Assembly (NCBI RefSeq): GCF_024171735.1
Contig: NZ_JAMTCH010000003.1
Span: forward strand, 1,290,841-1,354,840
Reading direction: 5' to 3'
Source: Prauserella alba
GTDB lineage: Bacteria > Actinomycetota > Actinomycetes > Mycobacteriales > Pseudonocardiaceae
DNA length: 64,000 bases
Shown here: in pieces, positions 1 to 64,000 of the stretch
Position numbering within the stretch: the stretch's first letter is position 1
Layout of the letters: each line of letters opens with the position of its first letter
Made by a program: the position numbers and the translations under genes
The notes under the pieces: generated by a model
The model's database searches: none
What the model was told of the DNA's origin: nothing
The model's input: the letters and a program-made list of their open reading frames with translations, nothing else

Positions 1-364
1 GTATGTGGATTTCGACCCGGTCTACGCGTGGCCGAAACCGGTCGCCACGCCGCATCCGCCGATCTATGTGGGCGGGGAGAGTCCGGCCGCGTTGCGGCGG
101 ACCGTCGCCTTCGGTGATGGCTGGTTGCCGCGTCCGCACACCACGCCGGAGGAGATTCGGCAGGCACAGGACTGGTTCGCCGAGCAGGGGAAGCCGGACG
201 TGCCGATGGCGATCTTCGGCGCGCCCGTCGACGAGAAGGTCATCGAGGGGTGGGCCGAGGCGGGCGTCGACCACGTGACGTTCATGCTGGCGACCGCACC
301 GGAATCCGACACGCTGCGGGAACTCGACGAGTTCGCCGCCTTCGTCGCGCGTTACGGCGGCTGA
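1..364 (+). CDS. LLM-class F420-dependent oxidoreductase, C-terminal part
   Basis: This is the last 120 or so residues of a gene whose start lies before the window. The segment IYVGGESPAALRR followed by FGDGWLP is the typical C-terminal signature of luciferase-like monooxygenases of the F420-dependent group, where the substrate and cofactor pocket closes on the TIM barrel. The frame is open from base 2, so the GTG at position 5 is not a credible start. It converges on kstR with a strong hairpin between. Such oxidoreductases are common next to actinobacterial steroid genes, but the substrate cannot be told from this fragment. Confidence 0.8.
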   Translation, partial: YVDFDPVYAWPKPVATPHPPIYVGGESPAALRRTVAFGDGWLPRPHTTPEEIRQAQDWFAEQGKPDVPMAIFGAPVDEKVIEGWAEAGVDHVTFMLATAPESDTLRELDEFAAFVARYGG

Positions 365-378
365 CGGTCCGCCGGATC

Positions 379-424
379 GCACCGGGCGTTCCCCGGGGCC
401 GTGGCTCAGGGGAACGCCCGGTGC
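379..424. terminator. Bidirectional hairpin terminator
   Basis: A perfect 16 bp inverted repeat (379-394 with 409-424, 14-base loop) fills the gap between the stop of the oxidoreductase and the stop of kstR. There is no long T-run, as is usual in high-GC actinobacteria. Confidence 0.7.
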
Positions 425-427
425 GGT

Positions 428-1072
428 TCAGTCGAGCAGCAGGTGCACCGACAGTTCGAGGCGCTTGGCGACGTCGGCGGCGGACGCGCGGCGCGTGACC
501 CAGGCGACGAGGTTGGCCATCCAGACGTCGGCGATCACGTGGAAGACGTCACGGTCGTGGTCGGTGGGCTCGTCGATGCCCATCGCCTTCGCGAACATGT
601 TCTCCATCATGGCGCCGACCTGCTCCACCTCGGCCGCCGCCGTGGTGTCGGCGAACATGAATGCCCGCACCATCGCCTCGGTGAGGTGCGGGTCCCGCTG
701 CATCATGCGGGTGTTGCGGCCCAGGACGACGAGCAGGCGCTCGGTGGACGTCTCGCCGGGGATGCTGCCGCGGTCGAGCTTGTCCTGTGCCCGCTCGAAC
801 TCGCGCGCGAGTCCGGACACCAGCAGATGGATCTTGGACGGGAAGTAGCGGTAGAGGGTGCCGAGGGCGACGTCGGCGCGTTCGGCCACGGTGCGCATCT
901 GAACCGCGTCGTAGCCGCCTTTCGCCGCGAGGGCGAGCGTCGCGTCGAGGATGCGCTTGCGCCGGTCGCGCTGGGCCGCCGTTCCGGGCTCGTCCCCGCC
1001 CATCGGGCCGAGAGCGGTGGAGCTCCGGGACGCCGTCTTCGACGAGGCCGGCGCCTTGGGCTTGCTTGCCAT
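428..1072 (-). CDS. kstR: TetR-family cholesterol catabolism repressor KstR
   Basis: This 214-residue TetR-family repressor controls the steroid genes around it; in mycobacteria and rhodococci KstR is released by a CoA thioester of an early cholesterol metabolite. The DNA-binding helix-turn-helix is at about residues 57-80 and contains VAERADVALGTLYRYFPSK, nearly the same as mycobacterial KstR. The ligand domain also follows KstR (LTEAMVRAFMFAD, ISDVW-like and WVTRRAS segments). The start at 1072 is preferred over the ATG at 1078 because an AGGAG lies 8 bases before it. A KstR box sits 18 bases upstream, so it is probably autoregulated. It is divergent from fadE34, as in M. tuberculosis. Confidence 0.95.
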   Translation of the reverse strand: MASKPKAPASSKTASRSSTALGPMGGDEPGTAAQRDRRKRILDATLALAAKGGYDAVQMRTVAERADVALGTLYRYFPSKIHLLVSGLAREFERAQDKLDRGSIPGETSTERLLVVLGRNTRMMQRDPHLTEAMVRAFMFADTTAAAEVEQVGAMMENMFAKAMGIDEPTDHDRDVFHVIADVWMANLVAWVTRRASAADVAKRLELSVHLLLD

Positions 1073-1090
1073 CGGCATCTCTCCTGATTC

Positions 1091-1104
1091 AAGAACCTGT
1101 TCCA
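1091..1104. promoter_or_regulatory. KstR operator, kstR promoter
   Basis: AAGAACCTGTTCCA fits the KstR consensus TNNAACNNGTTNNA except for the first base. It lies 18 bases upstream of the kstR start, which suggests negative autoregulation. Confidence 0.8.
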
Positions 1105-1166
1105 GTCCTGATGTGCAGTCTACCCAACATCGGCTGAAAGCGATGCTCGGGTTACGCCCGGTTAAG

Positions 1167-1180
1167 TGAAACATGTTCTA
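1167..1180. promoter_or_regulatory. KstR operator and -10, fadE34 promoter
   Basis: TGAAACATGTTCTA is an exact match to the KstR consensus. Its last two bases begin TACAAT (1179-1184), a good -10 hexamer that ends 7 bases before the GTG at 1192. This implies a leaderless transcript whose promoter is blocked by KstR. Confidence 0.88.
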
Positions 1181-1191
1181 CAATCGCGCTC

Positions 1192-3417
1192 GTGGGTATC
1201 GCGATGACGGACGAGCAACGAGCACTGGCCGACGCCGTGCGGGCTGCGGCGCAATCCCCCGACCCGGCCGCGGCGATCGGCGGCATCGGGTTGCCGTCGG
1301 TCGCCCTGCCGGAATCGCTCGGCGGGGCGGGCGGTGGTGTCACGGACCTGGTGGCCGGTGTCGCGGCCGCGGCGGGCGAGCTGGCGGGCGGTGCCGGTCT
1401 CGGCTCGGCTCTCGCCGGGCTCGCGTGGGCGCAGCGGCCCGCGTCCGCGGTGGCCCTGCGGTACGCGCCCGCCGTGGCCGCGGGCACCGTACGGGCGGCG
1501 GTGGCGTTCGAGCCGGGAGACCTCGTCGCACGGCCGGGCCGGGACGGCGGCGTCGTCGTCGACGGCACCACGCCGGTGCTGCCGGACGGTCCCGATGCCG
1601 ACGTGCTGCTGCTCGCCGCGCGCACCGGCGCCGACGGGGCGGCGGCCGCACCTGCGGGGAGCGAGAGTGCCGCCGACACGGTGTGGTTCGCGGTCGAGGC
1701 CGCGCGGGTGCGCGTTGCCGAACACGAATCCTTCGATCCGAGCCGCCGGATGGCTACTGCCGAGCTGCGGGCGGTGGCCGTGCCGGGCGACGACGTGCTG
1801 GGCAGCGTCGCCGTCCCGGAGCTGGCAGCCACGCTGGCGGCCGCGGAGGCCGCGGGGGTGGCGGAGTGGTGTGTGCGCACGGCGAGTGAGTACGCGCGGG
1901 TCCGCGAGCAGTTCGGCCGTCCCATCGGTGCGTTCCAGGCGGTGCAGCATCTGTGTGCGGAGATGCTGTGCCGGTCGGAGTCGGCGGCGGCTCTCGCGTG
2001 GGACGCCGGACGCGCCGCGGACACCGGTGACGCCGAGCAGTTCGCCGTTGCCGCGGCGGTCGCGGCGGCGGGTGCGCTCGACGCCGCCGTCGACACCGCG
2101 AAGGACTGCATCCAGGTGCTCGGCGGGATCGGCTTCACCTGGGAGCACGACGCGCACCGGTATCTGCGCCGCGTCGTGTCGCTGCGCCGGCTGCTCGGCG
2201 GCACGGTGCGGTGGCGCCGGAGAGCGGGGGAACTGACGCGGGCGGGCGTGCGGCGTGGCGTCGAGGTGGACGTCGACGCCCACGCCGGGCCCGGAGCCGG
2301 CGAGGAGCTGGCCGAGGTGCGCCGCGGTGCCGCCGCGCTGGCGGCCGAGCTCGCCCCGCTGGACGGGCCGGAGGTCCGGGTGCGCCTCGCCGAGAGTGGG
2401 TACCTGGCCCCGCACTGGCCGCGGCCGTACGGGCTCGAGGCGACGCCGGCCCAGCAGCTGGCGATCGACGCCGAGTTCGAACGTGCCGGTCTCACCCGGC
2501 CCGACCTGGTGGTGGGCGCGTGGGCGCTGCCGACGATCCTGGAACACGGTTCCGAACAGCAGCGGGAACGGTTCGTGTTGCCGACATTGCGGGGCGAGGT
2601 GACCTGGTGCCAGCTGTTCAGCGAGCCCGGAGCCGGATCCGATCTGGCGTCCCTGCGCACGTCGGCGGAGCGCGCCGAGAGCGGCGACGGGGGAGAGGCC
2701 ACTCCCGCCGGTGAGGGTGTGGCCGAGCGGGCGTCCGGAGGGTGGCGGCTGTACGGCCAGAAGGTCTGGACCTCGCTCGCGCACGAGGCGGACCGGGCGA
2801 TCTGCCTGGCCCGTACCGATCAGGACGCGCCGAAGCACCGCGGCATCACGTACTTCCTCGTCGACATGCGCGCGCCGGGTATCGAGGTGCGGCCGCTGCG
2901 CGAGATCACCGGTGAGGTGCGATTCAACGAGGTCTTCCTGGACGGGGTGTTCGTGCCGGACACCGACGTCGTGGGAGAGGTGAACGGCGGGTGGGCGCTT
3001 GCGCGCACGACCCTCGCCAACGAGCGGGTCGCGCTCGGCGGCGGTTCGGCGGTCGGCGAGGCGGTGGAGCAGCTCCTGGCCGAACAGCCGGAGCTGGACG
3101 CCGAACGTCTCGGTGCTCTCGTCGTCGACGGGTCGGCGGTGTCGGTTCTCGGGGTGCGGGACACCGTCCGCAGGCTCGGTGGTGGTCAGCCCGGTGCGGA
3201 GTCGAGTGTGCAGAAGCTCCTCGGGGTGCGGCACCGGCAGGAGGTCGCGGAGGCGGCACTGGAAGCGCGGGGGTCCTGGGGCGCCGTCGTCGACGAGTCG
3301 ACGTCGGCGGCGCAGCACGAGTTCCTGCTGTCGCGATGCCTGAGCATTGCGGGCGGGACGACGCAGGTGCTGCTCAACGTGGTGGCGCAGCGGTTGCTGG
3401 GCCTGCCTCGCCGCTGA
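1192..3417 (+). CDS. fadE34: Two-domain acyl-CoA dehydrogenase FadE34 (ChsE3)
   Basis: FAD enzyme that introduces the double bond into the C5 steroid side chain (3-oxo-chol-4-en-24-oyl-CoA in M. tuberculosis). At 741 residues it is a fusion of two acyl-CoA dehydrogenase units. The N-terminal half has the ACAD C-terminal motifs REQFGRPIGAFQAVQ and QVLGGIGFTWEHDAHRYLRR. The C-terminal half starts near residue 365 and has FSEPGAGSDLASLRT for FAD and substrate, and a helix-G glutamate in LANERVALGGG, the likely base. Position next to kstR matches Rv3573c. No Shine-Dalgarno is seen; the GTG at 1192 is chosen because it lies 7 bases after the -10 hexamer. An internal ATG at 1204 is the alternative. 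Confidence 0.92.
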   Translation: MGIAMTDEQRALADAVRAAAQSPDPAAAIGGIGLPSVALPESLGGAGGGVTDLVAGVAAAAGELAGGAGLGSALAGLAWAQRPASAVALRYAPAVAAGTVRAAVAFEPGDLVARPGRDGGVVVDGTTPVLPDGPDADVLLLAARTGADGAAAAPAGSESAADTVWFAVEAARVRVAEHESFDPSRRMATAELRAVAVPGDDVLGSVAVPELAATLAAAEAAGVAEWCVRTASEYARVREQFGRPIGAFQAVQHLCAEMLCRSESAAALAWDAGRAADTGDAEQFAVAAAVAAAGALDAAVDTAKDCIQVLGGIGFTWEHDAHRYLRRVVSLRRLLGGTVRWRRRAGELTRAGVRRGVEVDVDAHAGPGAGEELAEVRRGAAALAAELAPLDGPEVRVRLAESGYLAPHWPRPYGLEATPAQQLAIDAEFERAGLTRPDLVVGAWALPTILEHGSEQQRERFVLPTLRGEVTWCQLFSEPGAGSDLASLRTSAERAESGDGGEATPAGEGVAERASGGWRLYGQKVWTSLAHEADRAICLARTDQDAPKHRGITYFLVDMRAPGIEVRPLREITGEVRFNEVFLDGVFVPDTDVVGEVNGGWALARTTLANERVALGGGSAVGEAVEQLLAEQPELDAERLGALVVDGSAVSVLGVRDTVRRLGGGQPGAESSVQKLLGVRHRQEVAEAALEARGSWGAVVDESTSAAQHEFLLSRCLSIAGGTTQVLLNVVAQRLLGLPRR

Positions 3418-4648
3418 CGGGTGCGCCCGCGCCGTTGCGGTGCCGGTCGCGGGTCCATTCGAGGAACCGTTCGACACCGGCGACGACGTGGGCGCTGCGG
3501 ATCGAGGGGAAGATGTCGAACGCGTGCTGTGCGCCCGGGATCTCGGCGTAGGCCACGGGCTGTGGCGAGACGGCGCGCAGGGCGCCGACGAACCGGCGTG
3601 CCTCTCCGACGGGCACGAGGCTGTCCCGGTCGCCGTGGATCACGAAGAACGGAGGCGCCGCGTCGGTGATGCGGTCCAGCGGGGAGGCCGCGACGTAGTC
3701 CGCGTGGGTCGGCTCAGGGCCCATGACGAACCGCGCCAGCAGGCCGCGCATCCGGGCGGCGCTGGCCCGGGAGCCGCTCGTCGCGGCGAAGTCGTAGACA
3801 CCGTAGTGCGGCACGCAGGCCTGCACGCTGGTGTCGCTGCCGGTGAACCCCGGCTGGAACGCGGGATCGTTCGGGGTCAGTGCCAGCAGCGATGCCAGGT
3901 GCCCACCCGCGGAACCGCCCGTGGTGGCCACGAACGACGGATCTCCCCCGTAGTCGGCGATGCGGTCCCGGATCCAGGCGAGGGCGCGTTTGGCGGCCAC
4001 GATGTGCTCGGGCCAGCGGGAACGGGGTGAGAGCGGGTAGTTGATGGCCACGCAGGTCCAGCCGCGCCGGGCCATGTGCAGCATGAGCGGGACGCCCTGT
4101 TCGTTCTTGCTGCCGGTCATCCACGCGCCGCCGTGCACCTGCAGCAGCACGGGCCTGCCGGTGCCGGGCTCGTTCGGGCGGTAGACGTCGAGCAGGAACC
4201 GGCGTCCGCCCCGGTCGTAGGCGATGTCGCGGTCGCGCCGGACGCCGCGGGTGTCCATGCGGAACGGGAAGGCCAGCCTGCCCCACGGTGTCGCCACGTC
4301 GTCGGCGGCGCGGTCGCCGGTGGGGCCGCGGTGGTCCGGGCCGAGGGCGTCGGTGAGAGCGGTGTCGACGACCCCGCGGGCGCGGCGGGCGGATTCGATG
4401 AGAGCCGCGAGTCCGCCGGCCGACGCGGCCGCCATCGCCAGCCCGGTGGGGTCGCTCGCGCGGCGGTGCCGGACGAGATGGGCGGTCGTGTCGGCCGCGG
4501 TGAGTGCGAGCAGCTGCGGGGCGAGTTCGGAGGTCAGCCAGCCTGCGACGAAGGCGGGGACGGAGATCCGGTGTCCGGACCACGGCCGGATCGCGTTGGT
4601 GGTCAGGGCCAGTTGCAGCGCTCGGCGCGCACGGAACCACGCGTGCAT
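3374..4648 (-). CDS. Alpha/beta hydrolase, hormone-sensitive-lipase type esterase
   Basis: A 424-residue hydrolase. The oxyanion-hole motif HGGAW is at about 172-176 and the nucleophile elbow GGSAGG has Ser at about 246. The acid and base are likely in HGDRDSLVPV and GAQHAFDIF. This order is that of the HSL/BD-FAE esterases, resembling the mycobacterial Lip proteins such as LipO. The N-terminal 130 residues before the catalytic domain are family-specific and may sit at the membrane. Its 3' end overlaps that of fadE34 by 44 bases on the opposite strand. It diverges from the fadE28 operon with one KstR box between, so it may belong to the regulon; the natural ester substrate is unknown. Confidence 0.82.
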   Translation of the reverse strand: MHAWFRARRALQLALTTNAIRPWSGHRISVPAFVAGWLTSELAPQLLALTAADTTAHLVRHRRASDPTGLAMAAASAGGLAALIESARRARGVVDTALTDALGPDHRGPTGDRAADDVATPWGRLAFPFRMDTRGVRRDRDIAYDRGGRRFLLDVYRPNEPGTGRPVLLQVHGGAWMTGSKNEQGVPLMLHMARRGWTCVAINYPLSPRSRWPEHIVAAKRALAWIRDRIADYGGDPSFVATTGGSAGGHLASLLALTPNDPAFQPGFTGSDTSVQACVPHYGVYDFAATSGSRASAARMRGLLARFVMGPEPTHADYVAASPLDRITDAAPPFFVIHGDRDSLVPVGEARRFVGALRAVSPQPVAYAEIPGAQHAFDIFPSIRSAHVVAGVERFLEWTRDRHRNGAGAPVSGEAGPATAAPPR

Positions 4649-4751
4649 GCGGCAAGCGTATCCGGGACCCGGCCGTGCCCGATGTCGAGAACCGGTTCCT
4701 CTCCTCGATCTCGGCAGTGTCCTTGCCACCGAGTGCATTTATCCAGCAAAC

Positions 4752-4765
4752 TAGAACATGTTACA
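4752..4765. promoter_or_regulatory. KstR operator, fadE28 operon
   Basis: TAGAACATGTTACA fits the KstR consensus at every fixed base. It lies 95 bases before the fadE28 start and 103 bases before the divergent esterase start, so it could control either or both. Confidence 0.85.
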
Positions 4766-4860
4766 AATATTGATGGTGTCGAACCCGGGTGGCGGTGGCC
4801 GGAGGTCTCCGGTGCGTCGCGGGACCGGTGGCGCCGGACGGCACTGGACGAAGGAGTCGC

Positions 4861-5988
4861 GTGGATTTCACTCCGGACGAGATGCAGCGCACGGCGGCCG
4901 AGCTCGCGGCCGGCGCGCTGGCCAGGGCCACGGGTGGGGACGACGGCCGTGCCGAGGGCGGGGCCGTGGCCTGGCGCCGACTCGCCGACGCAGGCCTGCT
5001 CGCCCTCGTCGTGCCGGAATCGCTCGGCGGGGACGGTCTCGGTGTCGCGGAGACGGCCGCCGTCGTCCGGGAGGTCGGCCGCGCAGGTTCGCACGCACCC
5101 GCGTGGGCGGCGTTGACGCTCGGTGTGGCCCCACTCGTGCACCTCGGTGCGTCGGAACGGTGCGCAGGTCTGCTGCGGGCCGTATCGGCGGGGGACGCCG
5201 TGGTGACCGCCGCGCTGCACGAACCCTCGGCCCCCATGGTGGAACGACCCGCGACCGTCGCGACGGCCACCGGCGCGACAGGCACAGTGGGGGCGGGCCC
5301 GGCTGAGACGTGGCGGCTCGACGGGGTGAAGACCGCGGTGCCGCTGGCCGCCGAGGCCGAACGAATCCTCGTGCCCGCCACGGTCACCGGCGGCGGCACG
5401 GCCGTGTTCCTGCTCGATCCGTCCGCACCCGGCGTGCACGTCACGCCGGCTCCCACGGCGTCGGGCACGCCGGAGGCGGTTCTGCGGCTCGACGGCGCCG
5501 CGACGGGCCCGCCGCTGGACGAGGCCTGCGGACCCGGTGGGGCGGTACGCGTGCTGCACCGGCACGCGCTCGCCGGGGCCGCGGCGTTCGGCGACGGACT
5601 GCTCGCAGGGGCACTCGCCCTGACCACGCAGCATCTGGGCACTCGGGAACAGTTCGGCCGCCCGCTGGCCACGTTCCAGGCCGTGGCCCAGCAGGTCGCG
5701 GACGTCTACGTGGCCGCGCGCACGGTACATCTGGCCGCGGAGTCGGCGGTCTGGCGGCTCGCCACCGGGCGGGACGCCGATGCCGATCTCGACGTCGCGG
5801 CGTACTGGCTCGCCGAGCAGGCGCCCCCGGCGATGGCCACGTGTCACCACTTGCACGGCGGGATCGGCCTCGACGAGACGTACCCGCTGCACCGGTACTC
5901 GTCCCTGCTGAAAGACCTGGTCCGCGGCATCGGCGGACCGTCGTTGCGCCTCGACCGGGTCGGTGCGCTCACCGGAGGTGCCGCCTGA
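4861..5988 (+). CDS. fadE28: Acyl-CoA dehydrogenase FadE28-like subunit (ChsE1)
   Basis: Non-catalytic partner of an alpha2beta2 acyl-CoA dehydrogenase that works on the C3 steroid side chain (3-oxo-4-pregnene-20-carboxyl-CoA). The 375-residue protein has the FAD-binding motifs TREQFGRPLATFQAVAQQ and HHLHGGIGLDETYPLHRYS. It lacks a glutamate at the helix-G position where its partner has one. The GTG at 4861 is chosen because GAAGGAG lies 6 bases before it. It heads a tightly overlapping operon with fadE29, chsH2, chsH1 and ltp2, the same order as Rv3544c-Rv3540c (igr operon). Confidence 0.9.
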   Translation: MDFTPDEMQRTAAELAAGALARATGGDDGRAEGGAVAWRRLADAGLLALVVPESLGGDGLGVAETAAVVREVGRAGSHAPAWAALTLGVAPLVHLGASERCAGLLRAVSAGDAVVTAALHEPSAPMVERPATVATATGATGTVGAGPAETWRLDGVKTAVPLAAEAERILVPATVTGGGTAVFLLDPSAPGVHVTPAPTASGTPEAVLRLDGAATGPPLDEACGPGGAVRVLHRHALAGAAAFGDGLLAGALALTTQHLGTREQFGRPLATFQAVAQQVADVYVAARTVHLAAESAVWRLATGRDADADLDVAAYWLAEQAPPAMATCHHLHGGIGLDETYPLHRYSSLLKDLVRGIGGPSLRLDRVGALTGGAA

Positions 5989-7169
5989 TGGACATCGCGC
6001 TCACGGCCGAGCAGGAGCGACTGCGGGACGAACTGCGCCGCTACTTCACCGGGCTCGTCACGCCGGAGGAACGCGGGCTGCTGCTCACCGAACGGCACGG
6101 GCCCACCTACCGTGAGGTGGTACGCCGGATGGGCCGTGACGGTTGGCTCGGCGTCGGCTGGCCGAAGGAGTACGGCGGCCTGGGCTTCGGACCGGTCGAA
6201 CAGCACATCTTCGCCGACGAGGCCGCGCGTGCCGACATCCAGCTGCCCGCCGTGACGTTGCAGACCGTCGGGCCGACGCTGCAGCGGTACGGCACCGAGG
6301 AACAGAAGCGCCGTTTCCTGCCCGCGATCCTGGCCGGCGAGGTCCACTTCGCCATCGGCTACAGCGAACCCGAGGCGGGCACCGATCTCGCGGCACTGCG
6401 GACCACGGCGGTCCGCGACGGCGAGTCCTATGTGGTCAACGGGCAGAAGATCTTCACGACGGGCGGCCACGACGCCGATCACATCTGGCTCGCGGTTCGC
6501 ACCGATCCCGGCGCGCTGTCGGACGCGAACAGGCGGCGGCACGAGGGCATCTCCATCCTCATCGTCGACACGTCCGATCCGGGCTATTCGTGGACACCGA
6601 TCATCACCTGCGACGGCGCGCACCACGTCAACGCGACGTACTACTCGGACGTGCGGGTCCCCCGATCCATGCTGGTGGGCGAGGAGAACGCCGGATGGAA
6701 GCTCATCACGACCCAGCTCAACCACGAGCGCGTCATGCTCGGGCCGGCGGGCCGGATCGGCGGGCTCTACGACCGGGTGCGCCGTTGGGCGGCCGAGCGC
6801 TCGAGTCCGGGCGGTACGCCGCTGCTGGAGCTGCCCGACGTGCGCCGCGTGCTCGGTGAGGTCCGCGCCGTCACGCGCGTCAACGAACTGCTCAACTGGC
6901 AGGTCGCGGTGTCCGAATCCGGGTCGGTGGCGGACGCCTCGGCGACGAAGGTGCTCTCCTCCGAGCGGCACCAGCGGGTGAGCAGGCTGCTGGAGGAACT
7001 GGTCGGCAGGCACGGCGATCCTTCCGATCCGGACACTGCCGAACTCGCCGGCTGGCTGGACACGCTCACCAAACGCAACACCGTGCTGACGTTCGGAGGC
7101 GGAGTGAACGAGATCCAACGGGAACTGATCTCACAGTTCGGCCTGGGGCTGCCGAGGGTGCCGCGATGA
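5988..7169 (+). CDS. fadE29: Acyl-CoA dehydrogenase FadE29, catalytic subunit (ChsE2)
   Basis: Catalytic subunit of the ChsE1-ChsE2 dehydrogenase, which oxidises the last three side-chain carbons before release. The protein is 393 residues. It has GYSEPEAGTDLAALRTTA near 124-141 for FAD, WLAVRTDP, and a helix-G Glu at residue 247 in LNHERVMLG, the position of the catalytic base in isovaleryl-CoA dehydrogenase-like enzymes. The ATG overlaps the stop of fadE28 (TGATG) and GGAGG stands 9 bases upstream, so the two subunits are translationally coupled. Confidence 0.93.
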   Translation: MDIALTAEQERLRDELRRYFTGLVTPEERGLLLTERHGPTYREVVRRMGRDGWLGVGWPKEYGGLGFGPVEQHIFADEAARADIQLPAVTLQTVGPTLQRYGTEEQKRRFLPAILAGEVHFAIGYSEPEAGTDLAALRTTAVRDGESYVVNGQKIFTTGGHDADHIWLAVRTDPGALSDANRRRHEGISILIVDTSDPGYSWTPIITCDGAHHVNATYYSDVRVPRSMLVGEENAGWKLITTQLNHERVMLGPAGRIGGLYDRVRRWAAERSSPGGTPLLELPDVRRVLGEVRAVTRVNELLNWQVAVSESGSVADASATKVLSSERHQRVSRLLEELVGRHGDPSDPDTAELAGWLDTLTKRNTVLTFGGGVNEIQRELISQFGLGLPRVPR

Positions 7170-8239
7170 GCGCGGCCACGGACAGGGCCGCCACAGGCGA
7201 CGGCAGCGGCCCCGCCGGCATCGGACGGAGCATCGAGGAGGCCGCGCGCGAGATCGCCGCGGCCGGCCCCTCGGCCCCCGAACCGGCGCGGGACCCGGTG
7301 AACCAGGCAATGATCAACAACTGGGTCGAGGCCATCGGGGACGCGAACCCGGTCTACACCGATCCGGCTGCGGCGGCCGAGTCCGTGCACGGGCGGCTCG
7401 TCGCCCCGCCCGCGATGACCCAGGTGTGGACGATGCGCGGGCTGCACGGGGTGCGGCCAGCCGACGATCCGCTCCGCCGGGCCACGGAACTGCTCGACGA
7501 GGCGGGATACACCTCGGTCGTGGCGACCGACTCGGCACAGACCTACCACCGCTACCTGCGGCCCGGCGAACACGTCGCCGCGGTCGCGGTACTGGAGAGC
7601 ATCGCCGGTCCGAAGCGGACCGCGCTCGGCGAAGGCTGGTTCGTCACCACTCGCACGACCTGGTACGTCGACGACGAGGCCGTCGCGGAGATGACGTTCC
7701 GGATCCTGAAGTTCCGCCCGCCGGAGCAACCGGCCACCGGCCACTCCGCGGGTGCGACCGGGGACGCGGGGACAACCGGGGGCGCGGGGACAACCGGGGG
7801 CGCGGGGACGGCCACGGCGGGGGACGACGCCGCGTCCGCCGAGGCCGCGCAGGTGCTGCGCCCCGTGGTGACACGGGACAACGCGTTCTTCTGGGACGGT
7901 CTGCGCGAGGGAGAACTGCGCATCCAGCGCTGGGGCGGGACGCTCCGGCACCCGCCGGGACCGCTGCCACCGGACGGCGACCTCGACGCGGAGCCGGACT
8001 ACGTGGTCGCGGCGGGAACCGGGACCGTCCACAGCTTCCTCGTCCACCACCATCCCCCGGTGCCCGGCAAGCGCCTGCCGTTCGTGCTCGCACTGGTGGA
8101 GCTGGACGAGGGGGTGCGCATGCTCGGTGAGCTGCACGGGGTCGACCCCGGTGACGTCCACATCGGCCTCGCTGTGGAGGCGAGTGTCGACCGGATCGAC
8201 GACGACCTGACGCTGCCGGCATGGAAGGTGCGGTCATGA
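7166..8239 (+). CDS. chsH2: Steroid enoyl-CoA hydratase subunit ChsH2 (MaoC + DUF35)
   Basis: Two-domain protein of 357 residues that pairs with ChsH1 to hydrate the C3 side-chain enoyl-CoA, while its C-terminal DUF35 domain docks the aldolase Ltp2. The N-terminal hot-dog part has MINNWVEAIGDANPVYTD and GRLVAPPAMTQVW. The DUF35/OB part starts after about residue 230 (LRIQRWGGTLRHPPGP). Between them is a Gly/Thr/Ala linker encoded by 18-bp repeats, which makes it longer than the 311-residue Rv3542c. The DUF35 part shows no zinc-ribbon cysteines, unlike the DUF35 protein at 23355. Start overlaps the fadE29 stop (ATGA). Confidence 0.92.
   Translation: MSAATDRAATGDGSGPAGIGRSIEEAAREIAAAGPSAPEPARDPVNQAMINNWVEAIGDANPVYTDPAAAAESVHGRLVAPPAMTQVWTMRGLHGVRPADDPLRRATELLDEAGYTSVVATDSAQTYHRYLRPGEHVAAVAVLESIAGPKRTALGEGWFVTTRTTWYVDDEAVAEMTFRILKFRPPEQPATGHSAGATGDAGTTGGAGTTGGAGTATAGDDAASAEAAQVLRPVVTRDNAFFWDGLREGELRIQRWGGTLRHPPGPLPPDGDLDAEPDYVVAAGTGTVHSFLVHHHPPVPGKRLPFVLALVELDEGVRMLGELHGVDPGDVHIGLAVEASVDRIDDDLTLPAWKVRS
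7752..7810 (+). repeat. 18-bp tandem repeats encoding the ChsH2 linker
   Basis: About three copies of an 18-bp unit related to ACAACCGGGGGCGCGGGG encode a Thr-Thr-Gly-Gly-Ala-Gly type linker between the hot-dog and DUF35 domains. Copy number is likely to vary between strains because the unit keeps the frame. Confidence 0.8.
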
Positions 8240-8625
8240 CCATCACCGTGGGCACGGAGCTGCCACCGCTGACCGTCGACGTGACGCCGACGTTCGTGGT
8301 CGCCACGGCACTGGCCACCCGGGACTTCCAGGACGTGCACCACGACCGCGACGCCGCGGTGGAGCGCGGGTCGCGCGACATCTTCCTGAACATCCTCACC
8401 GACACCGGCCTGGTGCAACGGTTCGTCACCGACTGGGCAGGTCCCGACGCGCTGGTCCGCTCGGTCGACCTCCGGCTCGGGGTGCCGTGCTACGCGGGCG
8501 ACGAGTTGACCTTCACCGGCCGTGTTGCGGAGGTCGACGGCGGTGAGGTGACCGTGGCGGTGTCCGGTGTGGACAGCCTGGGGCAGCACGTGTCGGCGAC
8601 GGTACGGATCGAGGTTGCGGCATGA
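8236..8625 (+). CDS. chsH1: Steroid enoyl-CoA hydratase subunit ChsH1
   Basis: Single hot-dog MaoC-like protein of 129 residues, the same length as Rv3541c. With ChsH2 it forms the hydratase that acts on 3-oxo-4,17-pregnadiene-20-carboxyl-CoA. The hydratase-2 type catalytic stretch is RDFQDVHHDRDAA at about residues 29-41, with Asp and His available as the acid/base pair. The start at 8236 overlaps the chsH2 stop (ATGA) and GGAAGG lies 7 bases upstream; the in-frame ATG at 8221 is less likely. Confidence 0.92.
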   Translation: MTITVGTELPPLTVDVTPTFVVATALATRDFQDVHHDRDAAVERGSRDIFLNILTDTGLVQRFVTDWAGPDALVRSVDLRLGVPCYAGDELTFTGRVAEVDGGEVTVAVSGVDSLGQHVSATVRIEVAA

Positions 8626-9794
8626 CGGGGCTCAGCGGGGCGGCGGCGATCGCCGGTATCGGTGCGACCGAGTTCTCCAAGGACTCCGGCCGTACGGAAC
8701 TGCGGCTCGCGACGGAGTGCGTGTCGGCGGCACTCGCCGACGCGGGGCTCGCACCGTCCGACGTGGACGGTCTGGTGACGTTCACGATGGACGGCAATGC
8801 GGAGATCGCCGTGGCGCGGGAGCTGGGCATTCCCGAGCTGACGTTCTTCAGCCGCATCCATTACGGCGGTGGTGCGGCCGCCGCGACGGTGCAGCAGGCG
8901 GCCATGGCCGTCGCGACCGGGGCGGCCGACGTGGTCGTGGCCTACCGCGCCTTCAACGAACGCTCCGGCAGGCGGTTCGGCCAGGTCTCCTCGGCGGTGG
9001 CCCAGCAGATCAACACCTCGGGCATCGACAACGGCTATCACTACCCGGTGGGGCTGGCGACCCCCGCGGCGACCGTCGCGATGGTGGCCCGGCGGTACCT
9101 GCACGACTACGGGGCCAGCAGTGAGGACTTCGGCAGGATCGCCGTCACGGCGCGCGCCCGCGCCGCGACCAACCCCCGCGCGTGGTTCCACGGCAAGCCG
9201 ATCACGCTCGCCGACCACCAGGCCTCCAAGTGGGTCGCCGAGCCGCTGCATCTGCTGGACTGCTGTCAGGAGAGCGACGGCGGGGTCGCGCTCGTCGTGA
9301 CGAGCGCGGAACGGGCCCGCGACCTGCGCATGCCGCCCGCGGTGGTTGCTGGAGCGGCCCAGGGGAGCGGGCCGGACCAGTACATCATGACCAGCTACTA
9401 CCGTGACGATCTCGCCGGCCTGCCCGAGATGGACGTCGTCGGACGGCAGCTGTGGCGCCAGTCGGGACTCGCGACGTCCGATGTGGACGTGGCCGTGCTG
9501 TACGACCACTTCACCCCGTACGTGCTGATGCAGCTGGAGGAACTCGGCTTCTGCGGTCGCGGCGAGGCGAAGGACTTCATCGCCGACGGCAGCCTGGAAC
9601 TGGACGGGCAGCTGCCGCTGAACCCGCACGGCGGGCAGCTGGGCGAGGCCTACATCCACGGGATGAACGGCATCGCGGAGGCGGTGCGGCAGCTGCGCGG
9701 CACCGCGGCCAACCAGGTGCCGCGAGCGGAGACAGCGCTGGTCACCGCGGGTACCGGCGTGCCGACCAGCGGCCTGGTGCTGACCGCGGCCTGA
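8622..9794 (+). CDS. ltp2: Steroid retro-aldolase Ltp2
   Basis: Thiolase-fold protein of 390 residues that performs the retro-aldol cleavage of 17-hydroxy-3-oxo-4-pregnene-20-carboxyl-CoA, giving androstenedione and propionyl-CoA. The fold is shown by GIGATEFSKDSGRTE at the N-terminus, DVDGLVTFTMD, and GGQLGEAYIHGMNG near the end. Tyr344 in this last motif sits where true thiolases have a catalytic loop and corresponds to a tyrosine described as needed in Ltp2 aldolases. The start overlaps chsH1 (ATGA). It is last in the operon and needs the DUF35 part of ChsH2 as partner. Confidence 0.92.
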   Translation: MTGLSGAAAIAGIGATEFSKDSGRTELRLATECVSAALADAGLAPSDVDGLVTFTMDGNAEIAVARELGIPELTFFSRIHYGGGAAAATVQQAAMAVATGAADVVVAYRAFNERSGRRFGQVSSAVAQQINTSGIDNGYHYPVGLATPAATVAMVARRYLHDYGASSEDFGRIAVTARARAATNPRAWFHGKPITLADHQASKWVAEPLHLLDCCQESDGGVALVVTSAERARDLRMPPAVVAGAAQGSGPDQYIMTSYYRDDLAGLPEMDVVGRQLWRQSGLATSDVDVAVLYDHFTPYVLMQLEELGFCGRGEAKDFIADGSLELDGQLPLNPHGGQLGEAYIHGMNGIAEAVRQLRGTAANQVPRAETALVTAGTGVPTSGLVLTAA

Positions 9795-9804
9795 CCCGCG
9801 TGTC

Positions 9805-9860
9805 CTGCGTTCGGACGCGCGGGTGCTGCGTTCGGACGCGCGGGTGCTGCGCTCGTGCGG
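9805..9860. repeat. 21-bp tandem repeat after ltp2
   Basis: Two exact copies of CTGCGTTCGGACGCGCGGGTG (9805-9825, 9826-9846) are followed by a degenerate partial third. Each copy can fold into a small hairpin. The repeat lies between the convergent ends of ltp2 and chsH3 and may serve as a terminator. Confidence 0.7.
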
Positions 9861-9944
9861 AGTTCGGCCACCGTGTCTCGGACCCGTGTCGGCCGCTCCC
9901 GCACCTGTCGATCGAGCGAGCGCGGGATCGGGCGTGGCCGCGGA

Positions 9945-10805
9945 TCAGGCCGGTTCGAGCACGGCGTCGGAGAGCACCGGGGCGTCGTCGCGGTCGAGCG
10001 ACGTCGCGGTGACCAGGACGCGGCCGCCCTCGTGCCACATGCGCACCCGCAACGTCTCGCCGGGCAGCACGATGCCGGCGAACTTCGCCGACCACGAGCC
10101 GACCGCCCTCGGGTCGCCGTCCAGGGCCGCGTCCGTGACGGCCTTGGCCACGACGCCGTACGTGCACAGGCCGTGCAGGATGGGTGCGTCGAATCCGGCC
10201 GCGCGGGCGAACGCGGGGTCCGAGTGGAGCGGGTTACGGTCACCGCACAGGCGGTAGAGCAGCGCTTGCTGCGGCAGCGTCGGCACGTCGACGAGGCGGT
10301 CCGGCTCGCGGTGCGGAGCCGGGGACCGGTCGGAGTCGCCCCGGTGGCCGCCGAATCCGCCTTCGCCACGGGCGAAGATGCTCGACCGCGCGGTCCACAG
10401 CGGATCACCCGCCTCGTCGATGACCTCGGTCTCCTGGACGATCACCGCGGCCTTGCCCTTGTCGAGCACGTCGGCGATGCGGCCGCGCGCCGTCGCCGTG
10501 CCGGACGTCGGTAACGGGCGGTGCGCGACGACCTGCTGCGTCCCGTGGACGACCTTCGCGAGATCGATGTCGATGCCGGGGAATCGCACCTCGGGCGGCT
10601 CGGTGGCGCGGACCGTGGCGGCGACGGTGGCGAACGTCGGCAGCACCCGCAGGTCGCTCTCGGTGGCATAGCGGAGTTCGCGGGGGTCGGTCGGTGCCGC
10701 ACCCGCGCCGAGCGCGAGGTGGTACAGCAGCACGTCGGAGGCGCTCCAGGTGAACGTGGTCTCGCCGAGGTCGGCGCCGATAGCGCGGCCGGGGTCGATG
10801 GGCAT
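9945..10805 (-). CDS. chsH3: MaoC-type double hot-dog enoyl-CoA hydratase ChsH3
   Basis: Hydratase of 286 residues, the same length as Rv3538, proposed to hydrate the enoyl-CoA of the long (isooctyl) steroid side chain. The hydratase-2 motif is LCGDRNPLHSDPAFARAAGF in the C-terminal hot-dog domain, with Asp and His as catalytic pair. The N-terminal hot-dog starts with SASDVLLYHLALGAG. The ATG at 10805 is preceded by GTAGGAG. It lies 11 bases after kshB and is the last gene of the kshA operon, so it links ring and side-chain degradation in one transcript. Confidence 0.88.
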   Translation of the reverse strand: MPIDPGRAIGADLGETTFTWSASDVLLYHLALGAGAAPTDPRELRYATESDLRVLPTFATVAATVRATEPPEVRFPGIDIDLAKVVHGTQQVVAHRPLPTSGTATARGRIADVLDKGKAAVIVQETEVIDEAGDPLWTARSSIFARGEGGFGGHRGDSDRSPAPHREPDRLVDVPTLPQQALLYRLCGDRNPLHSDPAFARAAGFDAPILHGLCTYGVVAKAVTDAALDGDPRAVGSWSAKFAGIVLPGETLRVRMWHEGGRVLVTATSLDRDDAPVLSDAVLEPA

Positions 10806-10816
10806 GACGCGGACTC

Positions 10817-11896
10817 CTACTCGTAGCTGATCGACACGTCGTCGGTGAGCGGTAGGGACTGACAGGCCAGCACGATGCCGTCGGCGATGTCGTCGGAGTC
10901 GAGCACCTCGTTGTTGAGCATCTTCACCTCGCCGGAGACGATCCGGCACGCGCAGGCGCTGCACTGTCCCTCGCGGCACGAGTACGGGGCGTCGCGGCCC
11001 GCGTCCAACAGGACGTCCAGCAGCCTGGCGCCGCGCGGCCAGGCGTGTTCGGTGGTCGTGCCGTCCAGGTCGACGCTCACCCGCGCGGGTGCCTCACCCT
11101 CGGCGGCCCCTGCGTCGTCGGCAGCGCCGCGCCCCGGGGTGTCCGCCGCGACATCGGCGGCCGAGCCCGTGGCCGGTTCGGCGCTGGCGAACGGATCGCC
11201 GCCGAGGGAGACGAACGTTTCGCGGTGGATCCGTGTCCGCGGGGTGCCCGCGGCCTTGGCCGCCGCGACGGCCGCACGCATGTACGGCGCGGGACCGCAG
11301 ACGAACGTGTCGCGACCGGCCAGCGGCTCCGCGAGCGGTGCCAGCCGCTCGGCCGTCGGCAGCCCCTGCAGCGTTTCCAGCCAGTGCACCACGGTGAGCC
11401 TGCCCGGATACGTCTCCTCGAGGTCGCGCAGTGCGCCCGCGAAGATCACCGCCGACTCGTCGGAGTTGGCGTACACCAGGGTCATCGACCCTGTCCCGTG
11501 GGCGAGCACGGACCGGACGATCGACAGCACCGGGGTGATGCCGCTGCCGCCGGCGAACAGTGCGAGGTCGGTGTCGAGGTCCGCGGGTGTGAAGACGCCG
11601 CTCGCGGGCAGGACGTCGAGTTCGTCGCCCGCGGCGACGTGGTCGCACAGCCAGTTCGAGGCGTAGCCGTCGCGCTTGACGGTGACCTGCGGGCGGTCCC
11701 CGGCCCCGGGGGAACTCGACAGCGAGTAGCAGCGTGCCACCGGCCCGCGCTCGTCCCCGGGGACGCGCACCGTGAGGAACTGGCCGGGCCGGTAGTCCAA
11801 TTCCGCGTCGAACACGATCGAGCGGGCCGCGGCGGTCTCGTCCACCACCTCGGCGACGCGGAGTCGCTGCACCCGCACCGTGCCGTCACCGCTCAT
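10817..11896 (-). CDS. kshB: 3-ketosteroid 9-alpha-hydroxylase reductase KshB
   Basis: NADH-dependent electron supplier for KshA. The 359-residue chain has an FAD-binding part (RCYSLSSSPG near residue 67), an NAD part (GSGITPVLSIV) and a C-terminal plant-type [2Fe-2S] ferredoxin domain with cysteines in CREGQCSACACR plus a fourth Cys in LACQSLPLTDD. An acidic/alanine linker joins the NAD and ferredoxin parts. Length matches mycobacterial KshB (358). The start overlaps the preceding small gene by 11 bases. Confidence 0.95.
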   Translation of the reverse strand: MSGDGTVRVQRLRVAEVVDETAAARSIVFDAELDYRPGQFLTVRVPGDERGPVARCYSLSSSPGAGDRPQVTVKRDGYASNWLCDHVAAGDELDVLPASGVFTPADLDTDLALFAGGSGITPVLSIVRSVLAHGTGSMTLVYANSDESAVIFAGALRDLEETYPGRLTVVHWLETLQGLPTAERLAPLAEPLAGRDTFVCGPAPYMRAAVAAAKAAGTPRTRIHRETFVSLGGDPFASAEPATGSAADVAADTPGRGAADDAGAAEGEAPARVSVDLDGTTTEHAWPRGARLLDVLLDAGRDAPYSCREGQCSACACRIVSGEVKMLNNEVLDSDDIADGIVLACQSLPLTDDVSISYE

Positions 11897-12299
11897 ACTC
11901 GAACGCTCCGTCCCGTTCGGCCGACGTGATGCTCTCGCGCAGGCGCTCGCACGTGCCGGCGCGTGCGGCGGGGACACCGCTCGCGACGCGTTCGGCCAGC
12001 ACCGGGCAGCTCGTGGCCGTGTCGGTGATCCACTGGATGCTCGTGTGTTCCGGGCTGTTCTTCTTGACCAGGACCGTCGTCGCACAGGCGTGGCAGGCGA
12101 CCGGGACGAGCCCCGCCGTGAGGAACTCCTCCCGGTCGGCGCGGGTCTGAGCGCGCACCGCCTCGGCGCGTGCCAAGGCGGCGGGCGTGCCGGCCTTCGA
12201 GGACGGAGCCGACGAGGACGCGGCGGCATGCGAAGAGGTGGCATGCGAGGAGGTGGCATGCGAGGAGGCAGGGCGCGAGGAGGCGGGGTCGGCGGTCAC
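11886..12299 (-). CDS. Uncharacterised four-cysteine protein between kshA and kshB
   Basis: A 137-residue protein of unknown function whose GTG start directly follows the kshA stop (TGAGTG) and whose end overlaps kshB by 11 bases, so it is translated with both oxygenase components. The first 45 residues are low-complexity Ser/Ala/His, encoded by short tandem repeats, so the true N-terminus may be shorter. The C-terminal 80 residues look folded and hold CHACATTVLVKK, a Cys in TSCPVLAE and a Cys in GTCERLRE. CxxC plus two single Cys could bind Zn or Fe. I do not recognise the family; a small accessory factor for Ksh is an inference from position only. Confidence 0.7.
   Translation of the reverse strand: MTADPASSRPASSHATSSHATSSHAAASSSAPSSKAGTPAALARAEAVRAQTRADREEFLTAGLVPVACHACATTVLVKKNSPEHTSIQWITDTATSCPVLAERVASGVPAARAGTCERLRESITSAERDGAFEYER
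12228..12290 (-). repeat. 15-bp tandem repeats at the 5' end of the small ksh gene
   Basis: Three near-identical copies of GCATGCGAGGAGGTG follow each other on the plus strand (around 12229-12273), with further degenerate GGAGG units. In the gene they encode Ser-Ser-His-Ala-Thr repeats. Confidence 0.75.
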
Positions 12300-13454
12300 T
12301 CAGGACACTCCCGCCTGGCCGGCCGCCTCCTGCTGTTGCCGGGCGAGGTTGTCGGCGACCTCCTGCTCCCAGGCCTGATTGGCCCGCGTGACGTCCACTT
12401 CGAACTCGAACCGCCGCGTCATGTCCTCGTCGATCTCGTCGACGTCCACATAGAACTGCTCGTACCAGCGGCGCAGCTGGTAGACGGGCCCGTCCTCCTC
12501 GCACAGCAGCGGGTTGTCGATGCGGGTCTTGTTCTTCCAGATCTCGACGTCCTGGAGGAAGCCCACGCCGACACCCTCCGCGAACTTCTGCGCGATCTTG
12601 TCGGCCTGGTTGTCGTCGATGCCCGGGGGTTTGCGCACCGCCACGCCCCACTGCAGCACGAACGACGTCGGGCTGACCGGGTAGTGGCAGTTGATGAGCA
12701 CCGTGTCGATCTTGATGCCCTTGTAGTCGTTGTGCAGCGTGTTGATCATGTATGCGGGGCCGTAGTACGAGGCCTCGGATTCGAGGAGGTTGTCCTCGCC
12801 GCCGTAGTTGGACGACATGCCCATGTCGGCGCGGCCCTTCGAATTGAGGTACTGCGAGGCGATGTGGCCTTCGAAGACGTTCTTGAAGTACGTCGGGATG
12901 CCGTAGTGGATGTAGAAGAAATGGGCCATGTCGACGACGTTGTCGACGATCTCGCGGCAGTTGGCGCCCTCGATGGTGACCGAGTCCCACGTCCAGTTGC
13001 TCCACTCGCCGGAGAAGATGCCGTCGATCCGCGGGATCGTCACCTCCTCGGGCGGCGGGTTGCCCTCGGGGTCGTGCCACACGAACAGCTGCTTGTTCTC
13101 CTGCAACGTCCGCCACGCGCGGGTGCGGGCGCGCAACGGAACTCGCTTCGCGTAGGGGATCGACTTGCACTTGCCGTCGCCGCCCCAGCGCCAGTCGTGG
13201 AACGGGCACGCGACCTCGTTGCCCTTGACCTCACCCTGAGTCAGGTCGCCGCCCATGTGACGGCAGTAGCCGTCGAGGACGTTGAGTTCGCCGTCGGCGC
13301 CCTGGAACACGACCAGTTTGGTGCCGAACGCGTGGACGGCGTGGGGCTCACCGTCGGCGAAGTGCTCGACGAGGCCGAGACAGTGCCAGCCGCGGGCGAA
13401 CCGTTCGGGCGGTGCGCCGACGTCGATCGTGCGGACCGAGCCTGCCTGCGTCAT
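12300..13454 (-). CDS. kshA: 3-ketosteroid 9-alpha-hydroxylase oxygenase KshA
   Basis: Rieske non-haem iron oxygenase that hydroxylates C9 of 3-ketosteroids, which leads to opening of ring B. The 384-residue protein has the Rieske ligands in YCRHMGG and CPFHDWRWGG (about residues 67-90) and the mononuclear Fe site in NVVDMAHFFYIHYG with two histidines. Length matches KshA of mycobacteria and rhodococci. The ATG at 13454 has GGAGG 7 bases upstream. It heads the operon kshA - small gene - kshB - chsH3 and is divergent from hsaA. Confidence 0.96.
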   Translation of the reverse strand: MTQAGSVRTIDVGAPPERFARGWHCLGLVEHFADGEPHAVHAFGTKLVVFQGADGELNVLDGYCRHMGGDLTQGEVKGNEVACPFHDWRWGGDGKCKSIPYAKRVPLRARTRAWRTLQENKQLFVWHDPEGNPPPEEVTIPRIDGIFSGEWSNWTWDSVTIEGANCREIVDNVVDMAHFFYIHYGIPTYFKNVFEGHIASQYLNSKGRADMGMSSNYGGEDNLLESEASYYGPAYMINTLHNDYKGIKIDTVLINCHYPVSPTSFVLQWGVAVRKPPGIDDNQADKIAQKFAEGVGVGFLQDVEIWKNKTRIDNPLLCEEDGPVYQLRRWYEQFYVDVDEIDEDMTRRFEFEVDVTRANQAWEQEVADNLARQQQEAAGQAGVS

Positions 13455-13578
13455 GACGAACCTCCAGCTATCCGGGCTGCTCTGCCCGTGGCTCACGCCC
13501 CGGCCCTCCCGCCGCTGGCCGGCGGGTGCGGAGCATGCCTGTCGTAGTGAATGACGGTCGACGACGCCTACCATAGAT

Positions 13579-13592
13579 GAGAACGTGTTCCA
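13579..13592. promoter_or_regulatory. KstR operator, kshA promoter
   Basis: GAGAACGTGTTCCA (TGGAACACGTTCTC on the minus strand) fits the KstR consensus at all but one fixed base. A TATGGT hexamer follows on the minus strand. It lies 124 bases before kshA, so this transcript should have a leader. Apart from this box and the hsaA box, the 351-base gap to hsaA holds nothing I recognise. Confidence 0.78.
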
Positions 13593-13728
13593 GTTCTAGC
13601 GGGGATCGGTGACCGGTTCCGGTGTCCGACGGGCAGGCGTGCGGGGGTGTACGGCGGTGATGCTCTCCTGGCGACCCCGCCTTCGGGGGATTTCTCCGCT
13701 GGTCAACGTCGGATGCAGTGACAAAAAC

Positions 13729-13742
13729 AAGAACGTGTTCTA
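13729..13742. promoter_or_regulatory. KstR operator and -10, hsaA promoter
   Basis: AAGAACGTGTTCTA fits KstR except for its first base. The final TA begins TAATCT (13741-13746), a plausible -10. The hsaA ATG is 63 bases further, with its own GAGGAAGG ribosome site. Confidence 0.82.
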
Positions 13743-13805
13743 ATCTGGCGGCAGTACACCGAGCAGGCCGGCCCCCGGGTTCGGCGGAGAAGGAACGAGG
13801 AAGGT

Positions 13806-17374
<3,569 letters not shown>

Positions 17375-17456
17375 CCCCGGACATCGGGCAGGCCGGCGTG
17401 AGGTGGCCGGCAACCACGGCTGCACCGGCGCCGCGCCGCGGCGATAGCCTGCAGCC

Positions 17457-18197
17457 ATGACGAAGGTTGCCGTGGTGACGGGCGCAGGGACAGGAATCGG
17501 CAGGCAGGTCGCGCGGGCGCTGCTCGACGACGGGTACGGCGTCGCGCTCGCCGGGCGCAGGCCGGAGCCGTTGCAGGAGGCCGCGGGCGATCACGCCGAG
17601 GCGCTGGTCGTGCCCACCGATGTCACCGATCCCGCGTCGGTCGCGGCGCTGTTCGACGCGGTCCGCGAGCGGTGGGGCCGCGTGGACGTGCTGTTCAACA
17701 ACGCGGGCACCACGGGCGCGCGGGGGTCGGTGGACACGCTGCCGGTCGAGGACTGGAAGGCGATCGTCGACGTCAACCTGACCGGCATGTTCCTGTGCGC
17801 CCAGCAGGCGGTGCGCGCGATGAAGGAGCAGTCCCCGCGCGGCGGGCGGATCATCAACAACGGATCGATCTCGGCGCACACGCCGCGGCCGGAGACTGTC
17901 GCCTACGCCGCCACCAAACACGCGCTGACCGGGCTCACCAAGTCGATCGCCCTCGACGGCAGGCCGCACGACATCGCGTGCGGGCAGATCGACATCGGCA
18001 ACGCGGCCACCGAACTGACCAGCGGTTTCTCCGACGTCGGCATGCCGCAGGCGGACGGCAGCCTCAAGCCGGAGCCGACGTTCGACGCTGCTCATGTCGC
18101 CGACGCGGTGCTGACCATGGTCCATCTGCCGCTGTCGGCGAACGTGCCGTTCCTGACGATCATGGCCAACGGCATGCCCTTCATCGGCCGCGGCTGA
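17457..18197 (+). CDS. Short-chain dehydrogenase/reductase
   Basis: NAD(P)-dependent SDR of 246 residues: dinucleotide motif TGAGTGIG at about 8-15, NNAG at about 82-85 and catalytic Tyr and Lys in YAATK near 149-153. It follows hsaB on the same strand after 82 bases and converges on fadA5. Its place in the cluster suggests a hydroxysteroid or hydroxyacyl-CoA dehydrogenase, but no KstR box lies directly upstream and the substrate is not shown by the sequence. The unusual [18 protein letters not shown] segment may shape the substrate pocket. Confidence 0.85.
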
Positions 18198-18257
18198 TCC
18201 GCGTGTGACCGGCTGATCACGGCCGGTCGCGCGCGGCCGGACCGGCCACGTCGATGT

Positions 18258-18296
18258 CCGCCCCGGGCGGAGGGGACGGCTCCCCGCCCGGGGCGG
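18258..18296. terminator. Bidirectional hairpin terminator
   Basis: A perfect 13 bp inverted repeat (18258-18270 with 18284-18296) separates the convergent SDR and fadA5 genes. Confidence 0.65.
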
Positions 18297-18299
18297 CGG

Positions 18300-19517
<1,218 letters not shown>

Positions 19518-19588
19518 TCAATGTGGCCACGGGACTCTTTCCTAGAGGGGTCATTCGGCGACTGTTCGTGATCAAGGTGATCCCAATC

Positions 19589-19615
19589 GATTCAGTAAAC
19601 GGGGTTCACTGAATC
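19589..19615. promoter_or_regulatory. Unassigned 27-bp palindrome between fadA5 and cyp125
   Basis: GATTCAGT and ACTGAATC form a perfect 8 bp inverted repeat around a centre that also contains AAC and GTT in mirror position, with a single mismatched pair. It is unlike the KstR boxes on either side in its outer arms and lies midway between them, so it may bind a second regulator. Confidence 0.5.
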
Positions 19616-19653
19616 TCTTCACCGAGTTAACGCCGTATGCTTCACTCGGCGAG

Positions 19654-19667
19654 TAGAACGAGTTCCA
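19654..19667. promoter_or_regulatory. KstR operator, cyp125 promoter
   Basis: TAGAACGAGTTCCA fits the KstR consensus. It lies 26 bases before the chosen cyp125 ATG and overlaps an earlier in-frame ATG at 19667, which argues against that earlier start. Confidence 0.85.
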
Positions 19668-19693
19668 TGACGCTGCTCGCGGAGGTCCGGCGC

Positions 19694-20920
19694 ATGACGA
19701 CGTCACTGTTGCCCGAAGGTTTCGACTTCACCGATCCCGATCTGCTCGCGCGGCGGCTGCCGCTCGACGAACTGGCGCTGCTGCGCCGCACCGCACCCGT
19801 GTGGTGGAACGACCAACCGCACAACGTGGCGGGCTTCGGCGACGACGGCTTCTGGGTGGTGACCCGCCTCGAAGACGTGAAGGCCGTGTCGAAGGACAGC
19901 GAGTTGTTCTCCTCGAGCGAGAAGACCGCGATCGTCCGCTTCGACGAGAACATGGACGAGGACGGCCTCAACGCCAACCGTCTCGTGCTGCTCAACATGG
20001 ACGCGCCGCAGCACACCAAACTGCGCAGGATCGTGTCCAAGGGCTTCACGCCGCGGGCGATCAACAAGCTCGAGGACGGATTGCGCGAACGCGCCCGGCA
20101 GATCGTCGCCGACGCGAAGGAGAAGGGCTCCGGCGACTTCGTACAGGACGTGGCCTGCGAACTGCCGTTGCAGGCGATCGCCGACCTGATCGGCATCCCG
20201 CAGGAGGACCGGCTGAAGATCTTCGACTGGTCCAACCAGATGATCGGCTACGACGACCCCGAGTACGACGTCGACCCGTTGACCGCCTCGGCCGAGCTCG
20301 TCAGTTACGCGTTCGCGATGGCGGAGGAGCGGCGGCAGAATCCCACCGACGACATCGTCACCAAGCTCGTGCAGGCCGATGTGGACGGTGAGTCGCTCGC
20401 CTCGGACGAGTTCGGCTTCTTCGTGATCCTGCTCGCGGTGGCCGGCAACGAGACGACCCGCAACGCCATCACCCACGGCATGAAGGCGTTCCTCGACCAC
20501 CCGCAGCAATGGGACCTCTACAAGCGCACCCGCCCGGACACGACCGCCGACGAGATCGTGCGCTGGGCGACACCGGTCGTGGCGTTCCAGCGCACGGCCA
20601 CTGCCGACACCGAGCTGGGCGGCCAGCACATCCGCAAGGGCGACCGCGTGGCGATGTTCTACAGCTCGGCCAACTTCGACCCCGAGGTGTTCGACGAACC
20701 GGAGACGTTCGACATCCTGCGTGACCCGAACCCGCACGTCGGCTTCGGTGGCACGGGGGCGCACTACTGCATCGGGGCGAACCTGGCGCGACTGGAGATG
20801 AATCTGATCTTCAATGCGATCGCCGACGCCATGCCGGACATCCGCGAGGTCGCGCAGCCGGAACGGCTGCGCTCGGGCTGGCTCAACGGCATCAAGCACT
20901 ACGAGGTCGCCTACGAGTAG
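19694..20920 (+). CDS. cyp125: Steroid C26/C27 monooxygenase CYP125
   Basis: Cytochrome P450 of 408 residues that oxidises the terminal methyl of cholesterol or cholestenone to the C26 (C27) acid, the first step of side-chain breakdown. Motifs are the I-helix AGNETTRNAITHG, the ExxR helix EIVRW, and the haem loop FGGTGAHYCIGANLARLE with the Cys ligand. The N-terminus PEGFDFTDPDLLARRLP is characteristic of the CYP125 family. The ATG at 19694 is used because GGAGG stands 8 bases before it and upstream ATGs fall in or before the operator. Electrons must come from a ferredoxin not seen in this window. Confidence 0.93.
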   Translation: MTTSLLPEGFDFTDPDLLARRLPLDELALLRRTAPVWWNDQPHNVAGFGDDGFWVVTRLEDVKAVSKDSELFSSSEKTAIVRFDENMDEDGLNANRLVLLNMDAPQHTKLRRIVSKGFTPRAINKLEDGLRERARQIVADAKEKGSGDFVQDVACELPLQAIADLIGIPQEDRLKIFDWSNQMIGYDDPEYDVDPLTASAELVSYAFAMAEERRQNPTDDIVTKLVQADVDGESLASDEFGFFVILLAVAGNETTRNAITHGMKAFLDHPQQWDLYKRTRPDTTADEIVRWATPVVAFQRTATADTELGGQHIRKGDRVAMFYSSANFDPEVFDEPETFDILRDPNPHVGFGGTGAHYCIGANLARLEMNLIFNAIADAMPDIREVAQPERLRSGWLNGIKHYEVAYE

Positions 20921-20939
20921 GCAGGCGAGCCGACCGCAG

Positions 20940-20991
20940 CCGCGCCCCGGGCCCCGCGCTGAACCACCGAGCGCGTGGGCCCGGGGCGCGG
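20940..20991. terminator. Long hairpin terminator after cyp125
   Basis: A perfect 15 bp GC-only arm pair (20940-20954 with 20977-20991) is extended by an inner 6 bp stem (20955-20960 with 20970-20975) after one bulged base. It stands 20 bases after the cyp125 stop. Confidence 0.75.
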
Positions 20992-20992
20992 T

Positions 20993-21055
20993 CGTGTTGC
21001 GCATTCCGGTGCCCGTGTTGCAGATTCCGGGGCTCGTGTTGTGGGTTCCGGGTGT
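20993..21055. repeat. 21-bp imperfect tandem repeat after cyp125
   Basis: Three units beginning CGTGTTG and containing TTCCGG follow at exact 21-base steps (20993, 21014, 21035). It lies between the convergent ends of cyp125 and ltp3. Confidence 0.7.
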
Positions 21056-21127
21056 GGGTCAGAGGGGCCACGTCGTGCGTGGCACCCGGTCCTCACCTGT
21101 GACCGGGAGCCACGCACGCCGCGACCG

Positions 21128-22288
21128 TCAGGCCGGTTTGTCGGCGCCGACCAGCCACATGGAGAAATACTGCGAGCCGCCGCCGTAGGCGTGGCCCATC
21201 GCCGTGCGGGCATCGTCGACCTGATACTCGCCCGCGCGGCCCATCACCTGCTTGGCCGCCTCGGAGAACCGGAGCATGCCGGACGCTCCGATCGGATTGG
21301 ACGAGAGCACCCCGCCGGACGGGTTGACCGGCAGTCTGCCCCCGAGTGCGGTCTCGCCGGACTCGGTGAGCTTCCAGCCCTCGCCGTCGGGGGCGAAGCC
21401 GAGATTCTCCAGCCACATGGGCTCGAACCAGGAGAACGGCACGTAGATCTCCGCGGTGTCCACCTGGGACAGCGGGTCGGTGATGCCGGCCTGGCGCCAC
21501 AGCTCGGTGGCCGCGTCCCTGCCCGCCTGCGGGTTGACCTGGTCGCGGCCGGCGAACGTGGTCGGTTCGGTGCGCATGGCGGTGGCTTGGATCCAGGCGG
21601 GCGCCGGGGAGTCGTCGCCGGCCCGTTCGTCGCCGATCACCATTGCGCAGGCACCGTCGGACGACGGGCACGTCTCGTCGTAGCGGATCGGGTCCCACAG
21701 CATCTGCGAGGCCTGCACGGATTCGACCGTGATCTCGGACTGCCGCAGATGTGCGTGCGGGTTCAACGCCCCGTTCCGCCGGTCCTTCGCCGCGACGATC
21801 GCCCCGACGTGCTCCGGAGCGCCCGACCGGCGCAGGTAGGAGCGCACGTGCGGGGCGAAGTATCCGCCCGCGCCTGCGCCTACCGGCATCGTGAACGGCA
21901 CCCGGATGGACAGTGCCCACATCGCGTTGGACTCGGACTGCTTCTCGAACGCCACGGTCAGCACGCGGCGGTGCACTCCGGACTGTACGAGACTCGCAGC
22001 CACGAGCGCGGTCGATCCGCCGACCGAGCCCGCGGTGTGCACCCGGAGCAGTGGTTTGCCGTTCGCGCCGAGTGCGTCGGCGAGGAACAGTTCGGGCATC
22101 ATGACGCCTTCGAACAGGTCCGGCGCCTTGCCCACCACGACGGCGTCGATGTCGGACCAGCCGACGTCGGCGTCGACCATCGCGCGGTCCACGGCTTCGC
22201 GGAGCAGTCCTGGCATCGACACGTCGGTGCGTTTGCTGCGGTGGTGCGTCTGCCCGGTGCCGAGGACGGCGGCGCGTTGCTTGGCCAT
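21128..22288 (-). CDS. ltp3: Thiolase-fold lipid-transfer protein Ltp3
   Basis: A 386-residue thiolase-superfamily (SCP-x thiolase type) protein. The motifs HTAGSVGGSTALVAASLV and NPSGGVLSSNPIGASGMLRF fit this fold. With ltp4 and a DUF35 gene just upstream it matches Rv3523-Rv3522-Rv3521; in Rhodococcus ltp3 and ltp4 are needed for breakdown of C24-branched sterol side chains, where an aldolase rather than thiolase reaction is expected. It starts 3 bases after the ltp4 stop. Note that the thiolase Cys position reads HTAGS, without a cysteine, in line with an aldolase. Confidence 0.87.
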   Translation of the reverse strand: MAKQRAAVLGTGQTHHRSKRTDVSMPGLLREAVDRAMVDADVGWSDIDAVVVGKAPDLFEGVMMPELFLADALGANGKPLLRVHTAGSVGGSTALVAASLVQSGVHRRVLTVAFEKQSESNAMWALSIRVPFTMPVGAGAGGYFAPHVRSYLRRSGAPEHVGAIVAAKDRRNGALNPHAHLRQSEITVESVQASQMLWDPIRYDETCPSSDGACAMVIGDERAGDDSPAPAWIQATAMRTEPTTFAGRDQVNPQAGRDAATELWRQAGITDPLSQVDTAEIYVPFSWFEPMWLENLGFAPDGEGWKLTESGETALGGRLPVNPSGGVLSSNPIGASGMLRFSEAAKQVMGRAGEYQVDDARTAMGHAYGGGSQYFSMWLVGADKPA

Positions 22289-22291
22289 GTG

Positions 22292-23344
22292 TCAGCCCCT
22301 CTCCAGGACGGTGACCAGGTTCTGTTGCAGCGCGGGACCACTCGTGGCGTGACCGAGGGTGCGGGTGGCGTCGCCGTCGAGGATGCGCTGTGCGGCCTCG
22401 CCGATCCGGGCGAGCCCGGCCGAGAACATCGGGTTGCCGGTGAGGGTGCCGCCGGACGGGTTGATCCGTACGGCGTCGCCGAGTCCGAGTTCGTGGCGCA
22501 CGATGAGTTCCTGGTGGGTGAACGGTGCGTGGAGCTCGGCGACCTCGACCCCGTCGGTGCCGACCGCATCACCCGCGAGGCGGGTCGAGGGCGAAGTGGT
22601 GAGGTCGCGGGCGCCGAGGGACGGGGTGTCGATGCGGTGATCGATACCGCTGATGACGGCCGGCCGGTCGGCCAGGTCGCGGGCCCGGTCGGCCGCGGCG
22701 AGCACGATGACCGCGGCACCGTCGGTGACGGGGGCGATGTCGTGGCGGCGCAACGGATCGGCTATCGGCGTGGATTCGAGCAGGGCCGCCACGTCGGTCT
22801 CACCGCCGAACTGGGCACGGGGATTGCCCGCGGCGTCCCGCCTGTTGCGCGCCGCGACCTCGGCGAGGTCCTGTTCGGTCCACCGGCCGGATTCCAGCCC
22901 CAGCCGGGCCTGCAGCGCGGCGATGCTCACCGAGTCGGGCCACAGCGGGGCGACCGTGTACGGGTCGAGCTGCAACGACAGCACGCGCCGCAGCTCACCC
23001 GCCGACGACTTGCCGAATCCGTAGACCAGCGCGGTGTCGACCTCGCCCATGCGGATCTTCAGCCACGCCTCGTACAGCGCCCATGCCGCGTCCATCTCCA
23101 CGTGCGACTCGTGGATCGGCGGGAAGGCGCCGATCGCGTCGACCGCCGAGATGAACGAGAACGCCCGCCCCGCCAGGTAGTCCGAGGATCCGGAACACCA
23201 GAACCCGATGTCGGTCTTGGACAGTCCGGTCCGGGTGTAGACCTCGTCGAAGATCGGCACGAGCATCTCGACGCCGTTGGTGGTGCCGTGGGTCCGCCGC
23301 ACGTTGGGTGCCTGCGCGAACGCGACCACCGCGACTTCCGTCAT
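22292..23344 (-). CDS. ltp4: Thiolase-fold lipid-transfer protein Ltp4
   Basis: A 350-residue thiolase-fold protein, the likely partner of Ltp3 (compare Rv3522). It has IGFWCSGSSDYLAGR and ESHVEMDAAWALYEAWLKIR in the N-terminal half and INPSGGTLTGNPMFSAGLARI near the end. The ATG at 23344 is preceded by an AGAGG-type site. It lies 10 bases after the DUF35 gene, so the three form one operon under the KstR box at 24384. Confidence 0.86.
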   Translation of the reverse strand: MTEVAVVAFAQAPNVRRTHGTTNGVEMLVPIFDEVYTRTGLSKTDIGFWCSGSSDYLAGRAFSFISAVDAIGAFPPIHESHVEMDAAWALYEAWLKIRMGEVDTALVYGFGKSSAGELRRVLSLQLDPYTVAPLWPDSVSIAALQARLGLESGRWTEQDLAEVAARNRRDAAGNPRAQFGGETDVAALLESTPIADPLRRHDIAPVTDGAAVIVLAAADRARDLADRPAVISGIDHRIDTPSLGARDLTTSPSTRLAGDAVGTDGVEVAELHAPFTHQELIVRHELGLGDAVRINPSGGTLTGNPMFSAGLARIGEAAQRILDGDATRTLGHATSGPALQQNLVTVLERG

Positions 23345-23354
23345 GACTGCCTCT

Positions 23355-24374
23355 CTACAGGTGGTCGGCGTACGACGCGTACGGCGCGTCGGCTTCGCCC
23401 GTGGGTTCGAAGTGCGCGATGTTCTCGAGGCTCGTCGACCATTCCTCACGGGGTTTCCATGCGGCGCGCACGCGCATGCCCATGCGCACCTCGGAGGCCT
23501 CGCAGCCGAGCACGAGGTGCAGGAAGGGGATGTCGGCGCCGTCGAGCAGGATGTAGGCCCCGACGTACGGCGGTGCGATGCGCTGGCCCAGGAACGGCAC
23601 GTTGACGATGCAGAACGTCGTCACGATGCCGGTGTCGGGCAGTTCGGCCTCGTCGGTCGTCGGCACCCCGCACGTGGGGCACGCGCCGCGCGGCGGGATG
23701 TAGATCTTGCGGCAGGCCGGGCAGCGCTGGCCGAGCAGCCGGCCGTCGGCGAGGGCCCTGAGGTACCGGCTCTCTTCGAGGGAGGCCGAATGCGTGTAGT
23801 TCAGGTGCACCGGGGTGACGACGGTGTCGACCGTGTTGTCGTCGGCGCCGGTGTCGGCCGCCGGGGGAGCGGGGGCCGTCGGCGCCGGGTCGGTGGGCGG
23901 GTCGGCCACGGGGACGAAGTAGGCGATGTCGCGGATGTGGCCTACGGGTTCGTCGGCCCATCGGACGCGGACGCGTTGTCCGGTGTGGACGGATGTGGGG
24001 TCGCCGCCGGTGTCGAGTGCGTGGAGCATGGCCGTGTCGGCCCCGTCGAGGCGGACGAGCGCCCAGGCGAACGGCCGCTGTACCGGTTGGCCGGGCAGCG
24101 GGTCGGTGACCCACGACCACGACACGACCGTGCCCTCGGCGGCGACGTCGACCAGTTCGCCCGTCGGTTCGGCGGTGTCGGGGTCGTATTCGACCGGGGG
24201 CACGTGGACCCGGCCGTCGGAGCCGCGGGCGCCGAGAATCCGGCGCTGCGCGAGCGCGGTCATGAACCGCCCGAGCACGGGGCCGACCGAACGGGTGTAG
24301 TCGAAGCCGATGTCGAGCGGTGCGGACAACGGCTGCTCTGGTATCTCGGCTGATTCGGATTCGACAGCAGTCAC
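23355..24374 (-). CDS. DUF35 tandem OB-fold/zinc-ribbon protein (Rv3521-like)
   Basis: Probable accessory subunit of the Ltp3/Ltp4 aldolase. Of 339 residues, the first half is an OB-fold (VVSWSWVTDP to RVRVRWADEP) and the second half is a full DUF35 unit: a zinc ribbon CPACRKIYIPPRGACPTCG followed by an OB-fold ending HLVLGCEASEVRMGMRVRAAW. An acidic Pro/Ala linker separates them. DUF35 proteins bind thiolase-fold partners and help present the acyl-CoA. The GTG at 24374 lies only 9 bases after the KstR box and has no ribosome site, so the message may be leaderless. Confidence 0.85.
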   Translation of the reverse strand: MTAVESESAEIPEQPLSAPLDIGFDYTRSVGPVLGRFMTALAQRRILGARGSDGRVHVPPVEYDPDTAEPTGELVDVAAEGTVVSWSWVTDPLPGQPVQRPFAWALVRLDGADTAMLHALDTGGDPTSVHTGQRVRVRWADEPVGHIRDIAYFVPVADPPTDPAPTAPAPPAADTGADDNTVDTVVTPVHLNYTHSASLEESRYLRALADGRLLGQRCPACRKIYIPPRGACPTCGVPTTDEAELPDTGIVTTFCIVNVPFLGQRIAPPYVGAYILLDGADIPFLHLVLGCEASEVRMGMRVRAAWKPREEWSTSLENIAHFEPTGEADAPYASYADHL

Positions 24375-24383
24375 GCAAGAAAG

Positions 24384-24397
24384 TGAAACACGTTCTC
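24384..24397. promoter_or_regulatory. KstR operator, DUF35-ltp4-ltp3 operon
   Basis: TGAAACACGTTCTC fits the KstR consensus except for the last base. It is 9 bases from the GTG of the DUF35 gene. The hexamer at the -10 spacing (TTCACT on the minus strand) is weaker than at the other promoters. Confidence 0.8.
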
Positions 24398-24449
24398 GAT
24401 ATCCTCGGCAACCCGGTCCGATGAGGCGCCGGGCAGGGTTGCCCAAATG

Positions 24450-24463
24450 TGGAACGAGTTCTA
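24450..24463. promoter_or_regulatory. KstR operator and -10, fadD promoter
   Basis: TGGAACGAGTTCTA is an exact consensus match. Its last TA begins TAGATT (24462-24467), which ends 7 bases before the ATG at 24475, so the transcript is probably leaderless. Confidence 0.87.
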
Positions 24464-24474
24464 GATTTGCGAGT

Positions 24475-26067
24475 ATGACCTCGACGAATGCTGCGCGCCC
24501 CGCGACCGACCACCCCGCCGAGACCGTCGGCCTGTGGAACATCGCCGCCGAACGTCCGGAGCTGATCGCCGCCGTTGACCCCGACGGCACCGAGGTCACC
24601 TACGGGCAGCTGGCGGCCAAGGCGAACACGTACGCGCGCGGCCTGCAGGCGCTCGGTCTGGAGCCCGGGGACGCCGTCGTGGTGCTGCAGCCGAACGGGA
24701 TCGAACTCGTGGCCGCCTACTTCGCGGCGATCCAGTCCGGCCTGTACGTCGTGATGGCGAACTGGCACCTGACCGGGGCCGAGGTGGCGTACCTGATCAC
24801 CGACTCCGGGGCGAAGGCCTTGTTGGTGCACGAGCGGTTCGCCGACACGGCCGTCGCCGCCGCCGACGAGGCGGGTCTCGGCACCCGCGGCCGGTTCGCC
24901 GTGGGCTCCGTCGACGGATTCCGCCGCATCGAGGAACTCGGTGCCGGCGAGGGGGACGGCAGGCCCTCACGGCGCACGGCGGGTTCGCCGATGCTCTACA
25001 CGTCCGGCACGACGGGCAGGCCGAAGGGTGTGCGGCGTCCGCTGACCGGTGCCGATCCGGACGAGGTGTCGCCCGCCAACCGCGGCTTCTTCGCCATCTT
25101 CGGCATCGAGCCGTTCGACGGGCACGTGCACCTGTGCGGTTCTCCGCTGTACCACACGGCGGTGCTGAACTTCGTCGCGATCTCCATCCAGCTCGGGCAT
25201 CCGGCGGTGCTGATGGACCGGTGGGACCCCGAGGAGATGCTGCGGCTCATCGAACGCCACCGCGTGACCCACAGTCACATGGTGCCCACCCAGTTCCGCA
25301 GGCTGCTCGCACTGCCTGACGAGACCCGCCTGCGCTACGACGTGTCGTCGCTGCGCGTGATGATCCACGGCGCCGCTCCGTGCCCGGACGAGGTCAAACG
25401 GCGGATGCTCGACTGGTGGGGACCGGTGGTCACCGAGTACTACGCGGCGACCGAGGGTGGCGGCACCGTCATCAGCGGCGCCGAGTGGTTGCGCAAGCCC
25501 GGCTCGGTCGGCAGGCCGTGGCCGAACTCCACGGTCAAGATCCTCGACGACGACGGCAACGAACTGCCCGCGGGGGAGCCGGGGTCGGTCTACCTGCAGA
25601 TGGGCGGCTCGCGGTTCGAATACCACAACGACCGGGACAAGACCGAGCGGGCGAAGGTCGGTGAGCTGTTCACCCTGGGCGACGTCGGCCACCTCGACGA
25701 GGACGGCTATCTGTACCTGCACGACCGCAAGAGCGACATGATCATCTCCGGTGGGGTGAACATCTATCCCGCCGAGATCGAAGGCGAGCTGGCCGTGCAT
25801 CCCAAGGTCGCCGACGTCGCGGTGTTCGGCGTGCCGCACGACGACTGGGGCGAGGAGATCAAGGCGGTCGTGCAGCCCGCCGAGGGAGTCGAGGGCTCGG
25901 CCGCGCTCACCGAGGAACTCCTCGACCACGCCCGCGGCCGATTGGCGAAGTTCAAACTGCCGAAGAGTGTCGACTACCGCGACAGCCTGCCGCGTGACCC
26001 CAACGGCAAGCTGTACAAGCGGCGCCTGCGCGATCCGTACTGGGAGGGACGCGACCGCGCCATCTGA
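24475..26067 (+). CDS. Steroid or fatty acyl-CoA synthetase (FadD family)
   Basis: ANL-superfamily ligase of 530 residues that activates a carboxylic acid with ATP and CoA. It has the P-loop-like motif LYTSGTTGRPKGV (about 178-190), YYAATEGGG (A5-type), TLGDVGHLDEDGYLYLHDR (A7) and the C-terminal lysine motif PRDPNGKLYKRRLR. It is clearly different from the FadD19 gene at 27838. Its operator shows it belongs to the KstR regulon; a steroid-acid substrate such as a shortened side chain is likely, but which one cannot be told. FadD4- or FadD17-like are the nearest mycobacterial names I can suggest. Confidence 0.85.
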   Translation: MTSTNAARPATDHPAETVGLWNIAAERPELIAAVDPDGTEVTYGQLAAKANTYARGLQALGLEPGDAVVVLQPNGIELVAAYFAAIQSGLYVVMANWHLTGAEVAYLITDSGAKALLVHERFADTAVAAADEAGLGTRGRFAVGSVDGFRRIEELGAGEGDGRPSRRTAGSPMLYTSGTTGRPKGVRRPLTGADPDEVSPANRGFFAIFGIEPFDGHVHLCGSPLYHTAVLNFVAISIQLGHPAVLMDRWDPEEMLRLIERHRVTHSHMVPTQFRRLLALPDETRLRYDVSSLRVMIHGAAPCPDEVKRRMLDWWGPVVTEYYAATEGGGTVISGAEWLRKPGSVGRPWPNSTVKILDDDGNELPAGEPGSVYLQMGGSRFEYHNDRDKTERAKVGELFTLGDVGHLDEDGYLYLHDRKSDMIISGGVNIYPAEIEGELAVHPKVADVAVFGVPHDDWGEEIKAVVQPAEGVEGSAALTEELLDHARGRLAKFKLPKSVDYRDSLPRDPNGKLYKRRLRDPYWEGRDRAI

Positions 26068-26197
26068 GGTCTCCGGATACCGAGTACTTCCCGGGTGTGC
26101 TGGTTACTCTCACGCGCGGCCCAGGCCTCCCAGCGCCGGCCACACCGGATGTGCGAACGCCACCCCGCGGCGAGCGGAGCCGACCGTAGCTCGGGTT

Positions 26198-26521
26198 CTA
26201 GTCGGGCAGCGGGTAAGCGTCGCTGAGGGCGGGGTAGTAGTCGGTGTCCCAATCCTGGTTGACGGAGGCGTGGGCGATGACGGCGCCGAGCCGGTCGAGG
26301 TAGTAGTGCCAGCCGGGTCCGACGCCGGTGGCGTCGTAGGGTTCGGCGAGGCGTTGGATGAAGACCAGGGTGGTGGAGCCGTCGTCGTTTGTAGTCAGCG
26401 AGAGCTGCAGTCGCCAGGTGTCCTCGGGGCTGGGCAGGTCGACGACCAACCGTGCGGGTTCCTCGCACTCCACGATGGTGACGGCTTGCGGGCCGGCGTC
26501 GTCCTCGAACCCATCGCGGTA
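26198..26521 (-). pseudogene. C-terminal remnant of an SRPBCC/AHSA1-like gene
   Basis: On the minus strand a frame reads like the last 100 or so residues of an SRPBCC (START-like) protein: VTIVECEEPARLVVD, WRLQLSLTTNDDGSTTLVF and GPGWHYYLDRLGAVIAHA up to a normal stop. Upstream of about residue DDAGPQAV the frame runs into the antisense of the next remnant and no start codon with a ribosome site exists. The N-terminal half of the domain is missing, so the gene is broken. Between 26068 and 26197 I see nothing else. Confidence 0.6.
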
Positions 26522-26803
26522 CCGGAGGCGGCCCGGGAGCGATTCTGGGAGCGGGTCCGGAGTACGCACGCCGTGCTGCGGCAGCAGCCGGGGTTTCTGG
26601 ACGACATGCTGCTCGAACAGCACTCGGGCCCCGGCCGGTTCAACGCCGTCACCGTGGTCCGGTGGGCCTCGGAGGACGCGCTGGCCGGTGCGAAGGCCGC
26701 CGTCGACGAGCTCCACCGCGCCGACGGGTTTCGGCCCGCCGAATTCTTCCGCGACGCGGGTATCGAAGCCGACGTGGCCAACTACGTCGACCTGCCCCGC
26801 TGA
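26486..26803 (+). pseudogene. Antibiotic-biosynthesis-monooxygenase-like remnant
   Basis: The plus-strand frame VVLEPIAVPEAARERFWER through PGFLDDMLLEQ, FNAVTVVRWASEDAL and VANYVDLPR resembles a complete small ABM/YgiN-like dimeric alpha-beta barrel protein lacking only its first residues. No ATG or GTG is in frame at the expected place; a TTG at 26486 without ribosome site is the only option. It abuts the SRPBCC remnant head to head, so both probably lost their 5' ends in one deletion. Confidence 0.55.
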
Positions 26804-26828
26804 CCCTGTCCGGGGAGACCGACGGACT

Positions 26829-26881
26829 GCCCCCAGGGGCACTTTGGTCGCATTGAGTGCAACCAAAGTGCCCCTGGGGGC
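26829..26881. terminator. 20-bp perfect palindrome, bidirectional terminator or dispersed repeat
   Basis: Arms 26829-26848 and 26862-26881 pair perfectly over 20 bp around a 13-base loop, with the core GGGGCACTTTGGT. It lies between the convergent ABM remnant and echA19, which suits a terminator. The high perfection and AT-containing core also look like a dispersed intergenic palindrome. Confidence 0.75.
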
Positions 26882-26890
26882 TTGTCGGTG

Positions 26891-27679
26891 TCAGCGGGCG
26901 CGGAAGTTCGGGGTGCGTTTCTCGGCGAAGGCGCGCGGGCCCTCCTTGGCGTCCTCGCTGGCGAACACGCCCACGCCGTACTGGGACTCCAGTGTGAAGG
27001 CCTCCTCCTCGTGCATCCCCTCGGTGTCACGCATCGTGCGCAGGATGGCTTGTACGGCAAGCGGACCGTTCGCGGCGATCGTGTCGGCGATCTCCAGCGC
27101 CGTGTCCAGGGCGTCGCCGTCGGGGACGACCCGCCCGATCAGTCCGATGTCGCGTGCCTCGGCGGCGGCGATGTGCCTGCCGGTCAGCAGGATCTCCGCG
27201 GCGACCGTGTAGGGGATCTGGCGCGGCAGCCGCACCGCCGACCCGCCGAGTGGGAACAGTCCCCAGCGCGCCTCGGAGACGCCGAACTTCGCGCTCTCGC
27301 CCGCGATCCGGATGTCGGTGCCCTGCAGGATCTCGGTGCCGCCCGCGATCGCGGGCCCTTCGACGGCGGCGATGAGCGGTTTGGTCAGCCTGCGGCCTTT
27401 GAGTAGACCGTCCATGCGGCTCGGGTCGAACGTGCCCTTGTCGAACGAGTCCGAGGGCCGGTTGCTGTTCATCGCCTTGAGGTCGGCGCCCGCACAGAAC
27501 GTGCCGCCCGCACCGGTCAGCACGCAGCTGCGGATCTCGGCGTCCTCGTCGACCCGGTCCCATGCCTCGGTCATGATCGCGAGCATGTCGGCCGTGAGCG
27601 CGTTGCGCGCTTCCGGCCGGTTCAGCGTCACCACGAGGGTGTGCCCGCGTTGTTCCACCAGAGCGTGCGCCTCGGTCAT
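26891..27679 (-). CDS. echA19: Steroid enoyl-CoA hydratase EchA19
   Basis: Crotonase-family hydratase of 262 residues that adds water to the side-chain enoyl-CoA (3-oxo-chol-4,22-dien-24-oyl-CoA in M. tuberculosis). It has the oxyanion-hole segment [16 protein letters not shown] near 55-70 and [21 protein letters not shown] with the second backbone NH; one catalytic Glu lies in [12 protein letters not shown]. The ATG at 27679 has an AAAGGA site. It is divergent from fadD19, as Rv3516 is from Rv3515c, and may share its operator. Confidence 0.9.
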
Positions 27680-27812
27680 GTGGGTCCTTTCGCCCGTCGG
27701 GGAGATGCGGTGCCGGTGCGTGCGGCCGCCGCGGGAGTGGCCGGGCCGGTGCGACGCCCGGCCGCGGGGTTCGCGGGGTCTGATCCCGCGGAACTTCACC
27801 ATTGCCCGAAAC

Positions 27813-27826
27813 AATAACATGTTCTA
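27813..27826. promoter_or_regulatory. KstR operator and -10, fadD19 promoter
   Basis: AATAACATGTTCTA matches the KstR consensus except for the first base. Its last TA begins TAGTTT (27825-27830), ending 7 bases before the GTG at 27838, so fadD19 is probably leaderless. It is the only box in the echA19-fadD19 gap. Confidence 0.86.
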
Positions 27827-27837
27827 GTTTGTTCGTC

Positions 27838-29454
27838 GTGGCCTTCAACATCGCAGACCTGCTGGAGCACGCCGTCGACGTCGCGGGCGATCGCACCGCG
27901 GTCGTCTGTGGTGACCGGAGCCTGACCTACACCGAACTGGACGAGCGCGCCAACCGGCTCGCACACCACCTGGCGTCCATCGGGGTCGGCAAGGGTGATC
28001 ACATCGGCGTGTACTCCCGAAACTCCCTGGAAATGATCGAGACGATGTTCGCGGCGTACAAGCTCCGCGCCATCGCGATCAACGTCAACTACCGTTACGT
28101 CGAGGCCGAGCTGAGCTACCTGCTCGACAACGGCGACGTCGTGGCGCTGATGTACGAGCGGCAGTACTCCGACCGTGTCGCAGCGGTCCTGCCCTCGCTG
28201 CCGAGACTGAAACACGTTTTCGTCATTGAGGACGGCACCGACGCCGAGGCCGTGGCCGGCGCGGTCCGGTACGAGGACGCGGTCGCAGGCGGCTCACCGG
28301 AGCGTGACTTCCCGCAGCGCAGCGGCGACGACCTCTACATCCTCTACACCGGCGGCACGACCGGCTATCCGAAGGGCGTCATGTGGCGCCACGAGGACGT
28401 CTTCCGGGCACTGGGCGGCGGTATCGACTTCATCACCGGCGAGTACGTGCCCGACGAGTGGGCCCTCGCCGAACAGGGCCGCGACGGTGCCATGGTTCGG
28501 CTGCCCGCGGCACCGCTGATCCACGGCGCGGCGCAGTGGGCGGCGTTCGGCGCGTTATTCGCGTGCGGCACGGTGGTGTTCGTGCCGCAGTTCGAGGCGG
28601 ACGAGGTCTGGCGGGCGATCGAACGGCACCGGGTCAACGTGGTCACGATCGTCGGCGACGCCATGGGGCGCCCGCTGCTGGACGCCTACCGCGCCGGTTC
28701 GTACGACGCATCGTCGATCGTGGCCGTCTCCAGTCACGCGGCACTGTTCTCCCAGTCCGTGAAGCAGGAGTATCTCGCCGAGTTTCCGAACCTCGTGCTC
28801 ACCGACGCGATCGGCTCCTCGGAGAGCGGGTTCACGGGCATCGGCATGATGGGCCGCGAGGACGATCACTCGGCGGGGCCTCGGGTCAACTTCGGCAAGG
28901 ACGCCGTGTTGCTGGACGACGACGACACCGTCGTGGCCGCCGAGCCGGGCGCCGTCGGGCGGATCGCCAGGCGGGGGCACGTGCCGCTCGGCTACTACAA
29001 GGACCCCGCCAAGAGCGAGACGATCTTCGTCGAGGCCGGGGGAGCGCGCTACGTGGTGCCCGGCGACTACGCCCGCTACGAGGAGGACGGCACGGTCACG
29101 CTGCTCGGGCGCGGGTCGCAGTGCGTGAACACCGGCGGGGAGAAGGTGTTCCCCGAAGAGGTCGAAGGCGCGCTCAAATCGCATCCCGACGTGTTCGACG
29201 CGCTCGTGATCGGTGTGCCCGACGAGCGCATGGGCCAGCGCGTGGGCGCCGTCGTCGAATCGCGGCCGGGTGCGCAGCTGGACCTGGCCACGCTGGAGGA
29301 GCACGTGCGAGGCGCGGTCGCGGGATACAAGGTGCCGCGCAGCGTGTGGCTCGTGCCGCGGGTCGAACGGCTCCCCAGTGGCAAGCCCGACTACCAGTGG
29401 GCGCTGCGTCACGCCGAAGCCCACGCGCCCGACACCGAGAAATCGGCGGCCTGA
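27838..29454 (+). CDS. fadD19: Steroid C26-acid CoA ligase FadD19
   Basis: Acyl-CoA synthetase of 538 residues that activates the long-chain steroid acid made by CYP125. It shows LYTGGTTGYPKGVMWRHED (ATP-binding loop), the IGSSESGF A5 motif, IPGDYA-like VVPGDYARYEEDGTVTLLGR, and the C-terminal PSGKPDYQWA lysine motif. These follow mycobacterial FadD19 closely, including the start NIADLLEHAVDV. In Rhodococcus fadD19 is required for C24-branched sterol side chains. The GTG at 27838 is chosen by its fixed distance to the -10 and by alignment. Confidence 0.94.
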   Translation: MAFNIADLLEHAVDVAGDRTAVVCGDRSLTYTELDERANRLAHHLASIGVGKGDHIGVYSRNSLEMIETMFAAYKLRAIAINVNYRYVEAELSYLLDNGDVVALMYERQYSDRVAAVLPSLPRLKHVFVIEDGTDAEAVAGAVRYEDAVAGGSPERDFPQRSGDDLYILYTGGTTGYPKGVMWRHEDVFRALGGGIDFITGEYVPDEWALAEQGRDGAMVRLPAAPLIHGAAQWAAFGALFACGTVVFVPQFEADEVWRAIERHRVNVVTIVGDAMGRPLLDAYRAGSYDASSIVAVSSHAALFSQSVKQEYLAEFPNLVLTDAIGSSESGFTGIGMMGREDDHSAGPRVNFGKDAVLLDDDDTVVAAEPGAVGRIARRGHVPLGYYKDPAKSETIFVEAGGARYVVPGDYARYEEDGTVTLLGRGSQCVNTGGEKVFPEEVEGALKSHPDVFDALVIGVPDERMGQRVGAVVESRPGAQLDLATLEEHVRGAVAGYKVPRSVWLVPRVERLPSGKPDYQWALRHAEAHAPDTEKSAA

Positions 29455-29553
29455 GCCGGCGATCACGTCCCGGGCCGCCCGGCACCACGCGGTGCACCGT
29501 GGCCCGGCGCTGCGCCCCGTCCGGCCGGCAACCCCAGTCTAGGAGGATCTGCG

Positions 29554-30663
29554 ATGCGCACGTCCCTGTGCGACACCCTCGGCATCGACGTGCCGATCAT
29601 CGGCTTCACCCCGTCCGAACACGTCGCCGCGGCGATCAGCCGTGCCGGCGGGCTCGGCGTGCTCGGCTGCGTGCGGTTCAACGACGCCGACGAGCTCGAC
29701 AAGGTGCTCGGGTGGATGGACGCCAACACCGACGGCAAGCCGTACGGAGTGGACGTCGTGATGCCCGCGAAGGTGCCCGACGAGGTCAAGGGCGTCGACC
29801 CCGAGACGCTGATCCCGGAGGAGCACCGGGAGTTCGTCGACCGCACGTTGGCGCAGCTGGGCGTGCCGGAACTGCCCGAAGGAGAAGGGCGCGACGGCGT
29901 GCTGGGCTGGCTGCACTCGGTGGCGCGCTCGCACGTCGAGGTGGCGCTCGAACATCCGATCGCGCTGATCGCCAACGCGCTCGGCTCGCCGCCGCCCGAC
30001 GTGATCGCGCAGGCCCACGACGCGGGCGTGCCGGTGGCGGCGCTCGCAGGCAAGGCCGAGCACGCGGTGCGGCACGTCGACAACGGCGTGGACTTCGTCG
30101 TGGCACAGGGCCACGAGGCCGGCGGGCACACCGGCGAGATCGCTTCGATGGTGCTGTTGCCGGAGATCGTCGACGCCGTCGGCGACCGTGCCCCGGTCCT
30201 GGCTGCCGGCGGGATCGGCTCGGGCAGGCAGGCCGCGGCGGCGCTGGCGCTGGGCGCGGCGGGGGTGTGGACCGGTTCGATCTGGCTCGGCACCCGCGAG
30301 TACCTGGAGACGATGCCGTCCTCGGAGCCGATGCAGCAGGCGCTGCTGGCGGCGACCTCGGCCGACACCGTGCGGACGCGGATCTACACGGGCAAGCCGG
30401 CGCGGCTGCTGAAGACGCGCTGGACGGAGGCGTGGTCGCAGCCGGACGCTCCGCAGCCGCTGCCGATGCCGTTGCAGAACCTGCTCGTGGCACCCGCCCA
30501 CAACCGCATCCACGCCTCGTCCGACCCGTCGGTCGTGTCCATGCCCGTCGGGCAGATCGTCGGCCGGATGAACGAGGTCCGCCCCGTCGCCGACGTCGTC
30601 GCCGACCTCACATCGGGCTTCTCCGGTGCCGTGCAGCGGCTCAACGGGATCGACGGCGCCTGA
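29554..30663 (+). CDS. Nitronate-monooxygenase-family flavin oxidoreductase (Rv1894c-like)
   Basis: FMN TIM-barrel protein of 369 residues. Typical segments are SRAGGLGVLGCVRF near the start, VVAQGHEAGGHTGEIASMVLLPE with the FMN phosphate and catalytic His region, and VLAAGGIGSGRQAAAALALGAAGVWTGS. Length and extra insert (PEEHREFVDRTLAQLGVP) match the Rv1894c type more than Rv3553 (IpdC). AGGAGG lies 7 bases before the ATG. It follows fadD19 by 99 bases on the same strand and could be cotranscribed; a role in sterol metabolism is only suggested by this. Its end overlaps the permease gene on the other strand by 23 bases. Confidence 0.82.
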   Translation: MRTSLCDTLGIDVPIIGFTPSEHVAAAISRAGGLGVLGCVRFNDADELDKVLGWMDANTDGKPYGVDVVMPAKVPDEVKGVDPETLIPEEHREFVDRTLAQLGVPELPEGEGRDGVLGWLHSVARSHVEVALEHPIALIANALGSPPPDVIAQAHDAGVPVAALAGKAEHAVRHVDNGVDFVVAQGHEAGGHTGEIASMVLLPEIVDAVGDRAPVLAAGGIGSGRQAAAALALGAAGVWTGSIWLGTREYLETMPSSEPMQQALLAATSADTVRTRIYTGKPARLLKTRWTEAWSQPDAPQPLPMPLQNLLVAPAHNRIHASSDPSVVSMPVGQIVGRMNEVRPVADVVADLTSGFSGAVQRLNGIDGA

Positions 30664-31876
30664 GCGTGTAGGCGAGCGCGCCCAGTGTCAGCACGACGAG
30701 TCCACTGAGGACCGATGTGGCCGGAAGGTTCGCGGCGAGCAGCAGGCAGCCTGCGAATCCGGCGACGGGAACGAGCCTGTAGCCGAGCGTGAACGCGCTC
30801 GCGTTGGCGATCGCGTAGTAGACGAGCACGGCCAGCGACGAGAATCCGATGGCCTCGCGCAGGTCGACGGTGGCCGCCAGCACCGCGACGACCACGCCGA
30901 CCCCTACCTCCGCGCGGTGCGGTACACCGAACCGTGGATGCACCGCCGCGAGGCCGTGGGGCAGGTGATGGTCGCGCGCCATGGCCAGCACGGTCCGGGA
31001 CACACCGAGTATCAGCGCCAGCAGCGCCCCCAGTGCAGCGAGCACGGCACCCACGCGGACGACGGGGACGAGTCCGCTCAGCCCGGTCGCGGCGACGGCG
31101 GCGGCCACCGGATCCTCGGCACTCGCGATCCCGGCGGGCCCCAGCGTCGCCAGCAGCGCGAGTGCGACGAGGGCGTAGACCGCGAGCACGAGCCCGAGCG
31201 CCCACGTCACGGCACGCGGGATCGTGCGCTCCGGGTCGCGGACCTCTTCGCCGAGCGTGGCGACCCGCGCGTACCCGGCGAACGCGAAGAACAGCAGCCC
31301 CGCCGCCTCCAGTACGCCCCACGGACCGGCACCGGCGGCCGGATCGAGCCCGCTCGCCTGCGGATCGCCCGCGGTGAGCGCGGCCACGACCGCCGTGGCC
31401 AGTGCCAGCAGGCTCACGGTCACCAGCACGGCGGCGGCGCGCGTGGACCGGTGCACCCCGCGGTAGTCCAGCGTCGTGATCGCCGCGACCACCGCCACGG
31501 CGAGCACGCCACGCCACGGCTGGCCGAGCCCGGGTGCGGCGTAGGCGACCACGGTCAGCGTCATCGCGGCGCAGCTGGCCGTCTTGCCGACGACGAAACC
31601 CCACCCGGCGAGGTACCCCCAGAACGGCCCGAGCCGCTCGCGGCCGTACACATACGTCCCACCCGATTCCGGGTAGCGCGCGGCGAGGCGGGCCGAGGAC
31701 GTGGCATTGCAGTAGGCGACCGCGGCAGCCAGGAGCAACGCGACGGGCAACGCCCCGCCCGCGGCGGCCGCCGCCGGTGCGAACGCCGTGTACACGCCCG
31801 CGCCGACCATCGCGCTCAGGCCCACCACGACGGCCTGCGGGGTGCCCAGTCTGCGTGCGAGCCGATCCGCTGTCAT
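30641..31876 (-). CDS. APC-family amino acid permease
   Basis: Integral membrane transporter of 411 residues with about 11-12 hydrophobic helices. The TM1 motif VVVGLSAMVGAGVYTAFAPA and ARYPESGGTYVYGRERLG are those of amino acid/polyamine/organocation permeases; FAFAGYARVATLGEEVRDPERTIPRA is the conserved TM6 to loop 6 region. The substrate is not evident. Start at 31876 is taken over 31885; the ribosome site is weak for both. It converges with the flavin oxidoreductase gene. Confidence 0.88.
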   Translation of the reverse strand: MTADRLARRLGTPQAVVVGLSAMVGAGVYTAFAPAAAAAGGALPVALLLAAAVAYCNATSSARLAARYPESGGTYVYGRERLGPFWGYLAGWGFVVGKTASCAAMTLTVVAYAAPGLGQPWRGVLAVAVVAAITTLDYRGVHRSTRAAAVLVTVSLLALATAVVAALTAGDPQASGLDPAAGAGPWGVLEAAGLLFFAFAGYARVATLGEEVRDPERTIPRAVTWALGLVLAVYALVALALLATLGPAGIASAEDPVAAAVAATGLSGLVPVVRVGAVLAALGALLALILGVSRTVLAMARDHHLPHGLAAVHPRFGVPHRAEVGVGVVVAVLAATVDLREAIGFSSLAVLVYYAIANASAFTLGYRLVPVAGFAGCLLLAANLPATSVLSGLVVLTLGALAYTLRRRRSR

Positions 31877-31917
31877 CGGATGCAACCTACCGGGCTCCCG
31901 GTTACGTCCAGACGAAC

Positions 31918-32370
31918 ATGAGATGGAAACAGACGACCCTCGGCGTCCTCGCAGGCGTGCTCGTGTTGTCGGCGTGCGGTCAGCCGCCCGCCGAACAGGA
32001 CGCGGGCGGCGGCCCTGCCGAGTCGGCGTCGGAGCAGTTCAAGAAACAGCCCGCCGAACACGAGGCCAAGAACGGCCCGGTGCCCGCGTCCCAGCTCAAC
32101 GCGGGTGGGCTGCCGGACGGCTTTCCCCGGGAGGCCGAGGCCGCCGACACCTCGCTGACCATCACGGCTCAAGAAGGGGGCTGCGGCGAGGCCAGTGCCG
32201 AAGTGACCGGCCAGAGCACCGACACCGTGACCGTGCTGCTGGTCGAGACCGAGCCCGCCGGCAAGATGATGTGCACGATGGACATTCGCTATCCACCGGT
32301 GACCGTTGAGCTCGACCAGCCGTTGGGCGAGCGCACGCTTGTGCTCGAACACACGAAACGCAAGGAGTAG
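31918..32370 (+). CDS. Small secreted lipoprotein
   Basis: A 150-residue protein with a signal peptide (MRWKQTTLGVLAGVLVLSAC) ending in the lipobox LSAC, so Cys20 is the likely lipidated residue of the mature protein on the outer face of the membrane. The next 45 residues are charged and flexible; the rest is a small beta-rich domain with two Cys (GGCGEASAEV, MMCTMDIRYPPVTV) that may form a disulfide. I do not recognise the family. It is divergent from the permease by 41 bases. Confidence 0.8.
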   Translation: MRWKQTTLGVLAGVLVLSACGQPPAEQDAGGGPAESASEQFKKQPAEHEAKNGPVPASQLNAGGLPDGFPREAEAADTSLTITAQEGGCGEASAEVTGQSTDTVTVLLVETEPAGKMMCTMDIRYPPVTVELDQPLGERTLVLEHTKRKE

Positions 32371-32410
32371 CTGAGTCTACCGGCGAGTAGGTTAGCGCTA
32401 CCGTGGGCGT

Positions 32411-32848
32411 ATGACACGACAGGTCAGCATCACCCGCACGATTCCCGCGAGCGCGCCGGAGATCTTCGCCCTGCTCACCGACCCGGAGAAACATGCGATC
32501 CTGGACGGGTCCGGCACCGTCCGAGGTGCCCGCGGCGGCAACCCGGAACGGCTCGAACTCGGATCCCGGTTCGCGATGGACATGAAACTGGGCGCGAAGT
32601 ACCGCATCACGAACAAGGTCGTCGAGTTCGACCAGGACCGGCTCATCGCCTGGCGCCACTTCAACGGCCACCGGTGGCGATGGGAGCTGGCGCCGAACGA
32701 CGACGGCACGACCGACGTCACCGAGACGTTCGACTGGGCACCGGCGCGAATCCCGATGCTGCTGGACCGGTCCCCGATCCCGCGCAAGAACGAGGCCGCC
32801 ATCCGCAAGACCCTCGAACGTCTCGCGAGCCATTTCGGCGAACGGTGA
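32411..32848 (+). CDS. SRPBCC-family (START-like) protein
   Basis: A 145-residue single-domain protein with the SRPBCC pattern: IPASAPEIFALLTDPEKHAILDG at the N-terminus, a WRHFNGHRWRWELAPNDDGTTDV hairpin and a long C-terminal helix (NEAAIRKTLERLASHF). These proteins bind hydrophobic ligands in a deep cavity. Ligand and role are unknown. It follows the lipoprotein by 40 bases on the same strand and may share its transcript. Confidence 0.85.
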   Translation: MTRQVSITRTIPASAPEIFALLTDPEKHAILDGSGTVRGARGGNPERLELGSRFAMDMKLGAKYRITNKVVEFDQDRLIAWRHFNGHRWRWELAPNDDGTTDVTETFDWAPARIPMLLDRSPIPRKNEAAIRKTLERLASHFGER

Positions 32849-32853
32849 CGCTG

Positions 32854-32897
32854 CGGTGCCGGCCCGGCCGCATCGGGGCGCGGCCGGGCCGGCACCG
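32854..32897. terminator. Bidirectional hairpin terminator
   Basis: A perfect 18 bp inverted repeat (32854-32871 with 32880-32897, 8-base loop) lies between the convergent SRPBCC gene and the fumarase gene. Confidence 0.78.
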
Positions 32898-32920
32898 GAA
32901 ACCGGTCCGTGGCGGCCGGG

Positions 32921-34600
32921 TCAGCGGAACGAGATCTGCAGCACCGGCTCGGAGGTCTCGGCGAAGAAGTCGCCCCCCTTGTCGTCGATCACGATGAACG
33001 CGGGGAAGTCCTCCACCTCGATCTTCCAGACCGCCTCCATGCCGAGCTCGGCATACTCCAGTACCTCGACGCTGGTGATGCAGTCCTGGGCGAGCCGCGC
33101 GGCGGGGCCGCCGATCGAACCGAGGTAGAAGCCGCCCTGCTGCCGGCACGACTCGGTGACCTGCTTGGACCGGTTGCCCTTCGCCAGCATGACCATCGAA
33201 CCGCCTGCGGCCTGGAACTGGCTGACGTAGGAGTCCATGCGCCCGGCCGTGGTCGGCCCGAACGATCCGGACGCGTAACCGTCCGGCGTCTTGGCCGGGC
33301 CCGCGTAGTACACCGGGTGGTCGCGCAGGTACTGCGGCATCTCCTCGCCGGCCTCGAGCCGCTCGGCGATCTTGGAGTGCGCGATGTCGCGCGCCACGAC
33401 CAGCGGACCGGTCAGGCTCAGCCGGGTCTTGACCGGCAGCTGCGAGAGCTGCTCGCGGATCTCGTCCATCGGCCGGTTCAGATCCACGGGCACGACCTCG
33501 TCCGAGAGGTCCTCGTCGGTGACCTCCGGAAGGAAACGGGCCGGGTCGCGTTCCAGCTGCTCGATGAACACCCCGTCGGCCGTGATCTTGGCTTTGGCCT
33601 GCCGGTCCGCCGAACAGGACACCGCGATGCCCACCGGGCACGACGCGCCGTGCCGGGGCAGGCGGATGACGCGCACGTCGTGGCAGAAGTACTTGCCCCC
33701 GAACTGCGCGCCGATGCCGAACTGCCGCGTCATCTCCAGGACCTGCTCTTCGAGATCGGTGTCGCGGAAGCCGTGGCCGAGCGGCGACCCCTCCGTCGGC
33801 AGCGTGTCCAGGTCGCGGGCCGAGGCCAGCTTGGCGACCTTGAGGTTGTACTCGGCCGACATGCCGCCCACGACGATCGCGAGGTGATACGGCGGGCAGG
33901 CCGCGGTGCCGAGCCCGCGCAGCTTCTCGTCGAGGAACTTGGCGAGCCGCTTCGGGTTCAGGACGGCCTTCGTCTCCTGGTAGAGGAAGGTCTTGTTGGC
34001 GCTGCCACCGCCCTTGGCCATGAACAGGAACTCGTACGAGGGGTCGGTTCCGTCGGCGGGGTCGGTGCCGTCCTTGTGGTACAGCTCGATCTGGGCGGGC
34101 AGGTTCGTGCCGGTGTTGCGCTCCTCCCAGAAGTTCACCGGCGCCATCTGCGAGTACCGCAGGTTGAGGTCACGGTAGGCCTCGAAGATGCCGCGCGAGA
34201 TCGCCTCCTCGTCGGCGCCGCCGGTGAGCACGCCCTCGGTGCGCTTGCCGATCGTGATCGCGGTGCCGGTGTCCTGGCACATCGGCAGCACGCCGCCCGC
34301 GGAGATCGCGGCGTTGCGCAGCAGGTCCATGGCGACGAACCGGTCGTTGCCGCTGGCCTCCGGGTCGTCGACGATGGAGCGCAGCTGCTGCAGGTGCGAC
34401 GTGCGGAGCAGGTGCTGGATGTCGGTGATCGCGGTCCGCGCGAGCGTGGTCAGCGCCTCCTGCGACACCTCGAGGAACCTGCGCCCGGCCGCCTCGACGA
34501 CCGACACACCGTCGGAGGTGACCAGCCGGTACTCGGTCTCGGTGTCCTGACCCTTGGGGAGAACGTCGGTGTACTCGAATGGGGGAGTGGAAGAGGTCAC
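32921..34600 (-). CDS. fum: Fumarate hydratase class I (iron-sulfur)
   Basis: Homodimeric [4Fe-4S] fumarase of 559 residues that interconverts fumarate and malate in the TCA cycle. Both the N-terminal alpha part (cluster Cys108 in [10 protein letters not shown]) and the C-terminal beta part ([22 protein letters not shown]) are fused in one chain, as in FumA/FumB. Further cluster cysteines are likely in [11 protein letters not shown] and [13 protein letters not shown]. The ATG at 34600 follows a weak site. The gene stands alone; the 519 bases upstream hold its promoter. Confidence 0.93.
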
Positions 34601-35119
34601 GGTAGCTGCTCGCCTCGCACGCAGTCGGTAAAAGGGCGGTTACTGACGAAACGAGCCGACAGTACAACGCCCGCCGCACCGGTCGGGCCGGCCGGGCGCG
34701 GCAGGCGATCCAGATCACGCGGGTGGGGCCCTCCCGCAACGCCCGGTCGGGGCCGTTCCTGGCGGCCGGCGGGCACCTGGCTCAGCGCGGCAGGAGAGCG
34801 AGGACACGAACGGCGCTCGGGGACAGGCGAGCGGAGTCGCAGTGGCCGCAGGCCTGTGGCCGGCGAGGGGAGCAGTGGGCGGTGGCGCACGGCTCGACCG
34901 TGGCGGGGCGCGGGCCGGACATGGTGAAGGCCGGGTCCCACCCCGAGGGACCCGGCCTTCGACAGGCAGGCGGCACGCTCCGTGGAACGCATGCCGCGTT
35001 GCCCTAACCCCACTAGGTAGACGTCCGGTCGGCCGAAAGGTTGCGCGATTTCGGCAGGCGAATTGTTCGTACCAGTCGTGATCTGGGTTACAGGCAGGCG
35101 GCCGGCGTTCCGGGGGAGC
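34601..35119. other. 519-base gene-free region between fum and sigB
   Basis: No frame here looks like a protein. It should contain the fum promoter on the minus strand and the sigB 3' end, marked by the hairpin at 34926. I see no tRNA or known small RNA structure. Confidence 0.5.
34926..34960. terminator. Hairpin terminator downstream of sigB
   Basis: A perfect 14 bp inverted repeat (34926-34939 with 34947-34960, 7-base loop). It is about 160 bases after the sigB stop and upstream of the fum promoter region, so it should insulate the two. Confidence 0.65.
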
Positions 35120-36256
35120 TCAGCTGGCGTAGGCGCGGAGCTTGTCGGCCCGCTCACCCTGGCGCAGCTTGGCCATGACCTCGCGTTCGATCTGCCGCAC
35201 CCGCTCGCGGGAGAGGCCGAAGTGGCGGCCGATCTGGTCGAGGGTGCGGGGCTGGCCGTCGTCGAGGCCGTAGCGCATGCGGATGACGTTCTGCTCCCGG
35301 TCGTCGAGCGTGCCCAGGACCCGCCGCATGTCGTCGTGCAGCAGTCCCGAGATGACGCTCGTCTCGGCGTCGGCCGCCTCGGCGTCCTCGACGAAGTCGC
35401 CGAGCGGGGCGTCCTCCTCGTTGCCGACCGGCATGTCCAGGCTCACCGGGTCCCGCGCGTGGTCCAGCAGCGTGGAGACCTTGTCCACCGAGATGCCCGA
35501 CTCGGCGGCCAGCTCCTCGTTGGTGGCCTCGCGGCCGTGCTTCTGATGCAGGTCCCGCTTGATGCGGGCGAGCTTGTTGACCTGTTCGACGAGGTGGACC
35601 GGCAGCCGGATGGTGCGGCCCTGGTCGGCCATTCCGCGGGTGATCGCCTGGCGGATCCACCACGTGGCGTAGGTGGAGAACTTGAAGCCCTTCGCGTAGT
35701 CGAACTTCTCGACCGCGCGGATCAGCCCGAGGTTGCCCTCCTGGATGAGGTCGAGCAGCGGCATGCCACGGCCGGTGTAGCGCTTGGCCAGCGACACGAC
35801 CAGCCGCAGGTTCGCCTGCAGCAGATGGTTCTTCGCGCGGCGGCCGTCGCGGGCGACCAGGCGCAGTTCCCACGCGCGCTCGTCGGCCAGGTCGTCGGCG
35901 GTGTCCAGCAGATGCTGGGCGTACACGCCTGCCTCGATGCGCTTGGCCAGGCCGACCTCTTCGGCCGCGCTGAGCAGCGCGGTCTTGCCGATGCCGTTCA
36001 GGTACACGCGGACGAGGTCGGCCGCGGGGCCCTGGGCGTCGAGATCCTCCAGTTGCAGCACGGCGCGCGCCGCCGGCTCGGCGGGCTCCGGAATCTCGGC
36101 GGGCTCCGGTATCGACGCCACCGCGGTCGCCGTGCCCGTGGCGTCGGCGTCGACGGCGGCCGGTTCGACCGCACCGACCGTGGGCACCGGGACGTCGGCC
36201 GCGGTGTCGCGGTCGCGGATGTCCCGGGCCTCGCGTTCGAGAGTCTGGACGGTCAT
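35120..36256 (-). CDS. sigB: Principal-like RNA polymerase sigma factor SigB
   Basis: Group 2 sigma factor of 378 residues, a general stress/stationary-phase relative of SigA. After an Ala/Pro/acidic N-terminus, region 1.2 begins at [19 protein letters not shown]. Region 2 has [14 protein letters not shown] and [17 protein letters not shown]. Region 4.2 has [20 protein letters not shown]. It lacks the long 1.1 extension of the SigA gene at 46741. A candidate ECF-type promoter lies about 150 bases upstream, in line with mycobacterial sigB control by SigE/SigH. Confidence 0.92.
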
Positions 36257-36404
36257 TCTGCCTCCCCGGATGGCGGGCTCACGTGCGGTGCGATGCGGCG
36301 GGCGCCCGCCGCCTGTGTGTTGCCGCGCGGCGTTCCCCAGAACAGTCGATCAAGCCTGCGGAACCGTTACGCACCGGCCGGCTTCGTGGCCGGTTACCTC
36401 GAAC

Positions 36405-36430
36405 AACGTCGATCCACGCGAAATCGTTCC
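36405..36430 (-). promoter_or_regulatory. Candidate SigE/SigH-type promoter for sigB
   Basis: Read on the minus strand, GGAAC (36430-36426), an 18-base spacer and GTT (36407-36405) match the GGAAC-N16-18-GTT pattern of actinobacterial ECF sigma factors. It is about 150 bases before the sigB ATG. Short motifs of this kind occur by chance, so the support is moderate. Confidence 0.4.
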
Positions 36431-36507
36431 CGGGTTTTTCCCGCGCTGTGCAACGCCTCACGTTCACGTTTCGGCACCCGCCCTGCGGGGTCGGGGCCCG
36501 CCGGGCC

Positions 36508-36933
36508 TCAGACGTCGACGAGCACCGTGAACGGGCCGTCGCCCACGCTGTGGACCTGCATCGTCGCGCCGAACCGGCCGGTTTCCACACGGGCGCCGCG
36601 CTGCCGCAAGGCGGCGACGACCGCGTCCACCAACGGTTCCGCCTGTTCGGGCCGGGCCGCCGCCGTCCACGATGGACGGCGGCCTTTCCGGGTGTCGCCG
36701 TACAGGGTGAATTGGCTGACGACGAGGAGCGGCGCATCGGCCGTGGCGCACGACTCCTCGTCACGCAGCAGTCGCATTTCGTGCAGTTTCCGCGCCATTG
36801 TGTCGGCTTTGTCCGACGTATCGTCGATGTGAATTCCGAGTAATACCAACAACCCCGGCTCGGGGATCGCGCCGACGACCTCGCCGCCGACGGTCACGGC
36901 CGCCTCCGTGACTCTCGTCACGACAGCTTTCAC
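36508..36933 (-). CDS. dtd: D-aminoacyl-tRNA deacylase Dtd
   Basis: Proofreading enzyme of 141 residues that hydrolyses D-amino acids from mischarged tRNA. It has VTRVTEAAVTVGGEVVGAI at the N-terminus, the catalytic SQFTLYGDTRKGRRPSW motif in the middle, and ends GDGPFTVLVDV, where DTDs carry the Gly-Pro loop motif. The GTG start at 36933 overlaps the stop of the upstream methyltransferase gene by four bases (GTGA), so the two are translationally coupled. Confidence 0.92.
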   Translation of the reverse strand: MKAVVTRVTEAAVTVGGEVVGAIPEPGLLVLLGIHIDDTSDKADTMARKLHEMRLLRDEESCATADAPLLVVSQFTLYGDTRKGRRPSWTAAARPEQAEPLVDAVVAALRQRGARVETGRFGATMQVHSVGDGPFTVLVDV

Positions 36934-38483
36934 CGCGACGTCTCCCGTGCCGACGCCGGGCCCGACTCGGGGAACCCGCCCGCCGGTTCGAGCATCCCGT
37001 GCCGGACGAGCTCGCGCACCAGCGCGGTCGCGGTGTCCCGTAGCTGCGCGACGTCCTCGCCGTGGGCGGCGGCCAGCAGTTCCAGGAGATCCTCGAGCGG
37101 CAGCATGCCACGACATCCGCCGAGCAGCGCCGCCGCGAGTTCGTCGACCTCGTGCTGCCAGCCGGGGCCGTCGAGCCGGTGCAGCCGGCGGATCGAGGTC
37201 TCCCACCCCTCGTCCGACGGCGCGTCGATCCGTTCCAGTACGACACTGTCCGGCACCCGGAACGGGGTCGCCAGCAGTGCCATGTCGTCGCGGGGACGCA
37301 GCCATTCCACGCGGTCCAGCCACGCGGCCGCCTCGGTCCCCAGCGGGTCGTCGTAGGCCTGTCGCAGGTCCTCGCACACGATCGTCGGCTCGCCTGCGGT
37401 CTTGCGGAGCGTGACGAACCCGAATCCGATGCCCCGCACGTCGTGGGCGGCGAACCAGTCGAGCCACGCCTCGGCCTTCGCCAGGCCCTCCGGCGATCTC
37501 GGATCGATACCCTCGTCGCGCAGCCACGTGCCGACGTACAGTGCCGGATCCGCCACGTCGCGTTGCACGAACCACGCGTCGGTGCCGTGCGGGAGCCACC
37601 GGGTCACCCGGTCCGACCAGTCCTCGTCCCCGACGTACAGCCAGGACGCGAGCAGCTGCCCCACGCCGCCGTCATTCAGCAGCGACGGCAGCTGCCGGAC
37701 GACCAGGGCGCTCGCGTCGTCACCGCCGAGGCCGGCGTCGCGGTAGGTGTAGTCGACACGCGGCGGTCCCACGACGAACGGCGGGTTGCACACGATCTGG
37801 TCGAACCGGCGGCGCGCCACCGGTGTGAACCACTCGCCCTGCACGAGTTCGACGTCGAGCTCGTTGAGCAGGAACGTCGCACGCGCCAGCGCCAGTGCCC
37901 GCGCGGACACGTCCGTGGCGGTGATGTGCTCGGCGTGCCTGCTGGCGTGCAGAGCTTGCACCCCGTTGCCGGTTCCGAGGTCGAGCAGCGACCCGACCGG
38001 CCTGCGGCTCGTCGCCCGCACCAGGCTCAGCGAGGCGTGCCCGACCCCGAGCACGTGTTCGCGGTCGACCGGACGGCCCAGCTGATCGGAGTCCAGATCG
38101 GCGATCACCCACCACGATCCCTCGTCGTCGCTGTGCGGCCGGATGTCCAGGCCCGCGCGGAATCCGTCGCCGTCCGGCCGCAGGATCTCCGCGGCGACCG
38201 CGTCCTCGACGGTCAGCGGAGCCAGCGCGGCGGCCACGGCGTCGGCGGGCTCGCGGCGGCCGAGCAGTAGCAACCGGACGAGGGTGCCGAGTTCGCCGGC
38301 CTCGGCGCTCGCCTGCAACGCAGGGAGCGGCTCACCGCGGCCGAGTGCGGCATGCGCCGCCGCGCCCAACGCCGCGGTGACGCCGTCGGCGTCGTACCGG
38401 GATCGGAGCAGCGCCTCACGCAGGCGCGCGCACACGTCGGGGGTGAGTGAGGGAACGGTCTCGGAGGATTCGGCACTGTTCAC
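36930..38483 (-). CDS. Class I SAM methyltransferase with N-terminal DUF7059-like domain
   Basis: A 517-residue methyltransferase. The SAM motif I is SLLDLGTGNGVQALHA near residue 164, motif II region ITATDVSARALALA, and the catalytic NPPF tetrapeptide in VCNPPFVVGPPR. NPPF is typical of N-methylation of glutamine, adenine or guanine, so an RNA or protein target is likely. The first 150 residues (DUF7059-like) and the last 150 form extra domains. It is coupled to dtd, which hints at a translation-related substrate. Confidence 0.85.
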   Translation of the reverse strand: MNSAESSETVPSLTPDVCARLREALLRSRYDADGVTAALGAAAHAALGRGEPLPALQASAEAGELGTLVRLLLLGRREPADAVAAALAPLTVEDAVAAEILRPDGDGFRAGLDIRPHSDDEGSWWVIADLDSDQLGRPVDREHVLGVGHASLSLVRATSRRPVGSLLDLGTGNGVQALHASRHAEHITATDVSARALALARATFLLNELDVELVQGEWFTPVARRRFDQIVCNPPFVVGPPRVDYTYRDAGLGGDDASALVVRQLPSLLNDGGVGQLLASWLYVGDEDWSDRVTRWLPHGTDAWFVQRDVADPALYVGTWLRDEGIDPRSPEGLAKAEAWLDWFAAHDVRGIGFGFVTLRKTAGEPTIVCEDLRQAYDDPLGTEAAAWLDRVEWLRPRDDMALLATPFRVPDSVVLERIDAPSDEGWETSIRRLHRLDGPGWQHEVDELAAALLGGCRGMLPLEDLLELLAAAHGEDVAQLRDTATALVRELVRHGMLEPAGGFPESGPASARETSR

Positions 38484-38637
38484 GGTGTGTCATCGTCGCA
38501 CGGCTGCCCGGCACGAGCCCGTGCGTGGTCGACCGCCGGACCGGTGGGTACACCCGCCGTCGCCGGTGATGGCGCCGCCGCCCCGCCTGTCGCGGGCCGG
38601 GCCGCGGTGGGAGCATGGAGCGGTGGAGGTGAGGCCG

Positions 38638-39111
38638 GTGGAGGAACGCGACAGGTCCGGCGATCCGGTCCTGATCACCGAGGCGGCGCCCTCCTACGAC
38701 GACGAGCTCGCTGCCCGCAAACGCAAGTACGTCCTCACCATGGGGATGCGTTTCCCGTGCCTGGTGCTGGCCGGTGTCTTCTATCAGACGTGGTGGCTCG
38801 CGCTGGCGCTGCTCGTGCTGTCGATCCCGCTGCCGTGGATCGCCGTCCTCATCGCCAACGACCGGCCACCCCGCAAGAGCGAAGAGGTGAACCGTTACCA
38901 GCGCGAGCACCGTGCGCTCGAAGCCACCGCGCACCAGGTGATCGACGTCGCCAGCCCGCCGGGGTCCACCGAGTCGGGGGATTCCGCCTCGGGCGCCTCC
39001 GCATCGGGAACGTCGGCCTCCGGAACTGCCGGGCCGGGAAAGTCCACGACGTCGGCAAGGTCCACAGCGTCGCAGTCGCGTGCCGCCGACGGCACCGCGT
39101 CCGGCGAGTAG
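38638..39111 (+). CDS. DUF3099 membrane protein
   Basis: A 157-residue protein of unknown function. The DUF3099 signature VLITEAAPSYDDELAARKRKY is followed by two membrane helices (MRFPCLVLAGVFYQTWW and LALALLVLSIPLPWIAVLI) and a cytoplasmic NDRPPRKSEEVNRY segment. The last 55 residues are low-complexity Ser/Gly/Ala/Thr. The GTG at 38638 is favoured by GGAGG 8 bases upstream; earlier GTGs at 38623 and 38629 are possible. Confidence 0.82.
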   Translation: MEERDRSGDPVLITEAAPSYDDELAARKRKYVLTMGMRFPCLVLAGVFYQTWWLALALLVLSIPLPWIAVLIANDRPPRKSEEVNRYQREHRALEATAHQVIDVASPPGSTESGDSASGASASGTSASGTAGPGKSTTSARSTASQSRAADGTASGE

Positions 39112-39150
39112 CGATCCGGCGACCGCGGCGCGGCTGTCCCGGTCCGGCGT

Positions 39151-39171
39151 GTCCGGCCGCCCCGGCCGGAC
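39151..39171. terminator. Short hairpin between DUF3099 gene and psuK
   Basis: GTCCGGCC and GGCCGGAC pair over 8 bp around a 5-base loop, just before the psuK stop in a convergent junction. Confidence 0.5.
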
Positions 39172-39178
39172 CTGCACG

Positions 39179-40075
39179 TTAGGCCGGTAACGAGCCCGGC
39201 ACGGGCTGGGCGCCCACCTGGCTGACGACCTGGGCACCCAACCGCACCCCCGCGGTCAGGCAGTCAGGTATCGGCTCGCCGCGCAGGCGGGCGGTGAGCA
39301 GGCCGGCGTTGAACGCGTCCCCGGCGCCCGTGCTGTCGACACACGGCACGGGTTGCGCGGGCACGGTGCGCATCCCCTCGCCGTCGACCCAGGCGGCGCC
39401 GTCGAGCCCGGTGGTGACGGCGACGGCTCCCACGTGCCCGAGCAGTTCGTGTGCCGCCACCGGATCGCCGGACCCGGTGAGCGCGGCCAGCTCGGCGGCG
39501 TTGGGCAGCAGCAGGTCGACGCCGCGCACATCGGCGAGGAACCGGCCCGGGTCGGTGATGAGCGCTGCCGCCTGCGGATCCACCGACGTCGGCACCCCGG
39601 CCGTCCGTGCGGCTTCGAGCGCCGCCAGGCCCGCGGGCCGGGACGACGGATCCAGCAGCACGTACCCGGACAGGTGCAGGTGGTCGGCGCCTTCGAGCGC
39701 CGCAGGTCCCACCGCGGCGACGTCGGCGGGACCGAAACGCTTGTTGGCGCCCCGGTCGGGCAGCATCGTGCGCTGCCCGTCGGGGTCGACGAGCACGACG
39801 ACACAGCACGTCGCGGCGTCGGCGTCCACGGCGAACGCGCACGTGACGCCCGCCGCCTCCAGCTCCGTGCGCAGCAGCCGGCCACCGGGGTCGTCACCGA
39901 CGCGGGCGAGCAGCACCGGATCCGCGCCGGCCGCGCGCAGCCACAGGGCGGTGTTGGCGCCGGCCCCGCCGCCGGTCAGTCCCACACGTGCCCTGGTGTC
40001 GCCGCCGTGGACCAGCGGGCCCTCGTGCCGGGCCACGACGTCCAGGCCGGCGTCGCCGACCACGACGATCCTCAT
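39179..40075 (-). CDS. psuK: PfkB-family sugar kinase, probable pseudouridine kinase
   Basis: Ribokinase-family enzyme of 298 residues. The N-terminal glycine-rich stretch GLTGGGAGANTALWLRAAG and the C-terminal CVDSTGAGDAFNAGLL with the catalytic Asp are PfkB signatures 1 and 2. Its ATG overlaps the psuG stop (ATGA). The pairing with a pseudouridine-5'-phosphate glycosidase makes pseudouridine the likely substrate, which it would phosphorylate for cleavage by PsuG. Confidence 0.87.
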   Translation of the reverse strand: MRIVVVGDAGLDVVARHEGPLVHGGDTRARVGLTGGGAGANTALWLRAAGADPVLLARVGDDPGGRLLRTELEAAGVTCAFAVDADAATCCVVVLVDPDGQRTMLPDRGANKRFGPADVAAVGPAALEGADHLHLSGYVLLDPSSRPAGLAALEAARTAGVPTSVDPQAAALITDPGRFLADVRGVDLLLPNAAELAALTGSGDPVAAHELLGHVGAVAVTTGLDGAAWVDGEGMRTVPAQPVPCVDSTGAGDAFNAGLLTARLRGEPIPDCLTAGVRLGAQVVSQVGAQPVPGSLPA

Positions 40076-41040
40076 CGGGCGAGCTCCACGGCCACGCGGG
40101 AGGCGAGTTCGGCGTTGGCGACGACCAGTTCCTCGTTGGCGTCCAGGCTGGCACCGCCGGAAGCGGTGTGGAAGTGCTCCAGCAGGACCGGCGTGACGTC
40201 GGCGCCGCTCACCGCCGTCTCGCCGACCTTCGCCAGGCCCTCGGCGAGCAACCGGTCGTGCAGCTCGCGGTCCATCTCCGCCTCGGCCGGGATCGGATTG
40301 GCCAGCACCATGCCCGAGGAGGAGAACGCGCGATGCGCGGTCATCGCCCCGGCGACCTGGCCGGGGCCGTCGACCCGGTGCGGCACCGGCAGCCCCGAGG
40401 AACGCAGGTAGAAGGCGGGGAACTCGTCGACGCCGTAGCCGAGCACGGGGATCGAGCCGGTCTCCAGGACCTCCAAGGTCGCGGGGATGTCGAGGATGGA
40501 CTTCATGCCGGAGCACACCACGAGGATCGGCGTGCGGCCGAGCACGGCGAGGTCGGCGGAGACGTCCCAGGTCGTCGTCTCGCCCGGCGGGGGCAGGTGG
40601 ACGCCCCCGAGGCCGCCGGTGGCGAACACGCCGATGCCCGCGGCGTGGGCCAGCACGGACGTGCTGGCCACCGTCGTCGCGCCGGAGCGGCCCGAGGCCA
40701 TGGCGGGACCGAGGTCGCGGGCGGAGAGCTTGTCGAGGTCCTCGTCCGGTGAGCACACGCGTTCGAGCTGCGCGGTCGTCAGCCCCACCTGCGGGGTCCC
40801 GTCGAGGACCGCGATCGTGGCGGGCACGGCGCCCGCGCGGCGGACCGTGTCCTCGAGGCGGGCCGCGACCTCCAGGTTCCGGCCGGCAGGCAGCCCGTGC
40901 GAGAGGATCGTGCTCTCGAGCGCGACCACGGCGGCGCCGGCGTCGAGCGCCGCGGCGACCTCGGCCGACGGCGTCACGGGTGCGGTGGCGACGGGGTCGG
41001 CGGCGTGGCGGGGAGCGGCGGGGTGGGCAGTACTGGTCAC
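40072..41040 (-). CDS. psuG: Pseudouridine-5'-phosphate glycosidase PsuG
   Basis: Cleaves the C-C bond of pseudouridine 5'-phosphate to uracil and ribose 5-phosphate. The 322-residue chain has the family motifs VVALESTILSHGLPAGRNLEVA, IAVLDGTPQVGL, FATGGLGGVHL and ILVVCSGMKSILDIPATLE (given here in part). Length is close to E. coli PsuG (312). The GTG at 41040 with an AGGA upstream is used rather than the long N-terminal extension. With psuK it forms a two-gene salvage operon for RNA-derived pseudouridine. Confidence 0.93.
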   Translation of the reverse strand: MTSTAHPAAPRHAADPVATAPVTPSAEVAAALDAGAAVVALESTILSHGLPAGRNLEVAARLEDTVRRAGAVPATIAVLDGTPQVGLTTAQLERVCSPDEDLDKLSARDLGPAMASGRSGATTVASTSVLAHAAGIGVFATGGLGGVHLPPPGETTTWDVSADLAVLGRTPILVVCSGMKSILDIPATLEVLETGSIPVLGYGVDEFPAFYLRSSGLPVPHRVDGPGQVAGAMTAHRAFSSSGMVLANPIPAEAEMDRELHDRLLAEGLAKVGETAVSGADVTPVLLEHFHTASGGASLDANEELVVANAELASRVAVELAR

Positions 41041-41101
41041 AGCGGGCAATCCTGGCCCATAGGCATCCACTCGTGTGGCCGTGGGTGGCAAACTGGTGAA
41101 C

Positions 41102-41356
41102 ATGAGCACTGCAACGCTGCCTGATGTCGACACCCGCCCCGAGGGCACCGAGAGCACCGACGACGACGCCCCCGAGGTGTTCCACTACGTGCAGAAGAAC
41201 AAGATCGCCGAGAGCGCGGTCATGGGCACGCACGTGGTGGCGCTCTGCGGCGAGGTCTTCCCGGTCACCAAGTCCGCCAAGCCGGGTTCGCCGGTGTGCC
41301 CCGACTGCAAGAAGGTCTTCGAAGGCCTGCCACCCGGCGGCGGCGACGACGAGTGA
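41102..41356 (+). CDS. DUF3039 small zinc-ribbon-like protein
   Basis: An 84-residue protein conserved in actinobacteria (DUF3039), function unknown. It contains His and Cys in VMGTHVVALCGEVFPV and CPDCKKVF, a possible zinc site. The N-terminus is acidic and the C-terminus ends in a Gly/Asp tail. It is divergent from psuG by 61 bases. Confidence 0.85.
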   Translation: MSTATLPDVDTRPEGTESTDDDAPEVFHYVQKNKIAESAVMGTHVVALCGEVFPVTKSAKPGSPVCPDCKKVFEGLPPGGGDDE

Positions 41357-41369
41357 CCCGGCCGGTCGT

Positions 41370-41425
41370 GCGGCCGTGGCGGAACTGAGCCGGCCTGCCG
41401 GCCCGCTCCGGTCCGCCACGGCCGC
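41370..41425. terminator. Bidirectional hairpin terminator
   Basis: A perfect 14 bp inverted repeat (41370-41383 with 41412-41425) with a second small stem in the loop lies between the convergent DUF3039 and YihY genes. Confidence 0.7.
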
Positions 41426-41429
41426 CCCG

Positions 41430-42839
41430 TCACGCGTCGGCCGCCCGGTCGCCTGCCCGCCGCTCGCCGTCCCGCGGAGCCGTGTCCGGCGGGGCGCTGT
41501 CCGACCGAGCGGGAGCGCTGTCCGGCGGGGCGCTGTCCGACCGAGCGGGAGCGCTGTCCGGCGGGGCGCTGTCCGACCGAGCGGAGTCAGCTGGAGCGCT
41601 GTCCGATGGAGCCCGGTCTGATGGAGCGCTGTCCGGTGTCCCTTCCCGGACGGTGTCGTCCTGCGTGGCGCGGTTCTGCGTGGACTCGTCCCGGGGCCCG
41701 CTTCCGGGGGCCTCGGACCGGGGTTCGTGTCGCCGGGGCCTGCGGAGCGGCAGGGTGGTGCGGCTGGACAGGGGCCGGCTCTCGTCGGCCTTGATCCGTT
41801 CCGCGGCCCGTTCCCGTTCGAGTCGCTGCCAGGCACGTCGCTGTCTGCGGGTCGGCTTGGCGGGCCAGAGCTCCTGGATGGCGCTGTTGAAATAGGCCCC
41901 CGCAACGATGGCCAGGCCGATGAAGAACGCGAACAGCAGGAACGCGATCGGGGTGGCGAGGGCGCCGTAGGTGTAGCCGGTCGTCGTGATCCACCCGATG
42001 TAGAGGCGCAGGCCCACGCTGGAGAGCAGGAAGATCACCATCGCGAGCACGGCGCCGGGCAGCCCGCGGTGCCAGGGGAGTTTGCGCGGCAGTGAGAGCT
42101 TGTACAGCGTCGCCAGTGCGAGCACGAGCGCCACCCCGGCCGTCGGGTAGTACAGCGTGCCGACCCACGCCGACACGGTCGGTCTCCAGTCCGGAGGGAA
42201 GAAGTCGGGCAGCAGGTCCGGCCCGATCGCGATGATCGGCAGGCCGACGATGAGCAACGCCAGGCTCGCCATGTACAGCAGCAGCGCGAAGATCCGCTGC
42301 CACACCTCGTTGCGCACCCCGTACTGGTCGTGGGCGACCGTGATGGCGTCGACGAACGAGGACATCGCCGACGATCCCGCCCATAGCGAGATCAGGAAAC
42401 CGACGGAGACGATCTCACCTTTGCCCGTGGTCAGGATGTCGTCGACCGTCGGTTCGATGATCCGCTGGACCACGCTCTCGCTGAAGATCGTGTCGGCGAA
42501 CCCGATGATGTTGTCGTGGACCCTGGTCACGACCTGCTGGCCGAACCAGTCGCCGAGGTAGCCGAGGCTGCCGAGCAGTCCCAGCAGCAACGGCGGGAGG
42601 GACAGGGTCTGCCAGAAGGCGGCCTCGGCGGCCTCCGAGAAGATGTTGCCTTCCCACGCCTTGTTCATCGTGCGGCCGAGCAGGCGCAGTGGGCGGGTGC
42701 GGCGTCGCGGTTGCTCCCGGTCACCCGAAGGGGCGCCCTCCGGCGGGCCCGCAGGGCGCCCTTCGGAGCCGGCGTCGCCGCCGCCCGCGGGTGCGGACGC
42801 GTCGTCGCCGGTGGGCCGGCCGGTGTTCTGGTCGTTCAT
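41430..42839 (-). CDS. YihY/virulence factor BrkB family membrane protein
   Basis: Integral membrane protein of 469 residues. The family core runs from about residue 55 (NIFSEAAEAAFWQTLSLPP) through six or so helices, including ISLWAGSSAMSSFVDAIT and WITTTGYTYGALATPIAFLL. The family was once called RNase BN but is not an RNase; its function is unclear. The 160-residue cytoplasmic tail is Arg-rich, then consists of DSAPPDSAPARS repeats. The start may be 42839 or the in-frame ATG at 42860. Confidence 0.87.
   Translation of the reverse strand: MNDQNTGRPTGDDASAPAGGGDAGSEGRPAGPPEGAPSGDREQPRRRTRPLRLLGRTMNKAWEGNIFSEAAEAAFWQTLSLPPLLLGLLGSLGYLGDWFGQQVVTRVHDNIIGFADTIFSESVVQRIIEPTVDDILTTGKGEIVSVGFLISLWAGSSAMSSFVDAITVAHDQYGVRNEVWQRIFALLLYMASLALLIVGLPIIAIGPDLLPDFFPPDWRPTVSAWVGTLYYPTAGVALVLALATLYKLSLPRKLPWHRGLPGAVLAMVIFLLSSVGLRLYIGWITTTGYTYGALATPIAFLLFAFFIGLAIVAGAYFNSAIQELWPAKPTRRQRRAWQRLERERAAERIKADESRPLSSRTTLPLRRPRRHEPRSEAPGSGPRDESTQNRATQDDTVREGTPDSAPSDRAPSDSAPADSARSDSAPPDSAPARSDSAPPDSAPARSDSAPPDTAPRDGERRAGDRAADA
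41491..41590 (-). repeat. 36-bp tandem repeats in the YihY gene tail
   Basis: Two exact 36-bp units (41491-41526, 41527-41562) and most of a third encode 12-residue Asp/Ser/Ala/Pro repeats at the C-terminus. The unit length keeps the frame, so copy number can vary. Confidence 0.85.
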
Positions 42840-43185
42840 GACGGTCCCAGCATGGTCCATCGGCGCCGAATCGGCGCGTTCGCCCGTGCGATCGGCCTCG
42901 GCGTGTCGCGGGGAAACGCCTCGCGGGGCGACCCGGCGGGCCCGGCCGTGAGCCGATCCCGTCGGACGGTCCGGGTACTCTCTCCGATGCGCCCTCACCA
43001 CGACGGCCGCCAGCGGAGCCGGCCAGCGCGGGAGGGTTTTGCTGTGCGGGCCCGCGGTGGGTGGCCGCGAGCACGTCACCGGCGCGCGGCCGGTGTTGTC
43101 GGTCCTGGTGGGAAAGGGGAGTGCATCGGCTGTGTCGGCGACGTCGGACCAGAGGTCGGCTCACGCGCACCGTGAGGAGCGCGCC
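42840..43185. other. Divergent intergenic region, YihY gene and helicase
   Basis: About 346 bases between two divergent genes that should hold both promoters. The helicase frame stays open leftwards to 43039 with possible GTG starts, so part may be coding. No motif stands out. Confidence 0.4.
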
Positions 43186-44913
43186 GTGTCCGCACCGGAG
43201 CCCGACAGCGATGCGACGGCCCGGCCCCTGCGCGCGTGGCAGCGGCGGGCGCTGACGAAGTACCTCACGCAGCGGCCCAAGGATTTCCTCGCCGTGGCGA
43301 CGCCGGGTGCCGGTAAGACGGTGTTCGGGCTGCGGGTGGCGGCCGAGCTGCTGGCCGATCGGACGATCGAGGCGATCACGATCGTCACCCCGACCGAGCA
43401 CCTCAAACACCAGTGGGCCGCGTCCGCGGCGGCCGCGGGCATCGCGATCGATTCGAACTTCCGCAACACCACGGGTGTCACGTCCTCGGACTACCAGGGT
43501 GTGGCGGTCACGTATGCGCAGATCGCCGCCCATCCGAACCTGCACCGTGTCCGCACGGAGAACCGCAAGACGCTGGTGATCCTCGACGAGATCCACCACG
43601 CGGGTGATGCCAAGTCGTGGGGGGAGGCCGTCGAGGAGGCGTGCACGCCCGCGGTCCGCAGACTGGCGCTGACCGGTACGCCGTTCCGCAGTGACGACTC
43701 GCCCATCCCGTTCGTCACCTACGAACCCGACGCGGACGGAGCCCTCCGCAGCAAGGCCGACAGCAGCTACAACTACGCCGACGCGCTCGCCGACGGCGTC
43801 GTGCGGCCGGTCGTGTTCCTGGCCTACTCCGGGGAGGCGTCGTGGCGCACCAGTGCGGGCGACGAGTTCACCGCGCGGCTGGGGGAACCGCTGACGGCGG
43901 AGCAGACCGCGCGGGCCTGGCGCACGGCCCTCGACCCGGGTGGGGAATGGGTGCCGTCGGTGCTGCAGGCCGCCGACACGCGGCTGTCCCAGCTGCGGGC
44001 CAACGGGATTCCGGACGCCGGCGGGCTCGTGATCGCCAGCGACCAGGACTCCGCACGCGCCTACGCGAAGATTCTGCAGCGCATCGCGGGGGAACAGCCG
44101 GTGGTGGTGCTCTCCGACGATCCGAAGGCGACTCGGCGAATCGGCGAGTTCGCCGAGTCGACGGAACGGTGGCTGGTCGCCGTGCGGATGGTGTCCGAGG
44201 GCGTGGACGTGCCGCGGCTGGCGGTCGGGGTCTACGCCACGAGCGCCTCGACGCCGCTGTTCTTCGCGCAGGCCATCGGCCGTTTCGTGCGTGCCCGAAA
44301 GCCGGGGGAGACGGCGAGTATCTTCCTGCCGAGCGTGCCGGTGCTGCTCGAACTGGCCAGCCAGCTGGAGGCCGAACGCGACCACGTGCTCGGCAAACCG
44401 CACCGGGAGTCCGACGGCTGGGACGACGAGCTGCTGCTCGCGGCCAACCGCACCGAGGACGAGCCCGGTGAGGAGGAGAAGGCGTTCACCTCCCTGGGCG
44501 CTTCGGCCGAGCTCGACCAGGTGATCTACGACGGCGACTCGTTCGGTACCGCCGTGTTCTCCGGCAGCGAGGAGGAGCAGGAGTACCTGGGCCTGCCGGG
44601 CCTGCTCGAGCCCGATCAGGTGCGGGCACTGCTGCGCAAGCGGCAGGAGGAACAGCTCGCCGACGAGCAGCGGCGGAAGCCGAAACAGCCCGAGTCCGCA
44701 CCCGAACCCCCGGCGCGCCCGCAGGCGGTCGGGGAGCGGATCCACTCGCTGCGCAAGGAGCTGAACACGCTCGTCGGTGTGTACCACCACCGGACGAAGA
44801 AGCCGCACGGTGCGATCCACAACGAGCTGCGCCGGATCTGCGGCGGCCCGCCGACGGCGATGGCGACCGTCGAGCAGCTCGAGGAGCGCATCGCGACCCT
44901 GCGCTCGTGGTGA
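43186..44913 (+). CDS. DEAD/DEAH-box superfamily 2 helicase
   Basis: ATP-dependent helicase or nuclease-like SF2 protein of 575 residues. Motif I is ATPGAGKTVFG near residue 42, motif II LVILDEIHHAGD, motif III ALTGTPFRSD, motif V VRMVSEGVDVPRLAVGVYAT and motif VI FAQAIGRFVRARKPGE. The C-terminal 130 residues are charged, with a predicted coiled segment (LLRKRQEEQLADEQRR) and an end domain IHNELRRICGGPP. The GTG at 43186 is favoured by GAGGAG 8 bases upstream; GTG at 43132 is possible. Substrate (DNA or RNA) is not known. Confidence 0.88.
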   Translation: MSAPEPDSDATARPLRAWQRRALTKYLTQRPKDFLAVATPGAGKTVFGLRVAAELLADRTIEAITIVTPTEHLKHQWAASAAAAGIAIDSNFRNTTGVTSSDYQGVAVTYAQIAAHPNLHRVRTENRKTLVILDEIHHAGDAKSWGEAVEEACTPAVRRLALTGTPFRSDDSPIPFVTYEPDADGALRSKADSSYNYADALADGVVRPVVFLAYSGEASWRTSAGDEFTARLGEPLTAEQTARAWRTALDPGGEWVPSVLQAADTRLSQLRANGIPDAGGLVIASDQDSARAYAKILQRIAGEQPVVVLSDDPKATRRIGEFAESTERWLVAVRMVSEGVDVPRLAVGVYATSASTPLFFAQAIGRFVRARKPGETASIFLPSVPVLLELASQLEAERDHVLGKPHRESDGWDDELLLAANRTEDEPGEEEKAFTSLGASAELDQVIYDGDSFGTAVFSGSEEEQEYLGLPGLLEPDQVRALLRKRQEEQLADEQRRKPKQPESAPEPPARPQAVGERIHSLRKELNTLVGVYHHRTKKPHGAIHNELRRICGGPPTAMATVEQLEERIATLRSW

Positions 44914-45024
44914 CCGCCGTACCGGGACGCCGGACCGGAGACAGGGCGTGGACCAGAGGTAGGACGTGGGACCGGAGATAGGGCGTCCCCGGGGCGAGCG
45001 TGGCCCGGGAACGGTGTGGAACCG

Positions 45025-45061
45025 AGAAGGGGCGGAACCCGAACCGGGTTCCGCCCCTTCT
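45025..45061. terminator. Hairpin terminator after the helicase gene
   Basis: A 17 bp perfect stem (45025-45041 with 45045-45061) with a 3-base loop. Between convergent helicase and DUF7455 genes. Confidence 0.78.
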
Positions 45062-45177
45062 GCGTGTCGGCTACTGGTGTCATGTCGGTGCGAGTCTCAC
45101 AGCGGCGCTCTCGGTCCCGCTCCGCTGCGCCCCGCCCCGACGCCGGACAAGCCGTGACGACGGCTGGTGATGGCTAC

Positions 45178-45357
45178 TCAGCGCTGAATGTCGGCGTCCT
45201 GTTCCTTCAGCTTGGCCTCGTACTCACGGCCGTGGTGTCCGCAGAAGAGCAGTTCGCCGCCGCTGGGGAGTACCGCTCGCAACTGGGCTGCGGCTCCGCA
45301 CCGGTCGCAACGGTCCGCGCGGGTCAGTTCGGGGCGGGTGAGCGTCGGTGAAGTCAT
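45178..45357 (-). CDS. DUF7455-type small zinc-ribbon protein
   Basis: A 59-residue protein of unknown function with CDRCGAAAQ and FCGHHGREYE, which together look like a treble-clef or zinc-ribbon site (CxxC plus CxHH). Start ATG at 45357 has a GGAGGGAG site. Small proteins of this kind are regularly found near sigA in actinobacteria. Confidence 0.82.
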   Translation of the reverse strand: MTSPTLTRPELTRADRCDRCGAAAQLRAVLPSGGELLFCGHHGREYEAKLKEQDADIQR

Positions 45358-45621
45358 GGGAGTCTCCCTCCGTCCCGGCATCGGCGCGCCGATGCCATCA
45401 ATTCAGCCGCGAGAACGAAGTCGGCTCTGGTTGCCGCTTCCGTTGTTCGCTGCCGTCCACTCTTACAGACGTTTTGGCGCCCGCAAGTGTTCCCGCGCCG
45501 GTGGGAGGTGTGTCACGTCGCGGCCGTCCTTGCGTCGGCGGCCGTTTCGTGCGTGGTCATCGCGGCGGGTCCGGCAGGGCCCTCAACTGGGCGTTCTCGG
45601 TGGTCGGGCACCATCGTCGAC

Positions 45622-46494
45622 GTGGATATCTCGGCTGCAAAACGGCGGATCGACACGGTTCCCGCACCTGCCCTGTTCGTTCTCAGCGGAATTTCGATCT
45701 ACGTGGGCGCAGCCGTGGCCGTGTGGCTGTTCGACGCCTCGACCCCGGCGGGAGTGGCCTGGTTGCGCTGCCTCGGCGCGGCTGTGATTCTTCTCGCATG
45801 GCGCAGGCCTGGCCGGGCTGCGTGGCGGGGCAGGCCGTTGCTGCTGGCCGGCACGTTCGGCGTGGTCACGGCCCTGATGAACGTCGTCTACTACGAGGCG
45901 ATCGCCCGGCTGCCCCTCGGCACGGCCACGGCCATCGAGTTCGTCGGGCCGGTGCTGGTCGCCGCGCTCGGATCCCGGACGAAGCGGGACTTCGCCGCAC
46001 TGGTCCTCGTGGTCGCCGGTGTGCTGGCGATCGCCGACGTGCAGTGGAGCGGCAGCCCGGCGGGTGTGGCGTTCGCACTGGCGGCCGCGGCGGCATGGGC
46101 CGGGTACATCGTGCTCGGCAAGAAGGTGGCTCTCGGCGGCAACGGAATCGACAGCCTCGCGGTGGGCTTCACGGTGGCGACCGTGGTGCTGAGCCCGCTG
46201 GCGCTCGGCACGGGCGGTGTGTGGGCCGAGCCGGACCTGCTGCTGCTCGGTATCGGGGTCGGACTGCTGTCGACCGTCGTGCCGTACGGGCTGGATCAGG
46301 TGGTGTTGCGGCGGGTCGGGCAGGCTCGCTTCGCCGTGCTGCTGGCCCTGCTGCCGGTGACCGCGACACTGGTCGGCCTGGTGGTGCTGCGGCAGGTGCC
46401 GGCGCTCACGGAGGCTCTCGGCATCCTCGCCGTGGTGTGCGGGGTGCTGCTGCGTTCGCGGGGTTCGGAGGAGACGGTGCGCGAACCGCCGTGA
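45622..46494 (+). CDS. DMT-superfamily EamA transporter (RhtA-like exporter)
   Basis: Membrane protein of 290 residues with ten hydrophobic segments in two EamA repeats. The first repeat has NVVYYEAIARLPLGTATAIEF and VLVAALGSRTKRDF; the second has VVPYGLDQVVLRRVGQARFA and LLALLPVTATLVGLVVL. These are like RhtA, an exporter of threonine/homoserine and related amino acids. The GTG at 45622 is used; a longer N-terminus from 45487 has no hydrophobic or family support. It converges with sigA. Confidence 0.87.
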   Translation: MDISAAKRRIDTVPAPALFVLSGISIYVGAAVAVWLFDASTPAGVAWLRCLGAAVILLAWRRPGRAAWRGRPLLLAGTFGVVTALMNVVYYEAIARLPLGTATAIEFVGPVLVAALGSRTKRDFAALVLVVAGVLAIADVQWSGSPAGVAFALAAAAAWAGYIVLGKKVALGGNGIDSLAVGFTVATVVLSPLALGTGGVWAEPDLLLLGIGVGLLSTVVPYGLDQVVLRRVGQARFAVLLALLPVTATLVGLVVLRQVPALTEALGILAVVCGVLLRSRGSEETVREPP

Positions 46495-46679
46495 TTCCGG
46501 GGTCCGGCTCGGCCGCTGCCACCGGCGCCGCGTCGTCCGGCCACTGTGGACGGCGGTACGGATCGTCGCCCGATGACGGGGAAAGCGACCCTGCCGGCGC
46601 CTGACACGTCCACACCGGACCCGACGGAACCCCGGCACCGTGGCCGCGGTCCTCGGCGGCGGCCTGCCGATACGACAAC

Positions 46680-46712
46680 GGCCGCCGACCCGCGGTGTGC
46701 GGGCCGGCGGCC
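46680..46712. terminator. Hairpin terminator after sigA
   Basis: Arms 46680-46693 and 46699-46712 pair over 14 bp with one mismatch around a 5-base loop, 29 bases after the sigA stop. Confidence 0.68.
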
Positions 46713-46740
46713 GGGTGCCGGGCGACGCTGGCGCCGGTCG

Positions 46741-48126
46741 TCAGTCCAGGTAGTCCCGCAGGACCTGGGACCGCGACGGGTGCCGCAACTTGGACATCGT
46801 CTTCGACTCGATCTGCCGGATCCGCTCGCGCGTGACGCCGTAGACCTGACCGATCTCGTCTAAAGTCCTCGGCTGGCCGTCGGTGAGGCCGAACCGCAGC
46901 CGCACCACGCCGGCTTCGCGCTCGGACAGCGTCTGCAGCACCGACTGGAGCTGGTCCTGCAGCAGCGTGAACGACACGGCGTCGACCGCGACGACCGCCT
47001 CGGAGTCCTCGATGAAGTCGCCGAGCTGCGAATCGCCCTCGTCGCCGATGGTCTGGTCGAGCGAGATCGGCTCGCGGGCGTACTGCTGGATCTCCAGGAC
47101 CTTCTCCGGGGAGATGTCCATCTCCTTGGCGAGCTCTTCGGGGGTGGGCTCGCGGCCGAGGTCCTGAAGCAGCTCACGCTGGATACGGCCCAGCTTGTTG
47201 ATGACCTCGACCATGTGCACCGGGATACGGATGGTGCGGGCCTGGTCGGCCATCGCGCGGGTGATCGCCTGGCGGATCCACCACGTGGCGTACGTGGAGA
47301 ACTTGAAGCCCTTGGTGTAGTCGAACTTCTCGACCGCGCGGATCAGGCCCAGGTTGCCCTCCTGGATCAGGTCCAGGAACGCCATGCCACGGCCGGTGTA
47401 GCGCTTGGCCAGCGACACGACCAGTCGCAGGTTGGCTTCGAGCAGGTGACTCTTCGCGCGCTCGCCGTCGCGGATGATCCACTTGAGGTCGCGGCGCATC
47501 TGGGTGGTGAGCTTCTCGCCCTTTTCCTCGATGACGCGCATGCGCTCGGAGGCGTACAGGCCGGCCTCGATGCGCTTGGCGAGCTCGACCTCTTCCTCCG
47601 CGTTCAGGAGGGCGACCTTGCCGATCTGCTTCAGGTAGGCGCGGACCGAGTCGGCCGACGCGGTGAGCTCGGCGTCCTTGCGGGCCTGCCGCAGGGCCTC
47701 CGACTCCTCCTCGTCCCAGACGAAGTCGCCGTCCGGGGACGTCTGCTTCTTCTTGCCGCTCGGAGCCTCCTCGGCTTCGGCCTCGGTCTCGGCCTCCTCG
47801 GCCTCCTCCTCGGTCACCGTGGCGTCGACGACATCCACCTCGACCGCGTCGACGTCGAGGTCGGACAGGTCGACGTCCTCGACATCGGCGCCGTCGAGGT
47901 CGGGTTCCTCGCCATCGGCCTTGGGCTTCGCCTTGGCCGAAGCCGTCGACTTGGCCGATTTGGTGGACTTGGCGGGAGACTTCTTCGCGGCCGTCTTGCG
48001 CGCAGGTTTGGTCGCTGTCGCTTCCGGTGCCTCGGCACCCTCGGCGGCCGCCGTCTCCTCGGCTGTCGCTTGCTCGGCGGCGCTCGTTGTCTTCGGCCCG
48101 CGGGTTGCGGTCTTTGCGGCTGCCAC
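46741..48126 (-). CDS. sigA: Principal RNA polymerase sigma factor SigA
   Basis: Housekeeping group 1 sigma factor of 461 residues. The N-terminal 150 residues are the Lys/Ala-rich then acidic 1.1-type region usual in actinobacteria. Region 1.2 starts at [19 protein letters not shown], region 2 has [18 protein letters not shown] and [18 protein letters not shown], and region 4.2 has [20 protein letters not shown]. The GTG at 48126 has AAAGGG upstream. It lies 234 bases after ppgK on the same strand, as Rv2703 follows Rv2702. Confidence 0.96.
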
Positions 48127-48360
48127 GTACGCCCTTTCGCAGCGGTCGATCATGACGAACCGGTACGCATGCGTCCCGGCTGCCTTGGATTCGGGGGACA
48201 TGCCCCCGGCCTGCGGTTTTGCATCCCGCAGTCGAGGGCCGTGTTCCATTGTAACGACGTCGCCGCGCAGGGTCGGGGCGCGATCATGTTTTTCGCCGCC
48301 GAAATCCCGCGGCCCGCCCGGTGAGCACGGCGTGGCGTGGGACGTCGTGGTGGTTACCGG

Positions 48361-49122
<762 letters not shown>

Positions 49123-49207
49123 CAGCGTCGCCCCTTTCCTACTCGATTCAGATTCCTGGCGGGAGACTGTAGCGGGACAGGCGGCCCCGTGTGGTCCTAT
49201 AGGTCCC

Positions 49208-50092
49208 GTGGACGCGATCGAACCCGAATCCGGAACTCCCGCCGCTGCCCGCTCCGCCGCCTCCGGTGCCGCGGCCGATGCCGCGCCGTCGTACGCCGAC
49301 CTGGTCGAGGTCGCCGAGCAGGTCGCCGTCGAGGCGGCCGCGTTCGTCGCGGCCGAACGCGAGTCGATGCTCGACGGCGCCGGTGTGGACGTGCAGACGA
49401 AGACGAGTCGGACCGACGTCGTCACGGCCGTGGACGTCGCCTCGGAGAAACTCATCCGCGCCCGTCTCTCCCAGCTGCGCCCGGGGGAGCCCGTCCTCGG
49501 TGAGGAGGGCGGTGGCGGCGACGGTGGCGACGGCCTCACGTGGGTGGCCGATCCGATCGACGGCACGGTGAACTTCCTGTACGGCCTACCGGACTTCGCC
49601 GTGTCCGTCGGGGCGCAGATCGACGGCGTGTCCGTCGCGGGCGCGGTCGTGGAACCGGTGAGCGGCCGCCGGTGGACGGCCACGCGTGGCGGCGGTGCGT
49701 GGCTCGACGGACGCAGGCTGACGGTGTCCCGGCCCGACGGGCTGGATATGGCGCTGGTCGGCACCGGCTTCAACTACGTGACCGAGCGGCGGAAGCGGCA
49801 GGCCGCGATGATCGCCGAACTTCTCGGCCGGGTGCGGGACATCCGCCGCGGCGGTTCGGCCGCACTCGACCTGTGCCACGTCGCGGCGGGCTGGCTGGAC
49901 GGCTACGCCGAGCACGGCCTCGCGCGGTGGGACTGGGCGGCCGGGGCGCTGTTGGCCGAGGAAGCGGGCGCCGTCGTGGCGCTTCCGGGACAGGACCCCG
50001 AACTCGGGAGCGACGGCACGCTGGCGGCCGCACCGGCCATCGCCGAACCACTGCGCAGGGCACTGATCGACTGCGGGATGGGCGGCATCTGA
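49208..50092 (+). CDS. suhB: Inositol monophosphatase family protein SuhB
   Basis: Mg-dependent phosphatase of 294 residues. Metal-binding motifs are GEEGGGGD (with an inserted Gly/Asp loop) and [15 protein letters not shown], the classic DPIDGT signature, with the third metal Asp in [16 protein letters not shown]. It probably dephosphorylates inositol monophosphate for phosphatidylinositol-type lipids. The GTG at 49208 is the only start that keeps the short Ala-rich N-terminus. Confidence 0.93.
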
Positions 50093-50169
50093 CCACGGGG
50101 CACCCGGCGACGATCGTTCCCCGGCGACGGAGTGGGTGACACGGCGCCGAGGAACCGGTGCCGAGGTTC

Positions 50170-50240
50170 GGCGCTGTGCCGGCTCGTCGGTGGTGCGGAC
50201 TCAGCGGGGTGCCGGCTCGGCGGGGTGCGGACTCAGCAGT
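50170..50240. repeat. Imperfect direct repeat between suhB and cei
   Basis: Two copies of about 29 bases beginning GCCGGCTCG and ending GTGCGGACTCAGC lie at about 50178 and 50211, in the convergent gap and running into the cei 3' end. Confidence 0.55.
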
Positions 50241-50922
50241 GCTCGGGCTCGGTCTGGTCGAGCAGTTCGCGGTCGATGAGCGAACTCGTCCCGGACGCGC
50301 CGCCGGCGGACTGCTCGCTGCCCGAGGTGTTGCCCCCGCTCGAACGTTTCAGCTGTTCCAGGACGTCGAGGGCTTCGCTGGTCGGGCGCACGTCGTTGAA
50401 CGACGAGCCGATGGCCAGGTCGACCGTGGCGTCCTTCCTGCCGTCCTCGACGAGCTGGAGACAGGGGTCGATGAGGCGGAGCGTGCGGGCGGCCGCCTCG
50501 CCGTTCGGGCCGTAGCGGAGCTGCCCGTGGCACGACGCCTCGCCCTTCGGGAAGGCGTCGTCGTTGGCCGGTTCGCCGAGTTGGGTGAAGCCGAGCTGTT
50601 CGAGCGCCGACGTGGTCATCGCTGCCTCGCCGCGCAGGCCGCCCGCGTTGAGAACCTGGACGTTCACCCGGTGGGGCGGGGCGGGCTGGGTGCTGGAGAG
50701 CGCGTCGTACGGCTGCGGGTTGAACGTCACACCTTCGGGTGGATGTGCCGCGGGGCTGCAGCGAATCGCCTCGTCGAGGTCCTCCGTGGAGGCGACCACG
50801 TTGATCCAGATCGCCGACGCCGCAAGGCCCAGCACTGCCACCACGATCAAGGCAGGCAGCGGTTTGTGCTTCCGGTACGGCTTGACACGGCTTCTCCGGA
50901 AGCCACCGGTCCCCGACACCAC
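50233..50922 (-). CDS. cei: Envelope integrity protein Cei (LytR_C domain)
   Basis: A 229-residue membrane-anchored protein, homologue of Rv2700 (Cei), needed for cell envelope integrity in mycobacteria. One N-terminal helix (LPALIVVAVLGLAASAIWI) anchors an extracytoplasmic LytR_C domain (VNVQVLNAGGLRGEAA), with Cys pairs that may form disulfides. The GTG at 50922 has AGGGAC 6 bases upstream. Position between suhB and the DUF4193 gene is as in M. tuberculosis. Confidence 0.9.
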   Translation of the reverse strand: MVSGTGGFRRSRVKPYRKHKPLPALIVVAVLGLAASAIWINVVASTEDLDEAIRCSPAAHPPEGVTFNPQPYDALSSTQPAPPHRVNVQVLNAGGLRGEAAMTTSALEQLGFTQLGEPANDDAFPKGEASCHGQLRYGPNGEAAARTLRLIDPCLQLVEDGRKDATVDLAIGSSFNDVRPTSEALDVLEQLKRSSGGNTSGSEQSAGGASGTSSLIDRELLDQTEPEHC

Positions 50923-51408
50923 TGAGCCGTCCCTTCGCCGATCCCCGCCCAACTATCGTCCATGTCGCCGCTGATCAGCTTAGGCGTTACAACGGCGGCG
51001 CAGGCCGGGACCCGCCGGGGACACGCCGTCCCGGCCGGTCACAGTGCCGTCGGGGTGCGCCGACGGGCGGCTGCGGGCGGTCGAGGACGTGTTTCCGGTT
51101 TGCATGGGTCGCGGCACCTCATCCCGGGTAACCCGCCTCGGACCGGATCAAATGCCCCGCTCGAGTGACGTGCCACAGGGTCGGGGTGACCTGCTGTGGA
51201 GCCGGGTACGTCGTGGGCTACCCTCTCCGGGCTCCCGGGCTGCGGCGATGTGTGACGCAGGTGGCAACACCGATGAGACGACACTCACCCTTTTCCCGGG
51301 CACAAACACAGGCGCTGGAACGTTGACCAGCGGAAGCGACAGGACCGCCGGAGTTCGCCTCCGACGGTCGCGTATCGAGAGAAATGCTGATCGCAGGGGT
51401 GAAGGACA
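50923..51408. other. 486-base gene-free region between cei and the DUF4193 gene
   Basis: Divergent intergenic region that should hold both promoters. I find no protein-like frame, clear hairpin or known riboswitch. A GAAGGA ribosome site precedes the ATG at 51409. Confidence 0.45.
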
Positions 51409-51717
51409 ATGGCGACCGACTACGACGCTCCGCGCCGCAGTGAGGCGGACGAGCTCGCCGAAGACTCGCTGGAGGAACTGAAGGCGCGGCGCAACGAGAA
51501 CCAGTCCGGTGTCGTCGACGTCGACGAGGACGTGAGCGCCGAGAACTTCGAGCTGCCGGGCGCCGACCTGTCGGGGCTGTCCGGTGAGGACCTGACCGTC
51601 AAGGTCGTGCCGAAGCAGGCCGACGAGTTCACCTGCTCGGTGTGCTTCCTGGTGCACCACCGCAGCAGGCTCGCGGAGGAATCGGGTTCTCAGCTGATCT
51701 GCCGCGACTGCGCGTGA
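51409..51717 (+). CDS. DUF4193 family protein
   Basis: A 102-residue protein conserved in actinobacteria (homologue of Rv2699c). The acidic N-terminal part has DYDAPRRSEADELAEDSLEE; the C-terminus has a CxxC at FTCSVCFLVHHRS and another at ICRDCA, a probable zinc ribbon. It may bind RNA polymerase or ribosomes, but this is not shown by the sequence. Confidence 0.93.
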   Translation: MATDYDAPRRSEADELAEDSLEELKARRNENQSGVVDVDEDVSAENFELPGADLSGLSGEDLTVKVVPKQADEFTCSVCFLVHHRSRLAEESGSQLICRDCA

Positions 51718-51769
51718 GCCGGGCCCGCATCGGCGGGCGCGACGGCGGTAGGGGGCGACACGGGCGAGA

Positions 51770-51812
51770 CGAGAGTGGCCGGGTGATGACGGACATCACC
51801 CGGCCACTCTCG
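51770..51812. terminator. Bidirectional hairpin terminator
   Basis: A perfect 19 bp inverted repeat (51770-51788 with 51794-51812, 5-base loop), followed on the plus strand by TTGT. It separates the convergent DUF4193 and DUF3093 genes. Confidence 0.85.
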
Positions 51813-51895
51813 TTGTATGGGGACGGTTGGACGCGGGACGGGTGTCGATGAGGCCCGTTCTCCGGAGGGCCGGCGCCGGATCGGTTCCCGGCTGA

Positions 51896-52498
51896 TCAGT
51901 TCCCGGTGGAGGGGGTCTCCGGTGTGTCGGGGTGCAGCGGGGGCCGGATGTCCCGCAGCAGTGCGGCGACGCGCTCCGGGTGGCGCGTGCTGAACAGCCA
52001 GTACGGGGTCGGATCGTCCTGGTCCGTCACCTCGACGCGCACGAGTGTGGGAATCCAGCCCCGGTTGACGACGAACGCGGCCGGGTCGAGCTCGGGGCCG
52101 AGGGTCCTGCGGCGGGCGCCGGTGCCGATCACCTCGACCGCACCGATGTGCCGCACCGGCAGGTGGGCCTCGCCGACCCACAACTCGGGGCGATCGCCGC
52201 CGGTGATGCGGATCTTCAACCGTCCGAAGCCGAGCAGCAGCAGCGCGGCCAGCGGCAGCAGGATCACGTACGGCAGCCAGGCGCGCACTCCGGGATAGCC
52301 CATGTGGACCTCGGCGGCCAGCAGGGCGGCACCGATCAACGGCAGCGGCCAGCACCACCACGCCATGTACAACCGTTCGCTGAATCGCACCCCGGGCTCG
52401 GCGTTCCGGCCGGGGGCGCCGGTGTCGTTGTCCTGGGCGTTGTCGGCGCCGGTCGCCGGGTCCTCGCCGTCGGGCCGCGCGCGTGCACTCGTGCTCAC
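51896..52498 (-). CDS. DUF3093 membrane protein
   Basis: A 200-residue protein, homologue of Rv2698. After a polar N-terminus come two adjacent helices ([20 protein letters not shown] and [16 protein letters not shown]) and a cytoplasmic beta-rich domain ([36 protein letters not shown]). Function unknown. Its GTG lies only 24 bases from the divergent dut GTG, so the two promoters must overlap or one message is leaderless. Confidence 0.9.
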
Positions 52499-52522
52499 GG
52501 GTTCAGGGTAGTCTCGCCAGCC

Positions 52523-52987
52523 GTGTCCAGCGTGCAGGTCCTGCTTTCCCGCGTCGATCCCGATGTCCCCGTCCCGTCCTATGCGCGGCCCGACGATGCC
52601 GGCGCCGATCTCGTGACCACCAGGGACGTCGTGCTCGCGCCGGGTGAGCGCGCCGTGGTGGGAACCGGAGTCGCGATCGCACTCCCGTCCGGGTACGCCG
52701 GCTTCGTGCACCCGAGGTCGGGGCTCGCCGCACGGGTCGGCCTGTCGATCGTGAACACGCCCGGCACCATCGACGCCGGATATCGCGGTGAGATCAAGGT
52801 GTGCCTGGTGAACCTCGACCCGGCCGCGCCGGTCGAACTCACGCGGGGCGACCGGATCGCGCAGCTGATCGTGCAGCGCGTCAGCCGCGCTGAGTTCGTC
52901 GAGACCGACGAACTCGAGCCGACCGAGCGGGGGAGCGGCGGCTACGGTTCGACGGGCGGGCACGCGACCCTCGGAACGGAGAACTAG
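52523..52987 (+). CDS. dut: dUTPase Dut
   Basis: Trimeric deoxyuridine triphosphatase of 154 residues that keeps uracil out of DNA and makes dUMP. Motif 1 is [12 protein letters not shown], motif 2 [12 protein letters not shown], motif 3 [16 protein letters not shown] with the catalytic Asp, motif 4 [12 protein letters not shown], and motif 5 [11 protein letters not shown] at the C-terminal arm. No ribosome site precedes the GTG. Its stop overlaps the next gene (TAGTG). Confidence 0.95.
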
Positions 52988-53679
52988 TGGGGATTTTCGG
53001 ACGGAAGCGACGACAGCCGGCCGGCGGCGACGAGGCCGGCGCGGGAGTCGACTCCGGCGACGAGCCGGTGACGGCGGCCGGCGCCGATGAGGCCGAGGAC
53101 GTCGAGAGCGACTCGCCCGCCGACCGGGTCGACGGCGCGTCGGGCCCGTACGACGAGGCGGACGCTCCCGACGACGGACTGCCACGCATGGACCTCGGCT
53201 CGGTGCGGGTGCCCGTGCCGGACGGGTCGCAGGTGCAGGTCGAGATGGACCAGCAGGGCGGCAACGTCCGCGCGGTGCACATCGTGGTGCCGCAGGGACA
53301 GGTCACGGTGAGTGCCTACGCGGCGCCCCGCTCGGGCGGGCAGTGGCGGTCGGTCAGCGACGAGCTCGCCGAACAGTTGCGCGGCGACGGTGCGAAGGTC
53401 TCGCTCGGCCGCGGCGAATGGGGCATGGAGCTCTCGGCCGTCATCGGTGAGATGGCACTGCGGTTCGTCGGCGTCGACGGCCCGCGGTGGATGCTGCGCG
53501 GTGTGATCGCGGGCCCGCAGACGCAGGCCGCCGAAGCGCCGGAGGTGCTGCGGGACATCGTGCGCGGCACGATCGTGGCCCGCGGGGACGCGCCGATGCC
53601 GGTGCGCACGCCGCTGCCGGTGCGGCTGCCCGAGCAGGTGGCGGAGCACATCGCGGCGCAGCAGTCCGGGCAGGGATGA
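52987..53679 (+). CDS. DUF3710 family protein
   Basis: A 230-residue protein, homologue of Rv2696c and always beside dut in related genomes. The N-terminal 70 residues are basic then acidic (MGIFGRKRRQPAGG, ESDSPADRVDG), the rest is a compact alpha/beta domain (QVQVEMDQQGGNVRAVHIV, DGPRWMLRGVIAGP). Function unknown. The GTG overlaps the dut stop. Confidence 0.9.
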   Translation: MGIFGRKRRQPAGGDEAGAGVDSGDEPVTAAGADEAEDVESDSPADRVDGASGPYDEADAPDDGLPRMDLGSVRVPVPDGSQVQVEMDQQGGNVRAVHIVVPQGQVTVSAYAAPRSGGQWRSVSDELAEQLRGDGAKVSLGRGEWGMELSAVIGEMALRFVGVDGPRWMLRGVIAGPQTQAAEAPEVLRDIVRGTIVARGDAPMPVRTPLPVRLPEQVAEHIAAQQSGQG

Positions 53680-53712
53680 GCGCCGGGCAGGGATGAGCGC
53701 CGGGCAGGGACG
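53664..53712. repeat. 17-bp tandem repeat over the DUF3710 stop codon
   Basis: Two and a half copies of GGGCAGGGATGAGCGCC run from about 53668. The TGA stop of the DUF3710 gene lies in the first copy, and the last copy forms the left arm of the terminator at 53699. Confidence 0.8.
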
Positions 53713-53750
53713 AGTCGGTGCGAGCCGGCGCCGTCGCGTCCCTGCCCGGC
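53699..53750. terminator. Bidirectional hairpin terminator
   Basis: A perfect 14 bp inverted repeat (53699-53712 with 53737-53750) with a structured 24-base loop, between the convergent DUF3710 and hydrolase genes. Confidence 0.7.
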
Positions 53751-53751
53751 C

Positions 53752-54486
53752 TCAGCCGGCCCCGGCGGCCTCCCGCCAGGCTGCGACGGAGGCCCGGCCC
53801 GCCGCCGCGGGGTCCGCGCCGAACGCGTCGAGTGACATCTGCCGCAGGCTCGCGAGCGGCAAGGCCTCGGCCCAGCCGCGGGCGAGTTCGATCGGATGCA
53901 CCGGGTCGTCGGTGCAGGCGCTGATGCCGACCGGCACTCGGCACCGGGCCAGCGTGTCGAGGTCGGGTGCCGGGTGAGCGGCCGCGGCGCGGAGCCCCGC
54001 GGCGAGACCGTCGCCGTGGCGGCGCCAGGACCGGGTCAGCTCGGCGGCCAGCCACGGTGGCACCCCGTCTGTCGAGATCGCGAGCGCACGGTCGAGCCCG
54101 TCGCGGTCGATGAGGTCGGCCGAGGCGCGGGCGGCGACCGCGCCGGGTGCGTTTCCCGGCGGACCCGCCCACGCCGGCAACACCGCCAGCACCCCGGCGC
54201 AGCGCGAGCCGTTGCGCAGTGCCCATTCGACGGCCAGCTGGGCCCCGAGGGACACGCCGCCGACCAGGATCGGCCCGTTCGCGGCCGCGGCGGCCGCGTC
54301 CAGCGCTGCGAGCGACTCCCCGACGAGCGCGGGGCCCGCGACCGGCCGGGGTGCGGTCACGGCGAGACCGGCGGCGGTGAGCGCCGGAGCGAACACGGCG
54401 CGGGCGAACACCTCGTCGGAACCGGTGCCGGGCAGGACCGCGGCGTGGGTGGGCGGGGCCGGGAGTGGCGGCGATGTGGCGGGCAC
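53752..54486 (-). CDS. Alpha/beta hydrolase (Rv2695-like)
   Basis: A hydrolase of about 244 residues. The early loop AAVLPGTGSDEVFAR and the nucleophile elbow GGVSLGAQLAVEW (Ser in GVSLG) fit the fold; CTDDPVHPIELARGWAEALP carries the likely Asp and a His. The expected C-terminal catalytic His is not obvious, so activity is uncertain. Start is taken as the GTG at 54486 with an AGGA; the ATG at 54543 would add 19 residues. Homologue position matches Rv2695. Confidence 0.78.
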   Translation of the reverse strand: MPATSPPLPAPPTHAAVLPGTGSDEVFARAVFAPALTAAGLAVTAPRPVAGPALVGESLAALDAAAAAANGPILVGGVSLGAQLAVEWALRNGSRCAGVLAVLPAWAGPPGNAPGAVAARASADLIDRDGLDRALAISTDGVPPWLAAELTRSWRRHGDGLAAGLRAAAAHPAPDLDTLARCRVPVGISACTDDPVHPIELARGWAEALPLASLRQMSLDAFGADPAAAGRASVAAWREAAGAG

Positions 54487-54676
54487 GCCGACATCCTGCT
54501 CGACCGGCCTACCCGCACCGACGAGAGGCCCGCGCGTGGGCATAACGCAGCTCACGTCGTGGCGCCTTGCCACAGTCGACCTCCGTCGGCTTCCCTGTGC
54601 CGGTAGGAAGGCTACGCTGAACAGTACGGGCCGTGGAATGCCGAGTCGGGGGCCCTCGAAGTACAGGAGCAGGCAC

Positions 54677-55054
54677 ATGCCCGCCAAGGACGGCGGCTAT
54701 TTCAGCCGGTTGGTCAAGAAACTCACCAGTGACGTCGAGACCCTCGACGCCGACGATCTGTCCGAGAAATCCGAGGCGAGTGGCGCCCAGCGGGCGTGCG
54801 ACTGCCGTTGCGGCGACGAGGTGATCGTGCTCGGGCGCCTGCGGAGCGTCGAGTTGTGTCCCGCGAGCGAGGCGGCCACGTTGGAGGCCGAACTGTTCGA
54901 CGGCACCGACGAGGTCACACTCGTGTGGCTGGGCCGCAGGCGGATTCCCGGGATCGAACCGGGCCGGACCATCAAGGCCCGTGGCCGCATGGCCGATCGC
55001 GAGGGTCGTAAAGTGCTGTACAACCCCTACTACGAGCTGCTGCAGCCGACCTGA
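54677..55054 (+). CDS. OB-fold nucleic-acid-binding protein (Rv2694c-like)
   Basis: A 125-residue OB-fold protein. The five-strand pattern runs from DEVIVLGRLRSVELCP through EVTLVWLGRRRIPGIEPG to TIKARGRMADREGRKVLYNP, like the tRNA-anticodon/RecG-type OB domain. Three Cys (ACDCRCGDE) near residue 44-48 may bind metal. Start ATG at 54677 has AGGAG. It precedes the DUF3159 gene by 41 bases in the same order as Rv2694c-Rv2693c. Confidence 0.85.
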   Translation: MPAKDGGYFSRLVKKLTSDVETLDADDLSEKSEASGAQRACDCRCGDEVIVLGRLRSVELCPASEAATLEAELFDGTDEVTLVWLGRRRIPGIEPGRTIKARGRMADREGRKVLYNPYYELLQPT

Positions 55055-55095
55055 CGTTGCGGCCCGACAGCCGAGAAGATCCGGAGTATTCCCGC

Positions 55096-56010
55096 GTGAG
55101 CGCACCCGACCGCGAGCCCGACCGCACCGGCGAGCCGGACGAGACCGACGGTTCCGAGGTGGCCCGCAGCGGCAGTGACCCGGGCGCCCAGGCCGACGAC
55201 TCCGGCGCTCCGGGCGACCGGGACGCCGGTGCCGACCGTGCGCCCACGATGCTCGAGCAGATGGGCGGCGTGTCGGGGCTGATCTACTCGGGCATCCCGG
55301 TCGTCGTGTTCGTGCTCGCGAACGCGATGTTCGGGCTGATGCCGGCCATCTGGATCGCCCTGGGCAGTGCCGTGGCGATCACCGTGGCGCGCATCGTGCG
55401 CAAGGAACCGGTGCAGCCCGCGATCTCCGGCTTCCTCGGTGTGGCGATCGCGGCGTTCATCGCCTACCGCACCGGCGAGGCCAAGGGCTTCTTCCTGTTC
55501 GGCATCTGGACCTCGGTGGTGTACTTCAGCGTGCTGATGCTGTCGGTGCTGGTGCGCTGGCCCCTGGCCGGGGTCGTGTGGAACGCGCTCAACGGCACCG
55601 GCATGGACTGGCGCAAGGACAAGCCGTCGCGCCGGGGCTACGACATCGCCACGCTCGCACTGGCCGCCGTGTTCGCCGCGCGGTTCATCGTCCAGCGGTG
55701 GCTCTACGACGAGGACCACACGGGCTGGCTGGCGTTCGCGAAGATCGCCATGGGGTATCCGCTCTACGGCCTGGCGCTGCTGGTCGTCGTGTGGGCGGTG
55801 CGCCGTTCGGACCGCAGGCTCAAGCACCTGCGTGAGAACCGGGAACGTACCGACGCCGAGATCGAGGCCGAGCTGCGCGCCAAGTACGACCGGCCCGCCC
55901 ACGACACGTCGGCCCGCGACACATCCGGTGCCGTGCCGACCGGCGCCGTCTCGACGGGCGCGGGGAGAGCGGTGTCGGACGACGAGTCGTCCGACACCCC
56001 GCCCCGCTGA
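55096..56010 (+). CDS. DUF3159 membrane protein
   Basis: A 304-residue membrane protein with about six helices, including IYSGIPVVVFVLANAMFGLM and AISGFLGVAIAAFIAYRTG. The motif FGIWTSVVYFSVLMLSVLVRWPL is typical of DUF3159. N- and C-terminal tails are acidic and Thr/Ser-rich. Function unknown; conserved place beside the CeoB/CeoC genes. The GTG at 55096 is chosen; a TTG at 55057 is possible. Confidence 0.87.
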   Translation: MSAPDREPDRTGEPDETDGSEVARSGSDPGAQADDSGAPGDRDAGADRAPTMLEQMGGVSGLIYSGIPVVVFVLANAMFGLMPAIWIALGSAVAITVARIVRKEPVQPAISGFLGVAIAAFIAYRTGEAKGFFLFGIWTSVVYFSVLMLSVLVRWPLAGVVWNALNGTGMDWRKDKPSRRGYDIATLALAAVFAARFIVQRWLYDEDHTGWLAFAKIAMGYPLYGLALLVVVWAVRRSDRRLKHLRENRERTDAEIEAELRAKYDRPAHDTSARDTSGAVPTGAVSTGAGRAVSDDESSDTPPR

Positions 56011-56050
56011 CACTTGCCCCGCCGACACCGGGTCCGCTGACGTCCGCGAA

Positions 56051-56707
56051 TCAGCGGCCGAGCGCGGTCCGCAGCTCCGGTTCGACGCTCTCCGGCGCCA
56101 CGAACAACACCTCGTCGCCGCCCTCGACCGGATCGTCGGGCTGCGGCACGATGACGCGTTCCCCGCGCAGGATCGCCACCAGCGCCGCGTCCCGCGGCAG
56201 GTTGAGCCGTTCGACGGGCGTGCCGGCCAGCGGGGTCTCCTCGGGCAGGGTGAGTTCGACGAGGTTGGCCTGACTCTTGCGGAACGTCATCAGCCGCACC
56301 AGGTCGCCGACGCTCACGGCCTCTTCGACCATCGCGGCCAGCATCCTCGGTGTCGACACCGCGACGTCGACGCCCCAGCTCTCGTTGAACAGCCACTCGT
56401 TGGCCGGGTTGTTCACCCGCGCCACCACGCGCTGCACCGCGAACTCGGTCTTGGCCAGCAGCGCCAGCACGAGGTTCACCTTGTCGTCGCCCGTGGCGGC
56501 GATGACGACGTCGCAGCGCTCGATGCCCGACGCCTCGAGCGTGGACATCTCACAGGCGTCGCCGAGCACCCACTCCGCGGCCTCGACGACCTCCGGGGTG
56601 AACTGGCGCGAGAGCCGTTCGATGAGCAGGACGGTGTGACCGGCCTCGATGAGCTCGGAGGCGATGGACCGGCCCACCGCGCCGGCACCGGCGATCGCGA
56701 CACGCAT
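56051..56707 (-). CDS. ceoC: TrkA-type potassium regulatory protein CeoC
   Basis: RCK (KTN) protein of 218 residues that gates potassium uptake by binding NAD(H) or nucleotides. RCK_N starts MRVAIAGAGAVGRSIASELI with GxGxxG and the acidic VLLIERL strand end; the RCK_C domain covers about 140-218 (TLPEETPLAGTPVERLNLP). It follows ceoB by 2 bases. Homologue of Rv2692. Confidence 0.93.
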   Translation of the reverse strand: MRVAIAGAGAVGRSIASELIEAGHTVLLIERLSRQFTPEVVEAAEWVLGDACEMSTLEASGIERCDVVIAATGDDKVNLVLALLAKTEFAVQRVVARVNNPANEWLFNESWGVDVAVSTPRMLAAMVEEAVSVGDLVRLMTFRKSQANLVELTLPEETPLAGTPVERLNLPRDAALVAILRGERVIVPQPDDPVEGGDEVLFVAPESVEPELRTALGR

Positions 56708-56709
56708 CT

Positions 56710-57375
56710 CTAGTCGTCCTCCTCGGGTGCGCGGGCGGCCACGGCCGTGACGTCGCCGACGGTGCCGGACTGGGCCGCGACGTACACCTCGTCGTCGGCC
56801 TGGATGACGGTCGTAGTGGTCGGCAGCACGCCGGTGCCGAAGCGCATCACGAACGCCACCCGGACCCCGGCGGCTCGTTCGATGTCGCGCACGTTGCGGC
56901 CGATCCAGCCCTCGTGCAGCGGCAGCTGCAGCAGCGCCACCGTCCCGGTGGGATCGCGCCAGGAGGTGGCCACACCGTCGGGCAGCAGGGTGCGCAGGAA
57001 CCGGTCGGTCGTCCACGGCACGGTGGCGATCGTCGGGATGCCCAGACGTTCGTAGACGGCGGCGCGTTTGTGGTCGTAGATGCGTGCCACGACGTGCTCC
57101 ACGCCGAACAGCTCGCGCGCCACCCTGGCGGAGATGATGTTCGAGTTGTCGCCGCTGGACACCGCCGCGAACGCACCCGCGCGTTCGATCCCGGCCTCGG
57201 TCAGCACGTCCCGGTCGAAGCCCATGCCGACGACCTGCTGGCCGTGGAAGCCGCTGCCGAGTCTGCGGAAGGCCTCCTGATCGCGGTCGATGACGGCGAC
57301 CTCGTGATCGAGCCGTTCGAGGGCGGCGGCCAGGGACGCGCCCACCCGGCCGCATCCCATGATCACCACGTGCAC
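56710..57375 (-). CDS. ceoB: TrkA-type potassium regulatory protein CeoB
   Basis: The second RCK protein, 221 residues, with VIMGCGRVGASLAAALERLDH and the NAD-ribose Asp in VAVIDRD. RCK_C spans about 135-215 and has LPLHEGWIGRNVRDIERAAG. Homologue of Rv2691. CeoB and CeoC likely form a hetero-ring that controls a membrane transporter; the only transporter gene nearby is the divergent KimA-like gene. The GTG at 57375 is preceded by a GGAGGCAG stretch. Confidence 0.93.
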   Translation of the reverse strand: MHVVIMGCGRVGASLAAALERLDHEVAVIDRDQEAFRRLGSGFHGQQVVGMGFDRDVLTEAGIERAGAFAAVSSGDNSNIISARVARELFGVEHVVARIYDHKRAAVYERLGIPTIATVPWTTDRFLRTLLPDGVATSWRDPTGTVALLQLPLHEGWIGRNVRDIERAAGVRVAFVMRFGTGVLPTTTTVIQADDEVYVAAQSGTVGDVTAVAARAPEEDD

Positions 57376-57629
57376 GGTTGTCTCTGCCTCCTTGTGCGTG
57401 TTGCCGGCGACTGCGATGCAACCTACCGCGCCGCGCCGACGTGCGGGCCGCGGGCGGTTGATCGAAAGCTGGACAGCGAGGACTCCTCGGGACGTGCCGT
57501 GGGGTCGGCGCACCGATCCACTGCTCGGATATCCACCGGTGACGCGGCCGATGTCGGATGGCCCCGCGCGCCCAGCGGGTTGGGATCCCCCGGCTCCGGT
57601 CGCGGCGAGGACGTCAATACCCTGCACTG

Positions 57630-59690
57630 GTGTCCAAGTTCGCCACCGCGACGAAACGGTTGCTGCTGGGCCGCCCCTTCCGGAGCGACCGCCTGGCCCG
57701 CACGCGGCTGCCGAAGCGCATCGCGTTGCCGGTCTTCGCCTCCGATCCGATGTCGAGTGTGGCCTACGCGCCGGAGGAGATTCTCCTCGTCCTCTCGATC
57801 GCCGGGACGTCGGCGTACGTCTACAGCCCGTGGGTCGGCCTCGTCATCGCGCTCGTCATGGCGGCGGTCGTCGCCTCCTACCGCCAGAACGTCCGTGCCT
57901 ACACCTCGGGCGGCGGCGATTACGAGGTCGCGACCGTCAACCACGGACCGAACTGGGGTCTCGGCGTGGCCTGCGCGCTGCTCGTCGACTACGTGCTCAC
58001 CGTCGCGGTGTCGATCTCCGCGGCGGCGGCGAACATCGGCTCGATCATCCCGTTCGTCGCCGAACACCAGGTGCTGTTCGCCGTCGGGGCGATCGTGCTG
58101 CTGGCGGCGGGGAACCTCCGCGGCGTGCGCGAGTCCGGCACGGCGTTCGCCATCCCGACCTACGCCTTCGTCGTGGGCATCCTCGCCATGATCGGGTGGG
58201 GCCTCGTCCGCACGCTGGTGCGCGGCGAGGACGTGCGTGCCGAGAGTGCCGGCTTCGAGCTGGCCACCGAGGGAGAGCACCTGGCGGGGCTGGCCTTCGT
58301 GTTCGTGGTGCTGCGGGCGTTCTCGACCGGCAGCGCCGCGCTGACCGGTGTCGAGTCGATCGCCAACGGGGTGCCGGCGTTCCGCAAACCGAAGGGCAAG
58401 AACGCGGCGACGACGCTGCTGCTCATGGGCGTGCTCGCGGTGACGATGTTCCTCGGGTTGCTGTTCCTGGCGAACGTCACCGGTGTGATCATGGCGGAGG
58501 ACCCGGCCACCCAGCTCATCGGCGCACCGGAGGGCTACGAACAGAAGACCCTCGTCGCGCAGCTGGCCGGGGCCGTGTTCGGCGGCTTCACCCCGGCGAT
58601 CTGGTACATCATCTTCTTCACCGGCCTGATCCTCGCTCTGGCCGCCAACACGGCGTTCAACGGCTTCCCGGTGCTGGCGTCGATCCTGGCGCAGGACCGG
58701 TTCCTGCCCCGGCAGCTCCACACTCGCGGCGACCGGCTGGCCTTCAGCAACGGCATCCTCTTTTTGGCGCTGCTGGCGATCGTGCTCGTCGCGGTGTTCG
58801 ACGCCGAGGTCACGCAGCTGATCCAGCTCTACATCGTCGGAGTGTTCGTCTCGTTCGTGCTCAGCCAGAGCGGCATGATCCGGCACTGGAACCGCAGGCT
58901 CGCCGTGGAGACCGACGAGGCCGCCCGCGTTCAGATGCGCCGGGCACAGCTGATCAACTCGTTCGGTCTGGTGATGACCGCGACCGTGCTGGTGATCGTG
59001 CTCGTGACGAAGTTCCTGGAGGGCGCGTGGATCTCGATCGTGGCGATGGCGGCGATCTACGTGCTGATGCGCGGTATCCGCCGTCACTACGACCACGTGG
59101 CCGAGGAGATCAAGGAGGTCGAGGGCGAGGAAGTGACGTTGCCCGCGCGCAACCACGCCATTGTGCTGGTCTCCCAGATCCACCGGCCGACGTTGCGTGC
59201 CCTGGCGTACGCGAAGGCCACGAAGCCGGACGTGCTCGAGGCCGTGACGGTCAACGTCGACGACATCGACACGCGCAAGCTCACCGACGACTGGAATCGC
59301 CGGAAGTTCACGGTTCCGCTGAAGGTCGTGGAATCGCCGTACCGGGAGATCACGCGGCCGGTGCTCGACTATGTCAAGCGGGTCCGCGGCGACAACCCGC
59401 GCAACGTCGTGACGATCTTCATCCCCGAGTACGTCGTCGGCCGCTGGTGGGAGCAGGTGCTGCACAACCAGAGCGCGCTGCGGCTGAAGACGCGGCTGCT
59501 GTTCCAGTCGCGGGTGATGGTGACGAGCGTGCCGTGGCAGCTGGAGTCGTCGAAGCGGGCGCACGGCTCCGACTCCGAGGGGCACCGTGCGGTCGCCGGG
59601 GACGTGCGGCGCGGCCTCACGGGCGGCGGGCAGGACGGAAACGGCGGCACCCGCCGGGACGGATCGCCTGCTGGGAAGGACGACCGGTGA
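57630..59690 (+). CDS. APC-superfamily transporter, KimA-like potassium importer
   Basis: A 686-residue membrane protein with about 12 helices (residues 35-500) and a C-terminal universal-stress-like cytoplasmic domain. Shared with Bacillus KimA (YdaO) are FASDPMSSVAYAPEEILLVL, SYRQNVRAYTSGGGDY, VDYVLTVAVSISAA, FSTGSAALTGVESIANGVPA, NTAFNGFPVLASILAQDRF and the tail LHNQSALRLKTRLLF. KimA is a K+/H+ symporter inhibited by c-di-AMP. Rv2690c is the mycobacterial counterpart. The GTG at 57630 is chosen by length; no clear ribosome site. It overlaps the next gene (GTGA). Confidence 0.87.
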   Translation: MSKFATATKRLLLGRPFRSDRLARTRLPKRIALPVFASDPMSSVAYAPEEILLVLSIAGTSAYVYSPWVGLVIALVMAAVVASYRQNVRAYTSGGGDYEVATVNHGPNWGLGVACALLVDYVLTVAVSISAAAANIGSIIPFVAEHQVLFAVGAIVLLAAGNLRGVRESGTAFAIPTYAFVVGILAMIGWGLVRTLVRGEDVRAESAGFELATEGEHLAGLAFVFVVLRAFSTGSAALTGVESIANGVPAFRKPKGKNAATTLLLMGVLAVTMFLGLLFLANVTGVIMAEDPATQLIGAPEGYEQKTLVAQLAGAVFGGFTPAIWYIIFFTGLILALAANTAFNGFPVLASILAQDRFLPRQLHTRGDRLAFSNGILFLALLAIVLVAVFDAEVTQLIQLYIVGVFVSFVLSQSGMIRHWNRRLAVETDEAARVQMRRAQLINSFGLVMTATVLVIVLVTKFLEGAWISIVAMAAIYVLMRGIRRHYDHVAEEIKEVEGEEVTLPARNHAIVLVSQIHRPTLRALAYAKATKPDVLEAVTVNVDDIDTRKLTDDWNRRKFTVPLKVVESPYREITRPVLDYVKRVRGDNPRNVVTIFIPEYVVGRWWEQVLHNQSALRLKTRLLFQSRVMVTSVPWQLESSKRAHGSDSEGHRAVAGDVRRGLTGGGQDGNGGTRRDGSPAGKDDR

Positions 59691-60874
59691 GCGGCGTCGA
59701 CTGGAACGGCAGGGAGTTCGACGTCACCGTGGGCGACGTCGCCCACGGCGGGCACTGTGTGGCCCGGGTCGACGGCCGGGTCGTGTTCGTCCGCCACGCG
59801 CTGCCGGGGGAACGGGTGCGGGTGCGCGTGACGGAGGACCGCGGCGGATCGTTCTGCCGCGGCGATGCCATCGCGGTGGCCGAGGCGTCCCCCGACCGGG
59901 TCGAGCCGCCGTGCCCGGTGGCGGGACCCGGCCTGTGCGGTGGGTGCGACTGGCAGCACGCCGCCCCGGCGGCGCAGCGTGCGCTGAAGGCGCGGGTGGT
60001 GGCCGAACAGCTGGAACGGCTGGCGGGTGTCACGTGGCCCGTCGACGTGGAGGCTCTGACCGACGCGCCGCTGCGCTGGCGCAGCCGGGTGCGATTCGTG
60101 ACCGGACGGGACGGCAGGCCCGGACTGCGGGCGCACCGGAGCCACGACGTGATCGCGCTGGAGGACTGCCCGATCACCCTCCAGGGGGCGGCCGAAACCG
60201 GCCTGGCACGCCGGGCCCGCCCCGGCACCGAGTTCGAGGTGGCCGAAGACGCGCGGGGCACCGTGCACCTGGCGGAGATCCGCCGCGGTGGCAGGCCGAA
60301 GCAGGTCTCGGGCGGGATCGCCGTGGAACACGCCGCCGGCCGCACCTGGCGGGTGGCGGCTCACGGCTTCTGGCAGGTGCACCCGGCTGCGGCGTCGACG
60401 TTGGCCGCCGTGGTGGCCGAGTGGGCCGCGGCTCCCACGGGTGGCCGGGTCTGGGACCTGTACGCGGGAGCGGGCCTGTTCGCCTCCGTGCTGGCCGACC
60501 AGGTCGGCGGGGACGGTTCGGTGCTGGCGATCGAGTCGGGCGACCGCGCCGTCCGCGACGGACAGTCCAATCTGTCCGATCTGCCCCAGGTGGAGTGGCG
60601 CTGCGGCACGGTCGAGCGGATCGTGTCCACAGTGGAGTCGGCAGCCGACGTCGTGGTGCTGGACCCACCGCGGAAAGGCGCGGGGCGCGGGGTCGTCGAC
60701 GCGATCGCGGGTGCGTCGCCCGCCCGCGTGGTGTACGTCGCCTGCGACCCGGCGGCGCTGGCGCGCGATGTCGCGACGTTGCAGGGGCACGGCTACCGGA
60801 TGACCGCCCTGCGCGCGTTCGACGCGTTTCCCATGACGCACCACGTCGAGTGCGTCGCGCTGCTCGAACGCTGA
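59687..60874 (+). CDS. TrmA/RumA-family tRNA/rRNA uracil-5 methyltransferase
   Basis: SAM-dependent RNA methyltransferase of 395 residues, homologue of Rv2689c. A TRAM-type OB domain occupies residues 1-70; a [4Fe-4S] cluster is suggested by Cys76, Cys84 and Cys87 (CPVAGPGLCGGC) and a Cys in ALEDCPI; the SAM motif is WDLYAGAGLFASVLAD; the catalytic Cys is in VYVACDPAALARD, and VVLDPPRKGAGRG is conserved. Start overlaps the transporter stop. Confidence 0.92.
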   Translation: MSGVDWNGREFDVTVGDVAHGGHCVARVDGRVVFVRHALPGERVRVRVTEDRGGSFCRGDAIAVAEASPDRVEPPCPVAGPGLCGGCDWQHAAPAAQRALKARVVAEQLERLAGVTWPVDVEALTDAPLRWRSRVRFVTGRDGRPGLRAHRSHDVIALEDCPITLQGAAETGLARRARPGTEFEVAEDARGTVHLAEIRRGGRPKQVSGGIAVEHAAGRTWRVAAHGFWQVHPAAASTLAAVVAEWAAAPTGGRVWDLYAGAGLFASVLADQVGGDGSVLAIESGDRAVRDGQSNLSDLPQVEWRCGTVERIVSTVESAADVVVLDPPRKGAGRGVVDAIAGASPARVVYVACDPAALARDVATLQGHGYRMTALRAFDAFPMTHHVECVALLER

Positions 60875-61053
60875 CGGTTCGCACGCCGCGCGGCCGGCCC
60901 GCCCCGAGCTTCGCGTGTGTATCTGCGGGTGGGACAGCCGGGTCCGCCGCATCGTGTGCCCGGGATGCGGGACGGCAGCGGTCGCTGGACGGGGCGACCC
61001 GATGGAGTTACACTCCGTGACGCTGCGTTACACGATGCGCATAGGGGGCTGCC

Positions 61054-62072
61054 ATGCCGTCCTACGATCCGGCCGACCGAGCCCGACGACGGTCCGCACG
61101 CGACCGTCTCAAACAGTCGTACGGTTCCGATTCCAACGTCAACGGGTTCGCTCTCGGACATCGTCGACGGGGTGGGCAGCGCGTCGACGAGTCGGTCGTC
61201 GTCGTGTACGTCTCCCGTAAGGATCCGCCGGAGCTCGTGCCGGCGGACCGGTTGCTCCCGGCGAGCGTCCCCGTCGACGGCATCGACGTGCCGGTCGACG
61301 TCGTCGAGGCGGGTCCTTCTACGCACTGGGCGTTCCGGGGGTCGGCGCCGGGGAGCCGGGGCCCGAGGTCCTCGAGCACACCGAGCGGGTCCGTCCGGTG
61401 CGCACCGGAGCGAGCATCGGCCACGTCGCCGTCTCCGCGGGCACGATGGGCTGCCTGGTGCGCGACGTCGCCGACGGTTCACGGCAGGTGCTGTCGAACA
61501 ACCACGTGCTGGCGAACACGAACGACGCCGAGGTGGGGGACCCGGTGGTGCAGCCGGGCCCCGCCGACGGCGGGAGCGAGGCCGACGACCGGGTCGCGAC
61601 GTTGACGCGCTGGGTGGACGTCGTCGAGGACGGCAATCGCGTCGACTGCGCGATCGCCGCTCCGACCGACGACGGGCTCGTGTCCGAAGAGGTGATGGAC
61701 GACCAGATGCCTCCGGTGTCACCGGAGCACCCCGCGGTCGGCCTGCTGTTCGCGGGCGACTGTTCGGGCCGGATCATCGGTTGCCGCATGTCCGCTGTCC
61801 TCGAGGAGCTCCACGTCGCGCTCGTGGCCGGCGACGATGCCGTGGCTGAGCCTGAGGAGGACATGGTCGTGGAGAAGGTGGGCCGGACCACCGAGTACAC
61901 CTCGTCGGTGATCGAGGACGACGACGCGGTCGTGATGGTGGGTTTCGGCGGGATCACCGCTGAGTTCGTCGACTGCTTCGCCGTACCGGAGTTCGGGCAC
62001 GCCGGCGATTCCGGCTCGGTCATCTGCGCCGGCGGCCGGGGTGACACGCGCACCGACAGCCGGTGCGGATGA
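61054..62072 (+). pseudogene. Trypsin-like serine protease family gene with a frameshift
   Basis: Two overlapping frames make one protein of about 339 residues. The first frame (from ATG 61054) gives the N-terminal part up to DVPVDVVEAGP. At 61312-61319 one base is missing, and the next frame continues FYALGVPGVGAG, then SIGHVAVSAGTMGCLVRD, the His region VLSNNHVLANTNDAE, Asp in NRVDCAIAAP and Ser in FGHAGDSGSVICAGG. The catalytic triad is complete, so the gene is otherwise well kept: the shift could be a recent mutation or a sequencing error. A second start in the new frame (61398) would lose the N-terminal 110 residues. Confidence 0.75.
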
Positions 62073-62082
62073 ACGTCGGTGG

Positions 62083-62138
62083 TCCCGGGCCCGGCGCGGA
62101 CGTCGCGGGAGCGGACGGACACTGCGCCGGGCCCGGGA
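62083..62138. terminator. Bidirectional hairpin terminator
   Basis: A perfect 15 bp inverted repeat (62083-62097 with 62124-62138) between the convergent protease and gntP genes. Confidence 0.72.
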
Positions 62139-62142
62139 GTGC

Positions 62143-63531
62143 CTAGCCGACGAGGAACAGGACGCCGGCGAGACCGAAGCCGACGAGGCCGATCGTGGTC
62201 TCCATGACCGTCCACGTCTTCAGCGTCGTCTTGGTGTCCATCTCGAAGAAGCGGCCGACCAGCCAGAAGCCCGAGTCGTTGACGTGGCTCGCCGTCACCG
62301 AACCGGCGGCGAGCGCCAGCACGATCGCGACGACCTCGATGCTCGAGAACGAACCGGTCATCACCAGTGGCTGCACCAGTCCCGCCGCGGTGGTCAGCGC
62401 GACGGTTGCCGAACCCTGCGCGATGCGCAGGACCGCGGCGATGACGTAGGCGGCCACGAACACCGGCATGCCCACCCCGTCGAGCGCGTCGGCGAGCGCC
62501 TCGCCGATGCCGCTGGCCTGCAGCACGGCTCCGAACATGCCGCCGGCGCCGGTGATGAGGATGATGGCGCACACCGGGCCGAGCGAGGAGTCGAGCAGCC
62601 GCTCGATCACGCCGCGGCTCCGGTCACGGCGGGTGCCGAGCACGTAGCTGGCGACGAACACGGTGACCAGCAGGGCGACCGGCGTCGAGCCGAGCACCAT
62701 CGCCACCTGCACCCAGCTCGCGTCGCCGTTGATCCAGCCGGCCTCGCCCGCGGTGTCGAGGCCGGTGTTGGCGAAGATCATCACGAGCGGGATGAGCAGC
62801 AGTCCCACGACGGTCGACGCCGGGGGCGGGTTCTGGTCCTGCTCGGTGGTGTCCGTTCCGCCGCGGAGGATCTCCGGCACGGGCAGTGCGATCCGCTTGC
62901 CGACCATCACGCCGTACAGGTAGCTGGTGATGTACCACGTCGGTACGGCGATGATCAGGCCGAACAGCAGCACCAGGCCGACGTCGGCGCCGAGCAGTCC
63001 GCTCGCGGCGACCGGGCCGGGGTGCGGCGGCACGTAGATGTGCATGACGGAGAAGGCGCCCGCGACGGGCAGTCCGTAGCGCAGCACGCCGCCGCCCAGC
63101 CGTCGTGCCACGGAGAACACGATCGGCAGCATCACGACGAGCCCGGCGTCGAAGAAGATCGGGAAGCCGAAGATCAGTGAGGCGACGCCGAGGGCGAGCG
63201 GGGCGCGTTTCTCCCCGAATCGGCGGATCATCGCGTCGGTCAGCGACTGTGCGCCGCCGCTGATCTCGAGCAGTCTGCCGAGCATCGCGCCGAGGCCGAC
63301 GAGCAGGGCCACGCTGGCGAGCGTGGACCCGAAACCGTCGGTGAGCGTGTCCATGACCGAGCCCGCGGGAATGCCCGCCGCGAAGGCCGTGGCGATGCTG
63401 ACCACGACCAGTGCGAGGAAGGCGTGCACGCGCAGCCCGATGATCAGTATCAGCAGGACCGCCACGGCGGCCCCGGCGATGCCCAGTAGTGGCCCTGCTC
63501 CGAGGGTCTGGGTCCACTCGTCGGTGTTCAT
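62143..63531 (-). CDS. gntP: Gluconate:H+ symporter GntP family
   Basis: Membrane transporter of 462 residues with about 12-14 helices. Typical GntP parts are LLVGLGAMLGRLLEISGGAQ, FGFPIFFDAGLVVMLPIVF, PHPGPVAASGLLGADVG, ITGAGGMFGAVLQASGIGEA and HVNDSGFWLVGRFFEM. It should import gluconate or a related aldonate. The ATG at 63531 has GGAG 5 bases upstream. It lies 35 bases after the gluconokinase gene, so the two form an uptake and activation operon. Confidence 0.93.
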   Translation of the reverse strand: MNTDEWTQTLGAGPLLGIAGAAVAVLLILIIGLRVHAFLALVVVSIATAFAAGIPAGSVMDTLTDGFGSTLASVALLVGLGAMLGRLLEISGGAQSLTDAMIRRFGEKRAPLALGVASLIFGFPIFFDAGLVVMLPIVFSVARRLGGGVLRYGLPVAGAFSVMHIYVPPHPGPVAASGLLGADVGLVLLFGLIIAVPTWYITSYLYGVMVGKRIALPVPEILRGGTDTTEQDQNPPPASTVVGLLLIPLVMIFANTGLDTAGEAGWINGDASWVQVAMVLGSTPVALLVTVFVASYVLGTRRDRSRGVIERLLDSSLGPVCAIILITGAGGMFGAVLQASGIGEALADALDGVGMPVFVAAYVIAAVLRIAQGSATVALTTAAGLVQPLVMTGSFSSIEVVAIVLALAAGSVTASHVNDSGFWLVGRFFEMDTKTTLKTWTVMETTIGLVGFGLAGVLFLVG

Positions 63532-63566
63532 ACCGGCTCCGTTTCCGACATCGTTGTCGTCGTTGT

Positions 63567-64000
63567 TCAGCCTGATGCGTTCGTGTCGTGCCCTGCGCCG
63601 GTGTGGCCGCCGGATCGGAGACCGAGACGGTCGAGTGCCGTGTCGGTGATCGCCTCGGGGGAGGTGGTCACGTCGAGTGCCACCCCGTCCTCGTCGGGGT
63701 CGAGGGGTTCCAGGTCGGCGAACTGGGACTCCAACAGCGCGGGGGGCATGAAGTGGCCGGACCGGCCGGAGAGCCTCCCGCCGACGGTGTCCGCCGAGCC
63801 GCGCAGGTGGACGAACCGCACACGGGAACCGGCTCGCCGGAGCACGTCGCGGTAGGTCCGTTTGAGCGCCGAGCACGTCACGATGACGCTTTCGCCGGCC
63901 GCGCCGCGCTCGTCGATCCACGCCCGTAGGGCTTCGAGCCACGGCATGCGGTCCGCGTCGGTGAGTGGGGTGCCGGCCGACATCTTCGCGATGTTGGCCT
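63567..64000 (-). CDS. gntK: Gluconokinase GntK, partial (5' end outside window)
   Basis: The last 143 or so residues of a shikimate-kinase-like gluconokinase that makes 6-phosphogluconate. Visible are PLTDADRMPWLEALRAWI, CSALKRTYRDVLR, FVHLRGSADTV, SGHFMPPALLESQFADLEPL, all typical of GntK. The P-loop and start lie beyond base 64000; the frame stays open to the edge (ANIAK before the first Met). Confidence 0.92.
   Translation of the reverse strand, partial: ANIAKMSAGTPLTDADRMPWLEALRAWIDERGAAGESVIVTCSALKRTYRDVLRRAGSRVRFVHLRGSADTVGGRLSGRSGHFMPPALLESQFADLEPLDPDEDGVALDVTTSPEAITDTALDRLGLRSGGHTGAGHDTNASG

Follow-up and report, generated by a model that had tools for sequence, protein, structure and literature searches.

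In a 64,000-nucleotide stretch of the Prauserella alba genome (the window), sequence conservation points with high probability to KstR-repressed promoters in which the operator is fused to the −10 element, those of fadE34, a fadD gene starting at 24475 and fadD19 being leaderless, with messages that very probably start at the ATG or GTG (RTG) itself. Intergenic KstR boxes lie at 1091, 1167, 4752, 13579, 13729, 19497, 19654, 24384, 24450 and 27813, ten in all, as the initial annotation had reported. Allowing at most one mismatch, the consensus matches the window 16 times against 3.08 expected, a number reached in 0 of 100 shuffles, and no KstR2-type site is present in the window at up to three mismatches. 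Membership in the KstR regulon is indicated by the kstR gene and by the palindrome TNNAACNNGTTNNA upstream of steroid genes, from which the fadD19 box departs by one mismatch. The features are listed below, with registers given as box start minus last hexamer base (A, −17; B, +13 or +12).

428..1078, minus strand: kstR, TetR-type repressor with SD AGGAG (PF00440 and PF17925, scanned from the longer ORF 428-1174)
1091..1104, minus strand: KstR box in front of kstR, lying past its −10 (register B)
1117..1122, minus strand: −10 TAGACT of kstR, 12 nt upstream of the box, a distance seen in 25 of 29 loci
1167..1180, plus strand: KstR box of fadE34, TGAAACATGTTCTA, exact consensus, register A
1179..1184, plus strand: −10 TACAAT of fadE34, TA common to the box
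1192..3417, plus strand: fadE34-like acyl-CoA dehydrogenase, predicted leaderless GTG 11 nt past the box
4748..4765, minus strand: KstR box with TAGTTT overlap, LipQ-like esterase, ATG 4738 13 nt past the box
13729..13746, plus strand: hsaA box with TAATCT (13741-13746), register A, leadered, ATG 13806 (NF045629)
19493..19521, minus strand: fadA5 promoter, TTGATC and TACTTT (19498-19493) separated by 17 bp that contain the box, register A, SD leader, start GTG 19460 (NF005889)
19636..19641, plus strand: −10 TATGCT of a cyp125-like gene
19654..19667, plus strand: KstR box of the cyp125-like gene, which has an SD leader and ATG 19694; register B
24439..24444, plus strand: −35 TTGCCC of fadD 24475 (48 of 51 loci have TTG and a 17-bp spacer)
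24450..24463, plus strand: KstR box of fadD 24475, register A (51 of 52 loci)
24462..24467, plus strand: −10 TAGATT of fadD 24475, TA common to the box (51 of 51 loci)
24475..26067, plus strand: acyl-CoA ligase, fadD17/FadD4-like (putative name), predicted leaderless ATG
27802..27807, plus strand: −35 TTGCCC of fadD19
27813..27826, plus strand: KstR box of fadD19, register A
27825..27830, plus strand: −10 TAGTTT of fadD19, TA common to the box
27838..29454, plus strand: fadD19-like acyl-CoA synthetase (NF005863, above cut-off), predicted leaderless GTG

On re-reading the coordinates, the terminal TA of the box indeed doubles as the opening TA of a TANNNT hexamer at fadE34, hsaA, fadA5, fadD 24475 and fadD19, and at fadE34, fadD 24475 and fadD19 the hexamer ends 7 nt before the start, with 11 nt from box end to start. 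In the window these three genes are without a ribosome site, as had been claimed. A sixth overlap, missed by the initial annotation, is seen when the box at 4752 is read on the minus strand (TAGTTT, 4753-4748); the LipQ-like esterase that it precedes scores under its NCBIfam family cut-off. The span given in that annotation ends at 27830, short of the fadD19 start at 27838.

At fadD19, the second-group loci are the best 30 matches (95 of 121 genomes had a match), and the whole set comprises 85 distinct records. In this set the box is kept in 107 of 110 related loci, or 104 of 107 without three duplicates (second-group L186, L188 and L189 are the named L064, L065 and L066); all 107 box-bearing loci have the TANNNT overlap, none has an SD tetramer at −17 to −6, and 102 have TTG at a 17-bp spacer. 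The hexamer adjoining the box is thus conserved in relatives, whose lack of it had been set as the refutation. An RTG follows the box end by 10 nt in 64 and by 11 nt in 43 of the 107 loci (second group again the best 30), and between −10 and start the bases diverge among loci at constant length. ATG and GTG alone were counted as starts in the locus scripts, other start codons being checked through the aligned codon; in the 80 named loci, this codon is GTG in 49 and ATG in 31, accounting for 80 of 80. Because the loci are related by descent, these counts are not independent events. An SD-like pentamer nearer the start than −6, found in 5 of 100 loci, counts against the leaderless reading.

A similar pattern was found at fadD 24475, counted in those 52 of 78 tblastn loci that had sufficient upstream sequence and an identity of 65% or more. 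In 48 of 51 loci the first in-frame RTG is 10-12 nt away, and a −10 placed some 6-7 nt ahead of an RTG, with no SD, which all 107 box-bearing fadD19 loci possess, is present in 46 of 51, with the RTG at 10 or 11 nt; three of 51 loci have an SD tetramer, which counts against leaderlessness. For fadE34, KstR served as anchor, a fadE34 protein search having given few clear orthologues, and 42 fadE34-facing sites were obtained from 50 loci. TANNNT overlaps the box in 41 of these, leaderless and leadered alike, with the RTG at 10 or 11 nt and no SD in 25 of 42 and a leader with an SD in 16 of 42. The window's own fadE34 lacks TTG at the 17-bp spacing, which counts against the proposed promoter.

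The "uniform design" proposed in the initial annotation did not survive the comparison, as the KstR genes do not all share overlap and leaderless start. In the window, hsaA and fadA5 combine the overlap with SD leaders, and at kstR and cyp125, where there is no conserved TANNNT sharing the box TA as there is at fadD19, fadD 24475 and fadE34, the operator lies about 12 nt past the −10. Furthermore, fadE34 and hsaA are leaderless in some genera and leadered in others, and the spacing takes two values, 10 and 11 nt, rather than always 11. At fadE34, hsaA and fadA5 the overlap is retained whether or not a leader is present. A repressor seated on the −10 with a message starting from the RTG is very probable, on grounds of conservation, for fadE34, fadD 24475 and fadD19, but not regulon-wide. 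Among the related loci of the other genes, hsaA has a TA-ended box followed by NNNT in 22 of 30, and 34 of 36 fadA5 loci have TTG at the 17-bp spacing, the fadA5 boxes being found in 36 of 37 or 37 of 37 loci depending on the search pattern. At cyp125, the box follows TANNNT by 11 or 12 nt in 33 of 38 box-bearing loci (43 examined), all 38 with an SD-like motif at most 60 nt downstream of the box. Counts for the kstR register rest on 29 of 50 loci, L162 and 20 short stretches having no usable match. In the second family group, kstD has a third register (C), with the box 10 bp nearer the start.

From these observations we propose that the 14-bp KstR operator occupies most of the 17-bp spacer between −35 and −10, and that its last TA would double as the first TA of a SigA-type −10 (TANNNT). 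Since the operator fills the spacer and shares the TA, a bound KstR dimer would cover DNA needed by RNA polymerase, blocking it sterically, and CoA thioesters derived from cholesterol would release the repressor. At fadE34, fadD 24475 and fadD19, the first transcribed base would then be the A or G that opens the start codon, at 6 or 7 nt from the −10, and the leaderless mRNA would be read from its 5′ RTG. The operator/−10 unit would be a fixed module and the 5′ leader a separate trait that individual genes may acquire or lose; elsewhere in the regulon, the operator takes other fixed positions.

Could the T four bases past the box instead belong to an extended KstR operator, with the promoter elsewhere and leaders devoid of an SD? 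We regard this as very unlikely. Box flanks are admittedly T-rich, at +2 and +3 as well, and at fadD19 these two positions are mirrored on the other side; at fadA5 even +4 is largely mirrored, making the control weak there (T in 30 of 30, mirrored in 22 of 30). The +4 T is, however, unmirrored at fadD19 (T in 107, the mirror-image A on the opposite flank in 33 of 107) and at fadD 24475 (38 against 12, of 38 distinct records), so that the fadD19 T is not mere operator symmetry, and symmetry as its sole cause was rejected on this control. Two Nocardia fadD19 loci that lack the operator retain TTG-17-TANNNT-6-ATG, and three TA/TA boxes lack the hexamer on the side that faces kstR, both of which speak against an extended operator. 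Pure chance, with the operator supplying the TA, luck the T and coincidence the 11 nt, is barely credible; three cases in one window are indeed few, but the arrangement is conserved across two family groups and enriched in four genomes, and chance was rejected on the locus counts and this enrichment. In the four-genome survey, which took in 30 of 40 sites of one genome (G116) and 30 of the 31 in the window's own genome (only 13 of the latter, with an RY centre, entering the 92), T stands at the last hexamer position in 42 of 92 AACRYGTTCTA sites against a background of 0.231 from neighbouring positions (p = 1.6e-6). Among ORFs of 100 codons or more, RTG starts are most frequent 10-11 nt from such sites (13, of which 11 at TANNNT sites). 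That TANNNT is formed at no more than 42 of the 92 TA-ended boxes of the four genomes counts against the fusion, and the related loci are far stronger evidence than this chance test.

A variant of the preferred explanation, in which initiation lies a few bases upstream and yields a 1-5-nt leader, or in which the 10- and 11-nt spacings reflect two starts, is conceivable though unlikely, and would leave most of that explanation standing. According to PMC6448022, leaders of up to 5 nt are classed as leaderless in M. smegmatis, which has two dominant −10 spacings; against this stands the gap of 6 or 7 nt from −10 to RTG in 107 of 107 box-bearing fadD19 loci. With similar reserve, we raise the doubtful idea that the registers are discrete (−17, −7 and +13/+12) and differ by steps of about 10 bp, which would place the repressor always on one helix face relative to bound polymerase. 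Register −17 comprises fadD19, fadD 24475, fadE34, fadA5 and hsaA, +13 or +12 comprises kstR and cyp125, and −7 is that of kstD, where TAACGT or TAACCT inside the box is the putative −10, ending 7 nt before the ATG. Were this reading true, leaderless messages would be possible only from upstream registers.

Operator/−10 overlap (2007) and one leaderless KstR promoter (2011) had already been reported; new are the precision, the depth and the number of registers. The M. smegmatis 3-beta-HSD promoter P5228, in work by Uhia from 2011, reportedly gives a leaderless mRNA from the ATG, and the KstR footprint on it is said to span −10 and −35. P5228 would resemble our predicted promoters in being leaderless with KstR over the −10, and differs in being one promoter, of another gene. 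As far as the accessible part of the 2007 study by Kendall goes (PMC1995591), the KstR regulon of M. smegmatis and M. tuberculosis has the same repressor type and 14-bp palindrome as here, KstR binds several corresponding sites, and its loss derepresses genes at such sites. At Rv3515c, a site positive by EMSA, TAGTTT occurs in the register seen here, and overlap of operator and −10 was noted for one intergenic region, kstR/fadE34; that part of the paper states transcription starts to be unmapped and, unlike our analysis, contains no fixed spacing or leaderless claim. In PMC5348764, Rhodococcus ruber kstD3 has a KstR box near the ATG, is proposed to be leaderless and needs only 23 bp upstream for promoter activity, a start-site method having given no result; the box near the ATG and the proposed leaderless start are likenesses, and our second-group kstD boxes lie 10 bp nearer the start. 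Mycobacterial leaderless transcripts, as described in PMC3898074, PMC4633059 and PMC6448022, likewise have a TANNNT-type −10 at canonical distance from the RTG, the hexamer being centred 7-12 bp before the transcription start (PMC3898074). No −35 consensus was found in PMC3898074 and PMC6448022, whereas here TTG-17 is nearly invariant at fadD19, fadA5 and fadD 24475. In the searched, mostly openly available literature, no paper mentioning both fadD19 and leaderlessness was found; two papers mention KstR, an operator and leaderlessness together.

Taken together, the loose statement that the operator overlaps the −10 is sharpened to a base-exact rule that holds in two family groups of actinobacteria. 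Two traits that the initial annotation had merged are split into a constant operator/−10 fusion and a variable leader. This provides natural pairs, leadered and leaderless forms of one promoter, through which the effect of leaderlessness on a regulated gene can be addressed, and is of help in correcting start codons of steroid clusters from sequence.

The window, from a 5.6-Mb genome, contains a steroid-degradation cluster; the closest named FadD19 relatives are those of four Prauserella species (91-95% identity), family Pseudonocardiaceae. The genes concerned are:

kstR: TetR domains, by domain match
fadE34: fused acyl-CoA dehydrogenase adjoining kstR; named by position, the name itself being our assumption
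hsaA: NF045629, over the curated cut-off
fadA5: NF005889, over the curated cut-off
cyp125: P450 gene, named by position
acyl-CoA ligase, start 24475: working label fadD17
fadD19: NF005863 subfamily, within which we take fadD19 to be the gene name

The name fadD17 is not established, since no NCBIfam score among the matches listed for this ligase attains its cut-off. All ten KstR-like boxes (14-bp operator palindromes) of the initial annotation were confirmed, and its hexamers and box-to-start distances agreed on re-reading by coordinate. A further KstR-like sequence, with one mismatch, lies within the fadD19 coding region (28208-28221). On the plus strand, the 4752 box is followed after 7 nt by the ATG of a 177-aa ORF (4773-5306), which matched neither Pfam at 1e-5 nor NCBIfam at 1e-10.

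Conservation in relatives of a TANNNT -10 hexamer beside the box had been set beforehand as the test of operator-promoter overlap, and at fadD19 it held wherever a box is present. We compared 110 loci, chosen by protein similarity with the promoter left aside: 80 named loci (mostly Pseudonocardiaceae, plus Nocardia, Hoyosella and a single Mycobacteriaceae bin) along with 30 from a second family group (f8). Hoyosella falls within f8, and three f8 loci duplicate DNA already counted among the named ones, leaving 107 distinct loci. A TA-ended box was found at 107/110 loci, duplicates counted (78/80 named, 29/30 f8), and in every one of these 107 the terminal TA is shared with TANNNT. TTG with a 17-bp spacer accompanies it in 102 (77 named, 25 f8). 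An in-frame ATG or GTG (RTG) follows the box at 10 nt in 64 and at 11 nt in 43; AGGA, GGAG or GAGG at -17 to -6 of the start occurs in none of the 107, and a ribosome-site (SD)-like pentamer closer than -6 in 5/100 loci. Of the 80 named loci, 49 have GTG and 31 have ATG as the start aligned on the protein, and the stretch from -10 to start is constant in length and variable in bases. The loci lacking a TA-ended box are L071, L072 and L192. The first two, from Nocardia, have lost the operator and kept TTG, 17 bp, TANNNT, 6 nt and ATG, which indicates that promoter and operator are separable. Upstream of L192, a FadD19 relative, the conserved promoter is by eye absent too.

Since the flanks of KstR boxes are T-rich, the T at the fourth base after the box (+4) could be part of the operator rather than of a -10. 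At fadD19 +2 and +3, T (83 and 85 of 85 distinct records) is matched by A at the mirror positions (85 and 84). At +4, however, T is present in 85/85 records and mirror A in only 28 (107 versus 33 over all loci), and the fadD gene at 24475 behaves alike (38/38 versus 12/38). The control is weak at fadA5 (30/30 versus 22/30). Three boxes that end in TA on either side, moreover, lack TANNNT towards kstR, which also speaks against the +4 T as part of the operator.

The same overlap extends to other genes, with differing leaders. The fadD gene at 24475 has a box in 51/52 loci and the overlap in 51/51; its first in-frame RTG lies at 10 nt (16 loci), 11 nt (30), 12 nt (2) or, in three, 38 or 52 nt, and an SD tetramer occurs in 3/51. 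For fadE34 the site was found in 42 of 50 loci and the overlap in 41, with RTG at 10/11 nt in 25 and a leader plus SD in 16 (exception, L164). The fadA5 box is present in 36/37 loci, 34 of which have TTG at 17 bp. Aligned by protein, the start falls 27-64 nt past the box with an SD-like tetramer ahead in 37/37; five loci have an additional in-frame RTG at 11-12 nt, and in one f8 genome (L275) the thiolase starts 10 nt past the box. At hsaA, TA plus NNNT occurs in 22/30 loci (box absent in four, CA-ended in four); starts are mostly tens of nt away, with protein-aligned ATGs at 11 nt in L391 and 10 nt in L392. Across these promoters the fused operator/-10 unit thus persists while the leader is gained or lost.

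Among 92 AACRYGTTCTA sites from four genomes, +4 is T at 42 (background 0.231, p = 1.6e-6), so half of the TA-ended boxes are off pattern; some of these resemble coding or chance sites. T is also frequent at +2 (49) and +3 (39). The TTG spacing is 17 bp at 11 sites, 18 bp at 5 and 19 bp at 3 (0-1 at other distances tried), and, for ORFs of >=100 codons, 13 RTG starts fall at 10-11 nt (~6.5 per position versus zero to four elsewhere). The survey also brought up ORFs of 388 and 375 codons, in the organism's own genome (L116) and in f8 (L279), each with a KstR box and a leaderless-type GTG 10 nt off; their first residues agree, and neither has a Pfam match at 1e-5 or an NCBIfam match at 1e-10. 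On the opposite side of this box (L278), and at similar boxes (L314, L326), an ATG lies 11-12 nt off without TANNNT. In the f8 genome G116, boxes precede likely leaderless or near-leaderless genes that are fadD8-like (L264, 11 nt), acetoacetate decarboxylase-like (L282, 10 nt) and alcohol dehydrogenase (L268, 12 nt).

The initial annotation's uniform design does not extend to kstR, the cyp125-like gene and kstD, which place the box differently. Of the 29 kstR loci assessed, 25 have the box starting 12 nt past a conserved TANNNT. For the cyp125-like gene, 38 of 43 loci examined have a box, starting 11 nt (22) or 12 nt (11) past a -10 that is mostly TATGCT, with an SD-like motif downstream in 38/38. 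KstR at these boxes would cover the first transcribed bases. Ahead of the cyp125-like -10, upstream of 19636, lies a second conserved stretch resembling a palindrome (GTTAACGGGTTTCAC and GGTTAACACCG); it recurs at the equivalent position in many of L016-L070 and is possibly a weak KstR site or that of another regulator. In f8 kstD, 25 of 30 loci have ATG exactly 1 nt past the box and one has it at 2 nt; two lack a box, and in another two a different box stands 16 nt from the start. Here the box contains TAACGT or TAACCT, a TANNNT that ends 7 nt before ATG (8 where ATG is at 2 nt); this is so in 25/25 loci picked up versus 10/92 survey sites (two of the ten being kstD). An in-frame GTG within the box offers a possible alternative start in 20/30 f8 loci. 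A study of R. ruber kstD proposes TATAAC as -10, two bases earlier (PMC5348764). The registers (box start minus last -10 base) are thus -17, -7 and +13/+12, in steps close to one, two and three helical turns; +12, commoner in cyp125, fits more poorly than +13, and because such agreement would arise by chance about 1 in 10 times (our estimate; three registers, one-base tolerance), we treat the spacing as a lead only.

In 2011 Uhia reportedly described a KstR promoter that is leaderless and whose footprint spans -10 and -35; PMC8228715 and PMC5348764 both cite this study. Rv3515c is presumably fadD19. Its site is among the M. tuberculosis motifs of PMC1995591, where the probe has TAGTTT in the same register. 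The near-invariant TTG at 17 bp is notable because mycobacterial start surveys describe TANNNT or ANNNT but no -35 consensus (PMC3898074, PMC6448022).

We propose that KstR would sit on the spacer and the beginning of the -10, leaving polymerase unable to bind, and that steroid CoA thioesters, named as KstR ligand in PMC8228715, would release it and open the promoter. At fadE34, fadD at 24475 and fadD19 the message would begin at the RTG. Plausibly, register and leader are linked: with no transcribed non-coding DNA to hold it, the operator of a leaderless gene would be forced upstream.
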